Assembly: GCF_007991655.1 (NCBI RefSeq)
Contig: NZ_BJYT01000007.1
Coordinates: 1 to 64,000, forward strand
Reading direction: 5' to 3'
DNA length: 64,000 nt
From: Segetibacter aerophilus
GTDB taxonomy: Bacteria; Bacteroidota; Bacteroidia; Chitinophagales; Chitinophagaceae
Made by a program: the position numbers and the translations under genes. Numbering within the stretch: the stretch's first letter is position 1; each line of letters opens with the position of its first letter. Shown here one piece after another: positions 1 through 64,000 of this stretch. Under the pieces are notes generated by a model. It searched no databases and was not told where the DNA came from. It saw only the letters and a program-made list of their open reading frames with translations.

Positions 1-100
1 CAATAGCTGTCATTCAAGTCGCATAAGTGTTTGCAAAGGCAAATGAAAATTAAGCAGCGAACATTGTTATCAAACAATTCTTCTTTATAATAAATCAACT

Positions 101-2263
101 TTAAGGCAATGCAAATGCAACATAGCTGTCCCCTGCCTGTGCTCCGAGTTTAGTTCCGCCGCAGGCAATTACTACATATTGTTTTCCATTCACCTCATAG
201 GTGCTTGGCGTTGCAAATGCGGCTGCAGGAAGTGTCGTTTCCCAAAGTAGCTTCCCGTTCTTTTTATCGTAAACCCTGAATTTTTTGTCCTTTGTTCCGG
301 CAATAAAGAGAAGTCCGCTTGCAGTCACGATTGGTCCGCCATAGCTTTCTGATCCTGTTTGCGGAATGCCTTTCGCTGTCAGTTCAGGATATTCTCCGTA
401 AGGTATTTTCCATACATACTCTCCTGTATTTAAATCAATCGCGTTCAATGTTCCCCATGGTGGGCTCACTGCCGGCAAACCATTTCTATCTAAGAATTTG
501 CTGTATCCGGAAATCCTGTAAGAATATGAAGGGGCCGCTTTGGCAACATTGCCTTTTGCTGCTGTTTTCGATTTAGTCCCTTTTTTAACTGGTCCCTGCA
601 TTTTTGCTAAACCTATTTCAGCTCTTTCTTCACCTAACAAAAATCCGACAAGCGCTTGTTTTTGTTTTGCGTCAAGTTTAGGAAAGCCAGGCATCATACC
701 CTTTCCATGCGTAATCATGTTGTTAATATAATCCCTTGAACGCTTGCTGCCGATACCTATTAGCGAGGGGTATCCGCTAGCCGGATTTCCTTTCCGCTCT
801 GATCCATGGCAGGAAATACAGTTGGTTGTGTATAAACGATTACCCGACGACATTCCAGCCAACTGCGCTTCTGAAGCTGTCTCACCAACAGCAATTAGCC
901 AGGCCATCTCGTTACTGTTTAAATAAAGAATTCCATCAGGGTCGGCAGCAGTGCCACCCCATTCTGCTCCACCATCGAGTCCGGGAAAAATAATCGATCC
1001 TCTTTTACTGAGTGGAGTAAATGGTCCCTCGTATCGACTCTTGCGGAAAAGTGTAACTAAAGAATCATGGCTTTCTGAATAAGGATTGATGTCTGCTTCT
1101 GTAAGGGTTTGCCTTGCATAAGGAGCAGGCTTAGTGGGGAAGGGTTGTGTTGCCCATGCTTTTTCATCAGGTACATCAGAAGCTGGAACAGGCCTTTCTT
1201 CAATTGGATATATTGGCACCCCGGTGACCCTGTCAAAAACAAATACGTTGCCTTGCTTTGTTACCTGTGCAACAGCATCTATTTTTTTCCCGTTACGGGT
1301 TATGGTAACAAGGTTAGGCGGCGCCGGTGGATCACGGTCAAGAATATCGTGATGGACTAGCTGGTAGTGCCAGATACGCTTTCCTGTCTTTGCATCAAGG
1401 GCAAGCAGGCAGTTTGCAAAAAGGTTAGTTCCTTTTCGATCACCGCCATAAAAATCAAATGCAGCAGATCCGGTAGGAACGAAAAGAATACCACGGTTGC
1501 GATCCACCGACATACCGGACCAATTGTTTGCCGCACCCACTTTCGTATTCTTATAAACATCTTTTGGCCATGTCTCGTAACCATATTCACCCGGTAATGG
1601 TATAGTATGAAACACCCAGGCTAGCTTACCCGTTCTTATATTGAATGCCTGGATATGTCCAAGCGGTGCATCGGTTCCTTCTGAGACCCTTAACGGCATA
1701 ATGATAAAGTCTTGATACACTGTTCCCGGTGTGTTTGAAATAACCATCTTGTCTTTTGCAGTCGCTCCTAAACCTGCTTTAAGACTGGCACGTCCACTGT
1801 CGCCAAAAGAAAGAATGGGCTCTCCCGTCTCTACATTTAGTGCATAAAGCCAAGGCCCTTTTGTATATAAAATGCGTTTGTCATTGCCACTCTGCCAATA
1901 TACCAATCCGCGACTTGAGCTCAGCCTGTCATCCGGCGATTTCGCCTTGCGCCATTTTTCCTGGCCGGTTGCTGCATCTATTGCAAAAGGTGAAGTGGAT
2001 GGAGTCATCCCATACAAAACTCCATTTACAATGATAGGATTACATTGTATCTGACCAGAGTCAAGGGTATGGTATTCCCACGCTACTTTCAGCTGATTTA
2101 CGTTCGAGGCTTTTATCTGGTTAAGATTGGAATAGTGATTACGATCGGGTCCGCCCAGGTATTCGGGCCAGTCACCATCTGAGGCAGTTTCCTTTTTATT
2201 AAAACTCAATGAAACGAGGACTATTGAGAAAAGTATAACAGAAGATGCAAGCAATTTATTCAT
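101..2263 (-). CDS. PQQ-dependent dehydrogenase with internal cytochrome c domain
   Basis: A 720-residue secreted quinoprotein of the glucose/alcohol dehydrogenase type, expected to oxidise a sugar or alcohol in the periplasm with PQQ and pass electrons to a haem. Residues 1-20 form a signal peptide. The mature N-terminus reads WPEYLGGPDRNHYS, followed by beta-propeller blades and the family motif HHDILDRDPPAPPNLV near residues 302-317. A c-type haem site CISCH sits at 482-486 with a likely distal Met in GMMPGFP near 522. Propeller-type sequence resumes afterwards (PPWGTLNAIDLNTGEYVW, then ESYGGPIVTASG), so the cytochrome is inserted in the propeller and not appended. The substrate cannot be read from sequence, and no PQQ biosynthesis genes are in the window. 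The gene appears to stand alone. Confidence 0.9.
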   Translation of the reverse strand: MNKLLASSVILFSIVLVSLSFNKKETASDGDWPEYLGGPDRNHYSNLNQIKASNVNQLKVAWEYHTLDSGQIQCNPIIVNGVLYGMTPSTSPFAIDAATGQEKWRKAKSPDDRLSSSRGLVYWQSGNDKRILYTKGPWLYALNVETGEPILSFGDSGRASLKAGLGATAKDKMVISNTPGTVYQDFIIMPLRVSEGTDAPLGHIQAFNIRTGKLAWVFHTIPLPGEYGYETWPKDVYKNTKVGAANNWSGMSVDRNRGILFVPTGSAAFDFYGGDRKGTNLFANCLLALDAKTGKRIWHYQLVHHDILDRDPPAPPNLVTITRNGKKIDAVAQVTKQGNVFVFDRVTGVPIYPIEERPVPASDVPDEKAWATQPFPTKPAPYARQTLTEADINPYSESHDSLVTLFRKSRYEGPFTPLSKRGSIIFPGLDGGAEWGGTAADPDGILYLNSNEMAWLIAVGETASEAQLAGMSSGNRLYTTNCISCHGSERKGNPASGYPSLIGIGSKRSRDYINNMITHGKGMMPGFPKLDAKQKQALVGFLLGEERAEIGLAKMQGPVKKGTKSKTAAKGNVAKAAPSYSYRISGYSKFLDRNGLPAVSPPWGTLNAIDLNTGEYVWKIPYGEYPELTAKGIPQTGSESYGGPIVTASGLLFIAGTKDKKFRVYDKKNGKLLWETTLPAAAFATPSTYEVNGKQYVVIACGGTKLGAQAGDSYVAFALP

Positions 2264-2420
2264 GTATGGCAGTTTAGAAACAGCAAATAAATATAAAGGA
2301 TTAATCTTTATGCTACCACCAAATGCATGCTTGAAATGTTCAAACCCCTAGACAAGTATTCTACGTAATTGACGCTTTAATCAGCCAACTTTTATAGGAA
2401 GAAGTTAAGAGTAGCCAGCC

Positions 2421-3047
2421 TTACTGTCCAATAAAGACTACTGAATTATTGTTTTCAAGCGCAGTAAAATATAGAACAACCATTGGTCTGACGTATCCGG
2501 TAAATAAGTCCGCCTTGTCTTCAGTCCCCATTTCTTCCAGTTCTTTTTTAACCTCCTTTGAAAGATTATCATACACTTTTGAGAATCCTTCAAAAGTTTC
2601 AATTTTATTTTTCTTTATCCATTGCGTTATCTCTGGTATTTCAGTGGTTGCAAGAAACCCACCCACATCTCCGACACTTACACTTTTTTTCGCCCGCTTA
2701 CCATACAACATTTTGTAAGGAATCGTTGTAGGATTAGAAAATGGGTCAGTTGTATTTAGAAATATCATGGCGATGTCGCCTGTTATCTTGTACAGATTAA
2801 CCTTTGTATCTGCAGTTTTTGCAAGCTGACCTTCCAGATCTTTTATGTCTTCTAATTTTTCTGCTTTGGCAAGACGATACAGATTGATAGAAATTCCAAA
2901 AGCATTCTTTTTGTCCTGTATTGCCTTGGATGTTTGCTGATAAATACCCCGGTTAAAAGCGGTAGATCTCTTTTCGCTTAAAGGCCGATTGCTAAACGTG
3001 GCCATCATAGGTATCAATAAAAAACATCTAAGAAATGCATTGTGCAT
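2421..3047 (-). CDS. hypothetical secreted protein
   Basis: A 208-residue protein of no family I recognise. It begins with a short hydrophobic stretch (FLRCFLLIPMMATF) that could be a signal peptide. The rest is hydrophilic and probably mostly helical, with many Lys and Glu (KLEDIKDLEGQLAKTADTK, then YDNLSKEVKKELEEMG). The start is the first ATG; a second possible start is Met14. It lies between the PQQ dehydrogenase and the LPDG-repeat protein, all on the minus strand, but the gaps of over 100 bp give no clear operon. Function unknown. Confidence 0.6.
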   Translation of the reverse strand: MHNAFLRCFLLIPMMATFSNRPLSEKRSTAFNRGIYQQTSKAIQDKKNAFGISINLYRLAKAEKLEDIKDLEGQLAKTADTKVNLYKITGDIAMIFLNTTDPFSNPTTIPYKMLYGKRAKKSVSVGDVGGFLATTEIPEITQWIKKNKIETFEGFSKVYDNLSKEVKKELEEMGTEDKADLFTGYVRPMVVLYFTALENNNSVVFIGQ

Positions 3048-3101
3048 AGAAAGATTTTTAAAGCTTGCTTTTCATAAAAATATTTAAAAACTACTGTACA
3101 C

Positions 3102-3130
3102 AACAGCCGCCCCTAAAAGAGGCGGCTGTT
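3102..3130. terminator. hairpin, probable terminator
   Basis: A perfect 10-bp inverted repeat, AACAGCCGCC and GGCGGCTGTT, with a 9-nt loop. It lies just downstream of the LPDG-repeat gene (minus strand). The T-run is weak on either side, so this is a probable terminator only. Confidence 0.55.
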
Positions 3131-3154
3131 AAAAATATTTTATAGAATGTGCGT

Positions 3155-3586
3155 CTAGTCTTTATGGCCTTTTCCTTTTCCGTGGCCGTTACCCTTTGAT
3201 TTTTTTTGTTGGCCCGGTGCATAGTCTTTTGCACTACCACCATATACCTTTTTGGCCTGGCCGGGAGGTAAGCCGATTCCATTATTTCGACCTTTATTGG
3301 TACGATGATTCCTTTTTTCTTCGTTTGAATTTTTCCGAGATCCATCTGGATATATTACAGAACCATCAGGCAAAGTAATTACACTACCAGTATTCGGATA
3401 TTCCTTATTTTGGTTATCTCCTCCTTTGTAGATGATAGTGCCGTTGGGAAGTCTCCTTGTACCGTCGCTATAGATAATAGATCCGTCAGGCAGCTTCCTA
3501 TCCTGGCTGTTACCGTCGATTGTTACTAACACGCTGCTTAATATAAGACAAGCGGAAATCCATCTTTTTAAATTACTGTTTTTCAT
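3155..3586 (-). CDS. secreted LPDG-repeat protein with basic Gly/Lys tail
   Basis: A 143-residue protein starting at ATG 3586 (MKNSNLKRW); a longer reading frame exists but would put 17 residues ahead of the signal peptide. After the signal peptide come three copies of a short repeat: LPDGSIIYSDGTRR, LPNGTIIYKGG and LPDGSVIYPDGSRK. The C-terminal part carries GLPPGQAKK, a motif I associate with small secreted Bacteroidota proteins, and ends in a Gly/Lys/His-rich tail (KGNGHGKGKGHKD). It is likely a periplasmic or surface protein. No enzyme motif is visible and the function is unknown. Confidence 0.7.
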   Translation of the reverse strand: MKNSNLKRWISACLILSSVLVTIDGNSQDRKLPDGSIIYSDGTRRLPNGTIIYKGGDNQNKEYPNTGSVITLPDGSVIYPDGSRKNSNEEKRNHRTNKGRNNGIGLPPGQAKKVYGGSAKDYAPGQQKKSKGNGHGKGKGHKD

Positions 3587-3811
3587 GGCTATAATTTTCG
3601 ATCTAATGGCAATTACCCCGCCATGTTTATAATGCATCCTATTATTAACAACTTGGTTGTTAAGCGTTTTAGAGGAAAGAGAACCTTATGTAAGCATGCT
3701 TATGATCGTTATGTTTCTCGTATCGCAATTAAACCAAGTACCTGACTAATAATTTGAAGCTGTTTTTCTTTTGGTTTCAAATTTGCAAAGAGCACTTCAA
3801 AATCTATAGAA

Positions 3812-4324
3812 ATGAAAAAAGTATTCTTATTTTTCTTGTTGTCATCAGTAGTTTATGTAAGCAATGCCCAACGAGAGAGCAGAAGCCGGACTGCTTTATC
3901 AAGTAAGTCGCATTTTGGTGTGGGTGTAGAAGCAGGTTTGCCCTTAGGAGATAATGGAAAACCTTATTCTGTTGTTCTCGGTGGTAATCTTCAATACGAA
4001 ACAATGCCAGACACAGACCTTGGAATAACAGTAAGCGCCGGCTATTCGCATTGGCCTGTTAAATCAAGTTATGGTAGTGGAAGTGTTGGGTTCGTTCCAC
4101 TTCTCGGTGGTGTGAAATATTACTTCACTCCTGCTGCATTTTTTCATGCACAGCTAGGAGCTGCTTTTGGAACTAAATCAGGTATGGGAACAAGTTTCGC
4201 TTATTCACCAGGGGTTGGTTTAAAGTTGTCTCCAAACATTGATGCTACTCTAAAGTATACTGGCTTCTCGAAAAAAGGCGGAACACTTGAAAATGTAGGA
4301 CTGCGCCTTGGTTTCAATTTTTAA
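3812..4324 (+). CDS. outer-membrane beta-barrel protein
   Basis: A 170-residue protein with a clear signal peptide (MKKVFLFFLLSSVVYVSNA, then QRES). The mature part has alternating polar/hydrophobic strands with many Gly and aromatic residues (GVGVEAGLPLG, LGGVKYYFTPAAFFHAQLGAAFG) and ends in an aromatic residue (RLGFNF), typical of small eight-stranded opacity-type barrels. It is probably an outer-membrane protein of unknown role. It is a single gene with a terminator hairpin immediately downstream. Confidence 0.75.
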   Translation: MKKVFLFFLLSSVVYVSNAQRESRSRTALSSKSHFGVGVEAGLPLGDNGKPYSVVLGGNLQYETMPDTDLGITVSAGYSHWPVKSSYGSGSVGFVPLLGGVKYYFTPAAFFHAQLGAAFGTKSGMGTSFAYSPGVGLKLSPNIDATLKYTGFSKKGGTLENVGLRLGFNF

Positions 4325-4372
4325 TTTTATTTGTTGATTCCTGGACTAGTCCAAAAGACCAATGTCAATCAT

Positions 4373-4408
4373 ACTCCTTAAGCTTTAGAAAAGGCTAAGG
4401 AGTTTTTG
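4373..4408 (+). terminator. rho-independent terminator
   Basis: Inverted repeat ACTCCTTA (4373-4380) and TAAGGAGT (4396-4403) followed by a T-run, 49 bp after the barrel-protein stop. Confidence 0.75.
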
Positions 4409-4528
4409 TATAAATACGTTTTCTCCCGAAAAAACGCGTAAACCTTCATAACAAGTTTTATCTGCAAAAGCAATTCTTTCGAATACTAACACTTTCTTTG
4501 CTTAATCCAACCAGACCTTTGCAATGTT

Positions 4529-4786
4529 ATGGACACTGAAAAACTGGAACAGATTATAGATAGTATTTCGAAAGGTGATACCAGCCTGATTGAAGTCTTT
4601 TTTAAAAAGCCCGGCGGAAGAAAATTTTTTGAAAGCCTGGTGTTAATTGTTATCTCCAGGCTTCCATATGAGCAGGAGGAAAAAGAAGATCTGTTCATCG
4701 CATTTAGGAAAGCTTTGAATAAAATAGAAGAAAGAATAAAACATCAAAAAGAAGGTCAGAAGATTTTACAACAGGTATACGGTTAA
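4529..4786 (+). CDS. small hypothetical protein
   Basis: An 85-residue, charged, probably all-helical protein with no recognised family. It has KKPGGRKFFESLVLIVISRLP in the middle and a Lys/Glu-rich C-terminus (ALNKIEERIKHQKEGQK). The sequence GACCTTTG, one base away from the Bacteroidota -7 consensus, ends 8 bases before the ATG. It is followed within 15-60 bp by pnuC on the same strand, so the two may be co-transcribed. Confidence 0.55.
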   Translation: MDTEKLEQIIDSISKGDTSLIEVFFKKPGGRKFFESLVLIVISRLPYEQEEKEDLFIAFRKALNKIEERIKHQKEGQKILQQVYG

Positions 4787-4800
4787 ATCTTTAGTACCGC

Positions 4801-5478
4801 TTGCTGGTTATTTCCAAACAAGTTTTCAAAATCTTACAAAAAAGTAGTTTGAGTTTTCCTGAAATCTACACGCGATTTATTACCGGTATACAACAAACAG
4901 GCGCAATAGAATTTATTGCCGTTATCTGTGGTATCGTTAGCGTGTATTTTTCTCAGAAAGCAAACATTTGGGTTTATCCTACCGGCATCATTAATACTGT
5001 CATCTACATCTACATTAGTCTTAAGGGCCATCTTCTTGGTGAAGCAAGCGTGAATATTTTTTATACAATCATGAGTATTTATGGTTGGATTCTTTGGCTG
5101 AAAAAAGACGAAACAAATAAAACTGTTTTGACAATAAGATATAGCACGGCTAAAGAGTGGACGCTGCACCTGCTCTTTTTTGGAAGTCTATATCTTGCCA
5201 TATTTGCGGCTCTTTCTTATCTAAAGAAAGGGTTTGCGCCTGAAGCCATTCCTGCTGCAGATGCATTCGCCTCAGCTACCGCATATACCGGGATGTTATT
5301 AATGGCGAGGAAAAAAGTAGAAAGCTGGTATTGGTGGATAATAACAAATACGGCTTCTATCCCCTTGTACTTTGTAAAAGGCTATGTCTTCACCAGCTTT
5401 CAATTTTTGGTGCTATTGGTGATGGCGTTTGTCGGCCTGGTGTCTTGGCGTAAAAAAGCAATCTATGCAAGAGGTTAG
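4801..5478 (+). CDS. pnuC: PnuC-type nicotinamide riboside transporter
   Basis: An inner-membrane transporter of the PnuC family that takes up nicotinamide riboside (or a related B vitamin) by facilitated diffusion coupled to intracellular phosphorylation. It has about seven hydrophobic segments and the family signature SQKANIWVYPTGIINT in the second helix region, then SIYGWILWLKK. No ATG is available near the N-terminus: the longest frame starts at TTG 4801 and a second TTG at 4849 is equally plausible. The gene overlaps by 14 bp the downstream kinase, which would trap the imported riboside as a nucleotide. Confidence 0.85.
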   Translation: MLVISKQVFKILQKSSLSFPEIYTRFITGIQQTGAIEFIAVICGIVSVYFSQKANIWVYPTGIINTVIYIYISLKGHLLGEASVNIFYTIMSIYGWILWLKKDETNKTVLTIRYSTAKEWTLHLLFFGSLYLAIFAALSYLKKGFAPEAIPAADAFASATAYTGMLLMARKKVESWYWWIITNTASIPLYFVKGYVFTSFQFLVLLVMAFVGLVSWRKKAIYARG

Positions 5479-6028
5479 TAAGGTGGTAGCCATAGGCCCG
5501 GAAAGTACCGGCAAAAGCACTTTATGCAAATCGCTTGCAAGCCACTTTAATGCCGCCTGGTGTCCCGAATACGCCCGGGAATATTTACTTGCTCATGGTA
5601 CGAATTACATTTTTGAAGATTTGCTAACCATTGCCAAAGGACAGCTTGCATTGGAAAAAGAATATGCATCTAAGGCCATTGCACTGTGGGAGGCAAACGG
5701 AAAGAAAACTCTAAAACCATTGCTCTTCGTTGACACGGATATGTATGTGATGAAGGTTTGGTGCGAGTACGTCTTCGGCAAGTGCCATCAATTCATCTTA
5801 GAAAGAATTGTTGAAAGCTCTTGTGATCTTTACCTGCTTTGCAATACCGATTTACCCTGGGTAAGAGATGAACTACGAGAATATCCCGACCTACAATCGA
5901 GAGAAGAGCTATACAATATTTATAAAGACATTCTCATTAATCAATCTGTAACATGGGTAGATGTAAAAGGAGGTTATGAAGAACGATTTCAAACTGCAAT
6001 GGCGTCTGTACAGACGATGATCATTTAG
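5465..6028 (+). CDS. NadR-type nicotinamide riboside kinase (ATPase domain only)
   Basis: A 187-residue P-loop kinase that would phosphorylate nicotinamide riboside to NMN. The Walker A motif GPESTGKST lies at residues 10-18 and is followed by CPEYAREYL, a NadR ribosylnicotinamide kinase signature. FVDTDMYVMKVW is the next conserved block. Bacterial NadR often also carries an NMN adenylyltransferase and a helix-turn-helix; both are absent here. The start ATG 5465 overlaps the end of pnuC, which argues for translational coupling of import and phosphorylation. The 3' end overlaps the convergent mtgA by 8 bp. Confidence 0.85.
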   Translation: MQEVSKVVAIGPESTGKSTLCKSLASHFNAAWCPEYAREYLLAHGTNYIFEDLLTIAKGQLALEKEYASKAIALWEANGKKTLKPLLFVDTDMYVMKVWCEYVFGKCHQFILERIVESSCDLYLLCNTDLPWVRDELREYPDLQSREELYNIYKDILINQSVTWVDVKGGYEERFQTAMASVQTMII

Positions 6029-6746
6029 CAGCAGTATAAACAAGACTCCTTACATCAGGGTCATCCTCAATATTTCTCATTTGCTGCAAAACTCTTGGAT
6101 ACTTCCATGCTACCCAACGGCTCATTGGTTTCACCGTATATCTTTTGGGGCTTGGCAGGCAGGCAATAATCATTGAAGCTTCCGGTCGATTCAGTTTTAT
6201 AGCAGCCTTTCCGAAATACGCTCCCGATGCTGCTTCGATGCCAAAAATACCATCTCCCATTTCTGCTATGTTCAGGTATACTTCGAGTATTCTTTGTTTC
6301 CCCCAAACCCACTCTATCATCTTAGTATAATAGATTTCAGGCAGTTTTCTCACATAACGCATAATACCGCTCCCCTGCCATAAAAAAACATTCTTAGCAA
6401 CCTGCTGACTTATAGTACTTGCTCCGGCGCCGGCAACCTTTTTTCTTTTTCCGGGTTTGTTTTGCAGGCTCTTTTCAATCGATTTCCAATCAAACCCGCC
6501 ATGGTCAGGAAACAACTGATCTTCGCTTGCCATCACTGCAAGTTTTGCGTAGGGAGAAATTTCTTCATCACTAATATAATCGCGCTTCAATCCATGCCCG
6601 CTAAAAAGACTTCCCAGTTGTGTTAGTGTCACGGGGGGCCACATCCATTTACATACAACCAAATAGACATTTGACCAAAGAAAAGCCCAAAGAAACCACT
6701 TAAGGATTTTACGAAATAACCGGCTAAAAAGGTCTTTAACTGTCAT
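6021..6746 (-). CDS. mtgA: monofunctional peptidoglycan transglycosylase
   Basis: A 241-residue GT51 enzyme that polymerises lipid II into glycan strands. One N-terminal membrane anchor (about 13-33) is followed by the transglycosylase domain. The catalytic Glu lies in SEDQLFPDHGG (Glu75). GASTISQQVAKNVFLW follows at 108-123, then ILEVYLNIAEMGDGIFGIEAAS, the third GT51 block. No transpeptidase domain is present, so this is the monofunctional type of normal length. It ends 8 bp inside the convergent kinase gene. Confidence 0.93.
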   Translation of the reverse strand: MTVKDLFSRLFRKILKWFLWAFLWSNVYLVVCKWMWPPVTLTQLGSLFSGHGLKRDYISDEEISPYAKLAVMASEDQLFPDHGGFDWKSIEKSLQNKPGKRKKVAGAGASTISQQVAKNVFLWQGSGIMRYVRKLPEIYYTKMIEWVWGKQRILEVYLNIAEMGDGIFGIEAASGAYFGKAAIKLNRPEASMIIACLPSPKRYTVKPMSRWVAWKYPRVLQQMRNIEDDPDVRSLVYTAAK

Positions 6747-6936
6747 GGAAAAATATGTGGCAAGATAAGGTGCTAACCTTTACTGGGCTCAACCCTCGCG
6801 ACAGGAATTTTATCTTTTTTCCCCACAAGCAATTACTGAAAAGGCGGATCGGCAATATTTTCCCACATGCTATATCACTATTCCTCTTTTAATAAAAAGA
6901 GTTCGTTTTTGTTCAAACTGCGGGACAGGTATTAAG

Positions 6937-6956
6937 CATTGTTGCGACGCATTCCG
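6937..6956 (-). repeat. interspersed intergenic repeat, copy A
   Basis: Read on the minus strand this is CGGAATGCGTCGCAACAATG, matching the family core (G)AGTGCGACGCAACGATG with a few changes. The similarity to copy B (34264-34290) extends beyond the core into about 40 further bases (GTTGAA, CTG.TGAA.GGA blocks). It lies in the 279-bp gap between mtgA and the LysE gene, which otherwise shows nothing I can name. Confidence 0.5.
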
Positions 6957-7025
6957 TTCATCAGCATCTCTTTGTTCAACTGCCAGCGCTAACGCATTTC
7001 TTTTTTTGCAACAGTTACTTGATCT

Positions 7026-7673
7026 TCAAAAGCTCATATTACTTAGCCTATCTCCAAGCGCCAATATCCCCCAAACTAAGGCAAGCCCAAAGCCAATTAA
7101 GATCATTCCGCTTACACGGTTAATGATGTGGATATTATGAGGTGTGAGTTTGTTTCGGATCTTGCCTGCAAGCATAACTTTTAGAAAATCAAATCCTGCT
7201 ACAATAACCAGGCAGGTGATATATACTACCAGCCGGTAGTTCTGCGTTTGCACCAACAAAGAAGTAGAAGTTAAAAGCCAGAACCCGATTACACTTGGGT
7301 TAAGCAGGTTCATAAAATATCCTGATAAGAATATTTTTACGTAGTGATGCGTTTCCATTTCAATAACCTGCAAACCCGCCGCGTTTACTTTTATTTTTTT
7401 GAAAAAGGTGATGTAAACACCTAGAGCAATTAACAAAGCACTTCCGCCCACTCCAATCGGAACTTTGTACTCTATAAGGTTGTCAAACATTGTTGTAAAC
7501 AGGTTGCTAATTACAACGATTGTTATATCACTTGCAGACACACCGGCAATAAAAGCAAGTCCACCTTTATGACCGTGATTTAGGCTTTGTTTGATGATTG
7601 AAAAAATAACTGGGCCTACTGAAATACTAAGCATTAATCCTAAAGCCAATCCTTTTAATAGAGCCGATATCAT
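7026..7673 (-). CDS. LysE/RhtB-family amino-acid exporter
   Basis: A 215-residue inner-membrane protein with about six hydrophobic helices. The N-terminus LALGLMLSISVGPVIFSII contains the LysE-family GPV motif, and AFIAGVSASDITIV the second conserved block. Members export amino acids such as lysine, homoserine or threonine; the substrate cannot be told here. It is a single gene with no clear operon partner. Confidence 0.85.
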   Translation of the reverse strand: MISALLKGLALGLMLSISVGPVIFSIIKQSLNHGHKGGLAFIAGVSASDITIVVISNLFTTMFDNLIEYKVPIGVGGSALLIALGVYITFFKKIKVNAAGLQVIEMETHHYVKIFLSGYFMNLLNPSVIGFWLLTSTSLLVQTQNYRLVVYITCLVIVAGFDFLKVMLAGKIRNKLTPHNIHIINRVSGMILIGFGLALVWGILALGDRLSNMSF

Positions 7674-7839
7674 TGGGGCAATTTCGTTTACTAAAAATTA
7701 CATCTTCTGTTAATTCACCTAACCTTACATTCTATAAAATTCGTCTTATTAACATGAATGTTGGACTGGAAATAAAAAACGAAACTACATTAAAATGAAG
7801 TGCGATTACTTCTTCAAATGTGATAATCCTTCTACCGTT

Positions 7840-9783
7840 TTAGACTGTCTTAAATCTTTTGTAACCTTTTATAATGATCCTAAGATCTTGCTTCCAGTCG
7901 TAGTTCTTTGCATACAAATAGTCCAGTTTAGAGATAGCCTCTTCTGTTAAAGGGGCCGCTGCAGATATAGGGTTACCGGTAACAGATAGAACACCGGGTG
8001 GCAAGGTGGGGAGAGTATGATCGTTGTGATGTACATAGCTTACCCAGGTTTTTTTTACAAGTAAAACGTCTACAGCCCGTCTCACCCAATCAATCCTGGA
8101 AACTATAAATTGAACAGGAAAAGTAATTACTAGCAGAACTGCAACAAATACATCGATTATTCGCCTCATCCTTCTCTGATAGCCCTCGGTAATTGAAAAG
8201 CTAGGGTGAGCGGAGATGATCTCCCCCAACGTATTTTTAGAATCACTTCCGACAATACTCTCGGTTTTGACTGAATAAAAGCGAACTGAAACAGTATGTG
8301 GTATTTGCTGAACCAAAGAAATGATCGTCTTAAATGAAAGGTACCCCTGGCAAAATATCACCTCTTTTACCTGGCTATTTTTTATTAGTATTTCAAGCTC
8401 GTCCAGTGTTCCTATGGCATCAACTTTTTCTTCACCTACTGCCACCCTGCCTATAACTCGCTCCTCCAACCCCGCATGTGCAAATAGACTTTTTAAGCGA
8501 TCATATTCTTCACTGCTTCCAACTATTATTGTTTGCAGAGATTGGTTTGCTTCGAAATCATCTTCTACAAATCTTGTCTTAATTAAAACCCAACGTGTAA
8601 AAGTAATTAGTATCAATGCGGTTAGACCACCAACCAAAATAACACCACGAGAGAAGCGATATTTTTCAGGTAACAAAGAGTAAACAGCAAGATTAACTAC
8701 AACAGCAACAAAAGCAGCATAGACAGCTTTTGAAGGCCTGTATCTATTATCATAAATGCCGGCAAGCGCTGCGGCAGCCAAAAAAACAAGCGTAAAGCCG
8801 GGAAGTGAAATGTCTACCAGTTGTCGCACAAAAGGTTGTCCTTGCCGAACATATGTTACCCAGCAATAATTGACAATGGTAAAAGAGGCATAAATGATAA
8901 CAGCATCGAGAAGCGGCATGCCGATTTTTAAAACAAATCTTACTATGGCTGAAATTGTTGCCCTTAACCATATCGCAACATGTATAAAAGATGCAAAAAC
9001 ATTGGCGGCAGTTCCCTGGTAATGTTTTTTTACAAAAATGCTCATCGCCATGTAAAACATCTTTACATAATTTAAGCTTCCCTTTCTGGTGCTTTCCCCT
9101 TTAAAATGAATAATGGTGCTTTCACTGAAATAGTAGTTTTTGTAACCCAACTTTTGTATGCGATAACTCAGATCAATGTCTTCTCCATACATGAAAAAAG
9201 CTTCATCAAAACCTTTTAACTGTAGTAAGATTTCTTTTCGGCTAAGTAAGAATGCGCCCGCTAGTACATCAACTTCGTGGTTCTGGTGCTGGTTGAGGTA
9301 TGCAAGAGAATAACGGGAAAAAATTCTGGATTCAGGAAACAAACTACTTAGTCCGGCAAGTTTATAAAATGCTGTCAAAGGTGTGGGAAAAGACCGTTTG
9401 CTTTCGGGTAAAAAGTCGCCACTGCCATCAATCATTCTAATTCCTAATCCACCTACTGATGCATCACCTTTCATAAACCCGATGCATTTCGTCAGGCAAT
9501 CTTCGGGCAAAATGGTATCAGGATTTAAGAACAAAATAAACTTGCCTTGGCATTCATTTAGAACCTGGTTATTAGCCTTCGCAAAACCCACATTTTCTGC
9601 ATTAGAGACAAATTGTGCTTTAGGATATCTACTCCGCAGATATTCAACACCCCCATCCGTTGATGCATTGTCTATAACCCATACTTCTGCGTCAATGTTT
9701 TCTAGTGCTGTGAACAATGAGCTTAAACACTGCTCGAGAAAGTACTTGACATTGTAATTGACTATAATAACCGATAACTGCAA
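7840..9783 (-). CDS. GT2 glycosyltransferase fused to a gutted WcaJ-like glycosylphosphotransferase
   Basis: A 647-residue two-part protein. Residues 1-270 are a family 2 glycosyltransferase (LSVIIVNYNV, WVIDNASTDG, ENVGFAKANN, FLNPDT, YGEDIDLSYRIQKLGYK). The second half has several transmembrane helices and a nucleotide-binding-like region (LQTIIVGSSEEYDRL) as in polyprenyl-phosphate sugar-1-phosphate transferases (WcaJ/PglC superfamily). It then has the helix leading into the catalytic domain (RRMRRIIDVFVAVLL) and the usual C-terminus (KLDYLYAKNYDWKQDL), but the catalytic block between them is shortened and lacks the conserved KRP and WxLLxG-like motifs. It probably adds a sugar in exopolysaccharide or lipid-linked glycan assembly, with the second half acting as membrane or regulatory scaffold. 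It is divergent from suhB. Confidence 0.8.
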   Translation of the reverse strand: MQLSVIIVNYNVKYFLEQCLSSLFTALENIDAEVWVIDNASTDGGVEYLRSRYPKAQFVSNAENVGFAKANNQVLNECQGKFILFLNPDTILPEDCLTKCIGFMKGDASVGGLGIRMIDGSGDFLPESKRSFPTPLTAFYKLAGLSSLFPESRIFSRYSLAYLNQHQNHEVDVLAGAFLLSRKEILLQLKGFDEAFFMYGEDIDLSYRIQKLGYKNYYFSESTIIHFKGESTRKGSLNYVKMFYMAMSIFVKKHYQGTAANVFASFIHVAIWLRATISAIVRFVLKIGMPLLDAVIIYASFTIVNYCWVTYVRQGQPFVRQLVDISLPGFTLVFLAAAALAGIYDNRYRPSKAVYAAFVAVVVNLAVYSLLPEKYRFSRGVILVGGLTALILITFTRWVLIKTRFVEDDFEANQSLQTIIVGSSEEYDRLKSLFAHAGLEERVIGRVAVGEEKVDAIGTLDELEILIKNSQVKEVIFCQGYLSFKTIISLVQQIPHTVSVRFYSVKTESIVGSDSKNTLGEIISAHPSFSITEGYQRRMRRIIDVFVAVLLVITFPVQFIVSRIDWVRRAVDVLLVKKTWVSYVHHNDHTLPTLPPGVLSVTGNPISAAAPLTEEAISKLDYLYAKNYDWKQDLRIIIKGYKRFKTV

Positions 9784-9884
9784 AAAGGGCTGTTTTTTTA
9801 TAGAACAACGAATTACGACCTTTTATACAATCCAACAAAAATCTAAATGTTTCGCTCTTAGAATTCCCTTTAATGACTTGACAG

Positions 9885-9892
9885 TATATTTG
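9885..9892 (+). promoter_or_regulatory. -7 promoter element of suhB-like gene
   Basis: TATATTTG matches the Bacteroidota -7 consensus TAnnTTTG. It ends only 3 bases before the chosen ATG at 9896. No convincing -33 TTG is visible. Confidence 0.5.
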
Positions 9893-9895
9893 CAA

Positions 9896-10675
9896 ATGCT
9901 TAAGCAAACACTTATCAAAGCAACCCTTGCAGGTTCAAAAGTTCTACAGCATTACTTCAATGGAAGTTTTACAGTAAGTAGTAAATCGAATATTAACGAC
10001 CTTGTTACCCAGGCGGACAAAGAGTCTGAAGAGGCCATTTTTAAAGTTATCCGCGAAGAGTTTCCAGACCATTATCTCTTAAGCGAAGAGGCAGGTGATT
10101 TGAAAATGGATAGCAATACAAAATGGATCATTGACCCCATTGATGGTACGGTAAACTTTGCCAATGGGATCCCTATTTGTTGTGTCAGCATTGGAGTGGA
10201 GCAAGATGGAAAAATGATTTTAGGGGCTGTGTACAATCCTTTTATTAACGAATTTTTCTTTTCTGAAAGAGGCTATGGTGCAACACTCAACGACCAAAAA
10301 ATAAAGGTCAGCGATAAATCCGACCTGTTGCGAAGCTGTTTGGTAACCGGATTTCCCTATTCATACCTTGACACTCCAAATGGTCCCTTACAAGTGTTTG
10401 AAAAATTGATCCGTAACAATATTCCTGTGAGGCGTTTGGGCAGTGCTGCAATAGATATCTGCTGGGTAGCTTCCGGCAGGTTCGACGGCTTTTACGAGCA
10501 TAACTTGAATGCGTGGGACAGTGCAGCAGGCTTTCTGATACTGGAAGAAGCAGGTGGTAAAGTAACCGATTTCGGTGGCAACTATTATTCTCCGTACCAG
10601 CCCAATATATTGGCCACGAACGGAAAAATACATGACGATCTGCTCCTAGCAATCAATGGTAACTGGAACCCTTAA
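9896..10675 (+). CDS. suhB: inositol monophosphatase family protein
   Basis: A 259-residue Mg-dependent, Li-sensitive-type phosphatase that hydrolyses inositol-1-phosphate or a related sugar phosphate. Metal-binding motifs are in order: LLSEEAGD (first Glu pair), WIIDPIDGTVNFANGIP, and WDSAAGFLILEEAGG near the C-terminus. The start at ATG 9896 is preferred over an upstream start 46 codons earlier because a -7 element lies just before it and the upstream residues do not resemble the family. thiL follows 36 bp downstream on the same strand, so the two are probably co-transcribed. Confidence 0.9.
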   Translation: MLKQTLIKATLAGSKVLQHYFNGSFTVSSKSNINDLVTQADKESEEAIFKVIREEFPDHYLLSEEAGDLKMDSNTKWIIDPIDGTVNFANGIPICCVSIGVEQDGKMILGAVYNPFINEFFFSERGYGATLNDQKIKVSDKSDLLRSCLVTGFPYSYLDTPNGPLQVFEKLIRNNIPVRRLGSAAIDICWVASGRFDGFYEHNLNAWDSAAGFLILEEAGGKVTDFGGNYYSPYQPNILATNGKIHDDLLLAINGNWNP

Positions 10676-10711
10676 ACCGACCAATCCTATTGTTTATTTC
10701 GATACCTTTTT

Positions 10712-11743
10712 ATGAATAACAGAACAGAAATAGCATCCCTTGGAGAATTTGGTTTGATAGAGCACCTGACAAAGAATTTTGAGATCCAAAACGCATCGAC
10801 AATCTTGAGCATAGGAGATGATGGTGCAGTAATCGATCACTTTGGTAAGCAAACCGTTATTTCTTCCGACATGTTGATCGAAGGAATACATTTTGACCTG
10901 ATGTATTCGCCGCTTAAGCATTTAGGTTATAAAAGTGTTGTTGTAAACCTGAGTGACATTTATGCGATGAACGCCACTCCTACACACATCACCTTAAATA
11001 TCGCTTTTAGTAACCGACTCAGCGTTGAAGCGCTTGATGACTTTTACGAAGGAGTTTTCGCTGCCTGCGAAAAGTACGGTGTAGATCTTATTGGCGGCGA
11101 TACGTCTACTTCTCAAAAAGGGTTTATTATTAGTATTACTGCCTTAGGTGAAATAACTGCTGACAAAGTTGTAAAAAGAAGTGGTGCAAAAAAAGGCGAC
11201 TTGCTTTGTGTAAGCGGCGATCTTGGTAGTGCCTTCCTCGGCTTAACACTGCTGGAACGAGAAAAGAAGATTTACCTCGAACATCCGGAGATACAGCCCG
11301 ACCTCGAAAATGAACAGTATATCGTTGGCCGGTTACTGAAGCCGGAAGCAAGAAAGGATATCATCGAATTTTTTGAGCAGTCTAACATTCTACCTACTAG
11401 TATGATGGATGTAAGTGATGGACTTAGTAGCGAGACGTTACATATCTGTAAGCAAAGCAATGTTGGTTGTGTAGTGTACGAGGACAAAATCCCGGTGAAT
11501 GACCAGGCGAAGCAGTATGCTTACAAACTTGAGCTCGACCCTACTGCCTGTGCATTAAGCGGTGGCGAAGATTATGAACTTGTCTTTACTGTGCCACAAA
11601 GCGATTATGATAAATTGGTTTTGAACGAGCAAATCAGTGTAATTGGTTACATAACTGACATTGAAGAAGGTGTTCATATAATAACAAAAGGCGGAAGCAC
11701 GCATCACCTTACTGCGCAAGGATGGAATGCTTTTAAGCAATAG
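10712..11743 (+). CDS. thiL: thiamine-monophosphate kinase
   Basis: A 343-residue AIR-synthase-like kinase that makes thiamine diphosphate from thiamine monophosphate. Signatures are SIGDDGAVIDH near residue 35, SSDMLIEGIHFDL, SVVVNLSDIYAMNATPTHI, DLIGGDTSTS, MMDVSDGLSSE and LSGGEDYELVFT. The length is normal for the family. No TPP riboswitch is evident upstream, and no other thiamine genes are nearby. Confidence 0.95.
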   Translation: MNNRTEIASLGEFGLIEHLTKNFEIQNASTILSIGDDGAVIDHFGKQTVISSDMLIEGIHFDLMYSPLKHLGYKSVVVNLSDIYAMNATPTHITLNIAFSNRLSVEALDDFYEGVFAACEKYGVDLIGGDTSTSQKGFIISITALGEITADKVVKRSGAKKGDLLCVSGDLGSAFLGLTLLEREKKIYLEHPEIQPDLENEQYIVGRLLKPEARKDIIEFFEQSNILPTSMMDVSDGLSSETLHICKQSNVGCVVYEDKIPVNDQAKQYAYKLELDPTACALSGGEDYELVFTVPQSDYDKLVLNEQISVIGYITDIEEGVHIITKGGSTHHLTAQGWNAFKQ

Positions 11744-11837
11744 CTAAATTGTTTTTAATTCTTTGCATCTCTCTAGACTGCCGACTTTACTTTACTAAAC
11801 TTATTTTCTTTTTGTAGCCGACAGCCGAAACAATGGC

Positions 11838-11863
11838 GACATTGTTGTGTCACACCTTTGTAC
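11838..11863 (-). repeat. interspersed intergenic repeat, copy H
   Basis: On the minus strand it reads GTACAAAGGTGTGACACAAC then AATGTC, a variant of the family GTACAAGAGTGCGACGCAAC-GATGTC. The end forms a small hairpin with the next bases (AACAATG tcgc CATTGTT). It lies in the thiL to S41-protease gap. Confidence 0.55.
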
Positions 11864-11975
11864 TAGTAAAAAAACTTCGGCCTTATTTTTCTAATTTTAA
11901 AAGTTAAGCAAGGGTAAGTTTTACCATTTCATCAAAAAGATTGAAAATTACAGGTAGTATATTGCATATGTGAAA

Positions 11976-13466
11976 ATGAAAAGCATCCTGTTTCTGGCAT
12001 TGGTATTTGTTTGCGTCTCGTGTAGCGTTTCGAAAAAAAACTCCTTCAATCCTACTCGAAAATATAGTGCTCAACAGCTCCAACAAGACTTTTCACTTCT
12101 TCAGCAAATACTAAAAACCAATCATCCAAGCTTATACTGGTACTCCACTCCAGATTCTGTTAACGGTTACTTTTTCTCAACACAAGCTTCTTTAAAAGAC
12201 TCTCTAACCGAACAACAATTTAGAAACAAGATTTCCTGGGCAATTAGTAAAATCCGTTGTGGGCATACAACCGTCAGGTCATCGAAAAAGTACTCAGCTT
12301 ACTACAGTAAAAAGCGTTTGCCGCAATTTCCTCTATCGTTGAAAGTGTGGGAGGATAGTGCAGTTGTAGTTGCTAATCTCTCTCGTGTTGGTGCAGAAGC
12401 CGATAAAGATCTTAAACGGGGAACTATTGTTACAGGAATAAACGGTTACAGCACAAAGCAAATTCTAGACAGTCTCTGTCAGCTTATCGGGACGGATGGC
12501 TACTCTGATAACTTCAAATACCAATTAATCAGTTTCAATTTTCCCGCTTATTACCGCAACGCTTTTGGTAGTGATAGTATCTACACAGTTGCTTACCTAG
12601 ACAGTTTAGGCCAAAAGCAAGAAAAGGCCCTCAAAAGCTTCGAAGCTAAGCCTGACTCTACTGCTAAACAACAAGGCTCCCCCCCTCGTGAATTTGAAAG
12701 AAAACAGTTTCGAAAACTAAAACTGTTAAACAATCGAAATATGCAAATTGACTCTGCGCTTAATACTGCTTTCTTATCGGTTAATACTTTTAGCGAAGGG
12801 AAGTTGACACGTTTTTTTAGACGGAGCTTTAAAACAATTAAAGAGCAAAATGTAAAGAACCTCGTAATTGATTTAAGGCTAAATTCTGGCGGAAGTGTGC
12901 TGGCATGCACGAGGTTTGCCCAATATTTAGTTCAAAATCCTTTTCATGTTGCCGACACAGTTGCAGCTTTTACAAGGCAATTTCCGTATAAAAAGAATAT
13001 TAAACCTTGGTTTATCTACTGGTTGAGCATGCACTTTTCGGGAAAGAAATATTCGGACGACAGAATACACTTCAGGTATTTTGAAAACCATTCGTTTAAG
13101 CCAAAGAAAAAGAATCATTTCGACGGTAACATTTACCTGCTAGCTGGTGGCTACACATTTTCTGCTGCCACCTTAGTAACGTCCAAATTAAAAGGGCAGG
13201 AAAATGTAACGATCGTTGGCGAAGAAACCGGTGGCGGGGCGTACGGAAACTCGGCAATGTTCCTAACAACAATAGTATTACCTAATACCGGAGTCAGAAT
13301 AACATTACCGCTATACAGGATGGTGTTAAACGCTAACTTACCTAAAAATGGCCGGGGAGTCTTTCCGGATGTTGAAGTAAAGCCATCATCCACGTCAATA
13401 AAACTTGGTGTAGACGCAAAAGTTGAGAAAGTAAAAGCTTTGATTAATCAAAGTTCCAGCCTTTAA
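11976..13466 (+). CDS. S41-family peptidase lipoprotein
   Basis: A 496-residue tail-specific-protease-like serine peptidase. The N-terminus is a lipoprotein signal peptide with lipobox VSCS (Cys near residue 17), so it is membrane-anchored in the periplasm or outer membrane. A degenerate PDZ-like part covers roughly 100-200. The catalytic domain has FLSVNTFSEG, NLVIDLRLNSGGSV and the nucleophile in YTFSAATLV (Ser396), then VGEETGGGAYGN. The start ATG 11976 is chosen to give a normal signal peptide; GTG 11970, two codons upstream, is the alternative. The substrate is unknown. It is a single gene. Confidence 0.85.
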   Translation: MKSILFLALVFVCVSCSVSKKNSFNPTRKYSAQQLQQDFSLLQQILKTNHPSLYWYSTPDSVNGYFFSTQASLKDSLTEQQFRNKISWAISKIRCGHTTVRSSKKYSAYYSKKRLPQFPLSLKVWEDSAVVVANLSRVGAEADKDLKRGTIVTGINGYSTKQILDSLCQLIGTDGYSDNFKYQLISFNFPAYYRNAFGSDSIYTVAYLDSLGQKQEKALKSFEAKPDSTAKQQGSPPREFERKQFRKLKLLNNRNMQIDSALNTAFLSVNTFSEGKLTRFFRRSFKTIKEQNVKNLVIDLRLNSGGSVLACTRFAQYLVQNPFHVADTVAAFTRQFPYKKNIKPWFIYWLSMHFSGKKYSDDRIHFRYFENHSFKPKKKNHFDGNIYLLAGGYTFSAATLVTSKLKGQENVTIVGEETGGGAYGNSAMFLTTIVLPNTGVRITLPLYRMVLNANLPKNGRGVFPDVEVKPSSTSIKLGVDAKVEKVKALINQSSSL

Positions 13467-13507
13467 ACCTTTTTGAAGAAGGTTTTCCAATTGACTAAAA
13501 CGTTTTC

Positions 13508-13780
13508 TTACTGATCGCTCTCGATATTATTCTCTTCAGGCGAGGGATCTTTAATATAATTTTCAGATCTGCCTGCATTAGAATTTTCAGGAATACTTCT
13601 TTCCTGGGTGTCTTCCCACTTGCTGCTCTGCTCGCTAATTCCTGCCTTCGGATCAACAACCCCTTGTTCTACTTTCTGACCTACACTACTTGTATTGCTG
13701 GGATCGACAGGGGCCTGGTCTCGACCAGGATTATTTGGGTTGGTTAGGTTAGGATCTACTCCTCCAATTTTATCAGCCAT
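13508..13780 (-). CDS. small acidic disordered protein
   Basis: A 90-residue hydrophilic protein rich in Asn, Pro, Ser, Glu and Asp (DPNLTNPNNPGRDQAPVDPS, PENSNAGRSENYIKDPSPEE). No hydrophobic core or signal peptide is visible, so it is probably intrinsically disordered and cytoplasmic. It resembles in style the acidic protein at 28075-28662. It ends 41 bp from the convergent S41 gene. Function unknown. Confidence 0.6.
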   Translation of the reverse strand: MADKIGGVDPNLTNPNNPGRDQAPVDPSNTSSVGQKVEQGVVDPKAGISEQSSKWEDTQERSIPENSNAGRSENYIKDPSPEENNIESDQ

Positions 13781-13818
13781 AACTATACATTTAAAACAAA
13801 TTAACTAAATATGTTATG

Positions 13819-14043
13819 TTAATCTCCAACGTTAAGCAGTTCTACTACTTTTCCTTCACCATTAATCAAATCATCTATCTCAGCTGGCGTCTCAGTAACT
13901 TCTAGTCCAAATTTTTCAGTAAAAAATAACTCTGTTACTATCTGTCCTTTATCATTATGTTTTGCATAATAATATAAGATGTGACTAGCGTTAACGTGAA
14001 CCGTGGTTCCGGCAAGATTTAATTTAATTATTACTGGTTTCAT
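13819..14043 (-). CDS. small hypothetical protein
   Basis: A 74-residue protein with a beta-rich look (VIIKLNLAGTTVHVNASHIL, IVTELFFTEKFGLEVTETPA). It ends with a short acidic helix. It resembles small proteins of the flagellar-FlbD-like fold that have a xxVNxxHI strand, but that is a weak impression. It lies 38 bp upstream of the acidic protein on the same strand. Function unknown. Confidence 0.6.
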   Translation of the reverse strand: MKPVIIKLNLAGTTVHVNASHILYYYAKHNDKGQIVTELFFTEKFGLEVTETPAEIDDLINGEGKVVELLNVGD

Positions 14044-14244
14044 TTTTATCCTTTTAGGAAAAACATCTATAAAATAATCAGACCACAGCCTTGCCTCAAT
14101 CCTAAAATTATCGGCATAAGTTTTTACGTTTCAATTGGTTAAACAAGAACTTACTTTTTTTATTTTGGTCTCGCTCTTTGTATTTAAAAAAGTGCGTGCT
14201 CACCAGGTATTGTTAATCATTAATCCATTGCTGTCATTTTAAAT

Positions 14245-14252
14245 TATCTTTG
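14245..14252 (+). promoter_or_regulatory. -7 promoter element of DEAD-box helicase
   Basis: TATCTTTG, a full match to TAnnTTTG, 55 bases ahead of the TTG start codon. The 264-bp gap is otherwise empty. Confidence 0.5.
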
Positions 14253-14307
14253 AGATAATCGTAGACATAGTACGACCACATCTATCATTCAATTATTAAG
14301 TTCTATT

Positions 14308-15513
14308 TTGACTTTTAAAGATTTTGGTTTTGACGAGAGGTTGCTTGAAGGAATAGAGGCAACAGGATATGAAACGGCCACTCCGGTACAAGAAAAGGTA
14401 ATTCCGCTAATTTTACAGGGAAAAGATTTAATTGCTTCTGCTCAGACAGGAACAGGTAAAACTGCTGCTTTTCTTTTGCCCTTGATTCAAAAAATTATGA
14501 ATTCAGCCGAGAGCGAGCATATTAATGCTTTAATCATCGTTCCTACCCGGGAGCTGGCTGTTCAAATTGCTCAAAATTTGGAGGGCTTATCTTATTTTAC
14601 TTCTATTAGTTCCCTGGCTGTTTATGGTGGTGGCGATGGCGCTTCTTTTGTTCAGGAAAGACAAGCTCTTTCTCGAGGTGCAGAAATCGTTATTTGCACT
14701 CCCGGTAGATTAATTGGTCACTTAAATATGGGATATGTAAAGCTTAAACATCTCCAATATTTGATTTTAGACGAAGCTGACCGAATGCTAGACATGGGTT
14801 TTAATGACGACATCATGAAAATCATATCGTTTCTTCCTACCAATCGTCAAACATTATTATTCTCGGCTACAATGCCGGGAAAAATAAGAGAATTGGCAAA
14901 AAAGATTTTAAAAAACCCGGAAGAAATAACAATCTCACTCTCAAAACCGCCAGAGAGAATAAAGCAGGAAGCGTTTGTTGTGTATGACACGCAAAAACCG
15001 GCTCTGATAAAGCACCTTCTAAAGCTTGCAGAATACAATACTGTTCTTATTTTCTGTTCTAAAAAACACACTGTAAAAGATTTAACCCACCAGTTAAAAA
15101 GAGCAGGCTTTTCTGCTGACGAAATTCATTCTGATCTTGAACAGGGAATGCGCGAGCAAGTGCTTGCTTCCTTTATTAACAAAAGACTGCGAATTCTTGT
15201 TGCGACAGACATTCTATCCCGCGGAATTCATATTGATAATATTGACCTGGTTATTAATTATGATGTTCCTAATGATGGTGAGGATTATGTACACCGGATT
15301 GGACGCACCGCACGGGCTGAAACAAATGGTACTGCCTTTACTCTTATCAATGAAAAAGAACAGAAAAAGTTTTCTACTATTGAGGCTCTAATCGGAAAAA
15401 CAATTACTAAAGCAATTGTTCCGGAACACTTTGGAGACACACCGGAGTACAATCCCGGCTTCAGTCGGCCAAAACATAAAAGGAAATTTGTAGGAAAAAA
15501 CAAAAGAGCTTAG
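14308..15513 (+). CDS. rhlE: DEAD-box RNA helicase, RhlE-like
   Basis: A 401-residue ATP-dependent RNA helicase that remodels rRNA or mRNA structure. Motifs are in order: F-Q-type start (DFGFDERLLEGIEATGYE), PVQEK, AQTGTGKT (Walker A), PTRELA, DEAD in LDEADRMLDMGF, SAT, and HRIGRTAR, ending in a short basic tail (RPKHKRKFVGKNKRA). The start is TTG 14308, as the family N-terminus begins exactly there and no ATG is near. The coding end overlaps its own terminator hairpin. Confidence 0.92.
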   Translation: MTFKDFGFDERLLEGIEATGYETATPVQEKVIPLILQGKDLIASAQTGTGKTAAFLLPLIQKIMNSAESEHINALIIVPTRELAVQIAQNLEGLSYFTSISSLAVYGGGDGASFVQERQALSRGAEIVICTPGRLIGHLNMGYVKLKHLQYLILDEADRMLDMGFNDDIMKIISFLPTNRQTLLFSATMPGKIRELAKKILKNPEEITISLSKPPERIKQEAFVVYDTQKPALIKHLLKLAEYNTVLIFCSKKHTVKDLTHQLKRAGFSADEIHSDLEQGMREQVLASFINKRLRILVATDILSRGIHIDNIDLVINYDVPNDGEDYVHRIGRTARAETNGTAFTLINEKEQKKFSTIEALIGKTITKAIVPEHFGDTPEYNPGFSRPKHKRKFVGKNKRA

Positions 15514-15526
15514 AAAAGCTCTTTTT
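15502..15526 (+). terminator. rho-independent terminator of helicase gene
   Basis: AAAAGAGCTT (15502-15511) pairs with AAGCTCTTTT (15516-15525) and runs into T. The stop codon TAG at 15511-15513 lies inside the hairpin. Confidence 0.75.
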
Positions 15527-15588
15527 GTCTTATAGCCTTTTTTTATGTTGATCCGTTTAATTAAGACGCTCTCCTAACATAAAAATTT

Positions 15589-17457
15589 TTATCTCCCCAT
15601 ATAGACCATTAGTATTTGAACATCGCTAGGGTTAACTCCACTTATTCTGCTCGCCTGCCCTAACGTTCGAGGTCGTATTTTATTAAATTTTTGTCTTGCT
15701 TCATTGGAGAGCGAAATAATTTTCTCATAATTAAAGCTGTCCGGTATTACAAGTTCTTCCAACTGGCTCATTCTTTCAACCAGCTCCTTTTCTTTGTTTA
15801 TATAGGTATCGTACTTCACTTGTATCTCCGCCTGCTCCACTGTATCCTCCCGAAAATCGGAAACAAGTGACGACAAACGTGAAGATGCGCTAATCATATC
15901 CTTTAGGTCTACATTGGGACGAAGTAATAGTTGCGACAGCCTTTGCTTTTGAAGTAAAGGCGCTGAATTTTTTTGCTCCAGGTAGGAGTTTATTTCCTCT
16001 GGCTCAACCGCATACTCCTTCATAATGGATTTCAGTGTTTCAACTCCTTTTTGCTTAGTCCTTACCCTTTCCATTCTCTCTTGTGAAGCTAGCCCAAGCC
16101 TGAAACTCAATTCGGTAAGTCGTAGGTCCGCATTGTCTTGTCTCAACAGCGTGCGATACTCCGCGCGGCTAGTAAACATTCGATAAGGTTCCTCTGTTCC
16201 CTTACTTATTAAATCATCTATTAAAACACCAATATAAGCTTCACTTCTTTTCAATATGAATGGATCAAGGTTAAAAGCTTTTTGATGGGCATTTATTCCT
16301 GCCATTAATCCCTGGCAAGCGGCCTCTTCATATCCGGTCGTGCCATTAATCTGCCCTGCAAAAAATAAATTCTGGATTCGCTTTGTCTCCAATGAATATG
16401 TAAGCTGAGTTGGAGGAAAAAAGTCGTACTCTATCGCATAACCTGGTCTGAACATTTTAACTTTCTCAAACCCAGGAACCATTCTTAGTGCATCAAATTG
16501 TACTTGCTCGGGTAGCGATGTCGAAAAACCGTTGACATATATCTCCACTGTATTAAATCCTTCTGGTTCAACGAACAACTGGTGCCTATCGCGATCAGCA
16601 AAACGGTTAATCTTATCCTCTATACTCGGACAATATCTAGGTCCAACTCCTTCTATCCTGCCCGCATACATTGGACTACGATCAAATCCAGTTTTCAGCA
16701 TATCATGCACTTCCTGATTTGTATAGGTTATGTAACAACTCCTTTGTTCCCTGGAATGTATTTTCTTCGTATCCAAATACGAAAAACCTACAATCTCATC
16801 ATCACCCTTCTGCTCCTCCATCTTACTGTAGTCCAAACTTCTTCCATCTACTCTTGGTGGTGTTCCCGTTTTCAGTCTATCGCTTTCAAAACCTAGCTCC
16901 ACTAGCTGCTCTGTTATCCCTACGGAAGCTTTTTCTGCCATCCTACCCCCCCCAAATCTTTTTTCACCAATATGGATTACCCCATTCAAAAAAGTTCCAC
17001 TTGTGACTACTACTGATTTGGCTAGTATTTCGTGGCCGAGTCCAGTCTTAACTCCGCATGCCCTTCCATTTTCTATTTTAATAGAGACCACATTGTCCTG
17101 AAAGAAATCAACATTAGGAGTGTTCTCTAACATCTCCCGCCACTTTAAATGAAAAAGCATCCTGTCGCTTTGGGCCCGAGGGCTCCACATGGCCGGGCCC
17201 TTACTCCTATTCAGCATTCTAAATTGGATAAGGCTTTCATCAGTTACTATACCACTATATCCCCCTAATGCGTCTATTTCTCTAACAATTTGCCCTTTAG
17301 CAATACCACCCATCGCTGGATTACAGCTCATTTGGGCAATAGTTTGCATGTTCATAGTGACCAGCAGAACCTTGCTACCAAGATTAGCAGCAGCAGCAGC
17401 AGCCTCGCATCCAGCGTGCCCCGCACCCACTACTATTACATCGTATTTATCAAACAT
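15589..17457 (-). CDS. mnmG: tRNA uridine-5-carboxymethylaminomethyl modification enzyme
   Basis: A 622-residue FAD protein (GidA) that with MnmE modifies U34 in the wobble position of several tRNAs. The FAD-binding N-terminus DVIVVGAGHAGCEAA lies at residues 7-21, followed by the MnmG block QMSCNPAMGGIAKGQIVREI, then GTFLNGVIHIG and RPGYAIEYDFF. FAGQINGTTGYEEAA follows and the C-terminal helical domain ends the protein at the standard length. In many bacteria mnmG lies near the chromosome origin and partition sites; here a parS-like site lies 59 bp upstream of its start. Confidence 0.97.
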   Translation of the reverse strand: MFDKYDVIVVGAGHAGCEAAAAAANLGSKVLLVTMNMQTIAQMSCNPAMGGIAKGQIVREIDALGGYSGIVTDESLIQFRMLNRSKGPAMWSPRAQSDRMLFHLKWREMLENTPNVDFFQDNVVSIKIENGRACGVKTGLGHEILAKSVVVTSGTFLNGVIHIGEKRFGGGRMAEKASVGITEQLVELGFESDRLKTGTPPRVDGRSLDYSKMEEQKGDDEIVGFSYLDTKKIHSREQRSCYITYTNQEVHDMLKTGFDRSPMYAGRIEGVGPRYCPSIEDKINRFADRDRHQLFVEPEGFNTVEIYVNGFSTSLPEQVQFDALRMVPGFEKVKMFRPGYAIEYDFFPPTQLTYSLETKRIQNLFFAGQINGTTGYEEAACQGLMAGINAHQKAFNLDPFILKRSEAYIGVLIDDLISKGTEEPYRMFTSRAEYRTLLRQDNADLRLTELSFRLGLASQERMERVRTKQKGVETLKSIMKEYAVEPEEINSYLEQKNSAPLLQKQRLSQLLLRPNVDLKDMISASSRLSSLVSDFREDTVEQAEIQVKYDTYINKEKELVERMSQLEELVIPDSFNYEKIISLSNEARQKFNKIRPRTLGQASRISGVNPSDVQILMVYMGR

Positions 17458-17515
17458 CTTTAGAATTTAACCTTGTAAAGATAACTTCTTGTATCCCCAA
17501 CAACCCTACTTCTTC

Positions 17516-17531
17516 TGTTCCACGTGAAACA
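17516..17531. promoter_or_regulatory. parS site (ParB binding)
   Basis: TGTTCCACGTGAAACA is a full match to the bacterial chromosomal parS consensus TGTTnCACGTGAAACA. It lies between mnmG and the CAP-domain gene. It would be a loading site for ParB/Spo0J in chromosome segregation; no parA or parB is in the window. Confidence 0.85.
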
Positions 17532-17533
17532 AG

Positions 17534-18202
17534 CTATTCCTGGCTGCAGGCAAAGTCTTGTACCACCATAAACTTATTTTCAGGGTAAGAACTAACCCCA
17601 ATACCCATTTCAACAAAGTTTGAACTTAGCAGGGTTTTTCTGTGTCCAAGATCAGGAACACCCTCATCAATAAAAAGAAGAACAAGCATTAAAACAGGAT
17701 TAGGTGGACCAAAGCTTATATTCTCTCCTGCACACTTCTTGATGCTAATTGCCTTCATTCTGTCTTCAAAAGTGGCACCCGAAGGAGCAGTGTGAGATGG
17801 AGGTGCCTTTTTTAAAGCAAGACCAGTTGCTAAACCTTGAGCAGATTTTGTCAAAGTAGAACTAGGTTTCACAAAAGGTAGACCTGGAGATTTATAAAGA
17901 TCGTTCCTTAAACTATTTGTATAGGAGTTTCTGAAACCAGGATAAACTGCAAGGATAGGTGCTACAACGCTATCCCAAAATCGCTTAGGATTACTTCTGC
18001 TATAATTTGTCCAATAGAACCATTCTTTTTCTACTGGATTTAGAGAATTGGAGTAAGGCTTTAAGAACGTTTCAACTACAATGTCCTGCCGAGGCAAAGT
18101 GGGAAGATCTTTTACTTCAAGTGTGGTTGTTCCTAAATGCTGCGAAATTGAAAAAAGGGGAAGCATTAAAAACAAGAAAAAAAGGGGTTTCACGTGGAAC
18201 AT
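17534..18202 (-). CDS. secreted CAP/SCP-domain protein
   Basis: A 222-residue protein with a signal peptide (MFHVKPLFFLFLMLPLFSIS) and a CAP-fold domain: EWFYWTNYSRSNPKRFW, TKSAQGLATGLA, CAGENISFG and GHRKTLLSSNFVEMGIGVS. Bacterial CAP proteins are secreted and mostly of unknown role. The first residues MFHVKP are encoded by a parS-like sequence that overlaps the start codon, so the N-terminal peptide is partly dictated by the DNA site. The gene is flanked on both ends by parS-like sequences. Confidence 0.85.
   Translation of the reverse strand: MFHVKPLFFLFLMLPLFSISQHLGTTTLEVKDLPTLPRQDIVVETFLKPYSNSLNPVEKEWFYWTNYSRSNPKRFWDSVVAPILAVYPGFRNSYTNSLRNDLYKSPGLPFVKPSSTLTKSAQGLATGLALKKAPPSHTAPSGATFEDRMKAISIKKCAGENISFGPPNPVLMLVLLFIDEGVPDLGHRKTLLSSNFVEMGIGVSSYPENKFMVVQDFACSQE
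18186..18201. promoter_or_regulatory. second parS-like site, overlapping CAP gene start
   Basis: On the minus strand TGTTCCACGTGAAACC, one base from the full parS consensus. It covers codons 1-6 of the CAP gene (Met-Phe-His-Val-Lys-Pro). Confidence 0.75.
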
Positions 18203-18217
18203 AAGAAAAAGTAGAAA

Positions 18218-18646
18218 TTATTTCTCCTCAAATAAACGCAAATAGTAATCCTCTTTCTCCCTCATAATTGTTATTTCACTTTTCCTTTTATCCTTGTATC
18301 CAATAAGATGAAGCGCTCCGTGAAAGATAACCCGTACCATTTCTCTTGAGTATACCTCCAGATTCGACGCTGCGTTTTCCTTAACTCTGTCAACACTAAT
18401 GTAAATCTCTCCAATTGTCTTATGACCCTCAGATAAATCGAAAGTGATTATGTCAGTGTAATAGTCGTGATTCAAAAAAGACCTGTTTATATCGAGAAGA
18501 TACTCGTCAGAACAGAAGACATAGTTAACATGTTCCAACGCCTTACCTTCAAGCCGAAAGATCTCCACGACAAATTGCTTGATTTCCTTCCTTCCTTTCA
18601 ACGACAACTGTGAAACATCAGCATAATTAAAACTAACTAAAGGCAT
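18218..18646 (-). CDS. ybeY: endoribonuclease YbeY (rRNA maturation)
   Basis: A 142-residue metalloprotein of the UPF0054 family acting in 16S rRNA maturation and ribosome quality control. The zinc motif is HGALHLIGYKDK: the two first His are kept but the third metal ligand (His in E. coli) is replaced by Asp-Lys, a variant I associate with Bacteroidota. TDIITFDLSEG and IGEIYISVDRV are the other family blocks. ATG 18646 (MPLVSFNYAD) fits the family start better than the in-frame Met seven codons upstream. It is followed 15 bp later by the CAP gene on the same strand. Confidence 0.92.
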   Translation of the reverse strand: MPLVSFNYADVSQLSLKGRKEIKQFVVEIFRLEGKALEHVNYVFCSDEYLLDINRSFLNHDYYTDIITFDLSEGHKTIGEIYISVDRVKENAASNLEVYSREMVRVIFHGALHLIGYKDKRKSEITIMREKEDYYLRLFEEK

Positions 18647-18697
18647 TCGTTGTGATTTACATTCCAAAAATCGTAACTAAAACCCAACCTTAGACTT

Positions 18698-18705
18698 TAC
18701 ATTTG
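18698..18705 (+). promoter_or_regulatory. -7 promoter element of FeoA-like gene
   Basis: TACATTTG, full TAnnTTTG match, 16 bases before the ATG at 18722. Confidence 0.5.
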
Positions 18706-18721
18706 TTAGAGACCCTACATT

Positions 18722-18946
18722 ATGAAGAGATTGTCAGAGATTAAGATTGGAAAAACTGTAGTGATACACTCTTTTGAAAAAGATGAAATCTTTATTAAGT
18801 TAATGGAGATGGGGTGTATTCCAGGAGAAAAGGTAAAGGTGGAACAAATAGCTCCGTTGGGGGATCCGATATCAATATCTGTTTCGGGTTACAACTTAAG
18901 TCTCAGGATTAATGAGGCAGAAAAGATTTTAGTAGAAGAAATATAA
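18722..18946 (+). CDS. FeoA-domain protein, stand-alone
   Basis: A 74-residue SH3-like FeoA protein (LSEIKIGKTVVI, KLMEMGCIPGEKVKV, APLGDPISISVSGYNLSLR, then the terminal EAEKILVEE). In iron uptake FeoA assists the ferrous transporter FeoB, but no feoB is adjacent. The next gene, nadD, starts 17 bp downstream on the same strand, so they are likely co-transcribed. It may serve a FeoB elsewhere. Confidence 0.85.
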   Translation: MKRLSEIKIGKTVVIHSFEKDEIFIKLMEMGCIPGEKVKVEQIAPLGDPISISVSGYNLSLRINEAEKILVEEI

Positions 18947-18963
18947 CGTTAAGAGTTGCACAT

Positions 18964-19533
18964 ATGAAAATAGGCCTCTACTTCGGATCGTTTAATCCCA
19001 TCCACATAGGCCACCTAATAATTGGCAGCTTTGTCGCCAACAACACAGACGTTGACCAGGTTTGGTTTGTAGTTTCTCCTCATAACCCTTTAAAGAAAAG
19101 CTCTACCCTTCTTAATGAGTACCATAGGCTACACCTGGTGCAGCTGGCAATTGAAAGTGATGAGCAATTAAAAGCTTCAAACATAGAATTTAAACTTCCG
19201 CGTCCTTCTTATACAATCGATACCCTTACTTACCTAACAGAAAAGTATCCAGAGAATGAGTTTGTGGTAATTATGGGATCGGATAGTTATCAAAATTTGC
19301 AGAAGTGGAAGAATTATGAGATTTTGAAAAAAAGGTTCTTTTTTCACGTTTACCTCCGACCGGGATTTGAGATTACAGCAGCACCGGAAAGGGTAAACGT
19401 TTTAAAAGCTCCACAATTGGAAATTTCATCAACGCTAATTAGAGAATCAATAAGAGAGGGAAAATCAATCAGATATTTGGTGCCCGAAGCTGTTCAGGAA
19501 GAAATTGAAAGAAGCAATTACTACCGGTTGTAA
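18964..19533 (+). CDS. nadD: nicotinate-nucleotide adenylyltransferase
   Basis: A 189-residue enzyme that adenylates nicotinate mononucleotide in NAD synthesis. The nucleotidyltransferase motif GSFNPIHIGHL lies at residues 8-18. Further blocks are VSPHNPLKK, RPSYTIDTL, MGSDSYQNLQKWK and the C-terminal ISSTLIRESI. It joins nadA, pnuC and the riboside kinase as NAD genes scattered through this window. The stop is 1 bp from the convergent chrA stop. Confidence 0.96.
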   Translation: MKIGLYFGSFNPIHIGHLIIGSFVANNTDVDQVWFVVSPHNPLKKSSTLLNEYHRLHLVQLAIESDEQLKASNIEFKLPRPSYTIDTLTYLTEKYPENEFVVIMGSDSYQNLQKWKNYEILKKRFFFHVYLRPGFEITAAPERVNVLKAPQLEISSTLIRESIREGKSIRYLVPEAVQEEIERSNYYRL

Positions 19534-19534
19534 A

Positions 19535-20734
19535 CTATAGAAGCCAGCCCATTATTAAAAACCCTACTACAATAATCGGGGAAGGGATACGAGTTAATTG
19601 GAGCAATAAAAACGTAACAACAACTGCCACCATGTTCATCCATTCAAAACGAGTTGGAATAGACATAAATAGAAGAATTGTTGCCGCGATCATAATACCT
19701 ACGACTACAGCGTTTATTCCCTCCATAGCTCTAAAGACAATTACGTGCTTTTTTAAATTATTCCAAATTGGATAAAAGAAAAGAACAAGCAATAGACTTG
19801 GTAGAAAAATACCAATTGATCCTATTACGCATCCAAGAATTTGAAATTGAGGTCCCATATCTTTTAAAACCATTCCCCCAACAAAAGATGCGATCGAAAA
19901 TATCGGTCCGGGAAAAGCCTGTACCATACCTGCACCCGTTAAGAAATCTGAGGAACCCATATAAGGAGTTTTCGCGCGAATAACATATTGTTCAAACATC
20001 ATTGTGATTAATACGCTTCCTCCTCCAAATACAATACTTCCAAATCTGTAAAAATTTTCAAATAAACTTATGGGCTTTCTCAAAGGAATATTGTGATAAC
20101 GTGCATACTCACTTAACAATCCCGCTATTATGAAGATGACGGCAAAAAGAGAAAAATTATTCCAATTAACCGGTTTACTTTTTTCTTTAAAGTCAGGAAT
20201 TCTCTTATCGCTAAAATTGCTAACTATACTTCCTGCAATTATCAAAGAAGGAAACACCCAGGGAGACTGTATGAAATAGGTAATAAGGGTTGCTCCTAGC
20301 ATTATAAAAAAAGTCGCAGGATGTTTAATTGAAATTTTAAAAGTCTTAAAAGCAGAAAACGCCAAAAATCCAACTGCCATTGGCTGAACAAATCTAAAGA
20401 CGTATGAGACGTTTACTTTATCGAGATATAATACAAGAAAACTAAAAAGACCCATCAGGACACACGCTGGCAAAATCCACAGCAAAAGCGTAAGGATTGC
20501 TAAAATTACTCCGCCTCTCTTATAGCCAATAAGTGTAAGTAATTGTGTACTGCTAGCACCTGGAAGCAACTGAACAAAAGCATTTATCTCTAATAATTCC
20601 TGTTCAGAAATATATCTCTGCTTTTGTACAAATAACTTATGCATTCTTACAAAATGCATTTGCGGACCACCAAAAGCAGTTATACTATGATGAAACACAG
20701 TTTTAAGGAAGGGTATATGTCGTATTAGACGCAA
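19535..20734 (-). CDS. chrA: chromate transporter, two-domain ChrA
   Basis: A 399-residue inner-membrane protein with about ten helices in two homologous halves, as in long-chain CHR transporters. The N-terminal half carries [12 protein letters not shown] and [15 protein letters not shown]; the second has [19 protein letters not shown] and [20 protein letters not shown]. ChrA exports chromate or sulfate-like anions. The start is TTG 20734, as no ATG precedes the family N-terminus. It lies 34 bp downstream of the oxygenase gene on the same strand. Confidence 0.9.
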
Positions 20735-20768
20735 CTGATGGTGCCCGATTGAAGGATGAAAGATCGAC

Positions 20769-21713
20769 CTACTTTTTCAAGCCTATTTCTCGCAACCGTT
20801 CATCCAAATAATCTCCTGCGGTAGCTTCGGGGTAAGCCTTGGGATGGGCCTCATCAATGCAACTTTCTAAACACGCGAGACTCATACTACTTTTGGGATG
20901 TAGAAAAAAGGGCATGGAAAAGCGTGAAGTATGCCAATGCTCCCTTTTCGGATTAACAACCCTATGTGTAGTGCTTCTTAATTTGTTATTAGTGAACCGT
21001 TGAAGCATGTCGCCAACGTTCACAACAATTTGTTCTGGCAAAGAAGTTACTCCAACCCATTCATTTTGCTTAGTTAGTATTTCAAGACCATCAGCACTGG
21101 CTCCTACTAGCAGAGTAATAAGGTTGATGTCTTCATGCTGCTCTGCCCGAATAGCACTTTTTGGCTCAACGGTAATCGGAGGGTAGTGTATACAACGAAG
21201 AATGCTATTTCCATTGTGCACATAATCATCAAAATAATGTTCGTCCAGACCGAGGTAAAGGGCTATTGCTTGTAACATGGCTGTCCCGCTCTTTTCAAAA
21301 CTTTTGTATGCCTGGTAAAGGGTTTCGTTGAAGTTCTCAACCTCTGCGACTTTCACGTTTTCAGGATATTCTGATTTTATTGGGTCGCCATCCTCAACAT
21401 TCTGACCATATTGAAAAAACTCTTTTAAATCGGGCGCTTCACTTCCCTTTGCATGCTCGCGTCCGAAACTTGTATATCCTCTTTGCCCTGCTAGTCCTGG
21501 AATCTCGTATTTCAACTTTTGCTCGAGAGGCAATGAAAAGAACTGTTGAACGTATTCATAAATGTGAGCAATCAGTTCATCGGGAACACCGTGGTTCTTG
21601 AGAGCAACAAACCCAACTTCCTCATAGGCCTTACCGAGCCTTTCAACAAAAGCAGATTTCAATACAGGATCCCCACTTAAAAAGTCAGCGAGGTCAACTA
21701 CAGGAATAGACAT
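20769..21713 (-). CDS. 2-oxoglutarate/Fe(II) oxygenase, isopenicillin-N-synthase-like
   Basis: A 314-residue non-haem iron oxygenase. The N-terminal cap [13 protein letters not shown] and [11 protein letters not shown] are family features. Iron ligands are in [12 protein letters not shown] (His and Asp) and STTHRVVNP (distal His with the following Arg binding 2-oxoglutarate in RFSMPFF region). The family oxidises or hydroxylates small molecules; the substrate is unknown and a beta-lactam role should not be assumed. It is probably co-transcribed with chrA. Confidence 0.88.
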
Positions 21714-21822
21714 AATAATATTATTAATCAGGTATTTAGAACTAAGTGAAAAATTACTAAACTTATTTAGTTAAATGAAAGCAGTGGAGAAAAATCCCAA
21801 TTGTTAGTTCTATTCAACAAAA

Positions 21823-21842
21823 AAACCCGCAAGAGCGGGTTT
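21823..21842 (-). terminator. rho-independent terminator
   Basis: AAACCCGC-aaga-GCGGGTTT, a perfect 8-bp stem with T-run on the minus strand, 20 bp after the stop of the small T9SS-domain gene. Confidence 0.85.
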
Positions 21843-21861
21843 GATATAGAGATTTAGAAAA

Positions 21862-22098
21862 TTACTGCTTAACAAATTTAAAAGACTTAAGGAACACATC
21901 CCCATGAAAAGCGTTTAAGATATAAGTACCGTCTGACAAGTCATTGATGTTTAAATCAAGCTTTTGCACGCCTGTCATAATATCCCTACAGATTTTTTTG
22001 GCAATTAAGCCTTTAGTATCAAAAACCTTCAAAGTAAGCTTGCCGATATTATTCGCCACAACATTCAAGTATCCTAATGAATCTAGAGTAGGTTCCAT
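21862..22098 (-). CDS. orphan T9SS type A sorting-domain-like protein
   Basis: A 78-residue protein that is almost entirely one C-terminal sorting-type domain: LGYLNVVANNIGKLTLKVFD, then TKGLIAKK, INDLSDGTYILNAFHG and KSFKFVKQ at the end. Such domains normally sit at the end of large proteins exported by the type IX secretion system. Here there is no signal peptide, no partner domain, and an in-frame stop eight codons upstream of the ATG. It has its own terminator. It could be a remnant of a lost gene or a functional small protein; both are open. Confidence 0.65.
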   Translation of the reverse strand: MEPTLDSLGYLNVVANNIGKLTLKVFDTKGLIAKKICRDIMTGVQKLDLNINDLSDGTYILNAFHGDVFLKSFKFVKQ

Positions 22099-22442
22099 AT
22101 AACAAGCGTTTAAATTGTACTAACTATATAGATGTGAACAATTTATAGGCCATCTGCTAATTTCCACACTTCTATCTGTCTCGCTAATCATACAAATTCT
22201 AATTCTACACCGCAAAAATTTGACATGATATCAATAGAACTGCAGTTTTACTGTATTTCCTCTAGCGAATTCCCAGAACTTTTAATTTTGTTCTTATTGT
22301 TTCAAACACTTTGTAAAAGGGCTGAAGCATTAAAGGCCACAGAATTGGGGACAATTAGAAGAGATGTTATTTTATCTTCTCGGGCTATATAAACAAAAGA
22401 CCCACTACTTTTTGTAGTGGGTCTTTACTTTTCATTGAAAAA
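22099..22442. other. 344-bp gap with a possible small ORF
   Basis: Between the orphan T9SS-type gene and recQ. A 55-codon frame runs from ATG 22225 to TAA 22392 on the plus strand (MISIELQFYCISSSEFPELL to RDVILSSRAI). It ends 3 bp before the hairpin at 22396, which could terminate both strands. It resembles nothing I know, and coding is unproven. I see nothing else here. Confidence 0.3.
22396..22426. terminator. bidirectional terminator after recQ
   Basis: AAAGACCCACTAC (22396-22408) and GTAGTGGGTCTTT (22414-22426), a perfect 13-bp stem with A/T runs on both sides, 17 bp from the recQ stop. Confidence 0.85.
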
Positions 22443-24743
22443 CTAATTTCCGTATTCGCTTAAGAATTTGATCCGCATGATCTTCAACTGCTCCCAATCA
22501 TACCCACTATCAGCTAGTTCTTCCTGTGCAACTTCTAAAGATGAAGTTTCACAACTTCTAAAGTAATCTATGATTTCATCCTGCTCATCTTCATCTAACA
22601 TGTCATCGATAGCGTAGCTTAAATTAAGCTTTGTTCCACTTGCTACGATTGTTTCCATTTCTTCCAATAACACATCCAACTTCAACGACTTGTTTTTTGC
22701 AATATCCTCGAGCGGAATTTTTTTATCCACGTTTTGAATAATAAATATCTTGTTGCTGCTCTTGTTAGCAACACTCTTCATCACAAAATCATCCGGCTTT
22801 TCTATTTCATTTTCTTCAACGTGTTTTGCTATAAGCTCAACAAAAGGTCTTCCGTACTTAAGAGCTTTTCCAACACTTACTCCCTGGCACTTTTCCAACT
22901 CCTTCAAAGTAGTAGGATACATAGTCGCCATATCCTGCAAAGAGTTTTCAAGGAAAAGGACAAACGGTGGAAGCCCTTTCTTCTTTGCTTCCTTTTGCCG
23001 AAGATCCTTCAACATTTCAAATAACTTCTCGTCGGCAGCTATTCCAACAGTAGGCGCGGGAGTATCTGATTCCTCATCATCCTCTGAATTCGCATCCTCA
23101 AATTTATTGTTCAAGACAATACCAAAGCTTGTAGGCTTTTTTAAGAATGCTTCAGACGTAGGCGTAAACTTCAGTAAACCATACTCCTCAATATCCTTAA
23201 CTAAAAAGTTTGACAGGAGCATTTGACGAATAAGGCTGTTCCAATAGTGTTCATCCTCGTCTTTACCAATGCCATACACAGGGAGTTCATTATGCCTATA
23301 CATCTGTATTTGAGGGGTAAGTTTTCCCATTAATACATTTACCACATAATCAATAGTAAAACGCTGGTCCAATGCTTTCACTGCCTTCAATACTTTGACC
23401 ACATTATCCTTGGCCTCAATTTTTTCTTTCGGAGTACAGTTATCGCAACCACCTGTGGCAGCGCATTGATTTGTATCCCAGTTCTCCCCAAAGTAATGAA
23501 GCAAAATCTTGCGGCGACAAACGCTGCTTTCCGCAAAACTTACCGTCTCATTAATTAATTGTGCCCCTACTTCCCTTTCGCTAAGAGGTTTATCTCTCAT
23601 GAGATGTTCTAGCTTAGAGACATCTTTATGGGAATAATAAAGTATGCATTTTCCTTCTAAACCATCACGTCCGGCACGTCCGGTTTCCTGGTAATAGTTT
23701 TCAATGCTCTTAGGAATATTATAGTGAATAACGAATCGAATATCAGGCTTGTCGATGCCCATTCCAAATGCAATGGTGGCAACAATAACTTGAGTATCTT
23801 CTTTAAGAAACTTGTCTTGCCTTTCTGCTCTAAGCTTAGGATCAAGACCTGCATGATAAGCAACAGCCTTTATCTTATTTGCTACCAGTATTTCAGCAAG
23901 CTCCTCTGTTGTTTTACGGTTTAAAGTGTAGATAATACCGCTTTTGCCATTGTTCTGAGAGATAAAACGAACAATGTTTTTTATAGTTTGATCCTTCTTT
24001 ATCTTGGGTTGAATTTCGTAATACAAGTTCTCCCTATTAAAAGAAGAGATATAAATAGTAGGATTTCTTAGACCAAGATTCTTTAAAATATCGCTTTGCA
24101 CCTTTGGTGTGGCAGTAGCTGTTAAAGCAATCATCGCAACATCAGGATTGATAGCAGACATCATCTCCTTTAAACGACGATATTCGGGACGAAAATCATG
24201 GCCCCATTCTGAAATACAATGTGCCTCGTCAACAGCAAAAAAAGAAATTTTCAGATCGCTGAAAAAATCAAGGTTTTCCTGTTTAGTGAGTGTTTCTGGT
24301 GCAACGTAAAGAAGCTTTGTTTTACCATCTACCAAATCAGATTTCACCTCGCGCTGTTGAGCTTTTGTAAGAGATGAGTTTAAGAAGTGAGCGACGTTAT
24401 CCTTTTCGCTATAACCTCTCACCAGGTCTACCTGGTTTTTCATTAGAGCAATTAAAGGACTTACAATAATTGCGCACCCTTCCATAATAAGAGCGGGGAG
24501 CTGGTAACACAAACTTTTGCCGCCGCCGGTAGGCATAATAACAAAAGTGTCCTTTCCATCTAATAAACTATTAATTGCTTGTTCTTGGGTGCCTTTGAAT
24601 TTATCGAAACCAAAATGGTCAAGCAGACTTTTATGAATGTCGTAAGAGTGTTGTGTTTCACTAGGACCAATTATCACACTCTTTTTCTTTTTTACACTTA
24701 TTTTTTTTTCGGTAGTTGTAGTAGAAGTTGTTTTAGTTGCCAT
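22443..24743 (-). CDS. recQ: ATP-dependent DNA helicase RecQ
   Basis: A 766-residue superfamily-2 helicase acting in recombination and fork repair. After a Lys/Thr-rich tail come PTGGGKSLCYQLPAL (Walker A), AVDEAHCISEWGHDFRPEY (DEAH), TATATPKV, the motif VI block ETGRAGRDGLEG, and the zinc-binding cysteines in VCRRKILLHYFGE and GGCDNC. A winged-helix region and an HRDC-like domain (AKKKGLPPFVLFLENSLQDMA near 590) follow, with a C-terminal acidic extension, making it longer than E. coli RecQ (about 610). It is a single gene with a -7-like TAACTTCG (minus strand, 24868-24861) about 120 bp upstream. Confidence 0.95.
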   Translation of the reverse strand: MATKTTSTTTTEKKISVKKKKSVIIGPSETQHSYDIHKSLLDHFGFDKFKGTQEQAINSLLDGKDTFVIMPTGGGKSLCYQLPALIMEGCAIIVSPLIALMKNQVDLVRGYSEKDNVAHFLNSSLTKAQQREVKSDLVDGKTKLLYVAPETLTKQENLDFFSDLKISFFAVDEAHCISEWGHDFRPEYRRLKEMMSAINPDVAMIALTATATPKVQSDILKNLGLRNPTIYISSFNRENLYYEIQPKIKKDQTIKNIVRFISQNNGKSGIIYTLNRKTTEELAEILVANKIKAVAYHAGLDPKLRAERQDKFLKEDTQVIVATIAFGMGIDKPDIRFVIHYNIPKSIENYYQETGRAGRDGLEGKCILYYSHKDVSKLEHLMRDKPLSEREVGAQLINETVSFAESSVCRRKILLHYFGENWDTNQCAATGGCDNCTPKEKIEAKDNVVKVLKAVKALDQRFTIDYVVNVLMGKLTPQIQMYRHNELPVYGIGKDEDEHYWNSLIRQMLLSNFLVKDIEEYGLLKFTPTSEAFLKKPTSFGIVLNNKFEDANSEDDEESDTPAPTVGIAADEKLFEMLKDLRQKEAKKKGLPPFVLFLENSLQDMATMYPTTLKELEKCQGVSVGKALKYGRPFVELIAKHVEENEIEKPDDFVMKSVANKSSNKIFIIQNVDKKIPLEDIAKNKSLKLDVLLEEMETIVASGTKLNLSYAIDDMLDEDEQDEIIDYFRSCETSSLEVAQEELADSGYDWEQLKIMRIKFLSEYGN

Positions 24744-25006
24744 TTTCTTTATTTCAGTTCACCCTCTCAGGCCAGTTTTAAAAGTCTTTCATTAGATAAT
24801 AGAAGAATATTGAGTCTTGCTGGTAAAATAAGTTGCGCGTTATTTTTTTCACAAGGGTAGCGAAGTTAGTATAAGCGCCCTGTTATTAAAACGACCATTT
24901 GTTAAAGTTTAGGGCATTGGAGTTGAAAGAAAAAAAGCGCTACTATCCCTAAAAAAGCGATAAAACCAGTAACCGAAGAGTTTATAATTAAATACAGAAT
25001 GAATAC

Positions 25007-25014
25007 TACTTTTG
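25007..25014 (+). promoter_or_regulatory. -7 promoter element of kpsF-like gene
   Basis: TACTTTTG, full TAnnTTTG match, ending 6 bases before ATG 25021. This rules out an in-frame start at 25012 that overlaps the element and predicts a leaderless or nearly leaderless mRNA. Confidence 0.55.
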
Positions 25015-25020
25015 CGCCGC

Positions 25021-25986
25021 ATGAACGAGTCGTTGTTACATATTGCTATTCGTACAATTGAATTGGAAGCTGAATCTGTCGCCGGTCTAACGAAATTTAT
25101 AAACGAAGATTTTGAAAAGACCGTAGAAACCATCTCTAATTCTAAAGGAAGATTGGTAATTAGTGGTGTTGGAAAAAGCGCCATAATTGGACAAAAAATT
25201 GTAGCTACTTTAAATAGTACTGGCACACCTAGTCTATTTATGCATGCCGGAGATGCTATCCACGGAGACTTGGGAATGATAGGTAAAGAAGATATAGTAA
25301 TGCTCGTTAGCAAAAGTGGTGAAAGTCCTGAAATAAAAGTTATCGTTCCTCTAATAAAAAACTTCGGAAACACCCTTATTGCTATTTGCGGAAACAGCGA
25401 TTCTTACCTGGTAAAAAACTGCCATTATTTCCTTAATACTACGGTTACTAAAGAAGCTTGCCCTAACAACCTCGCTCCTACCAGCAGCACCACAGCACAA
25501 TTAGTAATGGGTGATGCACTCGCTGTTTGCCTCATGCAAAAAGCTGGATTTAATGGGGCCGATTTCGCTAAATTTCATCCTGGTGGCAACTTGGGGAAAA
25601 GGCTTTATTTAAGAGTAAAGGACTTGTACGCGATGAATGCAAAGCCTGTTGTTTTGCCGGATACTAATCTAAAAGGGATTATAGTTCAAATAACAAAAGG
25701 GAGGTTGGGTGCAACAGCAGTTGTATCAGATCAAGGAGAGATCATTGGAATAATAACAGATGGTGATTTAAGAAGAATGCTCGAGAAAAGTGATGACCTT
25801 ACAAACATTAAAGCTGAGGACATATTAACACGTTCACCAAAGACAGTTTCGGCTGACGAACTTGCAGTCAATGCACTTGAATTATTACGAAGCAATGATA
25901 TTAGCCAGTTAATCGTTATTAATAAAAATCAAAATTATTTAGGCATACTACACCTTCACGACTTAGTAAGAGAAGGAATCGTCTAA
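25021..25986 (+). CDS. kdsD: KpsF/GutQ family arabinose-5-phosphate isomerase
   Basis: A 321-residue sugar isomerase that converts ribulose-5-phosphate to arabinose-5-phosphate for KDO synthesis. The N-terminal SIS domain (about 1-190) shows VISGVGKSAIIGQKI, HAGDAIHGDLG, MLVSKSGESPEIK and APTSSTTAQLVMGDA. Two CBS repeats (about 205-320) follow, with GIITDGDLRRMLE in the first. It is 36 bp from the mannose-1-phosphate guanylyltransferase gene, so both supply lipopolysaccharide or capsule sugars and are probably co-transcribed. Confidence 0.92.
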   Translation: MNESLLHIAIRTIELEAESVAGLTKFINEDFEKTVETISNSKGRLVISGVGKSAIIGQKIVATLNSTGTPSLFMHAGDAIHGDLGMIGKEDIVMLVSKSGESPEIKVIVPLIKNFGNTLIAICGNSDSYLVKNCHYFLNTTVTKEACPNNLAPTSSTTAQLVMGDALAVCLMQKAGFNGADFAKFHPGGNLGKRLYLRVKDLYAMNAKPVVLPDTNLKGIIVQITKGRLGATAVVSDQGEIIGIITDGDLRRMLEKSDDLTNIKAEDILTRSPKTVSADELAVNALELLRSNDISQLIVINKNQNYLGILHLHDLVREGIV

Positions 25987-26022
25987 TAAATAAAATATGG
26001 GTTATTATACCTTTTATACAAC

Positions 26023-27108
26023 ATGAATAAAAATCACTACGTAGCAATTATCGCCGGCGGAATTGGCAGTAGATTTTGGCCAAAAAGCAGGGTTGGCTAT
26101 CCGAAACAATTCCTTGATATTTTAAATACAGGAAAAACGCTCATTCAACAAACCTTCGAACGGTTCGAACGCTTTGTACCAAAAGAGAACATATTTGTTG
26201 TTACGTCTAATGAGTATGTAGAAATTGTAAAGGAGCAATTACCTCAAATGCCGGAGGAAAATATCGTAGCTGAACCAAGCCGAAAAAATACAGCTCCTTG
26301 TATTGCTTACATATCGTTTAAAGTATCTAATAAAGATCCTGATGCTACCCTCATTATTGCACCAGCAGACCATCTTATTTTAGATACTGAAGGCTTTGAA
26401 AAAACTTGCCAAAAGGCTATCGATTTTGTTGATAAAAATGACTCTCTTGTAACACTTGGCATCAAGCCTACTTACCCAAATACCGGGTACGGATACATTC
26501 AGTATGAAACTGAATCGTCTGTAGAAGACCAAATTTTCAAGGTCCGAACGTTTACAGAGAAACCAAATCTAGAACTTGCTAAAACCTTTCTTGCAAGTGG
26601 TGATTTTTTATGGAACGCAGGTATTTTTATATGGAAAGCTGAAGTCATCATAAAAAGGTTCGAAATGCATGAGCCGGAACTTCATGATATTTTTGCCTCG
26701 GAAAGATATAAGCTAAATACTCCTGAAGAAAAGCAGGCGATTGAAAGAATGTACCCTCAATGTTCGAGTGTTTCTATTGACTACGCTATTATGGAGAAAG
26801 CGGATAACGTGTATGTTATCCCCAGCAGCTTTGGTTGGAGTGATCTTGGAACATGGACCAGCGCATATGATAATCTCGAAAAAGATTATCTCGGTAATGC
26901 TATTGCAGGCGACAAGATAATGGTGATTGACTCTACACAATGTATGATATCAGCCGCTCACAACAAACTACTTGTGTTACAAGGTCTGAATGATTTTATC
27001 ATAGTTGACACAGAAGACGTATTGCTGATTTGTAAAAAAGATAAAGAACAGGAAATAAAAGAATATGTAGCTGAAGTTAAAAGAAACATCGGCGATAAGA
27101 ATTTATAG
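26023..27108 (+). CDS. manC: mannose-1-phosphate guanylyltransferase
   Basis: A 361-residue enzyme making GDP-mannose from mannose-1-phosphate and GTP. The nucleotidyltransferase signature IIAGGIGSRFWPKSR lies at residues 10-24. Others are EPSRKNTAPCIAY, IIAPADHLI, PNTGYGYIQ, KPNLELAKTFLASGDFLWNAGIF and SSFGWSDLGTW. It lacks the C-terminal phosphomannose-isomerase domain of bifunctional ManC. It is co-directional with kdsD and followed by a hairpin. Confidence 0.94.
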   Translation: MNKNHYVAIIAGGIGSRFWPKSRVGYPKQFLDILNTGKTLIQQTFERFERFVPKENIFVVTSNEYVEIVKEQLPQMPEENIVAEPSRKNTAPCIAYISFKVSNKDPDATLIIAPADHLILDTEGFEKTCQKAIDFVDKNDSLVTLGIKPTYPNTGYGYIQYETESSVEDQIFKVRTFTEKPNLELAKTFLASGDFLWNAGIFIWKAEVIIKRFEMHEPELHDIFASERYKLNTPEEKQAIERMYPQCSSVSIDYAIMEKADNVYVIPSSFGWSDLGTWTSAYDNLEKDYLGNAIAGDKIMVIDSTQCMISAAHNKLLVLQGLNDFIIVDTEDVLLICKKDKEQEIKEYVAEVKRNIGDKNL

Positions 27109-27132
27109 AAATCTCTTAATAATTTTTTCACC

Positions 27133-27163
27133 AAGCTATTCAAGTATTTGGATAGCTTTTTTA
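27133..27163 (+). terminator. terminator of kdsD-manC
   Basis: AAGCTATTC (27133-27141) pairs with GGATAGCTT (27150-27158) and is followed by a T-run, 25 bp after the manC stop. Confidence 0.8.
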
Positions 27164-27258
27164 TTGAATAGTATTTTCAAAAAAGGACATCTATTTCTCT
27201 CCTGACTTTGATAACTGCCAATATGTAGTTAAATGATTTTATTTCACCTGATAGAATT

Positions 27259-28056
27259 ATGGGCTATTGTAATATTGAACATAAAACGCCTGTATTGTTT
27301 CGATTTTTATATTCATTCTTACTGATACTATCTATACCCCTAATAGGTACATCACAAATTATGACAATTAGTGGAACAGTCTATGACATCACTAAAAAAA
27401 CTCCAATAGAGTCAGTGAGTGTCTTAAGCACCTCAGGTAAAGGAACAGTAACTGACTCACTTGGGCACTACTTTATAACAGTAAGTGAAAAAGACTCCAT
27501 TTACTTTTCTTACTTAAACAAGCCAACTCCAAAATACCCAGTTGCAACTATTGCAAATCCCGGTGCGTTTGATATTTCAATAATGCGAAAAGTGCAGCAA
27601 TTACCTTCCGTGTTTGTAAAGCAGAGGAACTATCGCTTGGACTCTTTGCAGAACAGGGCTGATTATGCTAAAATTTTCAATTTTCAAAAGCCTGGAATAA
27701 GCTCGTCAATGAACCCAAACCCGGGTGGAATGGCGAGCATTGGTGTGGATCTGGACGAGCTTATAAATATGTTCAAGTTTAGGAAGAATAAAAGAACACT
27801 TGCCTTTCAGCGTAGACTAGTGAGTGAAGAGCAGGAGAAATTTATAAGTCATCGTTTCAACAAAGGATTAGTTAAAAAACTTACAGGGTTAAATGCTCCC
27901 GAGATAGATAGTTTCATGGCAGAATTCAGACCAACCCTTGAGATGACCCAACAATTTAATGATCTTGAATTTGGGCAATTTATAGTAGAGGCTTACAAAT
28001 ATTACAAAGCTGGAATTAAGATAAACAAAACCGTTTTTAGAAGAGAATATCCATAA
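27259..28056 (+). CDS. carboxypeptidase-regulatory-like domain protein
   Basis: A 265-residue secreted protein. A hydrophobic signal segment (FLYSFLLILSIPLIGTSQ) is followed by a CarboxypepD-regulatory-like beta domain (MTISGTVYDITKKTPIESVS, GTVTDSLGHYFITVS). The second half is helical and unrecognised (DLDELINMFKFRKNKRTLAF, FRPTLEMTQQFNDLEFGQF). The type is frequent in Bacteroidota, where it is likely periplasmic or outer-membrane associated. No TonB barrel follows. The role is unknown. Confidence 0.75.
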   Translation: MGYCNIEHKTPVLFRFLYSFLLILSIPLIGTSQIMTISGTVYDITKKTPIESVSVLSTSGKGTVTDSLGHYFITVSEKDSIYFSYLNKPTPKYPVATIANPGAFDISIMRKVQQLPSVFVKQRNYRLDSLQNRADYAKIFNFQKPGISSSMNPNPGGMASIGVDLDELINMFKFRKNKRTLAFQRRLVSEEQEKFISHRFNKGLVKKLTGLNAPEIDSFMAEFRPTLEMTQQFNDLEFGQFIVEAYKYYKAGIKINKTVFRREYP

Positions 28057-28074
28057 GAGTTAAACCCCTTTTGT

Positions 28075-28662
28075 TTAAAAATTATTCTGGTCATCGTTCT
28101 CTCTCAAATTCTCCATTCTATCTCCTCCAAGACTGTAGTAACTATTTTCCTCATCGCCTTGTCCCAACGCATCTTCGCCATTCATATCTGCGTCAGGAAC
28201 ATCTAAGTCTTTTCCCGTTACCGGTTGCCATCCCCTTGCTTTCAGTTGTTCGTCTTCATCCATATCCATATCCTGGTCTCGATCGCCTAACATTGCAAGA
28301 TCTTCGGCAGTAACATCTGCCTCGTTTCCCGGAACCATTTCAATATCCTCCCCTTCTTCTTCCGGAACCTGAGTAAAGTCCGGCTCTAATTCAGGAGTGC
28401 CTTCTATGTTCTTTATATGATCTGAAGGTATCGTATGTGAGCGAGTAAGATTTTCTACATCGATATCCACCCTTTCGGTATAATTATCAGGATTTAAAAT
28501 ATCGTCTTTAGCAGGATAATGAGGGTAACCGGGAAAATCCTGGTCTATTTTCTCGTCATTTGATTCCTGTACTTCATCAGGAGTATTGATTACTTCTTCA
28601 GGATCATTTGTAGCCGGCTGCGGTTTACCATTTGTTTCTTTAGGATCAGATTGAATTGACAT
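28075..28662 (-). CDS. acidic disordered protein
   Basis: A 195-residue, very acidic protein with runs of Asp and Glu (DRDQDMDMDEDEQLKARG) and no signal peptide or hydrophobic core. Conserved-looking pieces are FPGYPHYPAKDDILNPDNY and ENSYYSLGGDRMENL, the latter recurring in small acidic proteins of related bacteria as far as I recall. It is probably intrinsically disordered. Function unknown. It is convergent with the preceding gene. Confidence 0.65.
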   Translation of the reverse strand: MSIQSDPKETNGKPQPATNDPEEVINTPDEVQESNDEKIDQDFPGYPHYPAKDDILNPDNYTERVDIDVENLTRSHTIPSDHIKNIEGTPELEPDFTQVPEEEGEDIEMVPGNEADVTAEDLAMLGDRDQDMDMDEDEQLKARGWQPVTGKDLDVPDADMNGEDALGQGDEENSYYSLGGDRMENLRENDDQNNF

Positions 28663-28882
28663 ATTGAATTGTTTTTTAAGAAGATATAAAAAGAATGTGC
28701 CGTATTGGAATTAGCGGTTGTTCCTTGTGCACCAGTTAATACAATTACAATTGCCTGCCGATACTAAGGAGTAGTTTGGACGGGATTTTTAATTGATGTC
28801 TGTTACTATTACTTCCACATTTTTTAAAACAATTTCTGCTGGCACACTTTATGAAAATAAGTTATCTATAAAAATATTTAAT

Positions 28883-29266
28883 ATGAAAGTTATAAGCACG
28901 AAAACACACGGAGTATTAGACTACCTGATGGGGATATTATTGATTGCTTCTCCATGGATTTTTGGTTTTGCAAATGGTGGAGCAGAACAATGGATCCCAA
29001 TAATTGTAGGCGCAGGAGCACTTGTCTATAGCCTGATGACGAACTATGAAATGGGTGTTGTTAAAACATTGTCAATGAAAACTCACCTAACGCTGGATTT
29101 AATGGCGGGAATCTTACTAGCCGCGTCACCATGGATTTTTGGTTTTTCTGACAGGGTGAGTACCCCTCATCTTATTTTAGGTCTGTTAGAAATCGGAGCA
29201 TCTCTTGTGACTAAAACAACACCATCTGGAAGTTTCAAAACAGCAAACCACAGCCACGCAGTGTAG
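28883..29266 (+). CDS. SPW-repeat membrane protein
   Basis: A 127-residue membrane protein with two SPW repeats: GVLDYLMGILLIASPWIFGF and LTLDLMAGILLAASPWIFGF, each with the Ser-Pro-Trp core, giving four helices. The ATG 28883 start (MKVISTKTHG) is preferred to the longer frame from 28793, because the extra 30 residues do not look like the family. Function unknown. A strong terminator follows. Confidence 0.85.
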   Translation: MKVISTKTHGVLDYLMGILLIASPWIFGFANGGAEQWIPIIVGAGALVYSLMTNYEMGVVKTLSMKTHLTLDLMAGILLAASPWIFGFSDRVSTPHLILGLLEIGASLVTKTTPSGSFKTANHSHAV

Positions 29267-29290
29267 TCTAGTTAGTTGAAAATTAATACG

Positions 29291-29319
29291 AAGAGGGCTT
29301 TCCGGCCCTCTTTTTTTTA
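29291..29319 (+). terminator. rho-independent terminator
   Basis: AAGAGGGC (29291-29298) and GCCCTCTT (29305-29312), followed by eight T. Confidence 0.9.
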
Positions 29320-29373
29320 TACCTGTGGCATGCTTTTGTGAAACAATACAACGGAAAATAATACTTACGTTAC

Positions 29374-30363
29374 ATGAAAACTATGCAAGTACCATCTAAT
29401 CTTTTCACCGTTGCACCAGGAGTATGGGGTAGAAAAGATCTCTTCGTCAACTTCTTTACCGTACAAGACCTTGTAACAGATCAGTGGGTGCTGGTGGATA
29501 CTGGCTTGAAATGGTCTGCACCAAAAATAAAGGAGATGGCCGCCTACCTGTTTGGAAACGAAAGTGTGCCGAAAGCAATCATATTAACTCACGGTCATTT
29601 TGATCATGTGGGATCAGTTATAAAACTAGCCGAAGAATGGGATGTGCCTGTGTATGCTCATCACTTGGAAATTCCTTACCTAACGGGGCACTCTGATTAC
29701 CCCCCACCCGATCCTACAGTTGGTGGTGGTTTAATGGCAAGAATGGCCTTCTTGTATCCAAAAAGCCCTATTAACGTTTGGAGGTTTTTAAGAGTTTTAC
29801 CGTCAGACGGTAAAATTCCTGTGTTGCCTGAGTGGCGTGACCTCCACACACCGGGACATGCGCCTGGCCACATCAGTCTTTTTAGAGATAGCGATAGCGT
29901 ATTAATTGCTGGTGATGCCTTTGTTACAACAAGACAAGAATCGGCAATATCCGTAATGCTGCAAACAAAAGTTATTTCCGGACCTCCGAAATACTTTACC
30001 TGTGATTGGGATGCAGCAAAAAAATCTGTAGATGAGCTAGTCAACCTTCATCCGAAAACGGCTGCGACAGGACATGGAATGCCAATGCGAGGAAAGGAAT
30101 TAAAGAAAGCTTTGAACGATTTGCAGCATGATTTCGAAGAGAAGTCAATACCCGCTCAAGGAAGGTATATTCCTAATCCGGCTATAACAAATGCAAATGG
30201 AGTAATGTATGTACCACCAAAAAAATACGACAAGAACGAATTAGCTATAAGGGCGTTCGCAGTTACTACCATGTTGGTCGTTGGCTTCATGTGGAAAACA
30301 TTTAAAAAGAATAAAAGGATCAGACAGAATGAGGCTCTATTAGAAGTGGAATATAACTATTAG
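29374..30363 (+). CDS. MBL-fold metallo-hydrolase
   Basis: A 329-residue metallo-beta-lactamase-fold hydrolase. The metal motif is LTHGHFDHVGS (HxHxDH), with later ligands in HTPGHAPGHISLF and AGDAFVTT (Asp) and TGHGMPM (His). A membrane-type segment near the C-terminus (AFAVTTMLVVGFMWK) may anchor it. It may be a hydrolase of a thioester or lactone. The substrate is unknown. It has no apparent operon partner; a hairpin follows. Confidence 0.85.
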   Translation: MKTMQVPSNLFTVAPGVWGRKDLFVNFFTVQDLVTDQWVLVDTGLKWSAPKIKEMAAYLFGNESVPKAIILTHGHFDHVGSVIKLAEEWDVPVYAHHLEIPYLTGHSDYPPPDPTVGGGLMARMAFLYPKSPINVWRFLRVLPSDGKIPVLPEWRDLHTPGHAPGHISLFRDSDSVLIAGDAFVTTRQESAISVMLQTKVISGPPKYFTCDWDAAKKSVDELVNLHPKTAATGHGMPMRGKELKKALNDLQHDFEEKSIPAQGRYIPNPAITNANGVMYVPPKKYDKNELAIRAFAVTTMLVVGFMWKTFKKNKRIRQNEALLEVEYNY

Positions 30364-30401
30364 CATTTCTGTAGTTTAAACTGAACCACAGTAGTTTAAA
30401 T

Positions 30402-30434
30402 GAAAAAGGCAGCCTTTTTAAGACTGCCATTTTT
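30402..30434. terminator. convergent terminator
   Basis: AAAAAGGCAG ... CTGCCATTTTT (stem GGCAG at 30408-30412 and CTGCC at 30424-30428 with flanking A/T runs) between the stops of the MBL gene and nadA. Confidence 0.65.
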
Positions 30435-30454
30435 ATTTTAAAAACATTTAAAGC

Positions 30455-31462
30455 TTAACCTAACAAACCTGCAGCCCTGCTTATTTCCAGCATACGGTCT
30501 ATCGGTTTTTTTGCTGCCACCCTCAGTTCTTCGTCCATTAAAATTTCAGGCGTTTCGTACTCCATACACAAATACAACTTCTCGATAGAATTCAGTTTCA
30601 TATAAGGACAATCATTGCAAGCACAACCGTTATTAGGCGGTGCCGGAATAAAAGTCTTGTAAGGGGCATCTTTCTGCATTTGATGTAAAATGCCCGTTTC
30701 TGTAGCTACAATAAATTCCTCAGTTTTGTCTGTAACTGCGTATTTAAGAAGTTGCGTGGTACTACCAACAAAATCTGCAATCCTAAGTACAGCTTCCTCA
30801 CATTCAGGGTGGGCTATAACCTTTGCATTAGGATGACGAACCTTAAGCTTTGTAATTTTTTCAAGACTAAATATTTGGTGCACCATGCATGCACCACTCC
30901 ACAGCAACATATCGCGACCGGTCTTCTTATTAAGATACCCGCCCAAGTTTTTATCCGGAGCGAAAATTATCTTCTGCTCCTTTGGTAAACTATTTAGAAT
31001 TGCTTCAGCATTACTACTGGTGCAGATAATATCGCTCAATGCTTTAATATCTGAGGTGCAGTTGATGTAGCTAATCACCAGGTGATCGGGATGTTTTTCC
31101 TTGAAGGCCTTAAACAGACCGGCAGGAGCGCTGTCTGCCAGAGAACAACCAGCTTTGAGGTCAGGCAATACAACCTTTTTGGTTGGATTCAAGATCTTTG
31201 CAGTTTCGGCCATAAAATGCACACCTGCAAAAACAATCATATCCGCATTTGTTGATTGTGCCTTTTGGGCCAACCCCAAACTATCACCTAAAAAATCTGC
31301 CACGTCTTGTATATCTCCGTCCACATAATAATGGGCAAGAACGATTGCATTTTTTTCTTTTTTCAATCTTTCGATTTCTGCAAACAAATCCATTTGCACG
31401 TCTAACTCTATATCTAAAAAGCCCTTTTCTACGACTTTACTTTTGGCTTCAGCTATGTTCAT
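30455..31462 (-). CDS. nadA: quinolinate synthase
   Basis: A 335-residue [4Fe-4S] enzyme that condenses iminoaspartate with dihydroxyacetone phosphate in de novo NAD synthesis. Family blocks are [41 protein letters not shown] (first Cys), [11 protein letters not shown] (second) and [13 protein letters not shown] (third). Length is normal. nadB and nadC are not in the window. The start ATG 31462 is preceded by a minus-strand -7-like element at 31565-31558. Confidence 0.95.
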
Positions 31463-31557
31463 AACTCTTGTATTAGATTCTTTAATACATTATTTATAAA
31501 TAAACCTATTACTACTACAGATGTGAATAGCGGGATAACTTTTATTTATATTATTTG

Positions 31558-31565
31558 CAAATTTA
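31558..31565 (-). promoter_or_regulatory. -7 promoter element of nadA
   Basis: TAAATTTG on the minus strand, matching TAnnTTTG, 95 bases before the nadA ATG. No clear -33 element. Confidence 0.4.
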
Positions 31566-31996
31566 AAAGTTCTCGTTTATCCACGCTTATACACATTGCT
31601 TTCAGATGCATATTATAGTAAAATTAAGGATTGTGGCAGTTTTCTAACAGATGGGGATTGAAAAGAGCGTTGATAAAGAATTGAGTTTTTAGGCAAAAAA
31701 TTCGTGTTAGAAGAAATAGAACAAGTGTCAGAAATGGTAGCAGTTGAAAAGTAATTGAGAAAACGAAGCGAAGTTTCTAGACAAATATCCACCTTGGGAA
31801 AAGGAAATGAGGTAACAATTCCACAGATTTTAGTGTTTTCAACAAGGGACTGTGGAAATTAATAATTTTGAAATCTCACTTTAACTTCTCCGATCAACGT
31901 TATTAACACAAAAATATTGTGCCGCAATTTCTTAAAAGATAGCGCTAATAAGGCTTTTATATACTTTTCCACATTTGTACAAAGAATATATTCCCC

Positions 31997-32004
31997 TATT
32001 TTTG
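31997..32004 (+). promoter_or_regulatory. -7 promoter element of PpiD-like gene
   Basis: TATTTTTG with a TTG at 31975-31977, giving TTG-N19-TATTTTTG, the Bacteroidota -33/-7 layout. It supports ATG 32035 over an in-frame start at 31975 that precedes this promoter. Confidence 0.65.
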
Positions 32005-32034
32005 CCGTCCACTTTTAAAAGTTATATAATAGTT

Positions 32035-34155
32035 ATGTCGGTCATTCAAAAGATCAGGGACAAGTATGCTGCTGTGGTGATTGCGGTGATAGCCCTAAGT
32101 TTAGTTGGTTTCATATTAATGGATGCCTTTGTAGGCCGTGGAAAAGGAGTAGGTAGCCCAGGCGGAGATGTTGGTAAGGTAAATGGCCAAAAGATTGATA
32201 AAAATGATTTCGAGAAAAGAATAACACTACAGCAGGCGATGTATGGAGCACAAGCTCCACCTCGCGAGCAGTTGATTAGCAGTGCATGGGAACAGACCAT
32301 CGATGAGGTCGTAATGAAGCAGGAATATGAGAAAGTAGGATTGCAGTTTACAGCAAAAGAATTAAATGATGTATTGTTTGGCGCAAACCCGCCCCAGTGG
32401 TTAAGCCAGCAGTTTACCGATCCCAAAACTGGCATGTATGATGTAAACCAGGCTAAACAATATTTTGCCCAGATAAAGAAGCAAAAGAACAATCCTAACA
32501 TGGAGATGTTCAACGAGGCTTATATCACTCCAACTATTAATCAAACCCTTCGTGCAAAGTATATGGCTTTACTAAGTGAAAGCTCATACATACCAAAGTG
32601 GATGGCAGAACGTACAATTGCTGATCAGAACGTAGTTGCCCGTTTTTCTTATGTAAACGTTCCTTATTCAAGTATCTCTGATAGTTCAATTAAGGTAACG
32701 GACGACGATGTAAGAGATTATATGAATAAACATAAGGAAGCTTTTGCACAGGATGAAGCAAGTCGCAGTGTTTCTTATGTAACTTTTAACGCTTCGGCTT
32801 CAAGTGCTGACAGCGCTAAAGTGTTAAGCCAACTCAACGGTTTAAAAGGTGAATTTGCAGCAGCAGCAGATCCTGAAACTTATTTAGCGAGGGTAGGTTC
32901 AGAGAACCCTTATTTCAACGGCTATGTTCTTGGTTCTAAATTAATGGTTCCAAACGCGGACACCATAAAGAAATTAGCTAATGGAGAAGTCTTCGGTCCT
33001 TATGTAGATGGAACACACTACACGCTTGCGAAAATGATTGACCGTCGCATGATGCCAGACAGCGTTAAAGTAAGACACATCCTAATTAAGACCGGCGAAA
33101 AAGGACAGACTACTTTACCTGATAGCATAGCTAAATCAAAAATTGACAGTATTGCAAATGCAGCACGTTCAGGAGCTGATTTCAATGCACTTGTATTACA
33201 ATATTCCGACGATGAGGGTAGCAAGAATACCAAAGGTGAATACACCTTTACATCGCAACAGTTTCCCAACCTAAGCAAGGAGTTCGCAGAAACTGCGTTT
33301 TACGGAACCATAGGAGATAAGAAAGTAGTTAAAGTAGAAAACGCTCAATATAGCGGGTACCATTATATCGAGGTGTTGGAACAAAAGAGAATGGAGATGG
33401 CTTACAAAGTAGCCTACCTGGCAAAACCTATCGAAGCAAGCCAGGAAACAATTAATAGTGCAAGTAATCTGGCTGCTCAATTCGCTGCGAACAGCCGCGA
33501 TAAAAAACAATTTGAAGAAAATGCTGCAAAACAAAATCTAACGGTTTTGTCTGCCCCTGAAATCAAACAAAACGATTACCAGGTGGCAGCTTTAGGCGAA
33601 AGCCGCCAGTTCGTCCGCTGGGTTTATGAGAACAAAACAGGCGACGTGAGCGAGCCGCAGGAAATAGGCGATAAGTATGTCGTTGCAATTATAACAGGTA
33701 CCTCAGAAAAAGGTATGATGAGTATTGCGAAAGCACGTGCAACCGCAGAGCCGATTATTCTTAATGAAAAGAAAGCTCAACAAATTATATCAGCTAAATT
33801 CAAAGGTGGAAGCACGATAGAGCAGATAGCACAGGGTGCCGGAGTAAGCGTGCTTCGTGCAGACAGCGTAAGCTTTGCTCAGCCTTTCATTCCTAATATC
33901 GGCAACGAACCAAAAATAGCCGGAGCTGCTTTCAACAAAAGCTTGCAGAATAAAGTAAGTGAGCCAATTGCAGGAAATACAGGTGTTTTTGTAATCAGGG
34001 GAGAAAGTATCACTGCCCTTCCAAATACCAATATGGATGTCGAAGGTCTTCGCAAACAGATGGAGATGCAACAAAAGCAAATGGCAAGTTACCAAAGTGT
34101 AGAAGCTTTGAAGAAAGCCGCTGACGTAAAAGACAACAGGTTCGATTTTTATTAG
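32035..34155 (+). CDS. PpiD/SurA-like periplasmic peptidyl-prolyl isomerase
   Basis: A 706-residue membrane-anchored foldase. Residues 1-35 hold one membrane helix (AAVVIAVIALSLVGFILMDAF), then a SurA-N-like chaperone region (VGKVNGQKIDKNDFEKRITL). A parvulin PPIase domain follows near 345 (VKVRHILIKTG, FNALVLQYSDDEGSKNTKGE, FYGTIGD, SGYHYIEVLEQK). A second degenerate foldase domain may sit towards the C-terminus. It would assist folding of outer-membrane proteins in the periplasm. It has its own promoter and terminator. Confidence 0.9.
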   Translation: MSVIQKIRDKYAAVVIAVIALSLVGFILMDAFVGRGKGVGSPGGDVGKVNGQKIDKNDFEKRITLQQAMYGAQAPPREQLISSAWEQTIDEVVMKQEYEKVGLQFTAKELNDVLFGANPPQWLSQQFTDPKTGMYDVNQAKQYFAQIKKQKNNPNMEMFNEAYITPTINQTLRAKYMALLSESSYIPKWMAERTIADQNVVARFSYVNVPYSSISDSSIKVTDDDVRDYMNKHKEAFAQDEASRSVSYVTFNASASSADSAKVLSQLNGLKGEFAAAADPETYLARVGSENPYFNGYVLGSKLMVPNADTIKKLANGEVFGPYVDGTHYTLAKMIDRRMMPDSVKVRHILIKTGEKGQTTLPDSIAKSKIDSIANAARSGADFNALVLQYSDDEGSKNTKGEYTFTSQQFPNLSKEFAETAFYGTIGDKKVVKVENAQYSGYHYIEVLEQKRMEMAYKVAYLAKPIEASQETINSASNLAAQFAANSRDKKQFEENAAKQNLTVLSAPEIKQNDYQVAALGESRQFVRWVYENKTGDVSEPQEIGDKYVVAIITGTSEKGMMSIAKARATAEPIILNEKKAQQIISAKFKGGSTIEQIAQGAGVSVLRADSVSFAQPFIPNIGNEPKIAGAAFNKSLQNKVSEPIAGNTGVFVIRGESITALPNTNMDVEGLRKQMEMQQKQMASYQSVEALKKAADVKDNRFDFY

Positions 34156-34175
34156 TAGTTCAAATTTTATAGTCG

Positions 34176-34203
34176 AAGCCCTGCCTTTTGGCGGGGCTTT
34201 TTT
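34176..34203 (+). terminator. rho-independent terminator of PpiD-like gene
   Basis: AAGCCCTGCC-tttt-GGCGGGGCTT followed by T-run, ending near 34203. One G-U type mismatch in the stem. Confidence 0.88.
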
Positions 34204-34263
34204 GTTGACACTTGTCTACCGTGATTTTTTAAATTTTTGTTCACCAGCATTTATTCCGCATGT

Positions 34264-34290
34264 CACTTTTGTTGCGACGCTCCATTCAAC
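34264..34290 (-). repeat. interspersed intergenic repeat, copy B
   Basis: On the minus strand GGAGCGTCGCAACAAAAGTG, with upstream bases like copy A (GTTGAA, TGAATGAAG). Divergent family member. Confidence 0.4.
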
Positions 34291-34448
34291 AGTTGTTCTT
34301 CATTCAACTTTTAGCGATCAAAGAAGTACACGTACTGCCTCAAATTCTGACAGATTGAATGTTTTAGGCACGAATATCCAAAAACCCAAAATTTCGGATA
34401 TAGAAACTAGAAACGGGTAACCGGCACTACGTAACTAATACTATTTTG

Positions 34449-34456
34449 TAACTTTG
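34449..34456 (+). promoter_or_regulatory. -7 promoter element of DUF2480 gene
   Basis: TAACTTTG, full consensus match, ending 7 bases before the ATG at 34464; predicts a very short or absent leader. Confidence 0.55.
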
Positions 34457-34463
34457 TTTTTGT

Positions 34464-34970
34464 ATGGAAAATGTAATTATTAATAAAGTTGCTGAAAGTG
34501 CACTTACCTCTATAGACCTCGAAGAATATTATCCGAAAGGCGAAACCGCAGTTTTCGATTTGAAAGATCATTTGTTCATGGGATTGATCTTAAAAGAAAA
34601 AGATTTCAGAGCCGCGTTGCAAACATATGATTGGGAACAGTTCCGGGATAAGAACGTGGCTATTACTTGTTCAGCTGATGCAATTATTCCAATGTGGGCA
34701 TATATGCTTGTTGCAAGTAACCTTCAACCTGTTGCCAAAGAAGTTGTTTATGGTGAAGAAAAAGATATTCTCAAAACCTTGTTATTAAGAAATCTTGCAA
34801 CAATAAAAGGTGAAGAGTATACTGATAAGAGAGTGGTTGTAAAAGGATGCGGAGATGTTGCCATTCCGGAGGCAGCTTATGTGGAGATTACGAACAAACT
34901 CCGTCCGTATGTGAAAAGCATTATGTATGGGGAGCCTTGCAGTACCGTTCCTATCTTTAAAAGAAAATAA
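34464..34970 (+). CDS. DUF2480 family protein
   Basis: A 168-residue cytoplasmic protein of the DUF2480 family, known mostly in Bacteroidota and of unknown function. Recognisable parts are INKVAESALTSIDLEEYYP, DLKDHLFMGLILKEKDFR, CSADAIIPMWAYMLVAS and VVVKGCGDVAIPEAAYVEI, close to the family pattern. It starts a three-gene run with the MmcQ/YjbR and Dabb genes, spaced by 3 and 10 bp, so probably one transcript. Confidence 0.88.
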   Translation: MENVIINKVAESALTSIDLEEYYPKGETAVFDLKDHLFMGLILKEKDFRAALQTYDWEQFRDKNVAITCSADAIIPMWAYMLVASNLQPVAKEVVYGEEKDILKTLLLRNLATIKGEEYTDKRVVVKGCGDVAIPEAAYVEITNKLRPYVKSIMYGEPCSTVPIFKRK

Positions 34971-34973
34971 CAG

Positions 34974-35303
34974 ATGGATATTGAGCTGCTTCGCGACTAC
35001 TGCTTAGCAAAACCGGCGGTCGAAGAATGTTTTCCCTTTGGACCGGACAACTTGGTTTTTAAGGTAAATGGTAAGATGTTTCTACTTGCGTCAATAGATC
35101 AACAACCTTTGCAGTTCAACGTAAAGTGCGACCCGGAAAAGGCCATTGAGTTAAGGGAACAATATCCATCGATATTACCAGGGTACCATATGAACAAAAA
35201 ATTATGGAACACTGTAATTATAGACGGTTCTTTGTCAACTCAACAGTTAAAAGAATTTATTGATCATTCTTACGAATTGGTAATAAAAGGAAAGAAAAAA
35301 TAA
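34974..35303 (+). CDS. MmcQ/YjbR family protein
   Basis: A 109-residue protein of the YjbR/MmcQ family (CyaY-like fold, DNA-binding proposed). Family features are LRDYCLAKPAVEECFPFGPD near the N-terminus, LVFKVNGKMFLLA, FNVKCDPEKAIELREQYP and YHMNKKLWNTVIIDG. It starts 3 bp after the DUF2480 stop. The molecular role in this family is unsettled. Confidence 0.92.
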   Translation: MDIELLRDYCLAKPAVEECFPFGPDNLVFKVNGKMFLLASIDQQPLQFNVKCDPEKAIELREQYPSILPGYHMNKKLWNTVIIDGSLSTQQLKEFIDHSYELVIKGKKK

Positions 35304-35313
35304 ATCAACACAT

Positions 35314-35616
35314 ATGTTTATACACCACGTTTACTTTTGGCTCAAACCAGACCTGGGATCTGCAGAAATTCAAAAATTTGAAGAGACAGTTAAAACTTTA
35401 CCCGGTATTTCACACGTAAAAATCGGAGATGTAGGAAAGCCTGCTTCTACCGACCGCCCTGTGATTGACAGATCGTATTCTTATTCTTTATTGCTTGCCT
35501 TCGAAAGCATGGAGAAACACGACCAATATCAGGTAGATCCCACTCACCTTAAATTTGTTGAAACCTGCTCTACCTTTTGGGATAAGGTGTTGATTTATGA
35601 CTCCGAAACCATTTAG
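35314..35616 (+). CDS. Dabb (stress-responsive A/B barrel) protein
   Basis: A 100-residue dimeric alpha/beta-barrel protein (Dabb family). The pattern MFIHHVYFWLKPD, KTLPGISHVKIGDVG, YSLLLAFESMEKHDQYQVDP, LKFVETCSTFWDKVLIYD is typical. In other bacteria Dabb proteins are stress-induced or bind polyketide-like ligands. It is the last gene of the three-gene run; a perfect hairpin follows. Confidence 0.9.
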   Translation: MFIHHVYFWLKPDLGSAEIQKFEETVKTLPGISHVKIGDVGKPASTDRPVIDRSYSYSLLLAFESMEKHDQYQVDPTHLKFVETCSTFWDKVLIYDSETI

Positions 35617-35670
35617 TCCAGATTACTGCAATTTTCAAAATATCTCTTTAAAAAGTCAATAGTATAAGTT

Positions 35671-35707
35671 CAAAGGTGATTAATCCAAGATTAATCACCT
35701 TTGTTTT
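35671..35707. terminator. perfect 15-bp inverted repeat, terminator
   Basis: CAAAGGTGATTAATC (35671-35685) and GATTAATCACCTTTG (35689-35703) with a 3-nt loop, then TTTTG. It lies 54 bp after the Dabb stop and 51 bp before the next ATG. It may be a terminator, or an operator for the following gene. Confidence 0.7.
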
Positions 35708-35754
35708 GAATATGCATACCAAAAATTGGTCGTCATGCTGCTTGAATTATAACA

Positions 35755-36993
35755 ATGGAAATAGAGAAAATTATTACTGAGATCTGCATTGTTGGTGCCG
35801 GTCCGGCTGGAGTAACTACTTCAATTACTTTGTCAAACATGGGTATTGCTCATACAATTGTCGATGCCTCCGAATTTCCCCGGGATAAGATTTGCGGTGA
35901 TGCAATTGATCTAAATGTTGTAAGAGTATTACATGCAATTCTTCCTGGGTTTACAGAAAACGTTCTAACCGATCGAAACCTTTTTTCCCCGGCAGCAGGC
36001 CTTCGATTTATTCTTCCAAACGGAAAACACTTTGACATGGCGCAGAAGGACGAAAGAGAATCGAACAATTTAAAGCCTCTTTTCCATATTGCTAAAAGAG
36101 TTGATTTTGATGAATTATTGGTAGGAAAATTAAACACGGCTGTGGCAGACGTTCGGTTAGGAACGAGGATAGATAAAATAGAAAAGCTTGATAAAAATTG
36201 GAAGTTATACGGAACAGGTAAGTCAGGGAAAATAGAGATCGAAACAAAAATGCTTTTAGGTGCAGATGGTGCGCATTCAGTCGTGCTAAAAAATGTTGGT
36301 GATGTAAAAATTGATAGGGAAAATTACGCGGGTGCAGTACGACAGTATTGGAAAGGGATCGAAGGAATTCATTCGGATAAACTAATTGAATTCTATTTTC
36401 CAAAGTCTTTACCACTCTCCTATTTTTGGATTTTCCCTTTGCCGAATGATCAAGCAAACGTTGGTTATGGTATGGCTAGCAGTTATATTGCCAAGAAGAA
36501 TATAAACGTCAGGAAGGCTTTTGAAGAACTTATTAAAACAGATCCATTGCTGGTTGCACGCTTTAAGAACGCAACGCCCCAGGAAACCGTAAAAGGATAT
36601 GGACTACCTCTATCCGGCAGTAACCGAAAATCTTTTGGAGATGGATGGTTGTTAGTAGGTGATGCCGCTTCTATTATCTGTCCTACAACAGGAGAAGGAA
36701 TAGGCTCAGGTATGATTTCCGGTTATATCGCAGCCCAATTTTTACAAAGGGCCCACAAGGAGGGGTGCTATCAAGAAAAGATGTTTTCTAATTACAACCG
36801 TGAAATTCACAAAAGGCTAAGGATGGATGAGAAGGTGTTTAAGCTTGTAAATACTATTCCTGCCTGGGCATTTGCAACTTTTTTAAAAGCAATTTTACTA
36901 AACAAATTTCTTCAAACCTGGATAGTAAAAAAGGAAATTAAGAAGTGGATTAAGACTGCTTATACAAAGCCGATTCAAGTGAATCTTAATTAA
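35755..36993 (+). CDS. geranylgeranyl-reductase-family FAD oxidoreductase
   Basis: A 412-residue FAD-binding reductase. The dinucleotide fold EICIVGAGPAGVTTSI lies at residues 10-25, then FPRDKICGDAIDLNVVRVL (the CGD motif of the family), and LVGDAASIICPTTGEGIGSGM near 305. Members saturate isoprenoid chains or act as monooxygenase-like enzymes on lipids and secondary metabolites. No adjacent isoprenoid gene is present. Substrate unknown. Confidence 0.85.
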   Translation: MEIEKIITEICIVGAGPAGVTTSITLSNMGIAHTIVDASEFPRDKICGDAIDLNVVRVLHAILPGFTENVLTDRNLFSPAAGLRFILPNGKHFDMAQKDERESNNLKPLFHIAKRVDFDELLVGKLNTAVADVRLGTRIDKIEKLDKNWKLYGTGKSGKIEIETKMLLGADGAHSVVLKNVGDVKIDRENYAGAVRQYWKGIEGIHSDKLIEFYFPKSLPLSYFWIFPLPNDQANVGYGMASSYIAKKNINVRKAFEELIKTDPLLVARFKNATPQETVKGYGLPLSGSNRKSFGDGWLLVGDAASIICPTTGEGIGSGMISGYIAAQFLQRAHKEGCYQEKMFSNYNREIHKRLRMDEKVFKLVNTIPAWAFATFLKAILLNKFLQTWIVKKEIKKWIKTAYTKPIQVNLN

Positions 36994-37000
36994 GCTATAA

Positions 37001-38407
37001 TTATTTTGCCGGCACTTGTTTTACCAGTGTTGTGTCTGAAGGAAGCAGAGGCACAAAATAATTTCCAAAATCAATTTCTGTTTTTGCAAAGGCCGTTTTC
37101 AATTTGAGTGAATCACTTTTTGATATGCTGGTTTGGTACAGATACATTGTTTTAAGCTCTTTCAATTTTTGTAATTGAAGTATTGCCTGCGCACTCACTT
37201 TTGTTCCTGTGAGGTTGAGATTTTGAAGATGTTGCAATGAGTTTAAAGCTGGCAACTCTTTATCAGTTAGGTTCGTATTTGCCAGGTTAAGTTTTCTCAG
37301 GTTAGATAATTTTGACAAAGAACCAATGGCCTCATTTTCAAAAGTTGAATTACTAATTTTTAAAGAGACTATTTGATTTGACAACTTACCAAGCAGGTCA
37401 ATATCTTTTTTAATTACCTTTTTTGCATCAGTGAGTGTTACCATTAAGTAATTGGTATTTTGAGCAACGGGTAGAACAACAAAACCTTTTTTAGTAAGCT
37501 GTTGAATTATTTTTTCATCACCTTTTTCAACTGCAGTTGCAGGAAGATTAAGCGCTTGCTTTTTAATGATTACCGGCTTTTGCAAAGCGAGCAATACAGG
37601 CTTTATTTTATCGGGCTGCTGTATATCTTTTACCTTCTTTTTAAAATCTGCATTGTTGCTTATCCACCAATGTAGCAAAGCAACCTGGCTCTCGGTTGGC
37701 TGAGGTTTTTCTTTTGGCGGCATGTGCTTCTCATTGTCCGTCGGTAATAACAATCGTTGAAGCATCTCACTCGAATCGACATTATTAACATCTATGATTT
37801 TACCGTGCTTGCCACCTTTCAATAGCAACGCTATATCATCCATTCGCAGCTTGCCCTTTTGTTTATTTTCGTTATGGCAGGAGTAACATTTTGTTTCTAA
37901 AATAGGTTTAATCACATCATCATAAACCAACGCTTCCTGAACATTCGCAACGGGTTTAATGGCGGTATTGACAACGGAGTCGCCGGAGAACATTTTGAAG
38001 AAAGGCTTCGAAAGATAGTCAGAGCCATGAGTCAATGTACCGCCAAAGTGCCCGGTAACAGTAATTAGTACGACTAAACCTATAGACAGAAATTTCTTAG
38101 AAACCTCAACTTTGGGGTTTACCTCTTTTGTGTATAATACTAATGAAACCAATACGACTCCTATTGCCATCCACATGTGCCAGTTCACTGATGATTGGTC
38201 ATAATCATCGCTGATAGAAAGAAAGTATCCGGTAACACATGCAACGATTGATGCAATAGAGCCAGATAATAAAATCGGGGCAATGGCAGGTTTTACACCC
38301 CTATACTTTTCTTTACCCGATAGCCATTGTAAAAATATCGCAACTAATAAAACACCGATTGGCAAGTGAACGATAACAGGATGAAAATGGCCAAGAAATT
38401 CGAGCAT
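37001..38407 (-). CDS. DUF2231 membrane / cytochrome c / LRR protein
   Basis: A 468-residue three-part protein. Residues 1-130 contain four membrane helices with the DUF2231 start FHPVIVHLPIGVLLVAIFLQW. A cytochrome-c-type (PSCyt1-like) domain follows with CYSCHNENKQKGKLRMDD (haem site Cys174, Cys177, His178) and a MPPKEKPQPTESQ tail. The last part has four to five leucine-rich-repeat-like units (LRKLNLANTNLTDKELPALN). ATG 38407 is used over the TTG 38419 upstream. It is the last gene of the minus-strand module to 44039 and likely exposes a haem and a ligand-binding LRR in the periplasm. Confidence 0.85.
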   Translation of the reverse strand: MLEFLGHFHPVIVHLPIGVLLVAIFLQWLSGKEKYRGVKPAIAPILLSGSIASIVACVTGYFLSISDDYDQSSVNWHMWMAIGVVLVSLVLYTKEVNPKVEVSKKFLSIGLVVLITVTGHFGGTLTHGSDYLSKPFFKMFSGDSVVNTAIKPVANVQEALVYDDVIKPILETKCYSCHNENKQKGKLRMDDIALLLKGGKHGKIIDVNNVDSSEMLQRLLLPTDNEKHMPPKEKPQPTESQVALLHWWISNNADFKKKVKDIQQPDKIKPVLLALQKPVIIKKQALNLPATAVEKGDEKIIQQLTKKGFVVLPVAQNTNYLMVTLTDAKKVIKKDIDLLGKLSNQIVSLKISNSTFENEAIGSLSKLSNLRKLNLANTNLTDKELPALNSLQHLQNLNLTGTKVSAQAILQLQKLKELKTMYLYQTSISKSDSLKLKTAFAKTEIDFGNYFVPLLPSDTTLVKQVPAK

Positions 38408-38517
38408 GAAGTGGAGCAATTAGGCTTACAATTGTAAAGGAAAGTTATGGAGCGTAATTTAAATTATGGGCATATGCATAATGTCGCTTAAAAAAGTTCA
38501 AACCTCGCAGCTTGTTT

Positions 38518-39441
38518 CTAACTGTATCTCTTCCTCAACAGCTGCATCATATGCACATTCACGGCCCATTGATCGGCTAAAGGTTTTCTTGTATAAGGTT
38601 CGGTGGGCATATAGTCTGGTGGACCAAACTCGGTTAAAACAGTTAATACCTCGCCCTTCTTTTTCTTCATCTCAACCACTCTATCCCACCATGCAAAATG
38701 TGCTTTTATTGCAGCATCCCATTCAGGTGCTCGCGGGTCATTTACTTGTGGTCCTTGTGCATGGCCAATGCGCGCATGAATATGATCAACTCTTTGTAAT
38801 GTAAGATTAACTGTCTCCTGCTGGTCGTGCAGAAGCGTTTCATGCACATTGCACCAATGAGAAATATCTAGCGTTATTCGTAGGGCAGGATTTTTCTCTA
38901 TAAAATTTCTTGCGATCGGTGCCGAGTACAACATGCGTGATCGGTGAGTTTCATGACAGATTTTTATGCCTGTTTGCTTTGCAAGTGTTGATGTATAATC
39001 GATCAACTTTTTGTTGTCTTCGTAGTCAAAATAATCCCGACCGGAATGGCAGTTGATGTATAAAGGCTTTTGAATGGTATTATGAGCGGCTGCATCTATC
39101 ATTGTTTTGAAAGTGTCAAAATGCTCTTTAAAATTACTTTGACTTCCTGCGCTCAAAAACCCGACTTCTAAATTGAATTTTTTTAGCGCTGCAAACAATT
39201 CGTCTTGTGCAGCTTTTGTTGCAGGCCACCAGATCTCTATTCCGTCGTAGCCTTCCTTTTTCACCTTTGCGCAATACTCATCCATGGTGCCAGGAAAGCC
39301 CCAGTTGGTAGCAAGTACTTTGAGTTTAAAATTAGTATTGGTATCAGTGGCTGTTACTGGAGAAGCAAAAGCATTTAAAGAGGAAAGCAATAAAGCAGTA
39401 GTTGCAATGGAAGTTGTTTCCAAGAATTTTTTTCTGTTCAT
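38518..39441 (-). CDS. secreted sugar phosphate isomerase/epimerase-like protein
   Basis: A 307-residue TIM-barrel protein of the xylose-isomerase-like (AP endonuclease 2) superfamily with an N-terminal export signal (RKKFLETTSIATTALLLSSL). Family blocks: VLATNWGFPGTMDEYCAKVK, YDGIEIWWPA, INCHSGRDYF, ICHETHRSRMLY (metal His) and LDISHWCNVHETLL. It likely acts on a sugar outside the cytoplasm. It sits between the DUF1501 gene (46 bp) and the cytochrome-LRR gene in one directional run. Confidence 0.88.
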   Translation of the reverse strand: MNRKKFLETTSIATTALLLSSLNAFASPVTATDTNTNFKLKVLATNWGFPGTMDEYCAKVKKEGYDGIEIWWPATKAAQDELFAALKKFNLEVGFLSAGSQSNFKEHFDTFKTMIDAAAHNTIQKPLYINCHSGRDYFDYEDNKKLIDYTSTLAKQTGIKICHETHRSRMLYSAPIARNFIEKNPALRITLDISHWCNVHETLLHDQQETVNLTLQRVDHIHARIGHAQGPQVNDPRAPEWDAAIKAHFAWWDRVVEMKKKKGEVLTVLTEFGPPDYMPTEPYTRKPLADQWAVNVHMMQLLRKRYS

Positions 39442-39487
39442 TAAGGGTTGAAATCTATTAGGGATTTATTAAAACTAAAAAATTATA

Positions 39488-40993
39488 TTACGCCAATATA
39501 TCACTAATCACCTTTCCCCTCGTATCCGTTAACCTGAATGGTCTTCCCTGGAAATCGAAAGTGAATTGTTCGTGATCAAAACCTAATTGATCAAGGATCG
39601 TCGCTTGCAAATCGAAAGGCTCTACTTTGCCACTAATGGCACTATAACCAATCTCATCAGTTTCGCCATAACTATAGCCTTTTTTAATGCCGGCACCTGC
39701 CATCCACATCGTGAAAGCTTCGGTATGATGATCCCTTCCTTTAAACGGATTTTGTTTTCCCTCACGATTTTCCATCATTGGTGTACGGCCAAATTCTCCA
39801 CCCCAAACAACCAGTGTTTCTTCCAGCAATCCGCGTTGTTTTAAATCCAGGATTAACGCGGTTATACACTTGTCAATTTCCCTGCATTTGTTAATCAGGC
39901 CTATGTCAACCGCTCCATCCGCACTAGTTCCATGAGTATCCCAACCCCAATCAAAAAGTTGGATAAAACGAACGCCTTTTTCCACCAGTTTTCTTGCAAG
40001 TAACACGTTGTTAGCGAAGCAAGCCTTTCCTGGTTTTGTTCCATACATATCATGTATGTATTGTGGCTCATTATTTATATTCATTACTTCCGGTGCAGTT
40101 ATCTGCATTTTAAAAGCCATCTCGTATTGAGAAATACGCGATAGAATTTCCGGGTCCTGGTATTCTTTATATTCCTCCGCGTTTACCTGGTTAATAGCAT
40201 CAATGGAAGCCTTGCGTAAATCTCTGTCCATCCCATTAGGGTCTTTAATAAACAACACCGGGTCTCCTTCACTACGGCATTGAACCCCCTGGTAAACACT
40301 CGGTAAAAATCCGCTTCCCCAAACACTTTTACCTGCATCGGGGTTCTGTCCTCCACTTGTTAAGACGACAAAACCCGGCAGGTTTTGGTTCTCAGTTCCC
40401 AATCCATAGGTTGCCCATGAGCCGAGACTTGGTCTTCCTAATCTTGGCGAACCCGTGTGTATCATTAATTGTGCAGGTGCATGATTAAACTGGTCTGTTG
40501 TGACTGCTTTTAAAAAACTTAGCTCGTCAGCAACAGTGGCAAGATGAGGCATATTTTCGCTGACGTAAGCCCCGGACTGTCCATGCTGGGCAAATTTTGC
40601 CTGTGGTCCAAGCATTTTCGGAACGCCGCGAATGAAAGCAAACTTCTTCCCCTGAAGCAGTGATGGCGGACAGTCCTGCCCATCCATTTTCATAAGTTCG
40701 GGCTTGTAATCAAACAACTCCAGTTGAGATGGAGCTCCGGCCATGTGCAGGTAAATAACGCTCTTTGCTTTAGCGACGTTTGGTGGCAACTTTGGCAAGA
40801 GTGGATGTGCGGGATCAAAAGTTATAGGATTGTGAGACGCTTTATTGCCGCAGCTGCTAAACAACGAGCCAAGTGCCAATGCACCCAAACCCATTGCACT
40901 TTCTTTTAGAAAATGTCGACGAGTGTGCATTTGCAATACTGCTGCCTGCGCTTCCTTTACCAGGCGTTGATTATGTAATTCTTTTTGTGTCAT
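39488..40993 (-). CDS. DUF1501 protein (Tat-exported lipoprotein)
   Basis: A 501-residue DUF1501 protein related to sulfatase/alkaline-phosphatase folds. A twin-arginine signal starts near residue 24 (TRRHFLKESAMGLGAL) and is followed by a Cys (LFSSCGNK), so it is Tat-exported and probably lipid-modified. Family blocks: SVIYLHMAGAPSQLELFDYKP, FAQHGQSGAYVSENMPHLA, NHAPAQLMIHTGSPRLGRPS, FIQLFDWGWDTHGTSAD, EETLVVWGGEFGRTPM and GRDHHTEAFTMWMAGAGIK. In planctomycetes such genes are always near PSCyt1/DUF1553 partners, as here. Substrate unknown. Confidence 0.93.
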   Translation of the reverse strand: MTQKELHNQRLVKEAQAAVLQMHTRRHFLKESAMGLGALALGSLFSSCGNKASHNPITFDPAHPLLPKLPPNVAKAKSVIYLHMAGAPSQLELFDYKPELMKMDGQDCPPSLLQGKKFAFIRGVPKMLGPQAKFAQHGQSGAYVSENMPHLATVADELSFLKAVTTDQFNHAPAQLMIHTGSPRLGRPSLGSWATYGLGTENQNLPGFVVLTSGGQNPDAGKSVWGSGFLPSVYQGVQCRSEGDPVLFIKDPNGMDRDLRKASIDAINQVNAEEYKEYQDPEILSRISQYEMAFKMQITAPEVMNINNEPQYIHDMYGTKPGKACFANNVLLARKLVEKGVRFIQLFDWGWDTHGTSADGAVDIGLINKCREIDKCITALILDLKQRGLLEETLVVWGGEFGRTPMMENREGKQNPFKGRDHHTEAFTMWMAGAGIKKGYSYGETDEIGYSAISGKVEPFDLQATILDQLGFDHEQFTFDFQGRPFRLTDTRGKVISDILA

Positions 40994-41037
40994 TAATTCT
41001 TTTTATGGTTCCGGCCAGGAACATCTATGAAACTTTA

Positions 41038-41240
41038 CTTGCGTCGCACTCTTCTACCTTTTGATCATTATTCGGCTCTTTCTTTCACCACATAGAAACA
41101 CTAGAAATATAGGAAGCACATAGAAAGGGCTTTTTTAATCCTTTTTTCTAAACTATGTGAAAACCTATTGTACCTATGATCCTATGTGGTTAAACCCTGT
41201 CAAATAGTATTTCTAAAAGTACAAGTGAGTGACACAACCC
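41038..41240. mobile_element. MITE-like element with inverted repeat ends
   Basis: About 203 bp between the DUF1501 and DUF1553 genes. The ends are inverted copies of the interspersed repeat: left 41038-41057 (minus, GTAGAAGAGTGCGACGCAAG) and right 41219-41240 (plus, GTACAAGTGAGTGACACAAC). Inside lies a long imperfect hairpin, arms 41086-41124 and 41153-41192, built of ACCACATAG / CACATAG units. No ORF or transposase. The class is inferred from structure only. Confidence 0.45.
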
Positions 41241-41282
41241 AAGTTGAAATAACTACACTTGCTTGTGCCAAAAGACGCTATC

Positions 41283-44039
41283 TTAATTCTTCATTACAAC
41301 TTCATCCAGGTTTAGAATCGCGTTTGCGATAACCGTGAGTGCTGCTGTTGCAGCCTCGGTTGGATATCCTGTGTTGCCATTCATGTCACACGTTTTTACC
41401 GGGTCGTTTTTAAACTTATTAAAAGCTTGGTTATATAAATTCATCAAAACCTTGGTTCTTCTTTCGTCTATCTCATGGTTTGTTGCTAACGCATACCCGG
41501 TTGCAATTTGCTTAGACACATTTCCCCCTCCCTGGTTTTGCATACGTGCAGCAAGATGTCGGGCAATATCTACATACACAGAGTCATTCAATGCAGTCAG
41601 CGCTTGTAAGGGAGTGTTGGTGCGAATACGGCGAGCCGTGCAAATTTCGCGTGAAACACCATCGAAAGTTAACATCGAAGGGTAAGCAGCTGAACGCTTC
41701 CAATATGTGTACACCGCCCTGCGGTACTGGTCCTCGCCCGTACTTTGTCTCCATTTTGCACCATTGTATGGTGAAAGCCAAATGCCTTCGGGCTGGTAAG
41801 GAAATACGCCGGGTCCATACATTTTATGGCTAATTAAGCCGCTTATGCATAAAGCCTGATCCCGCACTTGTTCTGCAGACAAACGAACCCGTACACCACG
41901 GCTGTAATATTTATTGTTTGGATCTTTTTCGAGCAATTCCTTCGTTACTCTCGAGTCCTGTTGATACGTTGCACTTAGAACGACTTTTCGAATCAATTTT
42001 TTTACACTCCAGTTATCGTCGGTCATAAACCTGTAACTGAGCCAGTCAAGTAGTTCAGGATGAGTTGGGGCGATACCTTGTGAACCTAAGTCCTCCTGCG
42101 TTTCGGCAAGTCCCGTTCCGAATATCTGTTCCCAAACACGGTTGACCATGGTACGGGCAGTAAGCGGGTTTTGGTTAGAAGTTAACCACATCGCGAGCCC
42201 AAGCCTGTTACGCGGCGCCTTAGCTGGAAATGGGTTCAGTGATTTAGGTACATCAGGTTGCACCATTTCTCCTTTTGTTAACCAGTTTCCCCTTTCAAAA
42301 ACATACGAAGCCCTATGCATAGAAGAGGGATTATCCATCATGACCGGAGTAGTGGGAACATTGGTGGAAACGAGTTTCAAGTATTGATTTTTTATATCGG
42401 CATAACCTACTTTGTCTTTCCCGGGAAATTCCTGCGTGAAATAAAACCAGTCGAATAAAGCCCCGTTAGTTGTAGGCTTGCTCAGATTTTTGTTTGTATA
42501 AGTAAAGTACAAATCGTGTCTCCCATTGAAACCGGCAATTTTCGATTCAGTGATTGTCCAACCTTTGGCTTGTGGTAATTGTATGGTTGCTAACAAGGGG
42601 CCAGCTGGGTTGTCGATATGTATTTGCCAAACTCCTCCGGATGTATCAGCCTTATACCGAAACATCAATTGATCCCGGCTTTCAAGGTCTACATTTTTTA
42701 AACGGCATAAAGCGTTGTTTCTTAAAGCAAGCCATTTAGTATCGCTCAACTCGCTATTTGTAAAGCTGTCGCAGGTTAAAGAGTTGTACGCGGGCTGCCA
42801 GGTTTTAAGGAATGTATTTACTTCTGCTGCCTTTTGTGGCGATACATTTTGTTGCACCCATTTAACCACATTGTTTACTTGTTGCTGCAAAGTGTCATCG
42901 TAGTGGCGAAGCAAAGGATAATCTGAAAAAGTGTCTTCATCGCGCGTATCGTTGAAGAAAGCCATGAACTTATAATAGTCTTCATGCTTAAATGGATCAT
43001 AAGGATGAGCATGACATTGCACACAAGCGAAAGTGGTTCCCATGGCTGCCTGCCAGGTTGTATTGACCCTGTCTAAAACAGCAGCAGTTCTAAACTCTTC
43101 GTTTTCTGTTCCCCCTTCATCGTTTGTCATGGTGTTGCGATGGAATGCGGTAGCGATATAATCGTTATCAGTTGCGCCGGGAAGAAGGTCGCCTGCAATT
43201 TGTTCTGTAAGAAAAAGGTTGTAGGGTTTATCCTCGTTAAATGCACGAATCAGCCAATCCCTGTATTTCCAAATGTTGCGGCTGTCATCTCTTTCGTAAC
43301 CTTTGGTGTCAGCATAACGAGCAAGATCGAGCCACATAGACGTCCACTTTTCTCCGTAGTTTGGCATTGCTAATAAAGAGTCTACCAGTTCTGCATAAGC
43401 AGTTTCCCTGTTATCCTGCAAGTATTTGGTCGCCAGCTTTTCAGGTGCGGGCATTCCAATAATATCTAGGCTAACCCTTCTTAGTAACGTCTTTTTATCT
43501 GCTTGTGCGGAGGGCTTCAAATCCTGCTCGTCAAGTTTCTGTTGAACGAAATTATCAATAGGATTTTTCGCCCAGTCTTTCGTCTTGTTAATGAGGCCGA
43601 AAAAAGTGGTAGCCTGAGGAACAGGAACATCTTTGACCGGAACGTAGGCCCAATGCTCACCCCATTGCGCACCTTGCTTCACCCATTTCGTTAGTATATC
43701 AATCTCTTCCTTGCTTAAGGGATCGTGCTTGTACGGCATCCTTTCTTCCGGATTTTTTAGATTAATCCGCCTGATCATTTCGCTCTTACCCGGGTCGCCG
43801 GGAACAATTCCAAACTTACCTGATTCGGTTTTAGCCAGCGCTTCTTCACGAAACAATAAACTAAAACCGCCCTTTTGCCGAACTCCACCATGACAAGTAA
43901 TGCAGCTTTTGTTGATGATGGGTTTTACTTGCGTAGTAAAATCAATACGGGAACTGCGAGTTAGAAAAACAAACGAGCAGGCTGTTACAATAATGAAGAT
44001 GGCAACAATTAAAAGCTTTGATGAGAGCAAGGGCTTCAT
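41283..44039 (-). CDS. PSCyt1/DUF1549/DUF1553 haem protein
   Basis: A 918-residue secreted protein with the planctomycete-type order: membrane or lipoprotein anchor (IVAIFIIVTACSFVFL), a PSCyt1 haem domain (CITCHGG, Cys46, Cys49, His50), a DUF1549 region (NFVQQKLDEQDLKPSA, LLRRVSLDIIGMPAP, MWLDLARYADTKGYERD) with a second, CxxCH-type site in FACVQCHAHPYDPFKHEDYY, and a DUF1553 region (NRLGLAMWLTSNQNPLTARTM, SATYQQDSRVT, EICTARRIRTNTPLQALTALND). It is the first gene of a run with the DUF1501 protein, a TIM-barrel epimerase and the cytochrome-LRR protein. It probably serves an extracytoplasmic redox or polysaccharide step. Confidence 0.94.
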   Translation of the reverse strand: MKPLLSSKLLIVAIFIIVTACSFVFLTRSSRIDFTTQVKPIINKSCITCHGGVRQKGGFSLLFREEALAKTESGKFGIVPGDPGKSEMIRRINLKNPEERMPYKHDPLSKEEIDILTKWVKQGAQWGEHWAYVPVKDVPVPQATTFFGLINKTKDWAKNPIDNFVQQKLDEQDLKPSAQADKKTLLRRVSLDIIGMPAPEKLATKYLQDNRETAYAELVDSLLAMPNYGEKWTSMWLDLARYADTKGYERDDSRNIWKYRDWLIRAFNEDKPYNLFLTEQIAGDLLPGATDNDYIATAFHRNTMTNDEGGTENEEFRTAAVLDRVNTTWQAAMGTTFACVQCHAHPYDPFKHEDYYKFMAFFNDTRDEDTFSDYPLLRHYDDTLQQQVNNVVKWVQQNVSPQKAAEVNTFLKTWQPAYNSLTCDSFTNSELSDTKWLALRNNALCRLKNVDLESRDQLMFRYKADTSGGVWQIHIDNPAGPLLATIQLPQAKGWTITESKIAGFNGRHDLYFTYTNKNLSKPTTNGALFDWFYFTQEFPGKDKVGYADIKNQYLKLVSTNVPTTPVMMDNPSSMHRASYVFERGNWLTKGEMVQPDVPKSLNPFPAKAPRNRLGLAMWLTSNQNPLTARTMVNRVWEQIFGTGLAETQEDLGSQGIAPTHPELLDWLSYRFMTDDNWSVKKLIRKVVLSATYQQDSRVTKELLEKDPNNKYYSRGVRVRLSAEQVRDQALCISGLISHKMYGPGVFPYQPEGIWLSPYNGAKWRQSTGEDQYRRAVYTYWKRSAAYPSMLTFDGVSREICTARRIRTNTPLQALTALNDSVYVDIARHLAARMQNQGGGNVSKQIATGYALATNHEIDERRTKVLMNLYNQAFNKFKNDPVKTCDMNGNTGYPTEAATAALTVIANAILNLDEVVMKN

Positions 44040-44198
44040 GATATATACAATCGTTTAAAAAGGCAACAATAAATTTATTGCATTTCTACGAAAGAAGCCG
44101 CTAAAAAGCTCAAATTATAGGGAATTCAATTAATGATAAAGAGACCTTAACCCGCCTTAGACGATTTCGAAAAAAGGTCAAAAAAATAGATAAACCTC

Positions 44199-44780
44199 TT
44201 ACTTACTCAACGATTGATAATCGGATTCTGTATCGATATCAATAGAGCCTTCGGGAAATGGTACGGTAGAAATGTCGGCGTCATGATGGAATAAAACCTT
44301 TTTGCCACCCTCGTCTCCTTTTAATGAAAGCAGTTCAGGAAAGAAACGTTTATCGAATAATGCTGGCACCCCCACAGTATCGTTATAAGAAGAGGCTACA
44401 ATAGATTTATTCGAGGTGTTTCTGGTATCTGCTAAGTTCTTAAGTAAAGATGGATCAACATACGGCTGATCACAAACCATAAGAATAACACTGTCAAGCT
44501 CTGGGTACTTTTGCATTGCAGCAGTAAGCCCGGCATGAATCGAAGAAGCCGTGCCTTCTTGCCAACGGGCATTGTGCGCAACTAATATTTTTTTTGTGTC
44601 TATTTCAGAAACAATCTCATTTTCCCTGGCTCCCATTACAACAATAACAGGTCCAACTGCAGCTTCTATTGCTGTATCAATTGCGTGATTTAGCAATGTT
44701 TTTCCCTTATACTCTAAACGTTGTTTTGCACGCCCCAGCCTTGATGATTCGCCGGCGGCAAGTATGATGACAGCAATCAT
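44199..44780 (-). CDS. mocA: molybdenum cofactor cytidylyltransferase-like protein
   Basis: A 193-residue nucleotidyltransferase with VIILAAGESSRLGRAKQRLE at the N-terminus, VVMGARENEIV, LMVCDQPYVDPSLL and VGVPALFDKRFF. It resembles MocA, which attaches CMP to molybdopterin for xanthine-dehydrogenase-family enzymes. The start is one base from the xdhC stop, so the two are coupled. It completes the minus-strand cofactor operon. The client enzyme is not in the window. Confidence 0.88.
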   Translation of the reverse strand: MIAVIILAAGESSRLGRAKQRLEYKGKTLLNHAIDTAIEAAVGPVIVVMGARENEIVSEIDTKKILVAHNARWQEGTASSIHAGLTAAMQKYPELDSVILMVCDQPYVDPSLLKNLADTRNTSNKSIVASSYNDTVGVPALFDKRFFPELLSLKGDEGGKKVLFHHDADISTVPFPEGSIDIDTESDYQSLSK

Positions 44781-44781
44781 A

Positions 44782-45936
44782 TTAAACTGTTATAGATGAA
44801 GGAATAACTTTTTGTGTTTCCCTGGGATGAATGGTTTCGACTTTGGACCGTAATGAAGAACCTGGTCTTTTAGAAAGCACCGCTTTTATTTCCGACACAA
44901 TGGATAGTGCGATTTCATCTGCTGTTTCTGCCCCGATATCCAGGCCTGTAGGGCCGTAGAGATCTGCAATCGTTTCTTCGTTAATTAATATTCCCTGTTC
45001 GATTAATTCATCGATCATCCTGTCCAGTTTTTTCTTTGGCCCTAAAGCACCAATATAAGGTAGCTGCAAGGGGAGCAAATGTTTTAAGGCAGCAATATCA
45101 TAATTGTAATTATGGGTCATTAGAACGGCAACGGTATTTGCATCGAAAGTTAGCTGCGAGATAGCATTCTCAGGTTTTGAAATAAGGATCCGACTTGCTA
45201 AAGGAAAACGTTGCAGGGTAGCATAATTTGGGCGGCCGTCAACAACAGTTGTTTCCCATCCTAAAACGCTTGCAATTTGAACCAAAGGAAGAGTGTCATT
45301 ACCGGCACCAAAGATGATTAAGGAAACAGCCGGAGATATTAATTCAACAAAACCGGTAAGAAGGTTTTCTACCTCGTATTCTTTTGTAACTGATTTTTTG
45401 TTGCGTATGGCTACCTGGGCATCGTCAACCAAAGTATTTCTTAAAAGTCCTCCTTCCAGCGAAGTTTTAATTGAACCTTCTTCTGTCACCAACATACATG
45501 TTCCCGGTTGAACTGTTTTTTTATCCATTGAAAACAGCGTAACCAATACTGCTGACTGCCGCTTTTCTAAAATAGTCTTAATAAAGCCAATTGGGTTAAG
45601 TTGATCATCCGCACTAATTGGTTCTATTAATATTGATATGATTCCGTTGCAGCCAAGCCCCACTCCCAGTTTCGCATCATCTTCATCTGTCGTGTCGTAC
45701 GTAACGAGCATTGGTTTTTTCTGCACAATAACAAGCTGCGCCTTTCGCAAAGCATCACCTTCGAGGCAACCACCGCTAATAGCTCCAGTAAGCTGACCGT
45801 CCTCTGTCACCAACATCCGCGCACCCGGCCTTCTATAAGCTGAACCTTCCAGGTGCACAACCGTCGCTAGAGCTGTTTGTTTACCTTGCTGCTGCGCTTC
45901 GTCATACGCCCTTATGATGTCTTTCAATTCTTTCAT
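44782..45936 (-). CDS. xdhC: XdhC/CoxI family maturation protein
   Basis: A 384-residue protein that binds and inserts sulfurated molybdenum cofactor into xanthine-dehydrogenase-family enzymes. The N-terminal XdhC/CoxI region shows LATVVHLEGSAYRRPGARML and GAISGGCLEGD, then DAKLGVGLGCNGIISILIEP. The C-terminal Rossmann-type domain has LIIFGAGNDTLPLVQIA and VLMTHNYNYD, followed by IGALGPKKKLDR. ATG 45936 is preferred to TTG 45957. Follow-on MocA-like gene supports this assignment. Confidence 0.93.
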   Translation of the reverse strand: MKELKDIIRAYDEAQQQGKQTALATVVHLEGSAYRRPGARMLVTEDGQLTGAISGGCLEGDALRKAQLVIVQKKPMLVTYDTTDEDDAKLGVGLGCNGIISILIEPISADDQLNPIGFIKTILEKRQSAVLVTLFSMDKKTVQPGTCMLVTEEGSIKTSLEGGLLRNTLVDDAQVAIRNKKSVTKEYEVENLLTGFVELISPAVSLIIFGAGNDTLPLVQIASVLGWETTVVDGRPNYATLQRFPLASRILISKPENAISQLTFDANTVAVLMTHNYNYDIAALKHLLPLQLPYIGALGPKKKLDRMIDELIEQGILINEETIADLYGPTGLDIGAETADEIALSIVSEIKAVLSKRPGSSLRSKVETIHPRETQKVIPSSITV

Positions 45937-46049
45937 CTCTATCTCTTTTTGAAGCAAACCTTATAGTGCATGTTGAACAAAAGTAGTTCTATTTGCTTTT
46001 TTTACTAGCTAAACGAAAGGTGTTACAGATGTCGGGTCTTCGTTTATTG

Positions 46050-47234
46050 TTAGAGTAAGTTCAACTCAAAAACCTCACCTTCCTTAAAATAGTCACGGTC
46101 GGGAGGAAGTGTAATGATGCCTTCTGCTTTTGTAAGGGTAACCAAATCACCGGACGTTGAACCGGTTATTGGAGTAGCGACAATCTTGCCATTATTATTT
46201 AAAAGGGTAACCAACAAGTGATAAGACAAAGCCGGCTTGAAGTGCACATCTGTTGCTAAGGCTGCAAATTGTTTTGTGGTGTTGAAGCGCATGCATTGAT
46301 GCAGCCATTGTTTAAAAAACTGGTGATAACAAACAAACGCAGAAACCGGGTTTCCGGGAAAACCAAAAATGAGCGTGTTTTTAATCGTTCCAAAAAGAAA
46401 AGGCTTCCCGGGTCTTTGCGCTACTGTATGGAAGGCCTGCTGCATACCTAACTCCTGAAGAACTGTTGGCAAATAATCAAACTTGCCTTTTGACACTGCA
46501 CCCGAAAACAGTACAACGTCATTACTATTTGAAAGGGAAGCAATTTCGGAACTCATACGTGTAGGATCATCCGGCAGATGAACAGTATCAGCATGAATAC
46601 CCTCAGATAATAAAGCTGCAGCAAGCATGTACACATTCGAACGTCTTACCTGGTGTGCATCTGGTTGTTCTGATACATCCACCAATTCATCCCCTGTAGA
46701 GCAAATAGTAATTTTCGGAAGCCGTAAAACCTTCACTTGTGATAAGCCTACTGAAGCCATTATGCCAATCATCGCAGGCGTTATTCTTTCCCATTTTTCT
46801 AAAAGCAATTCCCCTCTTTTACTGTCCGTTCCTTGCAGATGAACGTTTTGCATTGTTATCACGGTTTCGGCTTTAACAATTGCAATGCCTTCCGCAATCT
46901 CGCATTGTTCATATGGAACAACGACATCTGTATTTGCCGGCAAAATTGCCCCGGTCATTACTTCTAAGCAGTTGCCGTTGTTTTCAAGTTTCTTTTGAGG
47001 ATCTCCGGCTGCCTGGATATTTTCTATTGTAAATTTTCTTATACCCCTTTCAAAGGCCTCTCCATTTATTGCAATGCCATCCATCATTACCCGGTTATAA
47101 GGAGGAAAGTCACGATCAGCAAAAACAGGTTCTGCAAGGACGCGTCCGGCAGATTGAAGTAGTGGAACTTCTTCAGTTCCAAAACCTCTTTGTTGTTCAA
47201 GGATAAGGTTTAAAGCTTTTTGGACCGAAATCAT
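46050..47234 (-). CDS. moeA: molybdopterin molybdenumtransferase
   Basis: A 394-residue enzyme that inserts molybdenum into adenylylated molybdopterin. Domains and motifs: the N-terminal block VLAEPVFADRDFPPYNRVMM, MTGAILPANTDVVVPYE, ICSTGDELVDV, the MPT-binding FSGAVSKGKFDYLPTVL, PGKPFLFG and IFGFPGNPVSAFV. The start ATG 47234 overlaps the transporter stop by one base (TGATG). TTG 47237 is an alternative. Confidence 0.95.
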   Translation of the reverse strand: MISVQKALNLILEQQRGFGTEEVPLLQSAGRVLAEPVFADRDFPPYNRVMMDGIAINGEAFERGIRKFTIENIQAAGDPQKKLENNGNCLEVMTGAILPANTDVVVPYEQCEIAEGIAIVKAETVITMQNVHLQGTDSKRGELLLEKWERITPAMIGIMASVGLSQVKVLRLPKITICSTGDELVDVSEQPDAHQVRRSNVYMLAAALLSEGIHADTVHLPDDPTRMSSEIASLSNSNDVVLFSGAVSKGKFDYLPTVLQELGMQQAFHTVAQRPGKPFLFGTIKNTLIFGFPGNPVSAFVCYHQFFKQWLHQCMRFNTTKQFAALATDVHFKPALSYHLLVTLLNNNGKIVATPITGSTSGDLVTLTKAEGIITLPPDRDYFKEGEVFELNLL

Positions 47235-48010
47235 CAAATATCAATTTTCAGCGTGTACTTCAAAACAAGTTTCACCCCAATATACGAGACTAGAATACCG
47301 GTAAGGGCCCTAACTAATTCAGGTTTCAATAATCGCAAACTTAGCCGGGTTCCTAGTTGTCCGCCGAGAAAAACAGCTAATAGTAGTATCAACAGCAATG
47401 GAAATTCGACATGAAAATTGTTGCCGGCTACCTGCCCTAGAAGTCCGGCAATAGAATTTACGAGGATAAAAAAACTGGCAAGGGCCGCAATCTTTTTAGC
47501 TGTATCCCATTTGAGCAGGTTAAGTATCGGAGACAGAAGAATGCCCCCACCAATACCAACCAGCCCGGATAGAAATCCTGTACTTGTTCCTAAACCAATA
47601 TTTACCAGCCACGACTTGTTTGACACAACAGGTTTCTCAACAGCCTTTATAAATAATTGGGTAATTAATAATATGCCCGAAAGAGCAAGAACACAGCCTA
47701 AGAAAATGAAAAATGATTTTTGGGTAAGATGCAGCATTGCGCCAATAAATGCGGCGGGAACACTGCAAAGTGCCAACGGAAGAAATTTCTTTCTATCAAA
47801 AAATCCCTCTTTATAATATAAATACGAACCCGTGGAAACAACAACAAGGTTGCACAATAAGGCTGCAGTTTTAATTTGTAAAAAGTCAGGAATGCATAAA
47901 GCTAACAAGGCAAGATAACTGGAACCGCCACCAAAGCCGACAGAAGAGTAAAGCGCTGCAATCAGGAAAAAACCGGCAGACAACAACAGCAAATTTGGAT
48001 TGTCACTCAT
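47234..48010 (-). CDS. TSUP (TauE/SafE) family permease
   Basis: A 258-residue inner-membrane protein with about seven helices. The TSUP signature is GFFLIAALYSSVGFGGGSSY at the N-terminus and SGLVGIGGGILLSPIL in the second half. Members carry sulfite, sulfoacetate or other sulfur compounds. It overlaps moeB-rhodanese by 4 bp (ATGA) and moeA by one base, so it is translated within the cofactor operon. A role in sulfite or sulfur handling linked to the molybdoenzyme is likely but inferred. Confidence 0.9.
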   Translation of the reverse strand: MSDNPNLLLLSAGFFLIAALYSSVGFGGGSSYLALLALCIPDFLQIKTAALLCNLVVVSTGSYLYYKEGFFDRKKFLPLALCSVPAAFIGAMLHLTQKSFFIFLGCVLALSGILLITQLFIKAVEKPVVSNKSWLVNIGLGTSTGFLSGLVGIGGGILLSPILNLLKWDTAKKIAALASFFILVNSIAGLLGQVAGNNFHVEFPLLLILLLAVFLGGQLGTRLSLRLLKPELVRALTGILVSYIGVKLVLKYTLKIDI

Positions 48011-49098
48011 GAAACAATTAGTTTATTTCCCATTTCTTTTTGCCATTGTTCCATTCCGCCTTCAACGCTATATACCTGTACATCGTGATTATAGTCACGC
48101 AGAATATTCGCTGCTTTTATACTTCTCCCTCCTTTTTGACAAAGGGTGACAACCAGCATTGTGGTTTTTGAAGCAACACTTCGAACATCAAAATTCGAAA
48201 GGGGCTGAAGAACAGATTTTACCAGGTGGCCTTGCTGATATTCCTCCTGTTCGCGAACGTCGAGCAATAAAAACTCCTTTTCAGAATTCAGCCATTCAAA
48301 CAATTGTTTCGGTTTTAAAGTAGGAATAGTAGAACAATTGGGTGCATGGTAATTATCCTGTAACTCCTTGATCCTTTTGTTTTCTGGCTTTGCTTTCAGC
48401 TTAACCTCGTATTGATCATTATTTAGCAAGTCAAAAATTCGGAGATAGCCTGAAGCCGTTTTTCCAATTCCGGTAATCACTTTTACGGCTTCTAAAGCCT
48501 GGTGCGTTCCAATAATGCCGGGAACCACACCGAGAACTCCGGCAGTATTACAATCAGGAATTTCGCCAGGGGAAGGATAATCGGGATAGAGACAGCGATA
48601 GGTCGGTCCATCCTTCAAATTAAAAACGCTTACATGACCTTCGTACTCCTGGATGGCTCCGTAAATAAAAGGCTTCCCAAGGATAACACAGGCATCGTTG
48701 ATTAGGTAACGTGCACTAAAATTATCCGTAGCATCTATTACTACATCGTACTCCTCAATAATTCCCAGCGCGTTATCTACGCTTAGAAATACTTCGATCA
48801 GATTTATTCTAATGGAAGGATTTTGTTGAGCAAGTTTTTTTGCAGCAACCGCTGCTTTAGACATTCCAACCTCAGACTCATAGTAGAGCACCTGCCGGTT
48901 TAGATTGGTGATTCCAATTGTGTCTCCGTCAACAACTCCGATTGTTCCGACGCCCATTCCTGCCAGGTATAATAAAGCAGGAACGCCAAGACCACCAGCT
49001 CCCACAACCAATACTTTTGAGGTTTGAAGCTTTTCCTGTGCTTCAGCTCCAAAGCCTTTTAAATTTATTTGTCTGCTATATCGTTCAGGAAAAATCAT
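48007..49098 (-). CDS. moeB: MoeB/ThiF-type adenylyltransferase with rhodanese domain
   Basis: A 363-residue two-domain enzyme. The MoeB/ThiF part has RYSRQINLKGFGAEAQEKL, VLVVGAGGLGVPALLYLAGMG (ATP site), GVVDGDTIGITNLNRQVLY, DATDNFSARYLIND and PSPGEIPDCNTAGVLG. The C-terminal rhodanese domain has LLLDVREQEEYQQGHL and the active Cys in VVTLCQKGGRS. It would adenylate the MoaD C-terminus and supply sulfur to it. ATG 49098 is used because it fits the family start; a GTG at 49155 would add 19 residues encoded by an interspersed repeat. Confidence 0.93.
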   Translation of the reverse strand: MIFPERYSRQINLKGFGAEAQEKLQTSKVLVVGAGGLGVPALLYLAGMGVGTIGVVDGDTIGITNLNRQVLYYESEVGMSKAAVAAKKLAQQNPSIRINLIEVFLSVDNALGIIEEYDVVIDATDNFSARYLINDACVILGKPFIYGAIQEYEGHVSVFNLKDGPTYRCLYPDYPSPGEIPDCNTAGVLGVVPGIIGTHQALEAVKVITGIGKTASGYLRIFDLLNNDQYEVKLKAKPENKRIKELQDNYHAPNCSTIPTLKPKQLFEWLNSEKEFLLLDVREQEEYQQGHLVKSVLQPLSNFDVRSVASKTTMLVVTLCQKGGRSIKAANILRDYNHDVQVYSVEGGMEQWQKEMGNKLIVS

Positions 49099-49137
49099 TG
49101 AAAAGTTTTTGGTTACCGGCTGTGGTAAAGGTCTCAT

Positions 49138-49243
49138 CATCGTTGTGTCACTCACTTCAACGGCAATTGCTGGTTTTCAACGTTTTTTTGATCGTTTCGC
49201 TCAATCGCTAAAAAATGTACAAGAGTGCGACGCAACGATGTCC
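49138..49243. mobile_element. short inverted-repeat element (repeat pair)
   Basis: About 106 bp upstream of moeB. The left end CATCGTTGTGTCACTCACTT (49138-49157) is an inverted, imperfect copy of the right end AAGAGTGCGACGCAACGATG (49221-49240), with CATCGTTG and CAACGATG at the outer edges. It resembles the pair at 41038-41240 but lacks the internal hairpin. No ORF. It may also carry transcription signals. Confidence 0.5.
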
Positions 49244-49279
49244 GATTTTTGTTATAGCGCCGGGCTCATAGAACCTAAC

Positions 49280-50272
49280 CTATCCGCCTAAAAACGACAT
49301 TGACTTATGTGCCACTTCATTGCTTAAGGCCTCGGCTTCAAAACCATTTTTTGCGCGCATGCTTACGGCAGCTAAAATCTCCTCCTGGATTTCTTCTTCG
49401 GAAGCACCAGCCCGCATAACATCACGAAGATTGACAGCAGCAGGACCATACAAACAAGTTCTTAACTCACCTGTTGCAGACAAGCGGATGCGATTACAGG
49501 TTCCGCAAAACGTTCTGCTGAAAGATGGGATAATACCAAACGAACCTTTATAACCAGGGATTTTATAATTGACAGAAGTGGAGCTGATCTCACTTTCCAA
49601 CTTATGAATAACCGGAAAATGTTGATTGATGTAACGGTACACCTCTTTGTGGTCCCAGATGGGAACGGCAAAAGAGTCACTTCCATTGAAAGGCATTTCC
49701 TCAAGGAAGCGAACAGAGAGATCATGATTTTTTGTAAGCTCCACAAATGGAATGATGTCTTCTGTGTTTTTTCCTTCAGCCAGTACACAATTCAGTTTTA
49801 CATCGAAGCCATGCTCAAGCAATTTAAAAACACCTGCATACACAGACTCAAAACTGTCTCTTCTTGTTATTTCGTAAAAGCGATTACGGTCAAGAGAATC
49901 GAGGCTTAGATTAATCTTTTTGATGCCCATTTCCTTTAAAGCCAAAATATTCTTCGTCGTAAAACTTCCGTTGCTAGTGATTGAAATTTCCTGCAACCCG
50001 GGTATTGCGCTTATATTTTCAAGGAAAGGAATCAGGCCCGCTCTCACAAATGGTTCGCCACCTGTGATCCTGATTTTAGATACGCCCATCGAACAAAAGA
50101 TATTGGACAGCAGGTACATTTCATTAAAGGATAAGAGGTCTGAACGCTTGGCAAAATTTACCCCTTCCTCGGGCATACAGTAGTAGCACCTGAAATTGCA
50201 CCGGTCTGTGACCGAAAGCCTCAGGTAGGTGAGCTGCCTTCCGTATTTATCAATCAATAACTTATTTTCCAT
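49280..50272 (-). CDS. moaA: GTP 3',8-cyclase
   Basis: A 330-residue radical-SAM enzyme that starts molybdopterin synthesis from GTP. The radical-SAM triad is CNFRCYYC near the N-terminus (TDRCNFRCYYCMPEEG). ITGGEPFVRAGLIPFL follows. The C-terminal Fe-S site has FCGTCNRIRLSATGELRTC. Length is normal. ATG 50272 is chosen; an in-frame GTG at 50278 lies next to the moaE stop. Part of the minus-strand operon. Confidence 0.97.
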   Translation of the reverse strand: MENKLLIDKYGRQLTYLRLSVTDRCNFRCYYCMPEEGVNFAKRSDLLSFNEMYLLSNIFCSMGVSKIRITGGEPFVRAGLIPFLENISAIPGLQEISITSNGSFTTKNILALKEMGIKKINLSLDSLDRNRFYEITRRDSFESVYAGVFKLLEHGFDVKLNCVLAEGKNTEDIIPFVELTKNHDLSVRFLEEMPFNGSDSFAVPIWDHKEVYRYINQHFPVIHKLESEISSTSVNYKIPGYKGSFGIIPSFSRTFCGTCNRIRLSATGELRTCLYGPAAVNLRDVMRAGASEEEIQEEILAAVSMRAKNGFEAEALSNEVAHKSMSFLGG

Positions 50273-50278
50273 CTTCAC

Positions 50279-50689
50279 TTAGGGGTGTGCGTTTACCCAG
50301 ACACTGTTATCTATGTAAAATTCTTTTTTCCAGATCGGGACCGTTTTCTTCAACTCATCAATCAAAAAACGACAAGCTTCAAACGAGGCGTCGCGGTGAG
50401 CCGAAGTTACACCAATTGCTACAACCGCTTCCCCCGGCTTCTTTTCGCCCGTGATATGTAGTATGAGCAATTTTTCTATCGGCCATCTCTGTTTCGCTTC
50501 TTCAGCCAGTTTATTCATTTCTTTTAAAGCCATCTTTTTGTAGGCCTCAAAAACGAGTTTTACAACTTCCTTTCCTTTGGTATGGTTTCGAACAGTGCCG
50601 ATAAATAAATTGACCGCGCCGGTATCAGGAGATTCAAGGTATTGATACGCTTCACTTACATCTATATCTTCGACAATTTTTACCAGCAT
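50279..50689 (-). CDS. moaE: molybdopterin synthase catalytic subunit
   Basis: A 136-residue subunit that, with MoaD, adds two sulfurs to precursor Z. Family blocks: GAVNLFIGTVRNHTKGKEV near residue 25, LVFEAYKKMALKEM, HITGEKKPGEAVVAIGVTSA and AHRDASFEACRFLIDELKK, then PIWKKEFY near the end. It starts 9 bp after the moaD stop and ends next to moaA. Confidence 0.95.
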   Translation of the reverse strand: MLVKIVEDIDVSEAYQYLESPDTGAVNLFIGTVRNHTKGKEVVKLVFEAYKKMALKEMNKLAEEAKQRWPIEKLLILHITGEKKPGEAVVAIGVTSAHRDASFEACRFLIDELKKTVPIWKKEFYIDNSVWVNAHP

Positions 50690-50698
50690 ACAGTTTTG

Positions 50699-50938
50699 TT
50701 AGCCTCCACTTACAGGCGGTATTATGGCAACTTCATTTTCATCAACAAGAGTCTGATCGTCATCGGCGTACTCACTGTCAACAGCAACGGCCAGCGAATT
50801 CAGCTTTTCAATTTGAGGATATTTCTGCTTCATCCATTGCTTCAGTGCTCCGACAGTTTGAATATTTTCTGCCGTGCTTATCGTAAGTTTTTTCATTCCT
50901 ACAATTTCCCTCGAAATTCCAAAAAGTATTACGTCCAT
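50699..50938 (-). CDS. moaD: molybdopterin synthase sulfur-carrier subunit
   Basis: A 79-residue ubiquitin-like protein ending in PPVSGG, the terminal Gly-Gly that is thiocarboxylated by MoeB. Family features: MDVILFGISREIVG and LAVAVDSEYADDDQTLVDEN. ATG 50938 is used; a GTG one codon upstream also exists. It lies just upstream of moaE. Confidence 0.93.
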   Translation of the reverse strand: MDVILFGISREIVGMKKLTISTAENIQTVGALKQWMKQKYPQIEKLNSLAVAVDSEYADDDQTLVDENEVAIIPPVSGG

Positions 50939-51059
50939 CACTTCGATTTAAAAATATTCATTGGCCAGGTTCACCTACTATTTCACATCAGCTTTAAGCC
51001 TTTTACAAATCCAATTTCAAAAATAGTTAATCTGTAAATTTTGTTCTGTTAATCCTTAA

Positions 51060-52208
51060 TTACTTTTCACCTTGTCTCAATTCGCTAACCGCCATCTCAT
51101 ATTGTTCAGGCGAATTTGCATTTAAAAACTCTTTTTCGTTTGGAGCTTTTAGTAACAGTATGTCTGAATTTATTAAAACTTTCCGTGGGCAGGAGTAACC
51201 CTGGCTAAGAAACTGCAACAAGACAAAATAACTTTTCGGCTCCCAAAGCGTAATTAGTGGTTCGGGAAAATCCCCGCTAGGATCCAGGAAAGCAGTGGCT
51301 GTTTTTGAAGAGTTTCTGTTTGCGACCAGGTATTCAATTGTCCTTTCTGTAAGGTAAGGAAGATCACAGGCAATAGTAAGCCACGCGGCATTTGGGTCAG
51401 TCTGTAAAGCAGACAGGATGCCACCCATTGGGCCAAGATGAAGAAAATTATCCTGAATGAAAGGAAGCCGACCGCCAAGTTCTACAGCTTGTTCGGCATT
51501 ACAAGAAATGAATGCCTTGTTACAATGCTTTGATAGTAATTCGTACAAATATTCTCGTTGGCTTACACCATGATAATTTAAATCGCCCTTATCTTTTTTC
51601 ATCCTGCTGCTTAAGCCGCCGGATAGAACGAGACCGTTTATAGGAGGTATTCTTTTAGATAAAAGCTCACGGATAAATTCTGCTATACCATTTTCGTCAT
51701 TAAGAGAAAGCACCGGAATTTCATTGAAACCTTCATGTCTTTTAAGAAAATCAGGGATGCTAACAGTTTCATCCTTTAATAAAATCAATCGAATATCTGT
51801 AAGCTGTTCTAATTTTTTCTCAAGATTTTTAACGGGGTCGATCACCACAATTTGTGCTTTTGCTGTAAAGTGATTCCCGTTTACAATTATTAGATCCTGG
51901 TCATTAAAAATAGCTCTGCGTTGAAAGCTGTTGAGGTCGTTTTTGAAATCGAGTCTTTGAAAACTAATCTTATTCGTGTATTCTAAAAAGCCCCCATTGG
52001 CTATGGTAGTATCGTTAATGTTATCCGAACTGCCTGCATCTTTATGATCTGCATCAACATAAGCAATCTTACTGGAAGAAGACAATTGTTTGACGAGGCT
52101 ATTGGCAAGGGTTCGAATATTATTACACGTAGTACCAAGAATGGCAATCTCGTTTCGACCAAATTCTCCAAGGTCTGGCCGGGCAAGCTTTGCATGTTTT
52201 TGATGCAT
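51060..52208 (-). CDS. mobA: MobB-like / MobA fusion, molybdenum cofactor guanylyltransferase
   Basis: A 382-residue two-part protein. The C-terminal half is MobA, which adds GMP to molybdopterin: NGLVLSGGLSSRMKKDKGDL, LGPMGGILSALQTDPNAAWL and TIACDLPYLTERTI. The N-terminal half looks like MobB (VIDPVKNLEKKLEQL and DLIIVNGNHF), but its P-loop reads AILGTTCNNIRTL, without a Gly-Lys-Thr/Ser, so GTP binding there is doubtful. ATG 52208 follows the moaC stop by one base; TTG 52253 would overlap moaC by 44 bp. Confidence 0.85.
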   Translation of the reverse strand: MHQKHAKLARPDLGEFGRNEIAILGTTCNNIRTLANSLVKQLSSSSKIAYVDADHKDAGSSDNINDTTIANGGFLEYTNKISFQRLDFKNDLNSFQRRAIFNDQDLIIVNGNHFTAKAQIVVIDPVKNLEKKLEQLTDIRLILLKDETVSIPDFLKRHEGFNEIPVLSLNDENGIAEFIRELLSKRIPPINGLVLSGGLSSRMKKDKGDLNYHGVSQREYLYELLSKHCNKAFISCNAEQAVELGGRLPFIQDNFLHLGPMGGILSALQTDPNAAWLTIACDLPYLTERTIEYLVANRNSSKTATAFLDPSGDFPEPLITLWEPKSYFVLLQFLSQGYSCPRKVLINSDILLLKAPNEKEFLNANSPEQYEMAVSELRQGEK

Positions 52209-52209
52209 T

Positions 52210-52704
52210 TTATTGGTCTCGTCTAAAATCACTTTTGCCTCCTGTCTTTTCAATTAACCGGGTTTCTTTAATTACAATGTCATGAGAGAACGCTTTGCAC
52301 ATATCATAGATGGTTAAAGCCGCAACAGAAGCTCCGGTTAGGGCTTCCATTTCTACACCTGTTTTCGACGTAACAGATGCTGTACAGTTTATAACCACTT
52401 CCTTCTGGTCGTTTATGTTGATTTCTATCTTGCAATTTTCCAAAGGCAGGGGATGACATAGGGGTATTAGGTCAGCGGTCTTTTTTGCTGCCATTGTTCC
52501 CGCTATGATGGCGGTTTGAAATACCGGCCCTTTTTTGGTTTGAATGTCGCTTCCGGTAAAATGTTGCATAATCTCGTTGCCAAGGACTACAATGCTCTGC
52601 GCTTTTGCAATTCGTTTCGTCACTTGCTTGTCGCCAACATCTACCATCGCCGGATTGCCAGTTGCTTGATCGAGATGTGTAAATATTTTCAATTCCGGAT
52701 TCAT
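52210..52704 (-). CDS. moaC: cyclic pyranopterin monophosphate synthase accessory protein
   Basis: A 164-residue protein that converts the MoaA product to cyclic pyranopterin monophosphate. Motifs: FTHLDQATGNPAMVDVGDK, KKGPVFQTAIIAGTMAAKKT, LIPLCHPLPLENCKI and GVEMEALTGASVAALTIYDM, then CKAFSHDIVIKETRLIEKTGG. It is the first gene of the minus-strand molybdenum-cofactor operon. No molybdenum riboswitch is visible upstream. Confidence 0.97.
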   Translation of the reverse strand: MNPELKIFTHLDQATGNPAMVDVGDKQVTKRIAKAQSIVVLGNEIMQHFTGSDIQTKKGPVFQTAIIAGTMAAKKTADLIPLCHPLPLENCKIEININDQKEVVINCTASVTSKTGVEMEALTGASVAALTIYDMCKAFSHDIVIKETRLIEKTGGKSDFRRDQ

Positions 52705-52838
52705 TGCTTGATAAATTCTTATAAAATTAGCTCATCCAATGTTATGTTGCTCGTGAAGCGTCGGTTACAATTACTTAAAGTTTGGTTTATGCTACCCTGC
52801 TAACATAGCGATCATTAGCAGTTGAGTTGAAAATGGAA

Positions 52839-52864
52839 GTACAAGAGTGCGACGCAAGAATGCC
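52839..52864 (+). repeat. interspersed intergenic repeat, copy E
   Basis: GTACAAGAGTGCGACGCAAG then AATGCC, with AGCGATCATTAGCAGTTGAG just upstream. It lies between moaC and the DUF5686 gene. Confidence 0.65.
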
Positions 52865-52894
52865 GGGCTATTTGTTGTTGCCAGGTATAAAAAC

Positions 52895-52928
52895 AAAAAC
52901 CGCCCCAGATAAATCTGAAACGGTTTTT
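52895..52928 (-). terminator. rho-independent terminator of DUF5686 gene
   Basis: AAAAACCG (52895-52902) and CGGTTTTTTT around 52921, with inner CAGAT/ATCTG pairs; 50 bp from the DUF5686 stop. Confidence 0.78.
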
Positions 52929-52977
52929 TTATTGGGGGGAGCTTTTCAGGATATATAATCTCTTTTATTCGTCTTTA

Positions 52978-55533
52978 TTAAAAATCAAATTTTACCAATG
53001 TTCTAATTCCCCACTGCGTTGTGTTGGGATGGTCGAGATAGGTGAGACGTTTTACCAAATCTACCCGCAGCAATTTGAAAATATTACCTACACCTACGCT
53101 TACTTCCGCATATGGCTGATTGTTTAAAGAGTAAGTGGTAGGAAGATTAGTTGCATTGTCTGTTGGAAATCTAAAAGTCTCGCTATTCTTATCCGGATTA
53201 TTTTCATCTCTTAGTCCGCCGTACAACAGCTTACCAGTAACCACCTCCCGTAGTTTGAGCTTTTTAAGCAAGGGTATCTTATTGAAGAAAAATCCGTTAA
53301 AGTAATGATCCACGTTTACTGCTGCATAATGGTCGCTTACAAACTCCATGAAGTTCATCATATTGTACGAGTTCTGCATGTACGCATAAGTTTGGTTTGC
53401 CCTGTGAATGGTCAGTAGAGGGAAGGGAACTTTTCCGAAGATGTTACCGCCCTCCATCGTTACATCGGTATAGCCTAGCTGAGAAAGATAAAAACGTTTG
53501 TAAATATTCAGGTTCAGATTTTGGTAGTTGTATTGCCCGTTCATCAAACCCTCGATACCGGCGATATAACGCAATTTGAAAATGGGGTACTTATTTATAA
53601 TAGGCGTTCTATATACTTTACCCTGGTAAAACTGCTCGTGTGGAGCCCACCTTATTTCACCTGAAATCTCTGAAGTAGTTACGTTTGGAATATTGTCTAG
53701 AACTCCGCTGCCTTCCGGCTTGCTATAAGTGATGCTTCCGGCCGGCGTTTGTTTCCAATTTTTAAAGCCGACAGTAACAGCAATGTTTTTTGCGAACTCT
53801 CTTACATACTCTGCTTTGAAAATATTATTGTACAGCCACTTGTCGTTGTTGCCTCTTTTAAAGGATAGGAGAAAATTATCTTCTTGCACAAACTGAAGTT
53901 CCTGCCCGGGAATTTTGGTATCGCGTTGATAACTTAGTTTGAGGTAGTTTAACGGGTAACCATAAATGGATTTATGGTTAAATGAATAGGTGCCGGCCAC
54001 AAAATATTTCCACTTCTCGTCTTTAAAACCGTAAGCCACATAGTTCTCGAAGTAAATGGATTTATTGAAATTGGGGGTAGTTCTGCCACCAACACGCAAC
54101 CTAAAACCTTCAACCGGATTGAAACTATAGAAGGCATTTGCAGGGCCTATTTCATAATCGGGGCCGGCCGCTTTATAGCCTGCCAATATCAACGTTCCCC
54201 AATCCATTAGTCTTTTATAAGACTTCATATTTTGAAGACTATCTATATTGGTATACACCTTTGCTTCTACTGCCGATAATTGAGGATGGCGGTGAGCAAT
54301 CCAAAAACTGTCAGAGGTATTTGGGGTTGCGGTAGCAACTACGGCATCTCCTGCATAGAGACTATCTGCTGCAGGTTTGTTGACAGCGAAATTTTTGAGA
54401 GAAACCGTTCTTTCTCCTAAAATGCCACCTGAAGCGCCTCTTGTTAAGGCAAACTCGGTAATTGTATTTGTTGAAATAACGTGATACCGTCCATCAGGAC
54501 CCTTTTCGAAATCCTGTTTAATTCTTAGATCGCGTACCCAGTTAAGATTTGCATTTTTACTGATGCTCATATTGATCTTCTGCACAGAATAGTTCCCGTC
54601 GAGGGTAACAAACATGGTTCCCTTAAAAACAAGGTCTGTTGGATTTTTGGGTGCAAAGCTTAACCTGATTAGTTTAATGCCATCGTTTTCAACAGTGTCA
54701 GTAATATAAAACCTGTAAAAAGTTGGAGCCAGGTCAGCTATCGGGCTGATGAATTGGTTGGTTAACAGGGAAACGTTGTTCTGGTAAATATCTACGCCTT
54801 CGTACAAACGCTTTAAGAAACTGCTGATCCCCTTCTGATCGACATACTCGCCATAGTTCACTTTTTTCTCTCCAAGAATGTATGTCTTTTCTTTCTCGGG
54901 TTTTCTCCTGTAATATTTCTGGGATAATTTCTCTTCCAGGTAAACAGGCAACAAAGATTTGCCTTCAATCTTAGAGGTATCACGATTGTCTAAAACAAAT
55001 TGAAAGTTTTTGAGCAACTTACTGTTAGCGACTTTTTCGGGCTTGTTCGTAAGGGACAATTCAACTTTTTCATATTGCTCGTACTCAACGAAATCATACG
55101 AGGTCACTTTGTTGTTCGTCTTATTGTCAATTACCTTCCGGATCAAGTCGACCGCCGGATTATTTTTGTTGGAGTACTTGCCCCTTTTAGAATGTACTAC
55201 CACCGTATTTTTCGTATCAGCTACAACTAACTCCAGGTCTACAACCTGTTCCCGGTTTGGAAGAATAGTTTTAGTCACGGGCTTATAACCGACATAAGAA
55301 ACGAGGATGGTGTTATAAGCCTGGTTAGAGGCAATCGTATAACTTCCCGAGTCATTTGTCGTGACGCCCCGCCCACCTTTAAATACAATACTTACTGACT
55401 GTAACGGCTGTTTAGTAATGGCATCCTTTACAGTTCCTTTTACAATGGTTTGAGAAAACGAGGTGAGAAATGATCCGAGGAAAATGGCTACCAAAAGTAG
55501 AATTCTTCTACTATCGCCTTCAATGCTGTTCAT
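52978..55533 (-). CDS. DUF5686 outer-membrane protein with carboxypeptidase-like domain
   Basis: An 851-residue outer-membrane protein. A signal peptide (ILLLVAIFLGSFLTSFSQ) is followed by a CarboxypepD-regulatory-like domain (VKGTVKDAITKQPLQSVSIV, TTNDSGSYTIASNQAYNTIL). The rest is the DUF5686 region, with many beta strands and a likely C-terminal barrel (YAEVSVGVGNIFKLLRVDLV, then WGIRTLVKFDF). The N-terminal domain resembles that of TonB-dependent receptors, but no plug is seen. The function is unknown. Single gene with its own terminator. Confidence 0.9.
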   Translation of the reverse strand: MNSIEGDSRRILLLVAIFLGSFLTSFSQTIVKGTVKDAITKQPLQSVSIVFKGGRGVTTNDSGSYTIASNQAYNTILVSYVGYKPVTKTILPNREQVVDLELVVADTKNTVVVHSKRGKYSNKNNPAVDLIRKVIDNKTNNKVTSYDFVEYEQYEKVELSLTNKPEKVANSKLLKNFQFVLDNRDTSKIEGKSLLPVYLEEKLSQKYYRRKPEKEKTYILGEKKVNYGEYVDQKGISSFLKRLYEGVDIYQNNVSLLTNQFISPIADLAPTFYRFYITDTVENDGIKLIRLSFAPKNPTDLVFKGTMFVTLDGNYSVQKINMSISKNANLNWVRDLRIKQDFEKGPDGRYHVISTNTITEFALTRGASGGILGERTVSLKNFAVNKPAADSLYAGDAVVATATPNTSDSFWIAHRHPQLSAVEAKVYTNIDSLQNMKSYKRLMDWGTLILAGYKAAGPDYEIGPANAFYSFNPVEGFRLRVGGRTTPNFNKSIYFENYVAYGFKDEKWKYFVAGTYSFNHKSIYGYPLNYLKLSYQRDTKIPGQELQFVQEDNFLLSFKRGNNDKWLYNNIFKAEYVREFAKNIAVTVGFKNWKQTPAGSITYSKPEGSGVLDNIPNVTTSEISGEIRWAPHEQFYQGKVYRTPIINKYPIFKLRYIAGIEGLMNGQYNYQNLNLNIYKRFYLSQLGYTDVTMEGGNIFGKVPFPLLTIHRANQTYAYMQNSYNMMNFMEFVSDHYAAVNVDHYFNGFFFNKIPLLKKLKLREVVTGKLLYGGLRDENNPDKNSETFRFPTDNATNLPTTYSLNNQPYAEVSVGVGNIFKLLRVDLVKRLTYLDHPNTTQWGIRTLVKFDF

Positions 55534-55717
55534 AACAAAATATTAAACGAATAAGGGCTGTAACAAAAGCTGTCTCTTATCCGGTCTAATACATTTCCAA
55601 TTCGTTACAGCCCCACAGAAAGTGTTTATTATTCGACGTGCAAAATTGCCACAACTTCAGCCGCCAACTAATGTCTAAACTTCTGATTTATATGTCTAAA
55701 AGGAGACTCTTGCGCAT

Positions 55718-56617
55718 TTATAGGCTTGAGCGATAGTCGGAAGGGTTTGTGCCGGTATGTTTTTTAAAGAACTTACTGAAATAAAACTGGTCGCTAAAGT
55801 TGAGTTCCTCCGCCACCTGCCCGATCGATTTGGAGAAGTTGTTCAATAGCACCTTTGCTTCCATAATGACCATTTCATCGATGAAATCTCCTGCAGTTTT
55901 GCCGGTGATTTGTTTAATAGTTTGGGTTAGATATTTTGGAGTAATGAACATAAGGTCCGCGTAAAATTTAAGCCCCCTTTCGTTCTTAAAATGCAGCGGA
56001 AGCAATTTCATAAATCTCATTACGAGGTCCTCCTTTCTCGTGATCTTAAGATGCACCGTATTGCTCTTTCTGAAAAGGAAAGCAATCTCAAAAATCAGTG
56101 CACTAAAACCATGATAGATGAATTCATCCCTAAAAAAAACCTCCTCTCTTAAAGAGCTTTTTCTGTGAAGAATTGAAAATAGCTGAAATAGTATCTCGGT
56201 ATTATTTTCCCCCAGTTTCACCACAGGCTTTGCCTGGGAAGAAAAAAAGTCAAACGCGTCAATATTTTTTTTATGCAGACCAGAGTGCATTAAAAAGTCT
56301 TGCGTAAATCCTACGCCTATGTAGTTGCAATTGCTGCTAATGCTAAGAAATTGGCGGACGTCGTTTGGAGAAATTATTAAGAGATTGTGTTTTTCTACTA
56401 AATAATCTATCAGGTTAAGTTTAAGACGAGCATTTCCTTCAGTTACCAAAACGATAGTGAAATGGTCGGAACGATAAGGATAATTGACCGGAAGTCTTTG
56501 AAGCTCCTTATTTCTTTCAAAAACATAAAAATCCTTCTCAGCGTCCTCCTCGCCCATTGCAGATAAAAGCTGCTTGATAGTATGATGCTTAACGAAGGTG
56601 TTTTGCAAAGGAGACAA
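55718..56617 (-). CDS. AraC-family transcriptional regulator
   Basis: A 299-residue regulator. The N-terminal sensing part is cupin-like (HFTIVLVTEGNARLKLNLI, HNLLIISPNDVRQFLSI). The C-terminal pair of helix-turn-helix motifs is LMFITPKYLTQTIKQITGKT and GQVAEELNFSDQFYFSKFFK, then HTGTNPSDYRSSL. The start is TTG 56617; ATG 56557 is the next possible start but removes N-terminal residues usual in the family. It lies 80 bp downstream of the beta-lactamase-like gene on the same strand and may control that gene or others. Confidence 0.92.
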   Translation of the reverse strand: MSPLQNTFVKHHTIKQLLSAMGEEDAEKDFYVFERNKELQRLPVNYPYRSDHFTIVLVTEGNARLKLNLIDYLVEKHNLLIISPNDVRQFLSISSNCNYIGVGFTQDFLMHSGLHKKNIDAFDFFSSQAKPVVKLGENNTEILFQLFSILHRKSSLREEVFFRDEFIYHGFSALIFEIAFLFRKSNTVHLKITRKEDLVMRFMKLLPLHFKNERGLKFYADLMFITPKYLTQTIKQITGKTAGDFIDEMVIMEAKVLLNNFSKSIGQVAEELNFSDQFYFSKFFKKHTGTNPSDYRSSL

Positions 56618-56697
56618 AAGATAATTTGAGGTTGATGGCTTTGTAAAAGTAAAGCAAAGGAGTTTAATAGATTAAAAGCCAAAACCTGCAAATTGGG

Positions 56698-57996
56698 TTA
56701 ATTGTCAACGTCCTTAATAGTAGGTCTTGTATCGCTTTTATCCCGCTGCTCGTATTGTATTGTAAAGGCGGATAAGTTGGGTTTAAAGGGCCGGGACCTT
56801 TGAAGCTCATGATTGTATATCGTTTGTCCCAGTTGGGAGAAGAAAGGATAGCCTATAGTTTCATAGTCATATTTATTGTCGTTTAGGATTTCATCGCTAT
56901 TTACATACAAAGTAGCAGACAACATAAATTCGACGTTGTTTTTAAAATCAGCCACGTAGGACACGTCAGTCATAAAGCCATAAGCCCAACCGACTTTATT
57001 AAAGACTCTTATATTATGTGGCAAGCTGTGATTATCGTTGAAAAAGAACTTTACGTAACTGTCAAAATACTTCGAGGTATCGTATTTAGGGTAGTTAGTT
57101 TCTGAAGGAAATTGAGAAAGGTATTGAAGTAGAAACTGCCTGTCGTCGCTGCTAATATCGAAACGTTGCTTCTTTGGAAAACTTTCCGGAAACAAAACAG
57201 ACTGTAGCATAGAATGAAGGTCTTTAAGAGAGAGATTGTTGTGCATGGTAAAATCAAAGGGCTCGTTAACAAGGCTATCATTTTTATCTAAATATCCCTT
57301 TCCAAGTTTCACGGTATGGCTAAAATCAAAACTGTCTGTGTTATATGCGGAAGGCTGTCTGTAAATAGTAGTTCCGTCTTCGTTTATAAATCGTACCTGG
57401 TTTGTGTGTCGGTTTTGTTCAGGCGTCAGGCCCATAAATTGTCTTGTTATTCTTACATCCTTATAGCCTTTACTGTGTAGATTTCGGTTGATGTATTGTT
57501 GCCCCAGGAACTGGTACATCCGGTTATAAGCATCGTTATCACTAACGAGAAAAGCTTTTTTTATATAGTGCGCAATAGACGGAAAACCATTTTTAGAAGT
57601 TGGGTCGGCAAAGGATGGTTTTTGCCAATCGGACGAGCTATCGATCTGCAGGGAGGTTAATTTATTTACCCCTTTAGCTTGCAGTTTTTTCAACTTCTCC
57701 AACGAGAGAAATGCAAGGGGCATTTTTACTGTGGAAGCCGGGTTGAAGTAAAGAAGCGGATCGTAATTGAAATAATAGTTTTTGAAATGGGGCGCGTTAT
57801 TCTTGTCCCTATCGATTTGGGTGTAGATAACCTGGCAACGATACTTTGTCGGATTGGTGATTACTTGATTGAAAATGTCATTTTTATTTTGTTGGAAAAT
57901 GGACTGGAGCAAGGCATCACTTTTTGGTTGAGCAGCTATAAAATTACTTCCTGCGAGTACGACGGTAAACATAAATAAAACAAAGCCTTTTTGCAT
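56698..57996 (-). CDS. class-A beta-lactamase-like serine hydrolase
   Basis: A 432-residue secreted hydrolase. Signal peptide MQKGFVLFMFTVVLAGSNFI is followed by a beta-lactamase/transpeptidase-like fold. The catalytic Ser-x-x-Lys is in PASTVKMP (Ser88, Lys91), the SDN loop in LVSDNDAYNRMY (residues 152-154), and KVGWAYGF takes the place of KTG. It is about 140 residues longer than typical class A enzymes. The natural substrate is unknown, so drug resistance is not implied. ATG 57996 is preferred over an upstream start that would put 20 extra residues ahead of the signal peptide. Confidence 0.85.
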   Translation of the reverse strand: MQKGFVLFMFTVVLAGSNFIAAQPKSDALLQSIFQQNKNDIFNQVITNPTKYRCQVIYTQIDRDKNNAPHFKNYYFNYDPLLYFNPASTVKMPLAFLSLEKLKKLQAKGVNKLTSLQIDSSSDWQKPSFADPTSKNGFPSIAHYIKKAFLVSDNDAYNRMYQFLGQQYINRNLHSKGYKDVRITRQFMGLTPEQNRHTNQVRFINEDGTTIYRQPSAYNTDSFDFSHTVKLGKGYLDKNDSLVNEPFDFTMHNNLSLKDLHSMLQSVLFPESFPKKQRFDISSDDRQFLLQYLSQFPSETNYPKYDTSKYFDSYVKFFFNDNHSLPHNIRVFNKVGWAYGFMTDVSYVADFKNNVEFMLSATLYVNSDEILNDNKYDYETIGYPFFSQLGQTIYNHELQRSRPFKPNLSAFTIQYEQRDKSDTRPTIKDVDN

Positions 57997-58198
57997 AGAA
58001 CGGAAATTAGTAATTGTAGCAGTAGAAAACCTTTTTAAGTAAAACAAAATAGTCATCGAAAAAGGTTAAAAGCTGGGATCTTTTATTTTTCCTGTTACCC
58101 AGCAAGTTGAAGTACGCTTATTTCAAATTTGTTAAGTCTTTTTCATATGACGCTTTGCAACCAATTATTTTTCTTAAAATTGAGAACGATTTTACTCT

Positions 58199-59026
58199 AT
58201 GGCAATTTTCTCGGTTAGCACCATTCTCATTTTTCTAAACATTCTTGTTTCTTATAGAGGTTTCAAAGACCCATCTTTCTTTGATCGATATGCTTTTCAG
58301 ATTGATAAGGTATTAGTTTATAAAGATTATAAGCGCCTTGTTACTTCAGGGTTTCTGCATGTTGGCTGGCCTCACCTCCTTTTCAATATGTTTTCGTTAT
58401 ACATATTTAGTGGTAGTCTTGAAAGTGTGATCGGTCCGGTAAACTTTCTTATTATTTATACGGCTGGTCTGATTGGAGGCGACTTACTAAGCTTGTTTAT
58501 TCATCGCTATCACCCGGACTACAGTGCGGTTGGTGCGTCAGGAGCCATTTTCGCCATCATGTTTTCTGCAATTGCCATCTTCCCTGGAATGAAGATTGGC
58601 TTTTTCTTTCTGCCCGCAATACCGGGATGGCTATTCGGACTGGCCTATGTGCTTTTCTCTATTTATGGCATCAGGTCGAGAACAAACAATATTGGTCATG
58701 ATGCTCATTTAGGTGGAGGACTCGCCGGGATGTTAGTTGCTGTATTGCTTTATCCTTCGATGATCATTGAGAACAGCTTCGCACTTTTAGTGGTCGCTGT
58801 TCCCGCAATTGCGTTTATTCTGTTTATTCTTTATAAACCGCACGCCCTGTTGATTGATAATTATTTTTTTAAAAATCATCGTCCTCTCACGGTAGAAGAT
58901 AAGTATAACCTTAACAAACGAAATCAGCAACAAGACCTGGATAAGTTATTGGAGAAAATACACCAGCGCGGGATAGATAGTTTATCAAAAAAGGAACGTG
59001 AAATGCTGAAGGAATACTCTAAATAA
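58199..59026 (+). CDS. rhomboid-family intramembrane serine protease
   Basis: A 275-residue membrane protease with at least six helices. Rhomboid features: FLHVGWPHLLFNMFSLYIF, the active GASGAIFAIM (Ser114) and the catalytic His in HDAHLGGGLAG (His170). A cytoplasmic C-terminal extension (from about 215) is rich in Lys, Glu and Gln (NKRNQQQDLDKLLEKIHQRG). It cleaves membrane-proximal substrates within the bilayer; the target is unknown. Single gene. Confidence 0.92.
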   Translation: MAIFSVSTILIFLNILVSYRGFKDPSFFDRYAFQIDKVLVYKDYKRLVTSGFLHVGWPHLLFNMFSLYIFSGSLESVIGPVNFLIIYTAGLIGGDLLSLFIHRYHPDYSAVGASGAIFAIMFSAIAIFPGMKIGFFFLPAIPGWLFGLAYVLFSIYGIRSRTNNIGHDAHLGGGLAGMLVAVLLYPSMIIENSFALLVVAVPAIAFILFILYKPHALLIDNYFFKNHRPLTVEDKYNLNKRNQQQDLDKLLEKIHQRGIDSLSKKEREMLKEYSK

Positions 59027-59178
59027 AAATGAGGCAATTTGCCCCAATTTTAAAAGTATTTTGACAAGTGAAAGTTAATTAGCGTCCTAAAGGACGAGCC
59101 GAGATCTGGCCGTATTTAAGAATTAAAATCTATTTGCTAGATCCGGTTTGGAAGTTAAATTCAAGTAGTAGTTGCTAT
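59027..59178. other. first part of a long gap
   Basis: The rhomboid-to-helicase interval (59027-59562, 536 bp) starts here. It holds GTCCTAAAGGAC, a short palindrome at about 59083-59094, and nothing else I can name. The remainder holds a possible small gene and repeat copy F. Confidence 0.5.
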
Positions 59179-59322
59179 TTACGAGGGCGAGTTGAGCAAC
59201 ATATATAGGCTACCCGCACCAAGAACTAACACAAGCAGTACAAGACAAACAACAGACGAGCGACTTTTAGAGCTTGAAAGATTATCAACTACCCCTTCAA
59301 ACCATTCAGACATTATTTTCAT
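59179..59322 (-). CDS. small single-pass membrane protein
   Basis: A 47-residue frame from ATG 59322 to TAA 59179. After a polar start (MKIMSEWFEGVVDNLSSS) and basic residues (KSRSS) comes one hydrophobic helix VVCLVLLVLVLGAGSLYMLL ending in NSPS, a layout of small bitopic inner-membrane proteins. No promoter match is clear. Function unknown, and it could be a chance frame, though the topology is convincing. Confidence 0.5.
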   Translation of the reverse strand: MKIMSEWFEGVVDNLSSSKSRSSVVCLVLLVLVLGAGSLYMLLNSPS

Positions 59323-59436
59323 AAATATCGGTTTTAGATATTGTTAACAATAGCGTGCCAAAAGTGTAACGTCAATAAACCTTTTTTATTGCCTAGATAA
59401 AATACGAAGTTGAGAGAGACGAATGAGGTAAAAACC

Positions 59437-59463
59437 GTACAAAAGTGCGACGCAACGATGTCC
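59437..59463 (+). repeat. interspersed intergenic repeat, copy F
   Basis: GTACAAAAGTGCGACGCAAC then GATGTCC, nearly identical to copy D (49217-49243). It lies 100 bp upstream of the uvrD-like gene. Confidence 0.7.
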
Positions 59464-59550
59464 AATAACGATACGACGGTGGTACAAAAATCTTTTCCCA
59501 CACATTATAAAGAGAATGCAAAACAGCTTGAGCGAGACAAGCGAAGGATG

Positions 59551-59558
59551 TAACTTCG
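59551..59558 (+). promoter_or_regulatory. promoter of UvrD-like helicase gene
   Basis: TAACTTCG with TTG at 59528-59530, giving TTG-N20-TAACTTCG, a one-base variant of the Bacteroidota -33/-7 pattern. It ends 4 bases before the ATG at 59563. Confidence 0.5.
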
Positions 59559-59562
59559 CCAG

Positions 59563-61923
59563 ATGGGTAACTATTTAAATGAGCTGAACGAGCAGCAGCG
59601 AGAGGCAGTAATACATAAAGAAGGTCCGATAATGATTGTGGCGGGAGCAGGAAGCGGTAAAACAAAAGTGCTTACGACCCGTATCGCCCACCTGATGAGC
59701 CAGCACAAAATAGATGCTTTTAATATTCTTGCCCTAACATTTACGAATAAGGCGGCGGCAGAAATGAAGGAACGCGTTGAGAAGATTTTGGGTAATTCTG
59801 AAGCAAGGAATTTATATATCGGAACTTTTCACAGCGTATTTGCAAGAATGCTGAGAGCCGAAGGTCCTAAGATAGGCTACCCCAACAATTTCACTATTTA
59901 TGACACCGATGACAGTCGCAGTGTGCTAAAGACTGTTATCAACGAAATGAACCTCGACGATAAGCACTATAAGCCGAGCGTGGTGCACAATCGGATTTCC
60001 CAGGCTAAAAATGCTTTAGTCGGTCCGGCCGAATACCAGAATGATTACTACATTCAGCAGGAAGACATGCGGTCTAATCGCCCCCTGATTGGTCAAATTT
60101 ACCAGAGTTACGCCGCGCGTTGTTTTAAGAACGGCGCAATGGATTATGATGACTTGCTATTTAAAATGTATGAGTTGCTGCGGGATTTTCCCGAGGTGCT
60201 GTATAAATACCAGCACAAGTTTAAGTACATCATGATAGATGAGTACCAGGATACGAACGCGGTACAATATCAAATCATCAAACTTTTGGCTGCTGTTCAT
60301 GAAAACATCGCGGTAGTGGGTGACGATGCGCAATCAATTTACAGTTTCCGTGGAGCTACTATTGAAAATATATTGCAGTTTCAGAAAGATTACGACGACG
60401 TAAAAGTGGTGAAGCTCGAACAGAATTATCGTAGCACACAGAGCATCTTGAATGTTGCCAACGAGGTTATCAAAAATAACAAAGGGCAAATTCCCAAGGA
60501 CTTGTGGACTGAAAATCATGAGGGCGAAAAAATTCGGCTCGTCCGCACCATGACGGATAATGATGAAGGAAAATTTGTGGCAGATACTATACAAGAGCAA
60601 AAGCTGCGTAACCATTTTTATAATCGTGACTTTGCAATCTTGTACCGCACCAACGCCCAGAGCCGGTCATTTGAAGAAAGTCTTCGCCGCATGGGTATTC
60701 CCTATCGTATTTATGGTGGAGTGAGTTTTTATCAACGCAAGGAGATCAAAGATGTGCTGGCTTACTTAAGGGTAATTGTGAACACACGCGACGAGGAAGC
60801 ATTGAAGAGGATTATCAACTACCCGGTACGTGGAATTGGAAAAACCAGTATTGAAAAAGCGGTAATTTTTGCCAATGAGCACAACATTAGCATGTGGGAG
60901 GTACTAACAAAGGCAGGCGAGTTCGGCTTTAAGGCCGGTGCACTGGAGGCTATTTCAAACTTTGTAATAATGATTAAGTACTTCCAAAGCATGCTTAGTA
61001 GTAAAAATGCCTATGATGTCGCCGTGCAGGTAGGCAAGCATACTAATATTGTAAAGGATTTATTTAACGACAAAACGACTGAGGGCCTCGCCAGGTATGA
61101 AAACATCCAGGAGTTGTTTAACTCTATCAAAGAATGGACAGAAAGCCCTAGCAACGATGACGGCGAATTGGGTGATAAAACTTTGGGAAGCTACCTGCAG
61201 CAAATAACCTTGCTGACAGACGCCGACGACGATAAAGAAAACAGCGACGTTGTAAAATTAATGACGATACATGCGGCAAAAGGGCTTGAGTTTGCATGTG
61301 TGTTTGTAGGTGGAATTGAGGAGACGCTCTTTCCAAGCGCAATGTCCATAAATACGCGTGAAGAATTAGAAGAAGAACGCCGACTTTTTTACGTGGCGGT
61401 TACTAGAGCCAAGAAGAACCTGTGGCTTACCTATTCTAATACCCGCTACCGTTTCGGGCAGCTTGTTCAGAACGAGCCAAGCAGGTTTATAGAGGAAATG
61501 CCTGAACAATATATCGACAGAAGTTTTGCTGGCGGTGGTGCACGAAACCAAGGTTACAATGATTTTGGGGGAACTTCTGCTTTTGACCGAATGAGTGGCG
61601 GCAGTGGTGGATGGAAAAGTAACAGTGCAAGAGTAGCTGAAAAGTACGGACCTCCGCCGACAAAGAAAGAGACGAAACCGGCTTATATGCCCGTAGCTCC
61701 GGCAGCGCCAAAAGTTGTAGAACATCAACCAAGCGCAGACTTTTCAGCAAGCGATACAACGGGGTTGCAGGTCGGCCAAAAAGTTGAACATCAAAAATTT
61801 GGCTTTGGTGAAGTACTAAAGATGGAAGGGTCTGCTCATAATCCTATTGCCACAGTGAAGTTTCACTTAAACGGCGAGAAGAAAATTATGTTGAATTACG
61901 CAAAATTGAGAATTGTAGATTAA
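59563..61923 (+). CDS. pcrA: ATP-dependent DNA helicase, PcrA/UvrD type
   Basis: A 786-residue superfamily-1 3'-5' helicase used in excision repair and removing recombination intermediates. Motifs: LNEQQREAV (Q), VAGAGSGKT (28-34), LTFTNKAAAEMKER, IDEYQDTN, GDDAQSIYSFRGA, LEQNYRST, TIHAAKGLEF and VAVTRAKKNLWLTYS. The C-terminal Tudor-like end (VGQKVEHQKFGFGEVLKMEG) is as in PcrA, which binds RNA polymerase. Possibly leaderless, as the promoter lies just before the ATG. Confidence 0.96.
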   Translation: MGNYLNELNEQQREAVIHKEGPIMIVAGAGSGKTKVLTTRIAHLMSQHKIDAFNILALTFTNKAAAEMKERVEKILGNSEARNLYIGTFHSVFARMLRAEGPKIGYPNNFTIYDTDDSRSVLKTVINEMNLDDKHYKPSVVHNRISQAKNALVGPAEYQNDYYIQQEDMRSNRPLIGQIYQSYAARCFKNGAMDYDDLLFKMYELLRDFPEVLYKYQHKFKYIMIDEYQDTNAVQYQIIKLLAAVHENIAVVGDDAQSIYSFRGATIENILQFQKDYDDVKVVKLEQNYRSTQSILNVANEVIKNNKGQIPKDLWTENHEGEKIRLVRTMTDNDEGKFVADTIQEQKLRNHFYNRDFAILYRTNAQSRSFEESLRRMGIPYRIYGGVSFYQRKEIKDVLAYLRVIVNTRDEEALKRIINYPVRGIGKTSIEKAVIFANEHNISMWEVLTKAGEFGFKAGALEAISNFVIMIKYFQSMLSSKNAYDVAVQVGKHTNIVKDLFNDKTTEGLARYENIQELFNSIKEWTESPSNDDGELGDKTLGSYLQQITLLTDADDDKENSDVVKLMTIHAAKGLEFACVFVGGIEETLFPSAMSINTREELEEERRLFYVAVTRAKKNLWLTYSNTRYRFGQLVQNEPSRFIEEMPEQYIDRSFAGGGARNQGYNDFGGTSAFDRMSGGSGGWKSNSARVAEKYGPPPTKKETKPAYMPVAPAAPKVVEHQPSADFSASDTTGLQVGQKVEHQKFGFGEVLKMEGSAHNPIATVKFHLNGEKKIMLNYAKLRIVD

Positions 61924-62138
61924 GACAGATAGCTACTATTAGCCTGAGCCGTCGGCCTCTTACTATTGATCTTTTTCAACGTGATTTTTTTTAGCATTAA
62001 ATTTTTATTGAACATTCTTGGATCGCTAACCCACCGCTTCAGAAAAAGCACAACCGTTTTTAATTCTTTAACCACCTTTTAATCAATGCGATTTGACTTT
62101 CACATGAATATGTGATGAACGGCTTCTTTGCCTTGATG

Positions 62139-62146
62139 TAAGTTTG
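62139..62146 (+). promoter_or_regulatory. -7 promoter element of response-regulator gene
   Basis: TAAGTTTG, full TAnnTTTG match, ending 4 bases before ATG 62151; leaderless transcription is predicted. Confidence 0.55.
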
Positions 62147-62150
62147 TGGA

Positions 62151-62783
62151 ATGATAAAACTACTGGTATACGAAGACAACCCGCAACTGAGAGAAGGGCT
62201 TACCATGCTGATCAATGGGTCCGATGGTTTTGAGGTACTCGCATCCTTTAAGAATTGTAACAATGTCTTATCGGAGATTCAGGAATACAAACCTGACGTG
62301 ATATTGATGGACATTGACATGCCCGGAACGAACGGTATTGCTGGTCTTAAACAAATAAGACTTGTAAATAACGAAGTCAAAATTCTGATGCTGACAGTTT
62401 TTGATGACAACAAAAACGTGTTTGAAGCTATTAGTAACGGTGCAAACGGTTACGTGCTAAAGAAAACTCCACCGGCAAAATTGCTCGAGTATATCCAGGA
62501 GGCACAATCTGGAGGTGCCCCAATGACTTCTTCTATTGCTACCCAGGTGCTAAAGATGTTTTCAACAATACACGCAGACAAAGGCGAGCAATACAACCTT
62601 TCTGAACGGGAAAAAGAAGTGCTCGCACTACTTGTTAACGGCTACAGCTACAAAATGATTTCAGCAGAAATGTATATAGCGATTGACACTGTTCGCTCGC
62701 ACATTAAGAAAATATATGAGAAGCTTCATGTAAACTCTAAAAGCGAAGCGGTGGCTAAAGCATTTAAGGATAAGATTGTGTAG
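62151..62783 (+). CDS. NarL/LuxR-type response regulator
   Basis: A 210-residue two-component regulator. The receiver domain has the acidic pair near the N-terminus (VYEDNPQLREGL), the phosphorylated Asp54 in VILMDIDMPG, the Thr in MLTVFDDN and the Lys in VLKKTPP. The C-terminal LuxR-type helix-turn-helix is LSEREKEVLALLVNGYSYKM, then DTVRSHIKKIYEKLHVNS. No histidine kinase lies next to it, so the sensor is elsewhere. Single gene. Confidence 0.95.
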   Translation: MIKLLVYEDNPQLREGLTMLINGSDGFEVLASFKNCNNVLSEIQEYKPDVILMDIDMPGTNGIAGLKQIRLVNNEVKILMLTVFDDNKNVFEAISNGANGYVLKKTPPAKLLEYIQEAQSGGAPMTSSIATQVLKMFSTIHADKGEQYNLSEREKEVLALLVNGYSYKMISAEMYIAIDTVRSHIKKIYEKLHVNSKSEAVAKAFKDKIV

Positions 62784-62863
62784 GGCGATATTTGATAAAA
62801 GCGATCCGCTTAACTTCTTATAAATCACACGTTCATGCTATAGGACGGCCTTCATAACCCCGC

Positions 62864-62871
62864 TACTTTTG
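62864..62871 (+). promoter_or_regulatory. -7 promoter element of small gene
   Basis: TACTTTTG, full consensus match, 21 bases before ATG 62893. It overlaps an in-frame TTG at 62869, which is therefore unlikely to be a start. Confidence 0.55.
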
Positions 62872-62892
62872 CGTCATCAAAACTACCGGGAA

Positions 62893-63081
62893 ATGAAACA
62901 GAACTTAAACTTTACATTTTGTTACCTCATATATATCGGATTAGCAATTTTTGTCCATCCTTTAAAAATGCCTAACAATCTCAATCGAAATAACTCCCTA
63001 GAAAGTATAAAAAAGCAACAAGTGCTTATTGCTGCAGAGAGAACAGATATTCTTCATGGAGATTTGCTCTTCAAGTTTTAA
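62893..63081 (+). CDS. small secreted or membrane peptide
   Basis: A 62-residue protein with a hydrophobic N-terminus (MKQNLNFTFCYLIYIGLAIF) that may be a signal peptide or anchor, and a polar C-terminal part (NNSLESIKKQQVLIAAERTD). It has its own promoter and strong terminator, so it is likely a real gene even though short. Function unknown. Confidence 0.65.
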   Translation: MKQNLNFTFCYLIYIGLAIFVHPLKMPNNLNRNNSLESIKKQQVLIAAERTDILHGDLLFKF

Positions 63082-63101
63082 AAACCACATTTTTAAATAT
63101 T

Positions 63102-63131
63102 AAGACCAGCCAATTGGCTGGTCTTTTTTTG
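63102..63131 (+). terminator. rho-independent terminator
   Basis: AAGACCAGCC-aatt-GGCTGGTCTT, a perfect 10-bp stem followed by a T-run, 20 bp after the small gene. Confidence 0.93.
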
Positions 63132-63292
63132 TTGACAAAACAAGTAAAAAAAGTTCTAAGCTATAAGCAGCATATAAAAAATATAACATGTCTTATTAAG
63201 ATCATATGTTTCCGCCTCTTTCATGTAAAAACAATTTTTGAGACTGAGTAAAAAAAAACATTACTTATTTCAAGTATATAATAAATACTATA

Positions 63293-63300
63293 TATTTTTG
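63293..63300 (+). promoter_or_regulatory. -7 promoter element of susC-like gene
   Basis: TATTTTTG, full TAnnTTTG match, 27 bases before ATG 63328, in a very A+T-rich tract. Confidence 0.5.
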
Positions 63301-63327
63301 TTAAATCACCTTTAATTTGAAAAGTAT

Positions 63328-64000
63328 ATGCTTGCTACATCTAGATCATTTCGATGGGGAGTGATTTTTATCTTGATGCTATCTTCCTCTATTTCCTTCG
63401 CTCAACGGGTAGTTACTGGTAGGGTTACAGGAGTAAACGATCAGGCGGCTTCGGGAGCTACCGTTACAGTTACAGGAACCAATGTTGCCACCCAAACAGA
63501 TGCTAATGGTAACTACACCATTACGCTTCCGGCCGGAAGAAACTCGCTGACGGTTACCTACGTCGGAACCGAAACACAAACAGTTACAGTGACGGGGGCT
63601 ACAGCTAATGTTTCATTAAGAGCAGCGACAACAACAATGTCTGAAGTTGTGGTAACGGGATATACCGCGCAACGAAGAAGAGACATCACAGGTTCTGTGG
63701 CTGTTGTTGATGTTGGTTCTTTAAGGCAGCAACCTACTGGTAATGTTAGTGAAGCTCTGCAGGGGCGGGCGTCAGGAGTAACTATCCTTACTTCCGGTCA
63801 GCCTGGAGGTGCGGTAAACGTGATGGTGCGAGGCATTACCTCTATTGGTTCCTCTGCTCCTTTGGTTATCATCGATGGTACACCTGGAAACTTGAATAAT
63901 TTGAACGTAAACGATATCGAATCTGTACAAGTTTTAAAAGACGCGGGTGCAGCTTCCATCTATGGAGTCCGCGGGTCTAACGGTGTGGTAATAGTAACTA
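63328..64000 (+). CDS. SusC/RagA TonB-linked outer-membrane protein (partial)
   Basis: The first 224 codons of a gene running off the window. The signal peptide (FRWGVIFILMLSSSISFAQ) is followed by a carboxypeptidase-regulatory-like domain (VTGRVTGVNDQAASGATVTV, TDANGNYTITLP), then the TonB-box region (MSEVVVTGYTAQRRRDITGS) and a plug domain (GNVSEALQGRASGVTILTSG, VMVRGITSIGSSAPLVIIDG, VLKDAGAASIYGVRGSNGVV). These match the SusC family, which imports oligosaccharides with a SusD partner. SusD and any enzymes are outside the window. Confidence 0.95.
   Translation, partial: MLATSRSFRWGVIFILMLSSSISFAQRVVTGRVTGVNDQAASGATVTVTGTNVATQTDANGNYTITLPAGRNSLTVTYVGTETQTVTVTGATANVSLRAATTTMSEVVVTGYTAQRRRDITGSVAVVDVGSLRQQPTGNVSEALQGRASGVTILTSGQPGGAVNVMVRGITSIGSSAPLVIIDGTPGNLNNLNVNDIESVQVLKDAGAASIYGVRGSNGVVIVT

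Follow-up and report, generated by a model that had tools for sequence, protein, structure and literature searches.

What are the short, related sequences that recur in gaps between genes along this 64,000-nt stretch of the Segetibacter aerophilus genome (the window), and how did they come to lie there? An initial annotation had grouped nine of them into one family and suggested REP/BIME-like elements, MITE ends or a family of binding sites. We searched the window with a sequence-only profile of 50 copies, none from the window and 14 from other contigs of the same genome. All nine positions carried related sequence (E from 3.6e-14 to 0.0052), in agreement with the proposed family, and a weak additional match was detected near the end of the window.

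6906-6956, minus strand: copy A; the 5' half and first part of the core are lost and the 3' half is kept (profile match 6906-6946, E 0.0052; the span first reported reaches 6956)
11809-11870, minus strand: copy B, core GTACAAAGGTGTGACACAAC (E 6e-7)
34234-34309, minus strand: copy C, core GTTGAATGGAGCGTCGCAAC, a minor subtype (E 1.3e-5)
41001-41077, minus strand: copy D, GCGACGC subtype (E 3.6e-14); 3' end 7 nt from the gene start at 40993
41208-41273, plus strand: copy E, GTGACAC subtype (E 1.6e-9); 3' end 9 nt from the gene stop at 41283
49106-49181, minus strand: copy F, GTGACAC subtype (E 9.1e-11); 3' end 7 nt from the likely moeB ATG at 49098
49209-49272, plus strand: copy G, exact GCGACGC core (E 1.5e-12); 3' end 7 nt from the gene stop at 49280
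52820-52894, plus strand: copy H, GCGACGC subtype (E 2.4e-11)
59418-59490, plus strand: copy I, GCGACGC subtype (E 5e-11)
61986-62020, minus strand: tenth copy, decayed (E 0.051)

The unit is asymmetric and, at about 75 nt, larger than the core first described. It comprises, in order, a GCTGAATA-like box, a 20-nt core, a GATG..AATAG stretch and GCYGG..AAAAA. The core falls into two main subtypes, GCGACGC and GTGACAC, and its centre forms a covarying dyad, GYG-N-CRC, in which core positions 11 and 15 were C-G or T-A in 202 of 206 copies (those from G000, the window's genome, and G001 that scored above 20 and had full flanks). The pattern GTACAAGAGTGCGACGCAAC at up to three mismatches matched the window at 41038, 49217, 52839 and 59437, and never in 100 shuffles. 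These four sites, all GCGACGC, are the near-identical set; the set first named, copies C to F, needs correction, as the sites at 41219 and 49138 included in it belong to the GTGACAC subtype. Copies F and G are inverted partners, and the 5' end of copy E faces copy D.

The core at up to three mismatches occurred 349 times in the 5.89-Mb genome of the window, against 0 and 1 for reversed-pattern controls, so that the abundance lies far above the chance level at which the family claim was to fail. Both orientations were used, as claimed, and to a similar extent (187 and 162). A weight-matrix scan detected 115 copies in an 864-kb sample of three G000 contigs and none in the reversed sequence, which extrapolates to about 785 copies per genome. 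The shuffle, reversed-pattern and reversed-sequence controls together rule out a chance origin. Exact-match counts ranged from 2 to 1112 across ten genomes of the genus (controls 0), and the Ferruginibacter genomes G080 and G079 contained 62 and 50 exact copies. The profile, applied with stricter filters and at most 39 matches counted per genome, detected the repeat in 54 of 119 relatives searched, all 54 in the same genus or family; some of these are single weak matches (e.g., G015, E = 0.002; G085, E = 0.007). Among the matches listed, most titles of the named contigs were Chitinophagaceae genera or the family itself, and the remainder read Bacteroidota, Bacteroidetes or Chitinophagales, with three Sphingobacteriales (L125, L147, L159). 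We read the host range as Segetibacter and Chitinophagaceae. Only G000 provides a near-unbiased sample, because the stretches of G001, G003, G103 and Ferruginibacter were picked around matches and the named contigs were found through the pattern itself. In the open-licence PMC literature, we recognised nothing as this repeat.

The copies avoid genes. By crude gene calls, one of 117 G000 copies fell in a coding frame (116 intergenic) at 87% coding density, as did 1 of 95 in G001 (84% coding) and 0 of 31 in G003 (79%); the corresponding fractions were 0/41 in G103, 3/64 in the two Ferruginibacter genomes and, among the matches listed, 4/228 in named contigs. The intergenic bias first proposed is therefore genuine when set against coding density. 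The coding overlap noted at moeB is only apparent: the longer frame does read through copy F, but the ATG at 49098, which starts MIFPERYSRQ, lies 7 nt beyond it. The crude call placed the moeB start at 49140; once the ATG at 49098 is adopted, all nine listed window copies are intergenic. DNA-uptake and strand-orientation signals of the DUS or KOPS type also occur inside genes. Such a signal could account for hundreds of copies with a fixed core, but coding copies are nearly absent here, the two orientations are similar (187 and 162) and the unit extends over about 75 nt, making this explanation extremely improbable.

Units frequently point their 3' ends at gene stops. In G001, 60 stops had a 3' end and 20 a 5' end (207 genes), and in G000 the numbers were 61 and 33 (660 genes). 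The preference was weak in G103 (20 and 15; 97 genes) and absent in Ferruginibacter, where 3' ends lay at 26 stops and 29 starts (604 genes). A position just past the stop would suit a 3'-UTR function, either as an RNA element or as a transcription terminator, read antisense to the unit. Consistent with this, a predicted intrinsic terminator was present in 4 of 45 genes with a facing unit in G000 tandem gaps and in 44 of 169 without one (p = 0.015). Predicted terminators were, however, as common with units (5/12) as without (17/50) in G000 convergent gaps, and G001 gave 7/30 versus 10/27 in tandem and 9/26 versus 3/7 in convergent gaps. The predicted folding of four consensus-like sequences, treated as RNA or as DNA, was no stronger than that of shuffled versions (z from -0.01 to +1.42), and RNAalifold predicted 0 pairs over 50 copies, so that the conserved pairing for which the initial annotation recommended a search was not found. 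Rfam returned no match at the gathering threshold for the window, two tRNAs only for eight loci, and four weak matches far under gathering scores at one locus. The missing fold, the lack of RNAalifold pairs and the absence of a relevant Rfam match rule out a structured RNA family and render the terminator explanation improbable.

Neighbouring copies lie predominantly on opposite strands. At distances below 350 nt, 65 pairs were opposite and one was same-strand; at 350-4000 nt, 156 of 192 were opposite and 36 same-strand (binomial p = 5e-19), while at 4-8 kb the counts were 45 and 35 (p = 0.31). These counts combine six sample sets with duplicates removed (two named-contig pairs repeating counted sequence were dropped) and take orthologous copies from both Ferruginibacter genomes. 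The scarcity of same-strand neighbours may reflect selection against direct repeats, which could recombine and so remove the intervening gene. The same pattern would arise if the inserting enzyme favoured such placement or if inverted pairs had a function. Inverted pairs combined unlike core subtypes in 33 of 56 cases, against 25.3 expected (p = 0.024). This preference is weak, because it was clear in G000 and G001 (21/28) and absent in the named contigs (12/27, among the matches listed). Like subtypes made up 5/5, 3/5 and 3/8 of the -+ pairs at 1-2 kb in G103, G000 and G001, respectively. The possibility that inverted pairs in G103 are the ends of 1-3 kb insertion sequences was rejected, as the intervening ORFs resemble ordinary genes by eye.

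REPs are described in Di Nocera 2013 (PMC3733652) as intergenic and present in many copies, with inverted dimers common and same-strand dimers rare. The repeat shares all of these habits, as the initial suggestion of REP/BIME-like elements implied. Of 29 distinct Y1 places in the family, six had a unit (E ≤ 0.01) in the surrounding stretch, an observation in favour of a true REP family moved by a REP-associated tyrosine transposase. The 29 places, a subset of the Y1 places matched, represent 30 loci, two of which (L221 and L345) coincide. The hairpin and the GTAG end tag are nevertheless missing, and 6 of 29 is close to the roughly five expected from density by a rough hand estimate. Genome G033 lacks any Y1 match despite its 147 exact copies, whereas G008 has seven Y1 matches and two exact copies. 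Y1 transposases thus do not track copy number, a Y1/RAYT mobilizer is unsupported, and we found no mobilizing enzyme. A true REP family is accordingly very improbable.

The suggestion of MITE ends does not fit the window's genome. Inverted repeats flanking plain units were no commoner than in controls, both in G000 (117 copies) and in G001 (96 copies). The exception in G000 is C1:377735, whose flanks form a perfect 16-nt inverted repeat resembling the MITE ends of G003, so that 1 of 117 is MITE-like, and the 864-kb G000 sample contained two MITE-end matches at up to four mismatches. In the congener Segetibacter sp. 3557_3 (G003), on the other hand, the unit forms the interior of true MITEs of 132-192 bp with 19-bp TIRs, present in 22 copies. 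The plain unit is contained in 12 of these and a long form in 7, and an altered form was recognised by eye in the other 3. A 10-bp target duplication with at least nine matching bases flanked 16 of the 22 and was exact in 8 of them; among 462 mismatched pairings, 4 reached the nine-base level. Such duplications were found for MITE-borne copies alone. No convincing 1-2 kb pair that could represent an autonomous partner was present among the matches listed.

Orthologous sites were compared for signs of mobility and constraint. In a comparison of 20 stretches from each Ferruginibacter genome, all 13 sites within aligned sequence were shared by the two. Another G080 copy, L310:11667, sits in some 1.7 kb of sequence that has no alignment to G079, and no counterpart was detected in that genome. 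The aligned stretches of this close pair showed no clear insertion polymorphism, and present-day mobility is therefore without support there. More widely, 50 rows of orthologous gaps, not all distinct, included nine spanned by one alignment; the other side had a unit in 20 rows and no unit in 21. Gap lengths varied without a clean 75-nt step. Gaps with and without a unit both occur, but none could be identified as a cleanly empty site of a plain unit. The gap of copy E holds a plus-strand copy of the same subtype in G007, an altered one in G009, a broken one in G005 and none in G008. By alignment, the G006 orthologue of copy I differs by three core changes, and the decayed tenth copy is orthologous to an intact G006 copy (L296:2435).

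A rival idea is that of host-owned sites, in which the core would be bound by a putative protein acting on the nucleoid, as an insulator or at transcription ends, inverted pairs would bracket genes, and selection would keep sites beside gene ends. The covarying dyad, the 3' ends facing stops in G001 and G000 and the opposite-strand neighbours across genes agree with this idea, as does the core identity at the 13 Ferruginibacter sites (255/260, versus 1634/1806 in the flanks; Fisher p = 4e-6), although the choice of these sites by their G080 scores biases the comparison towards intact cores. In six distinct Segetibacter/family alignments outside the Ferruginibacter pair, however, three copies were lost or broken on one side, and the core was no better conserved than the flanks (0.78 versus 0.71-0.78; nine rows, six distinct sites). 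Congeners differ by as much as roughly 500-fold in copy number, the preference for stops is weak in G103 and missing from Ferruginibacter, and inspection by eye of 13 sites in low-copy genomes revealed no shared neighbour gene. The binding-site proposal is thus favoured by the dyad and by core conservation in one species pair, and opposed by the loss of copies elsewhere; we consider host-owned sites possible, though unlikely.

We favour, with a probability of roughly 0.55, an old, family-restricted, non-autonomous repeat of mobile origin, REP-like without a hairpin, whose core is a putative double-stranded protein site. The repeat is not a true REP. A single protein would recognise the core as double-stranded DNA, and this would most likely be the enzyme responsible for the original spread. 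Copies may have arisen in lineage-specific bursts, would survive only where no gene is broken, and are now probably mostly vertically inherited and slowly lost; the core may since have come to serve the host, mildly, as a binding site. A stronger version, in which mobile spread was followed by host takeover and up to more than 1000 inverted putative double-stranded sites of one protein bracket single genes as boundary elements, is speculative and rather improbable.

The hairpin is usually held responsible for the REP-like pattern. The large, old interspersed-repeat family described here behaves in a REP-like manner without one, separating the pattern (intergenic, inverted, many copies) from the hairpin. 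The opposite-strand excess up to about 4 kb offers a quantitative handle on direct-repeat selection or site-pair function, and the unit-carrying MITE illustrates one route for moving such units.

Compared with known systems, the repeat resembles bacterial MITEs in being short, non-autonomous and intergenic, and in G003 it lies inside a MITE with TIRs and target duplications; it differs in that plain G000 and G001 units, C1:377735 excepted, lack an excess of flanking inverted repeats. With matS, parS and NBS, which serve nucleoid and chromosome organisation, it shares a short, conserved, dyad-bearing core and many sites, but its copies are far more numerous, its unit of about 75 nt is asymmetric and its copy number is unstable within the genus. 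Against REP/BIME elements of the GTAG and CGTC super-families (PMC3733652), the repeat is longer (about 75 versus 20-40 nt), has no stem-loop, no GTAG/CGTC tag (its consensus core begins GTAC, with no stem to tag) and no RAYT link that we could find; like them, it is intergenic, high in copy number and variable among relatives, with inverted dimers common and same-strand dimers rare (65 of 66 opposite below 350 nt).

The ~75-nt unit is a genuine interspersed repeat: it is old, confined to one bacterial family, and behaves in a REP-like way. The core proposed in the initial annotation proved to be a true family, with four window matches at up to three mismatches against none in 100 shuffles. 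At this threshold the whole Segetibacter aerophilus genome (G000; 5.89 Mb, 79 contigs) held 349 copies, the reversed pattern giving 0 and 1, and a weight matrix grown from core matches found 115 copies in three sampled G000 contigs (864 kb) and 0 in the reversed sequence. A sequence-only profile (R1) of 79 positions was built from 50 copies drawn from several genomes, the window contributing none; with E-values of 3.6e-14 to 0.0052 it recovered all nine previously listed window sites, and it also matched a tenth.

61986-62020: tenth window copy, weak R1 match

This site aligns as the orthologue of an intact copy in the relative G006, and is thus a decayed copy. Literature searches, confined to open-licence papers, brought up no repeat recognised as this Chitinophagaceae unit.

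Exact GTACAAGNGNGYGACRCAA matches occurred in 30 of 79 relatives, comprising 10/10 of the genus (G000 included) and 20/38 of the rest of the family, and in 0/31 genomes beyond it. R1 matched 54 of 119 genomes, a few by a single weak match, all within the genus (10) or the family (44). Among the matches listed, named records were mostly Chitinophagaceae (Segetibacter, Ferruginibacter, Niabella, Parafilimonas, and others), and some were titled by phylum or order only, three of them Sphingobacteriales. Exact copies per genome within the genus ranged from 2 (G008) to 1112 (G001), a spread that is amplification behaviour.

The aligned copies form one asymmetric unit. A GCTGAATA-like box lies ~20 nt before the 20-nt core; beyond the core come GATG and AATAG, then a stretch that varies between copies, then GCYGG, and the unit closes with an A-rich end. 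The two main core subtypes, GTACAAGnGTGCGACGCAAC and GTACAAGTGAGTGACACAAC, classed by core positions 11 and 15, account for 52 and 60 of 116 G000 copies, besides minor variants. These positions are symmetric about the centre of a GYG-N-CRC dyad and covary, being C-G or T-A in 202/206 copies of G000 and G001. A hairpin in the core was rejected, since two or three pairs closing a three-base loop do not make a stable one; in folding tests four consensus-like sequences did not outperform shuffles (z = -0.01 to +1.42), and RNAalifold predicted zero pairs over 50 copies. The dyad is predicted to be gripped as double-stranded DNA by a protein, and the core is probably the protein site. By eye, a CCCGATAGCTATCGGGA-type palindrome lies within the variable part of two units of a further relative (G021 L195 and L201), and a different, GATTGCTTCGTCGTTCCTCCTCGCAATGACG-like repeat directly precedes several G001 units (L259, L260, L261, L262).

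The reported intergenic bias was borne out: 1/117 G000, 1/95 G001, and 0/31 G003 (Segetibacter sp. 3557_3) copies lay in a coding frame by our own crude gene calls, as did 0/41 in the relative G103, 3/64 in two Ferruginibacter genomes, and 4/228 in contigs of named database records. The one suspected coding overlap, at the moeB 5' end, was only apparent, disappearing with the ATG at 49098 as start. The 3' ends of the window copies that lie two to a gap (41001-41273 and 49106-49272) stop 7-9 nt short of the adjoining genes, and 65-261 nt separate the 3' side of single copies from a gene. In G000 and G001, 3' ends are closer to genes than 5' ends (median core-to-gene distance 80 and 83 nt versus 142 and 162 nt). 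Stops were faced within 120 nt by 3' and 5' ends, respectively, in 60 and 20 of 207 G001 genes and 61 and 33 of 660 G000 genes. This preference is not general, given the figures for G103 (20/97 versus 15/97), the named contigs (97/728 versus 59/728), and Ferruginibacter (26 stops by 3' ends, 20 by 5' ends, and 29 starts by 3' ends; 604 genes).

Pooling G000, G001, G103, G003, Ferruginibacter, and the named contigs after removal of duplicate sequence, neighbouring copies lay on opposite strands in 65/66 cases below 350 nt, 156/192 at 350-4000 nt (p = 5e-19), and 45/80 at 4-8 kb (p = 0.31). In G001 alone, 15/47 neighbours at 350-4000 nt were same-strand, and a lower score cut-off added one same-strand pair below 400 nt. 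Stop-facing fails to explain the excess, since it would yield same-strand runs along tandem genes. Selection against direct repeats flanking genes would account for it, as would a bias in how copies insert or some function of inverted pairs. In G103 (L338-L343), five -+ pairs 1-2 kb apart bracket ordinary-looking genes and share their core subtype (mean core mismatches 0.6 versus 2.9 expected), possibly by gene conversion between inverted neighbours.

In the close Ferruginibacter pair G079/G080 (~95% identity over 100 kb), all 13 sites within aligned stretches were common to both, and one further G080 copy sits in a non-aligning stretch. Identity was 255/260 in cores versus 1634/1806 in flanks (p = 4e-6), which suggests constraint or conversion between copies. 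Counting against constraint, six distinct orthologue alignments from Segetibacter and elsewhere in the family kept three sites and had three lost or broken on one side, with no overall excess of core over flank identity. Across 41 orthologous gap rows, not all distinct, the unit was present on the other side in 20 and missing in 21. Counterparts of the gap at 40993-41283 hold a single + copy in G007, copies in two G009 contigs, a broken copy in G005, and no copy in G008.

In G003, 13/32 sampled copies are near-identical far past the unit boundaries. These belong to a MITE (L273-L292) that is 132-192 bp long, has 19-bp inverted repeats of the CAATGTCGTTTAGTTAAGC type at its termini, and is present in 22 copies in 400 kb. 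It contains the plain unit (12), a longer version carrying a GC-rich insert (7), or an altered form recognised by eye (3). Allowing a one-base shift, a 10-bp target duplication matched at at least 9 bases in 16/22 (8 exact) versus 4/462 mismatched pairings. The MITE end sequence occurred 138 times in G003 at up to two mismatches (control, 0); no transposase-bearing partner was recognised among the places listed. Terminal repeats are absent in nearly all unit copies. Since plain G000 and G001 units showed MITE-like flanks no more than controls, one G000 copy excepted, the unit most likely entered the MITE by capture. The excepted copy, at C1:377735 (in L049), lies between the arms of a perfect 16-nt inverted repeat resembling the G003 MITE ends. 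A GC-rich insert (CCGTCCGAAC..GTTCATCCGGGCGGG type), seen in 11 of 14 G003 rows compared (L274, L282, L284, L287, L288, L290, L291), lies mostly directly after GYGACRC, ahead of the core's CAACGATG, and by eye looks similar to CGTC-tagged REPs, giving the impression of a repeat lodged inside another.

No known enzyme was matched as moving the unit, Y1 transposases being the candidate examined. These obvious mobilizers (PF01797) occurred in 44/59 relatives and did not track copy number; G033, with 147 exact copies and zero Y1 matches, and G008, with two copies and seven Y1 matches, speak against them. A unit lay nearby (E ≤ 0.01) at 6/29 family Y1 places examined, roughly what density alone would give by a rough hand estimate. 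In the relative G022 (L344:1651-2097), a Y1 gene lies, by eye, between hisD-like and hisC-like genes, with a unit just after it. The REP/BIME-like reading of the initial annotation holds for lifestyle; membership in REPs is not supported by the Y1 copy-number and density results. Compared with REPs as described in PMC3733652, the unit is alike in lifestyle and differs in having no hairpin.
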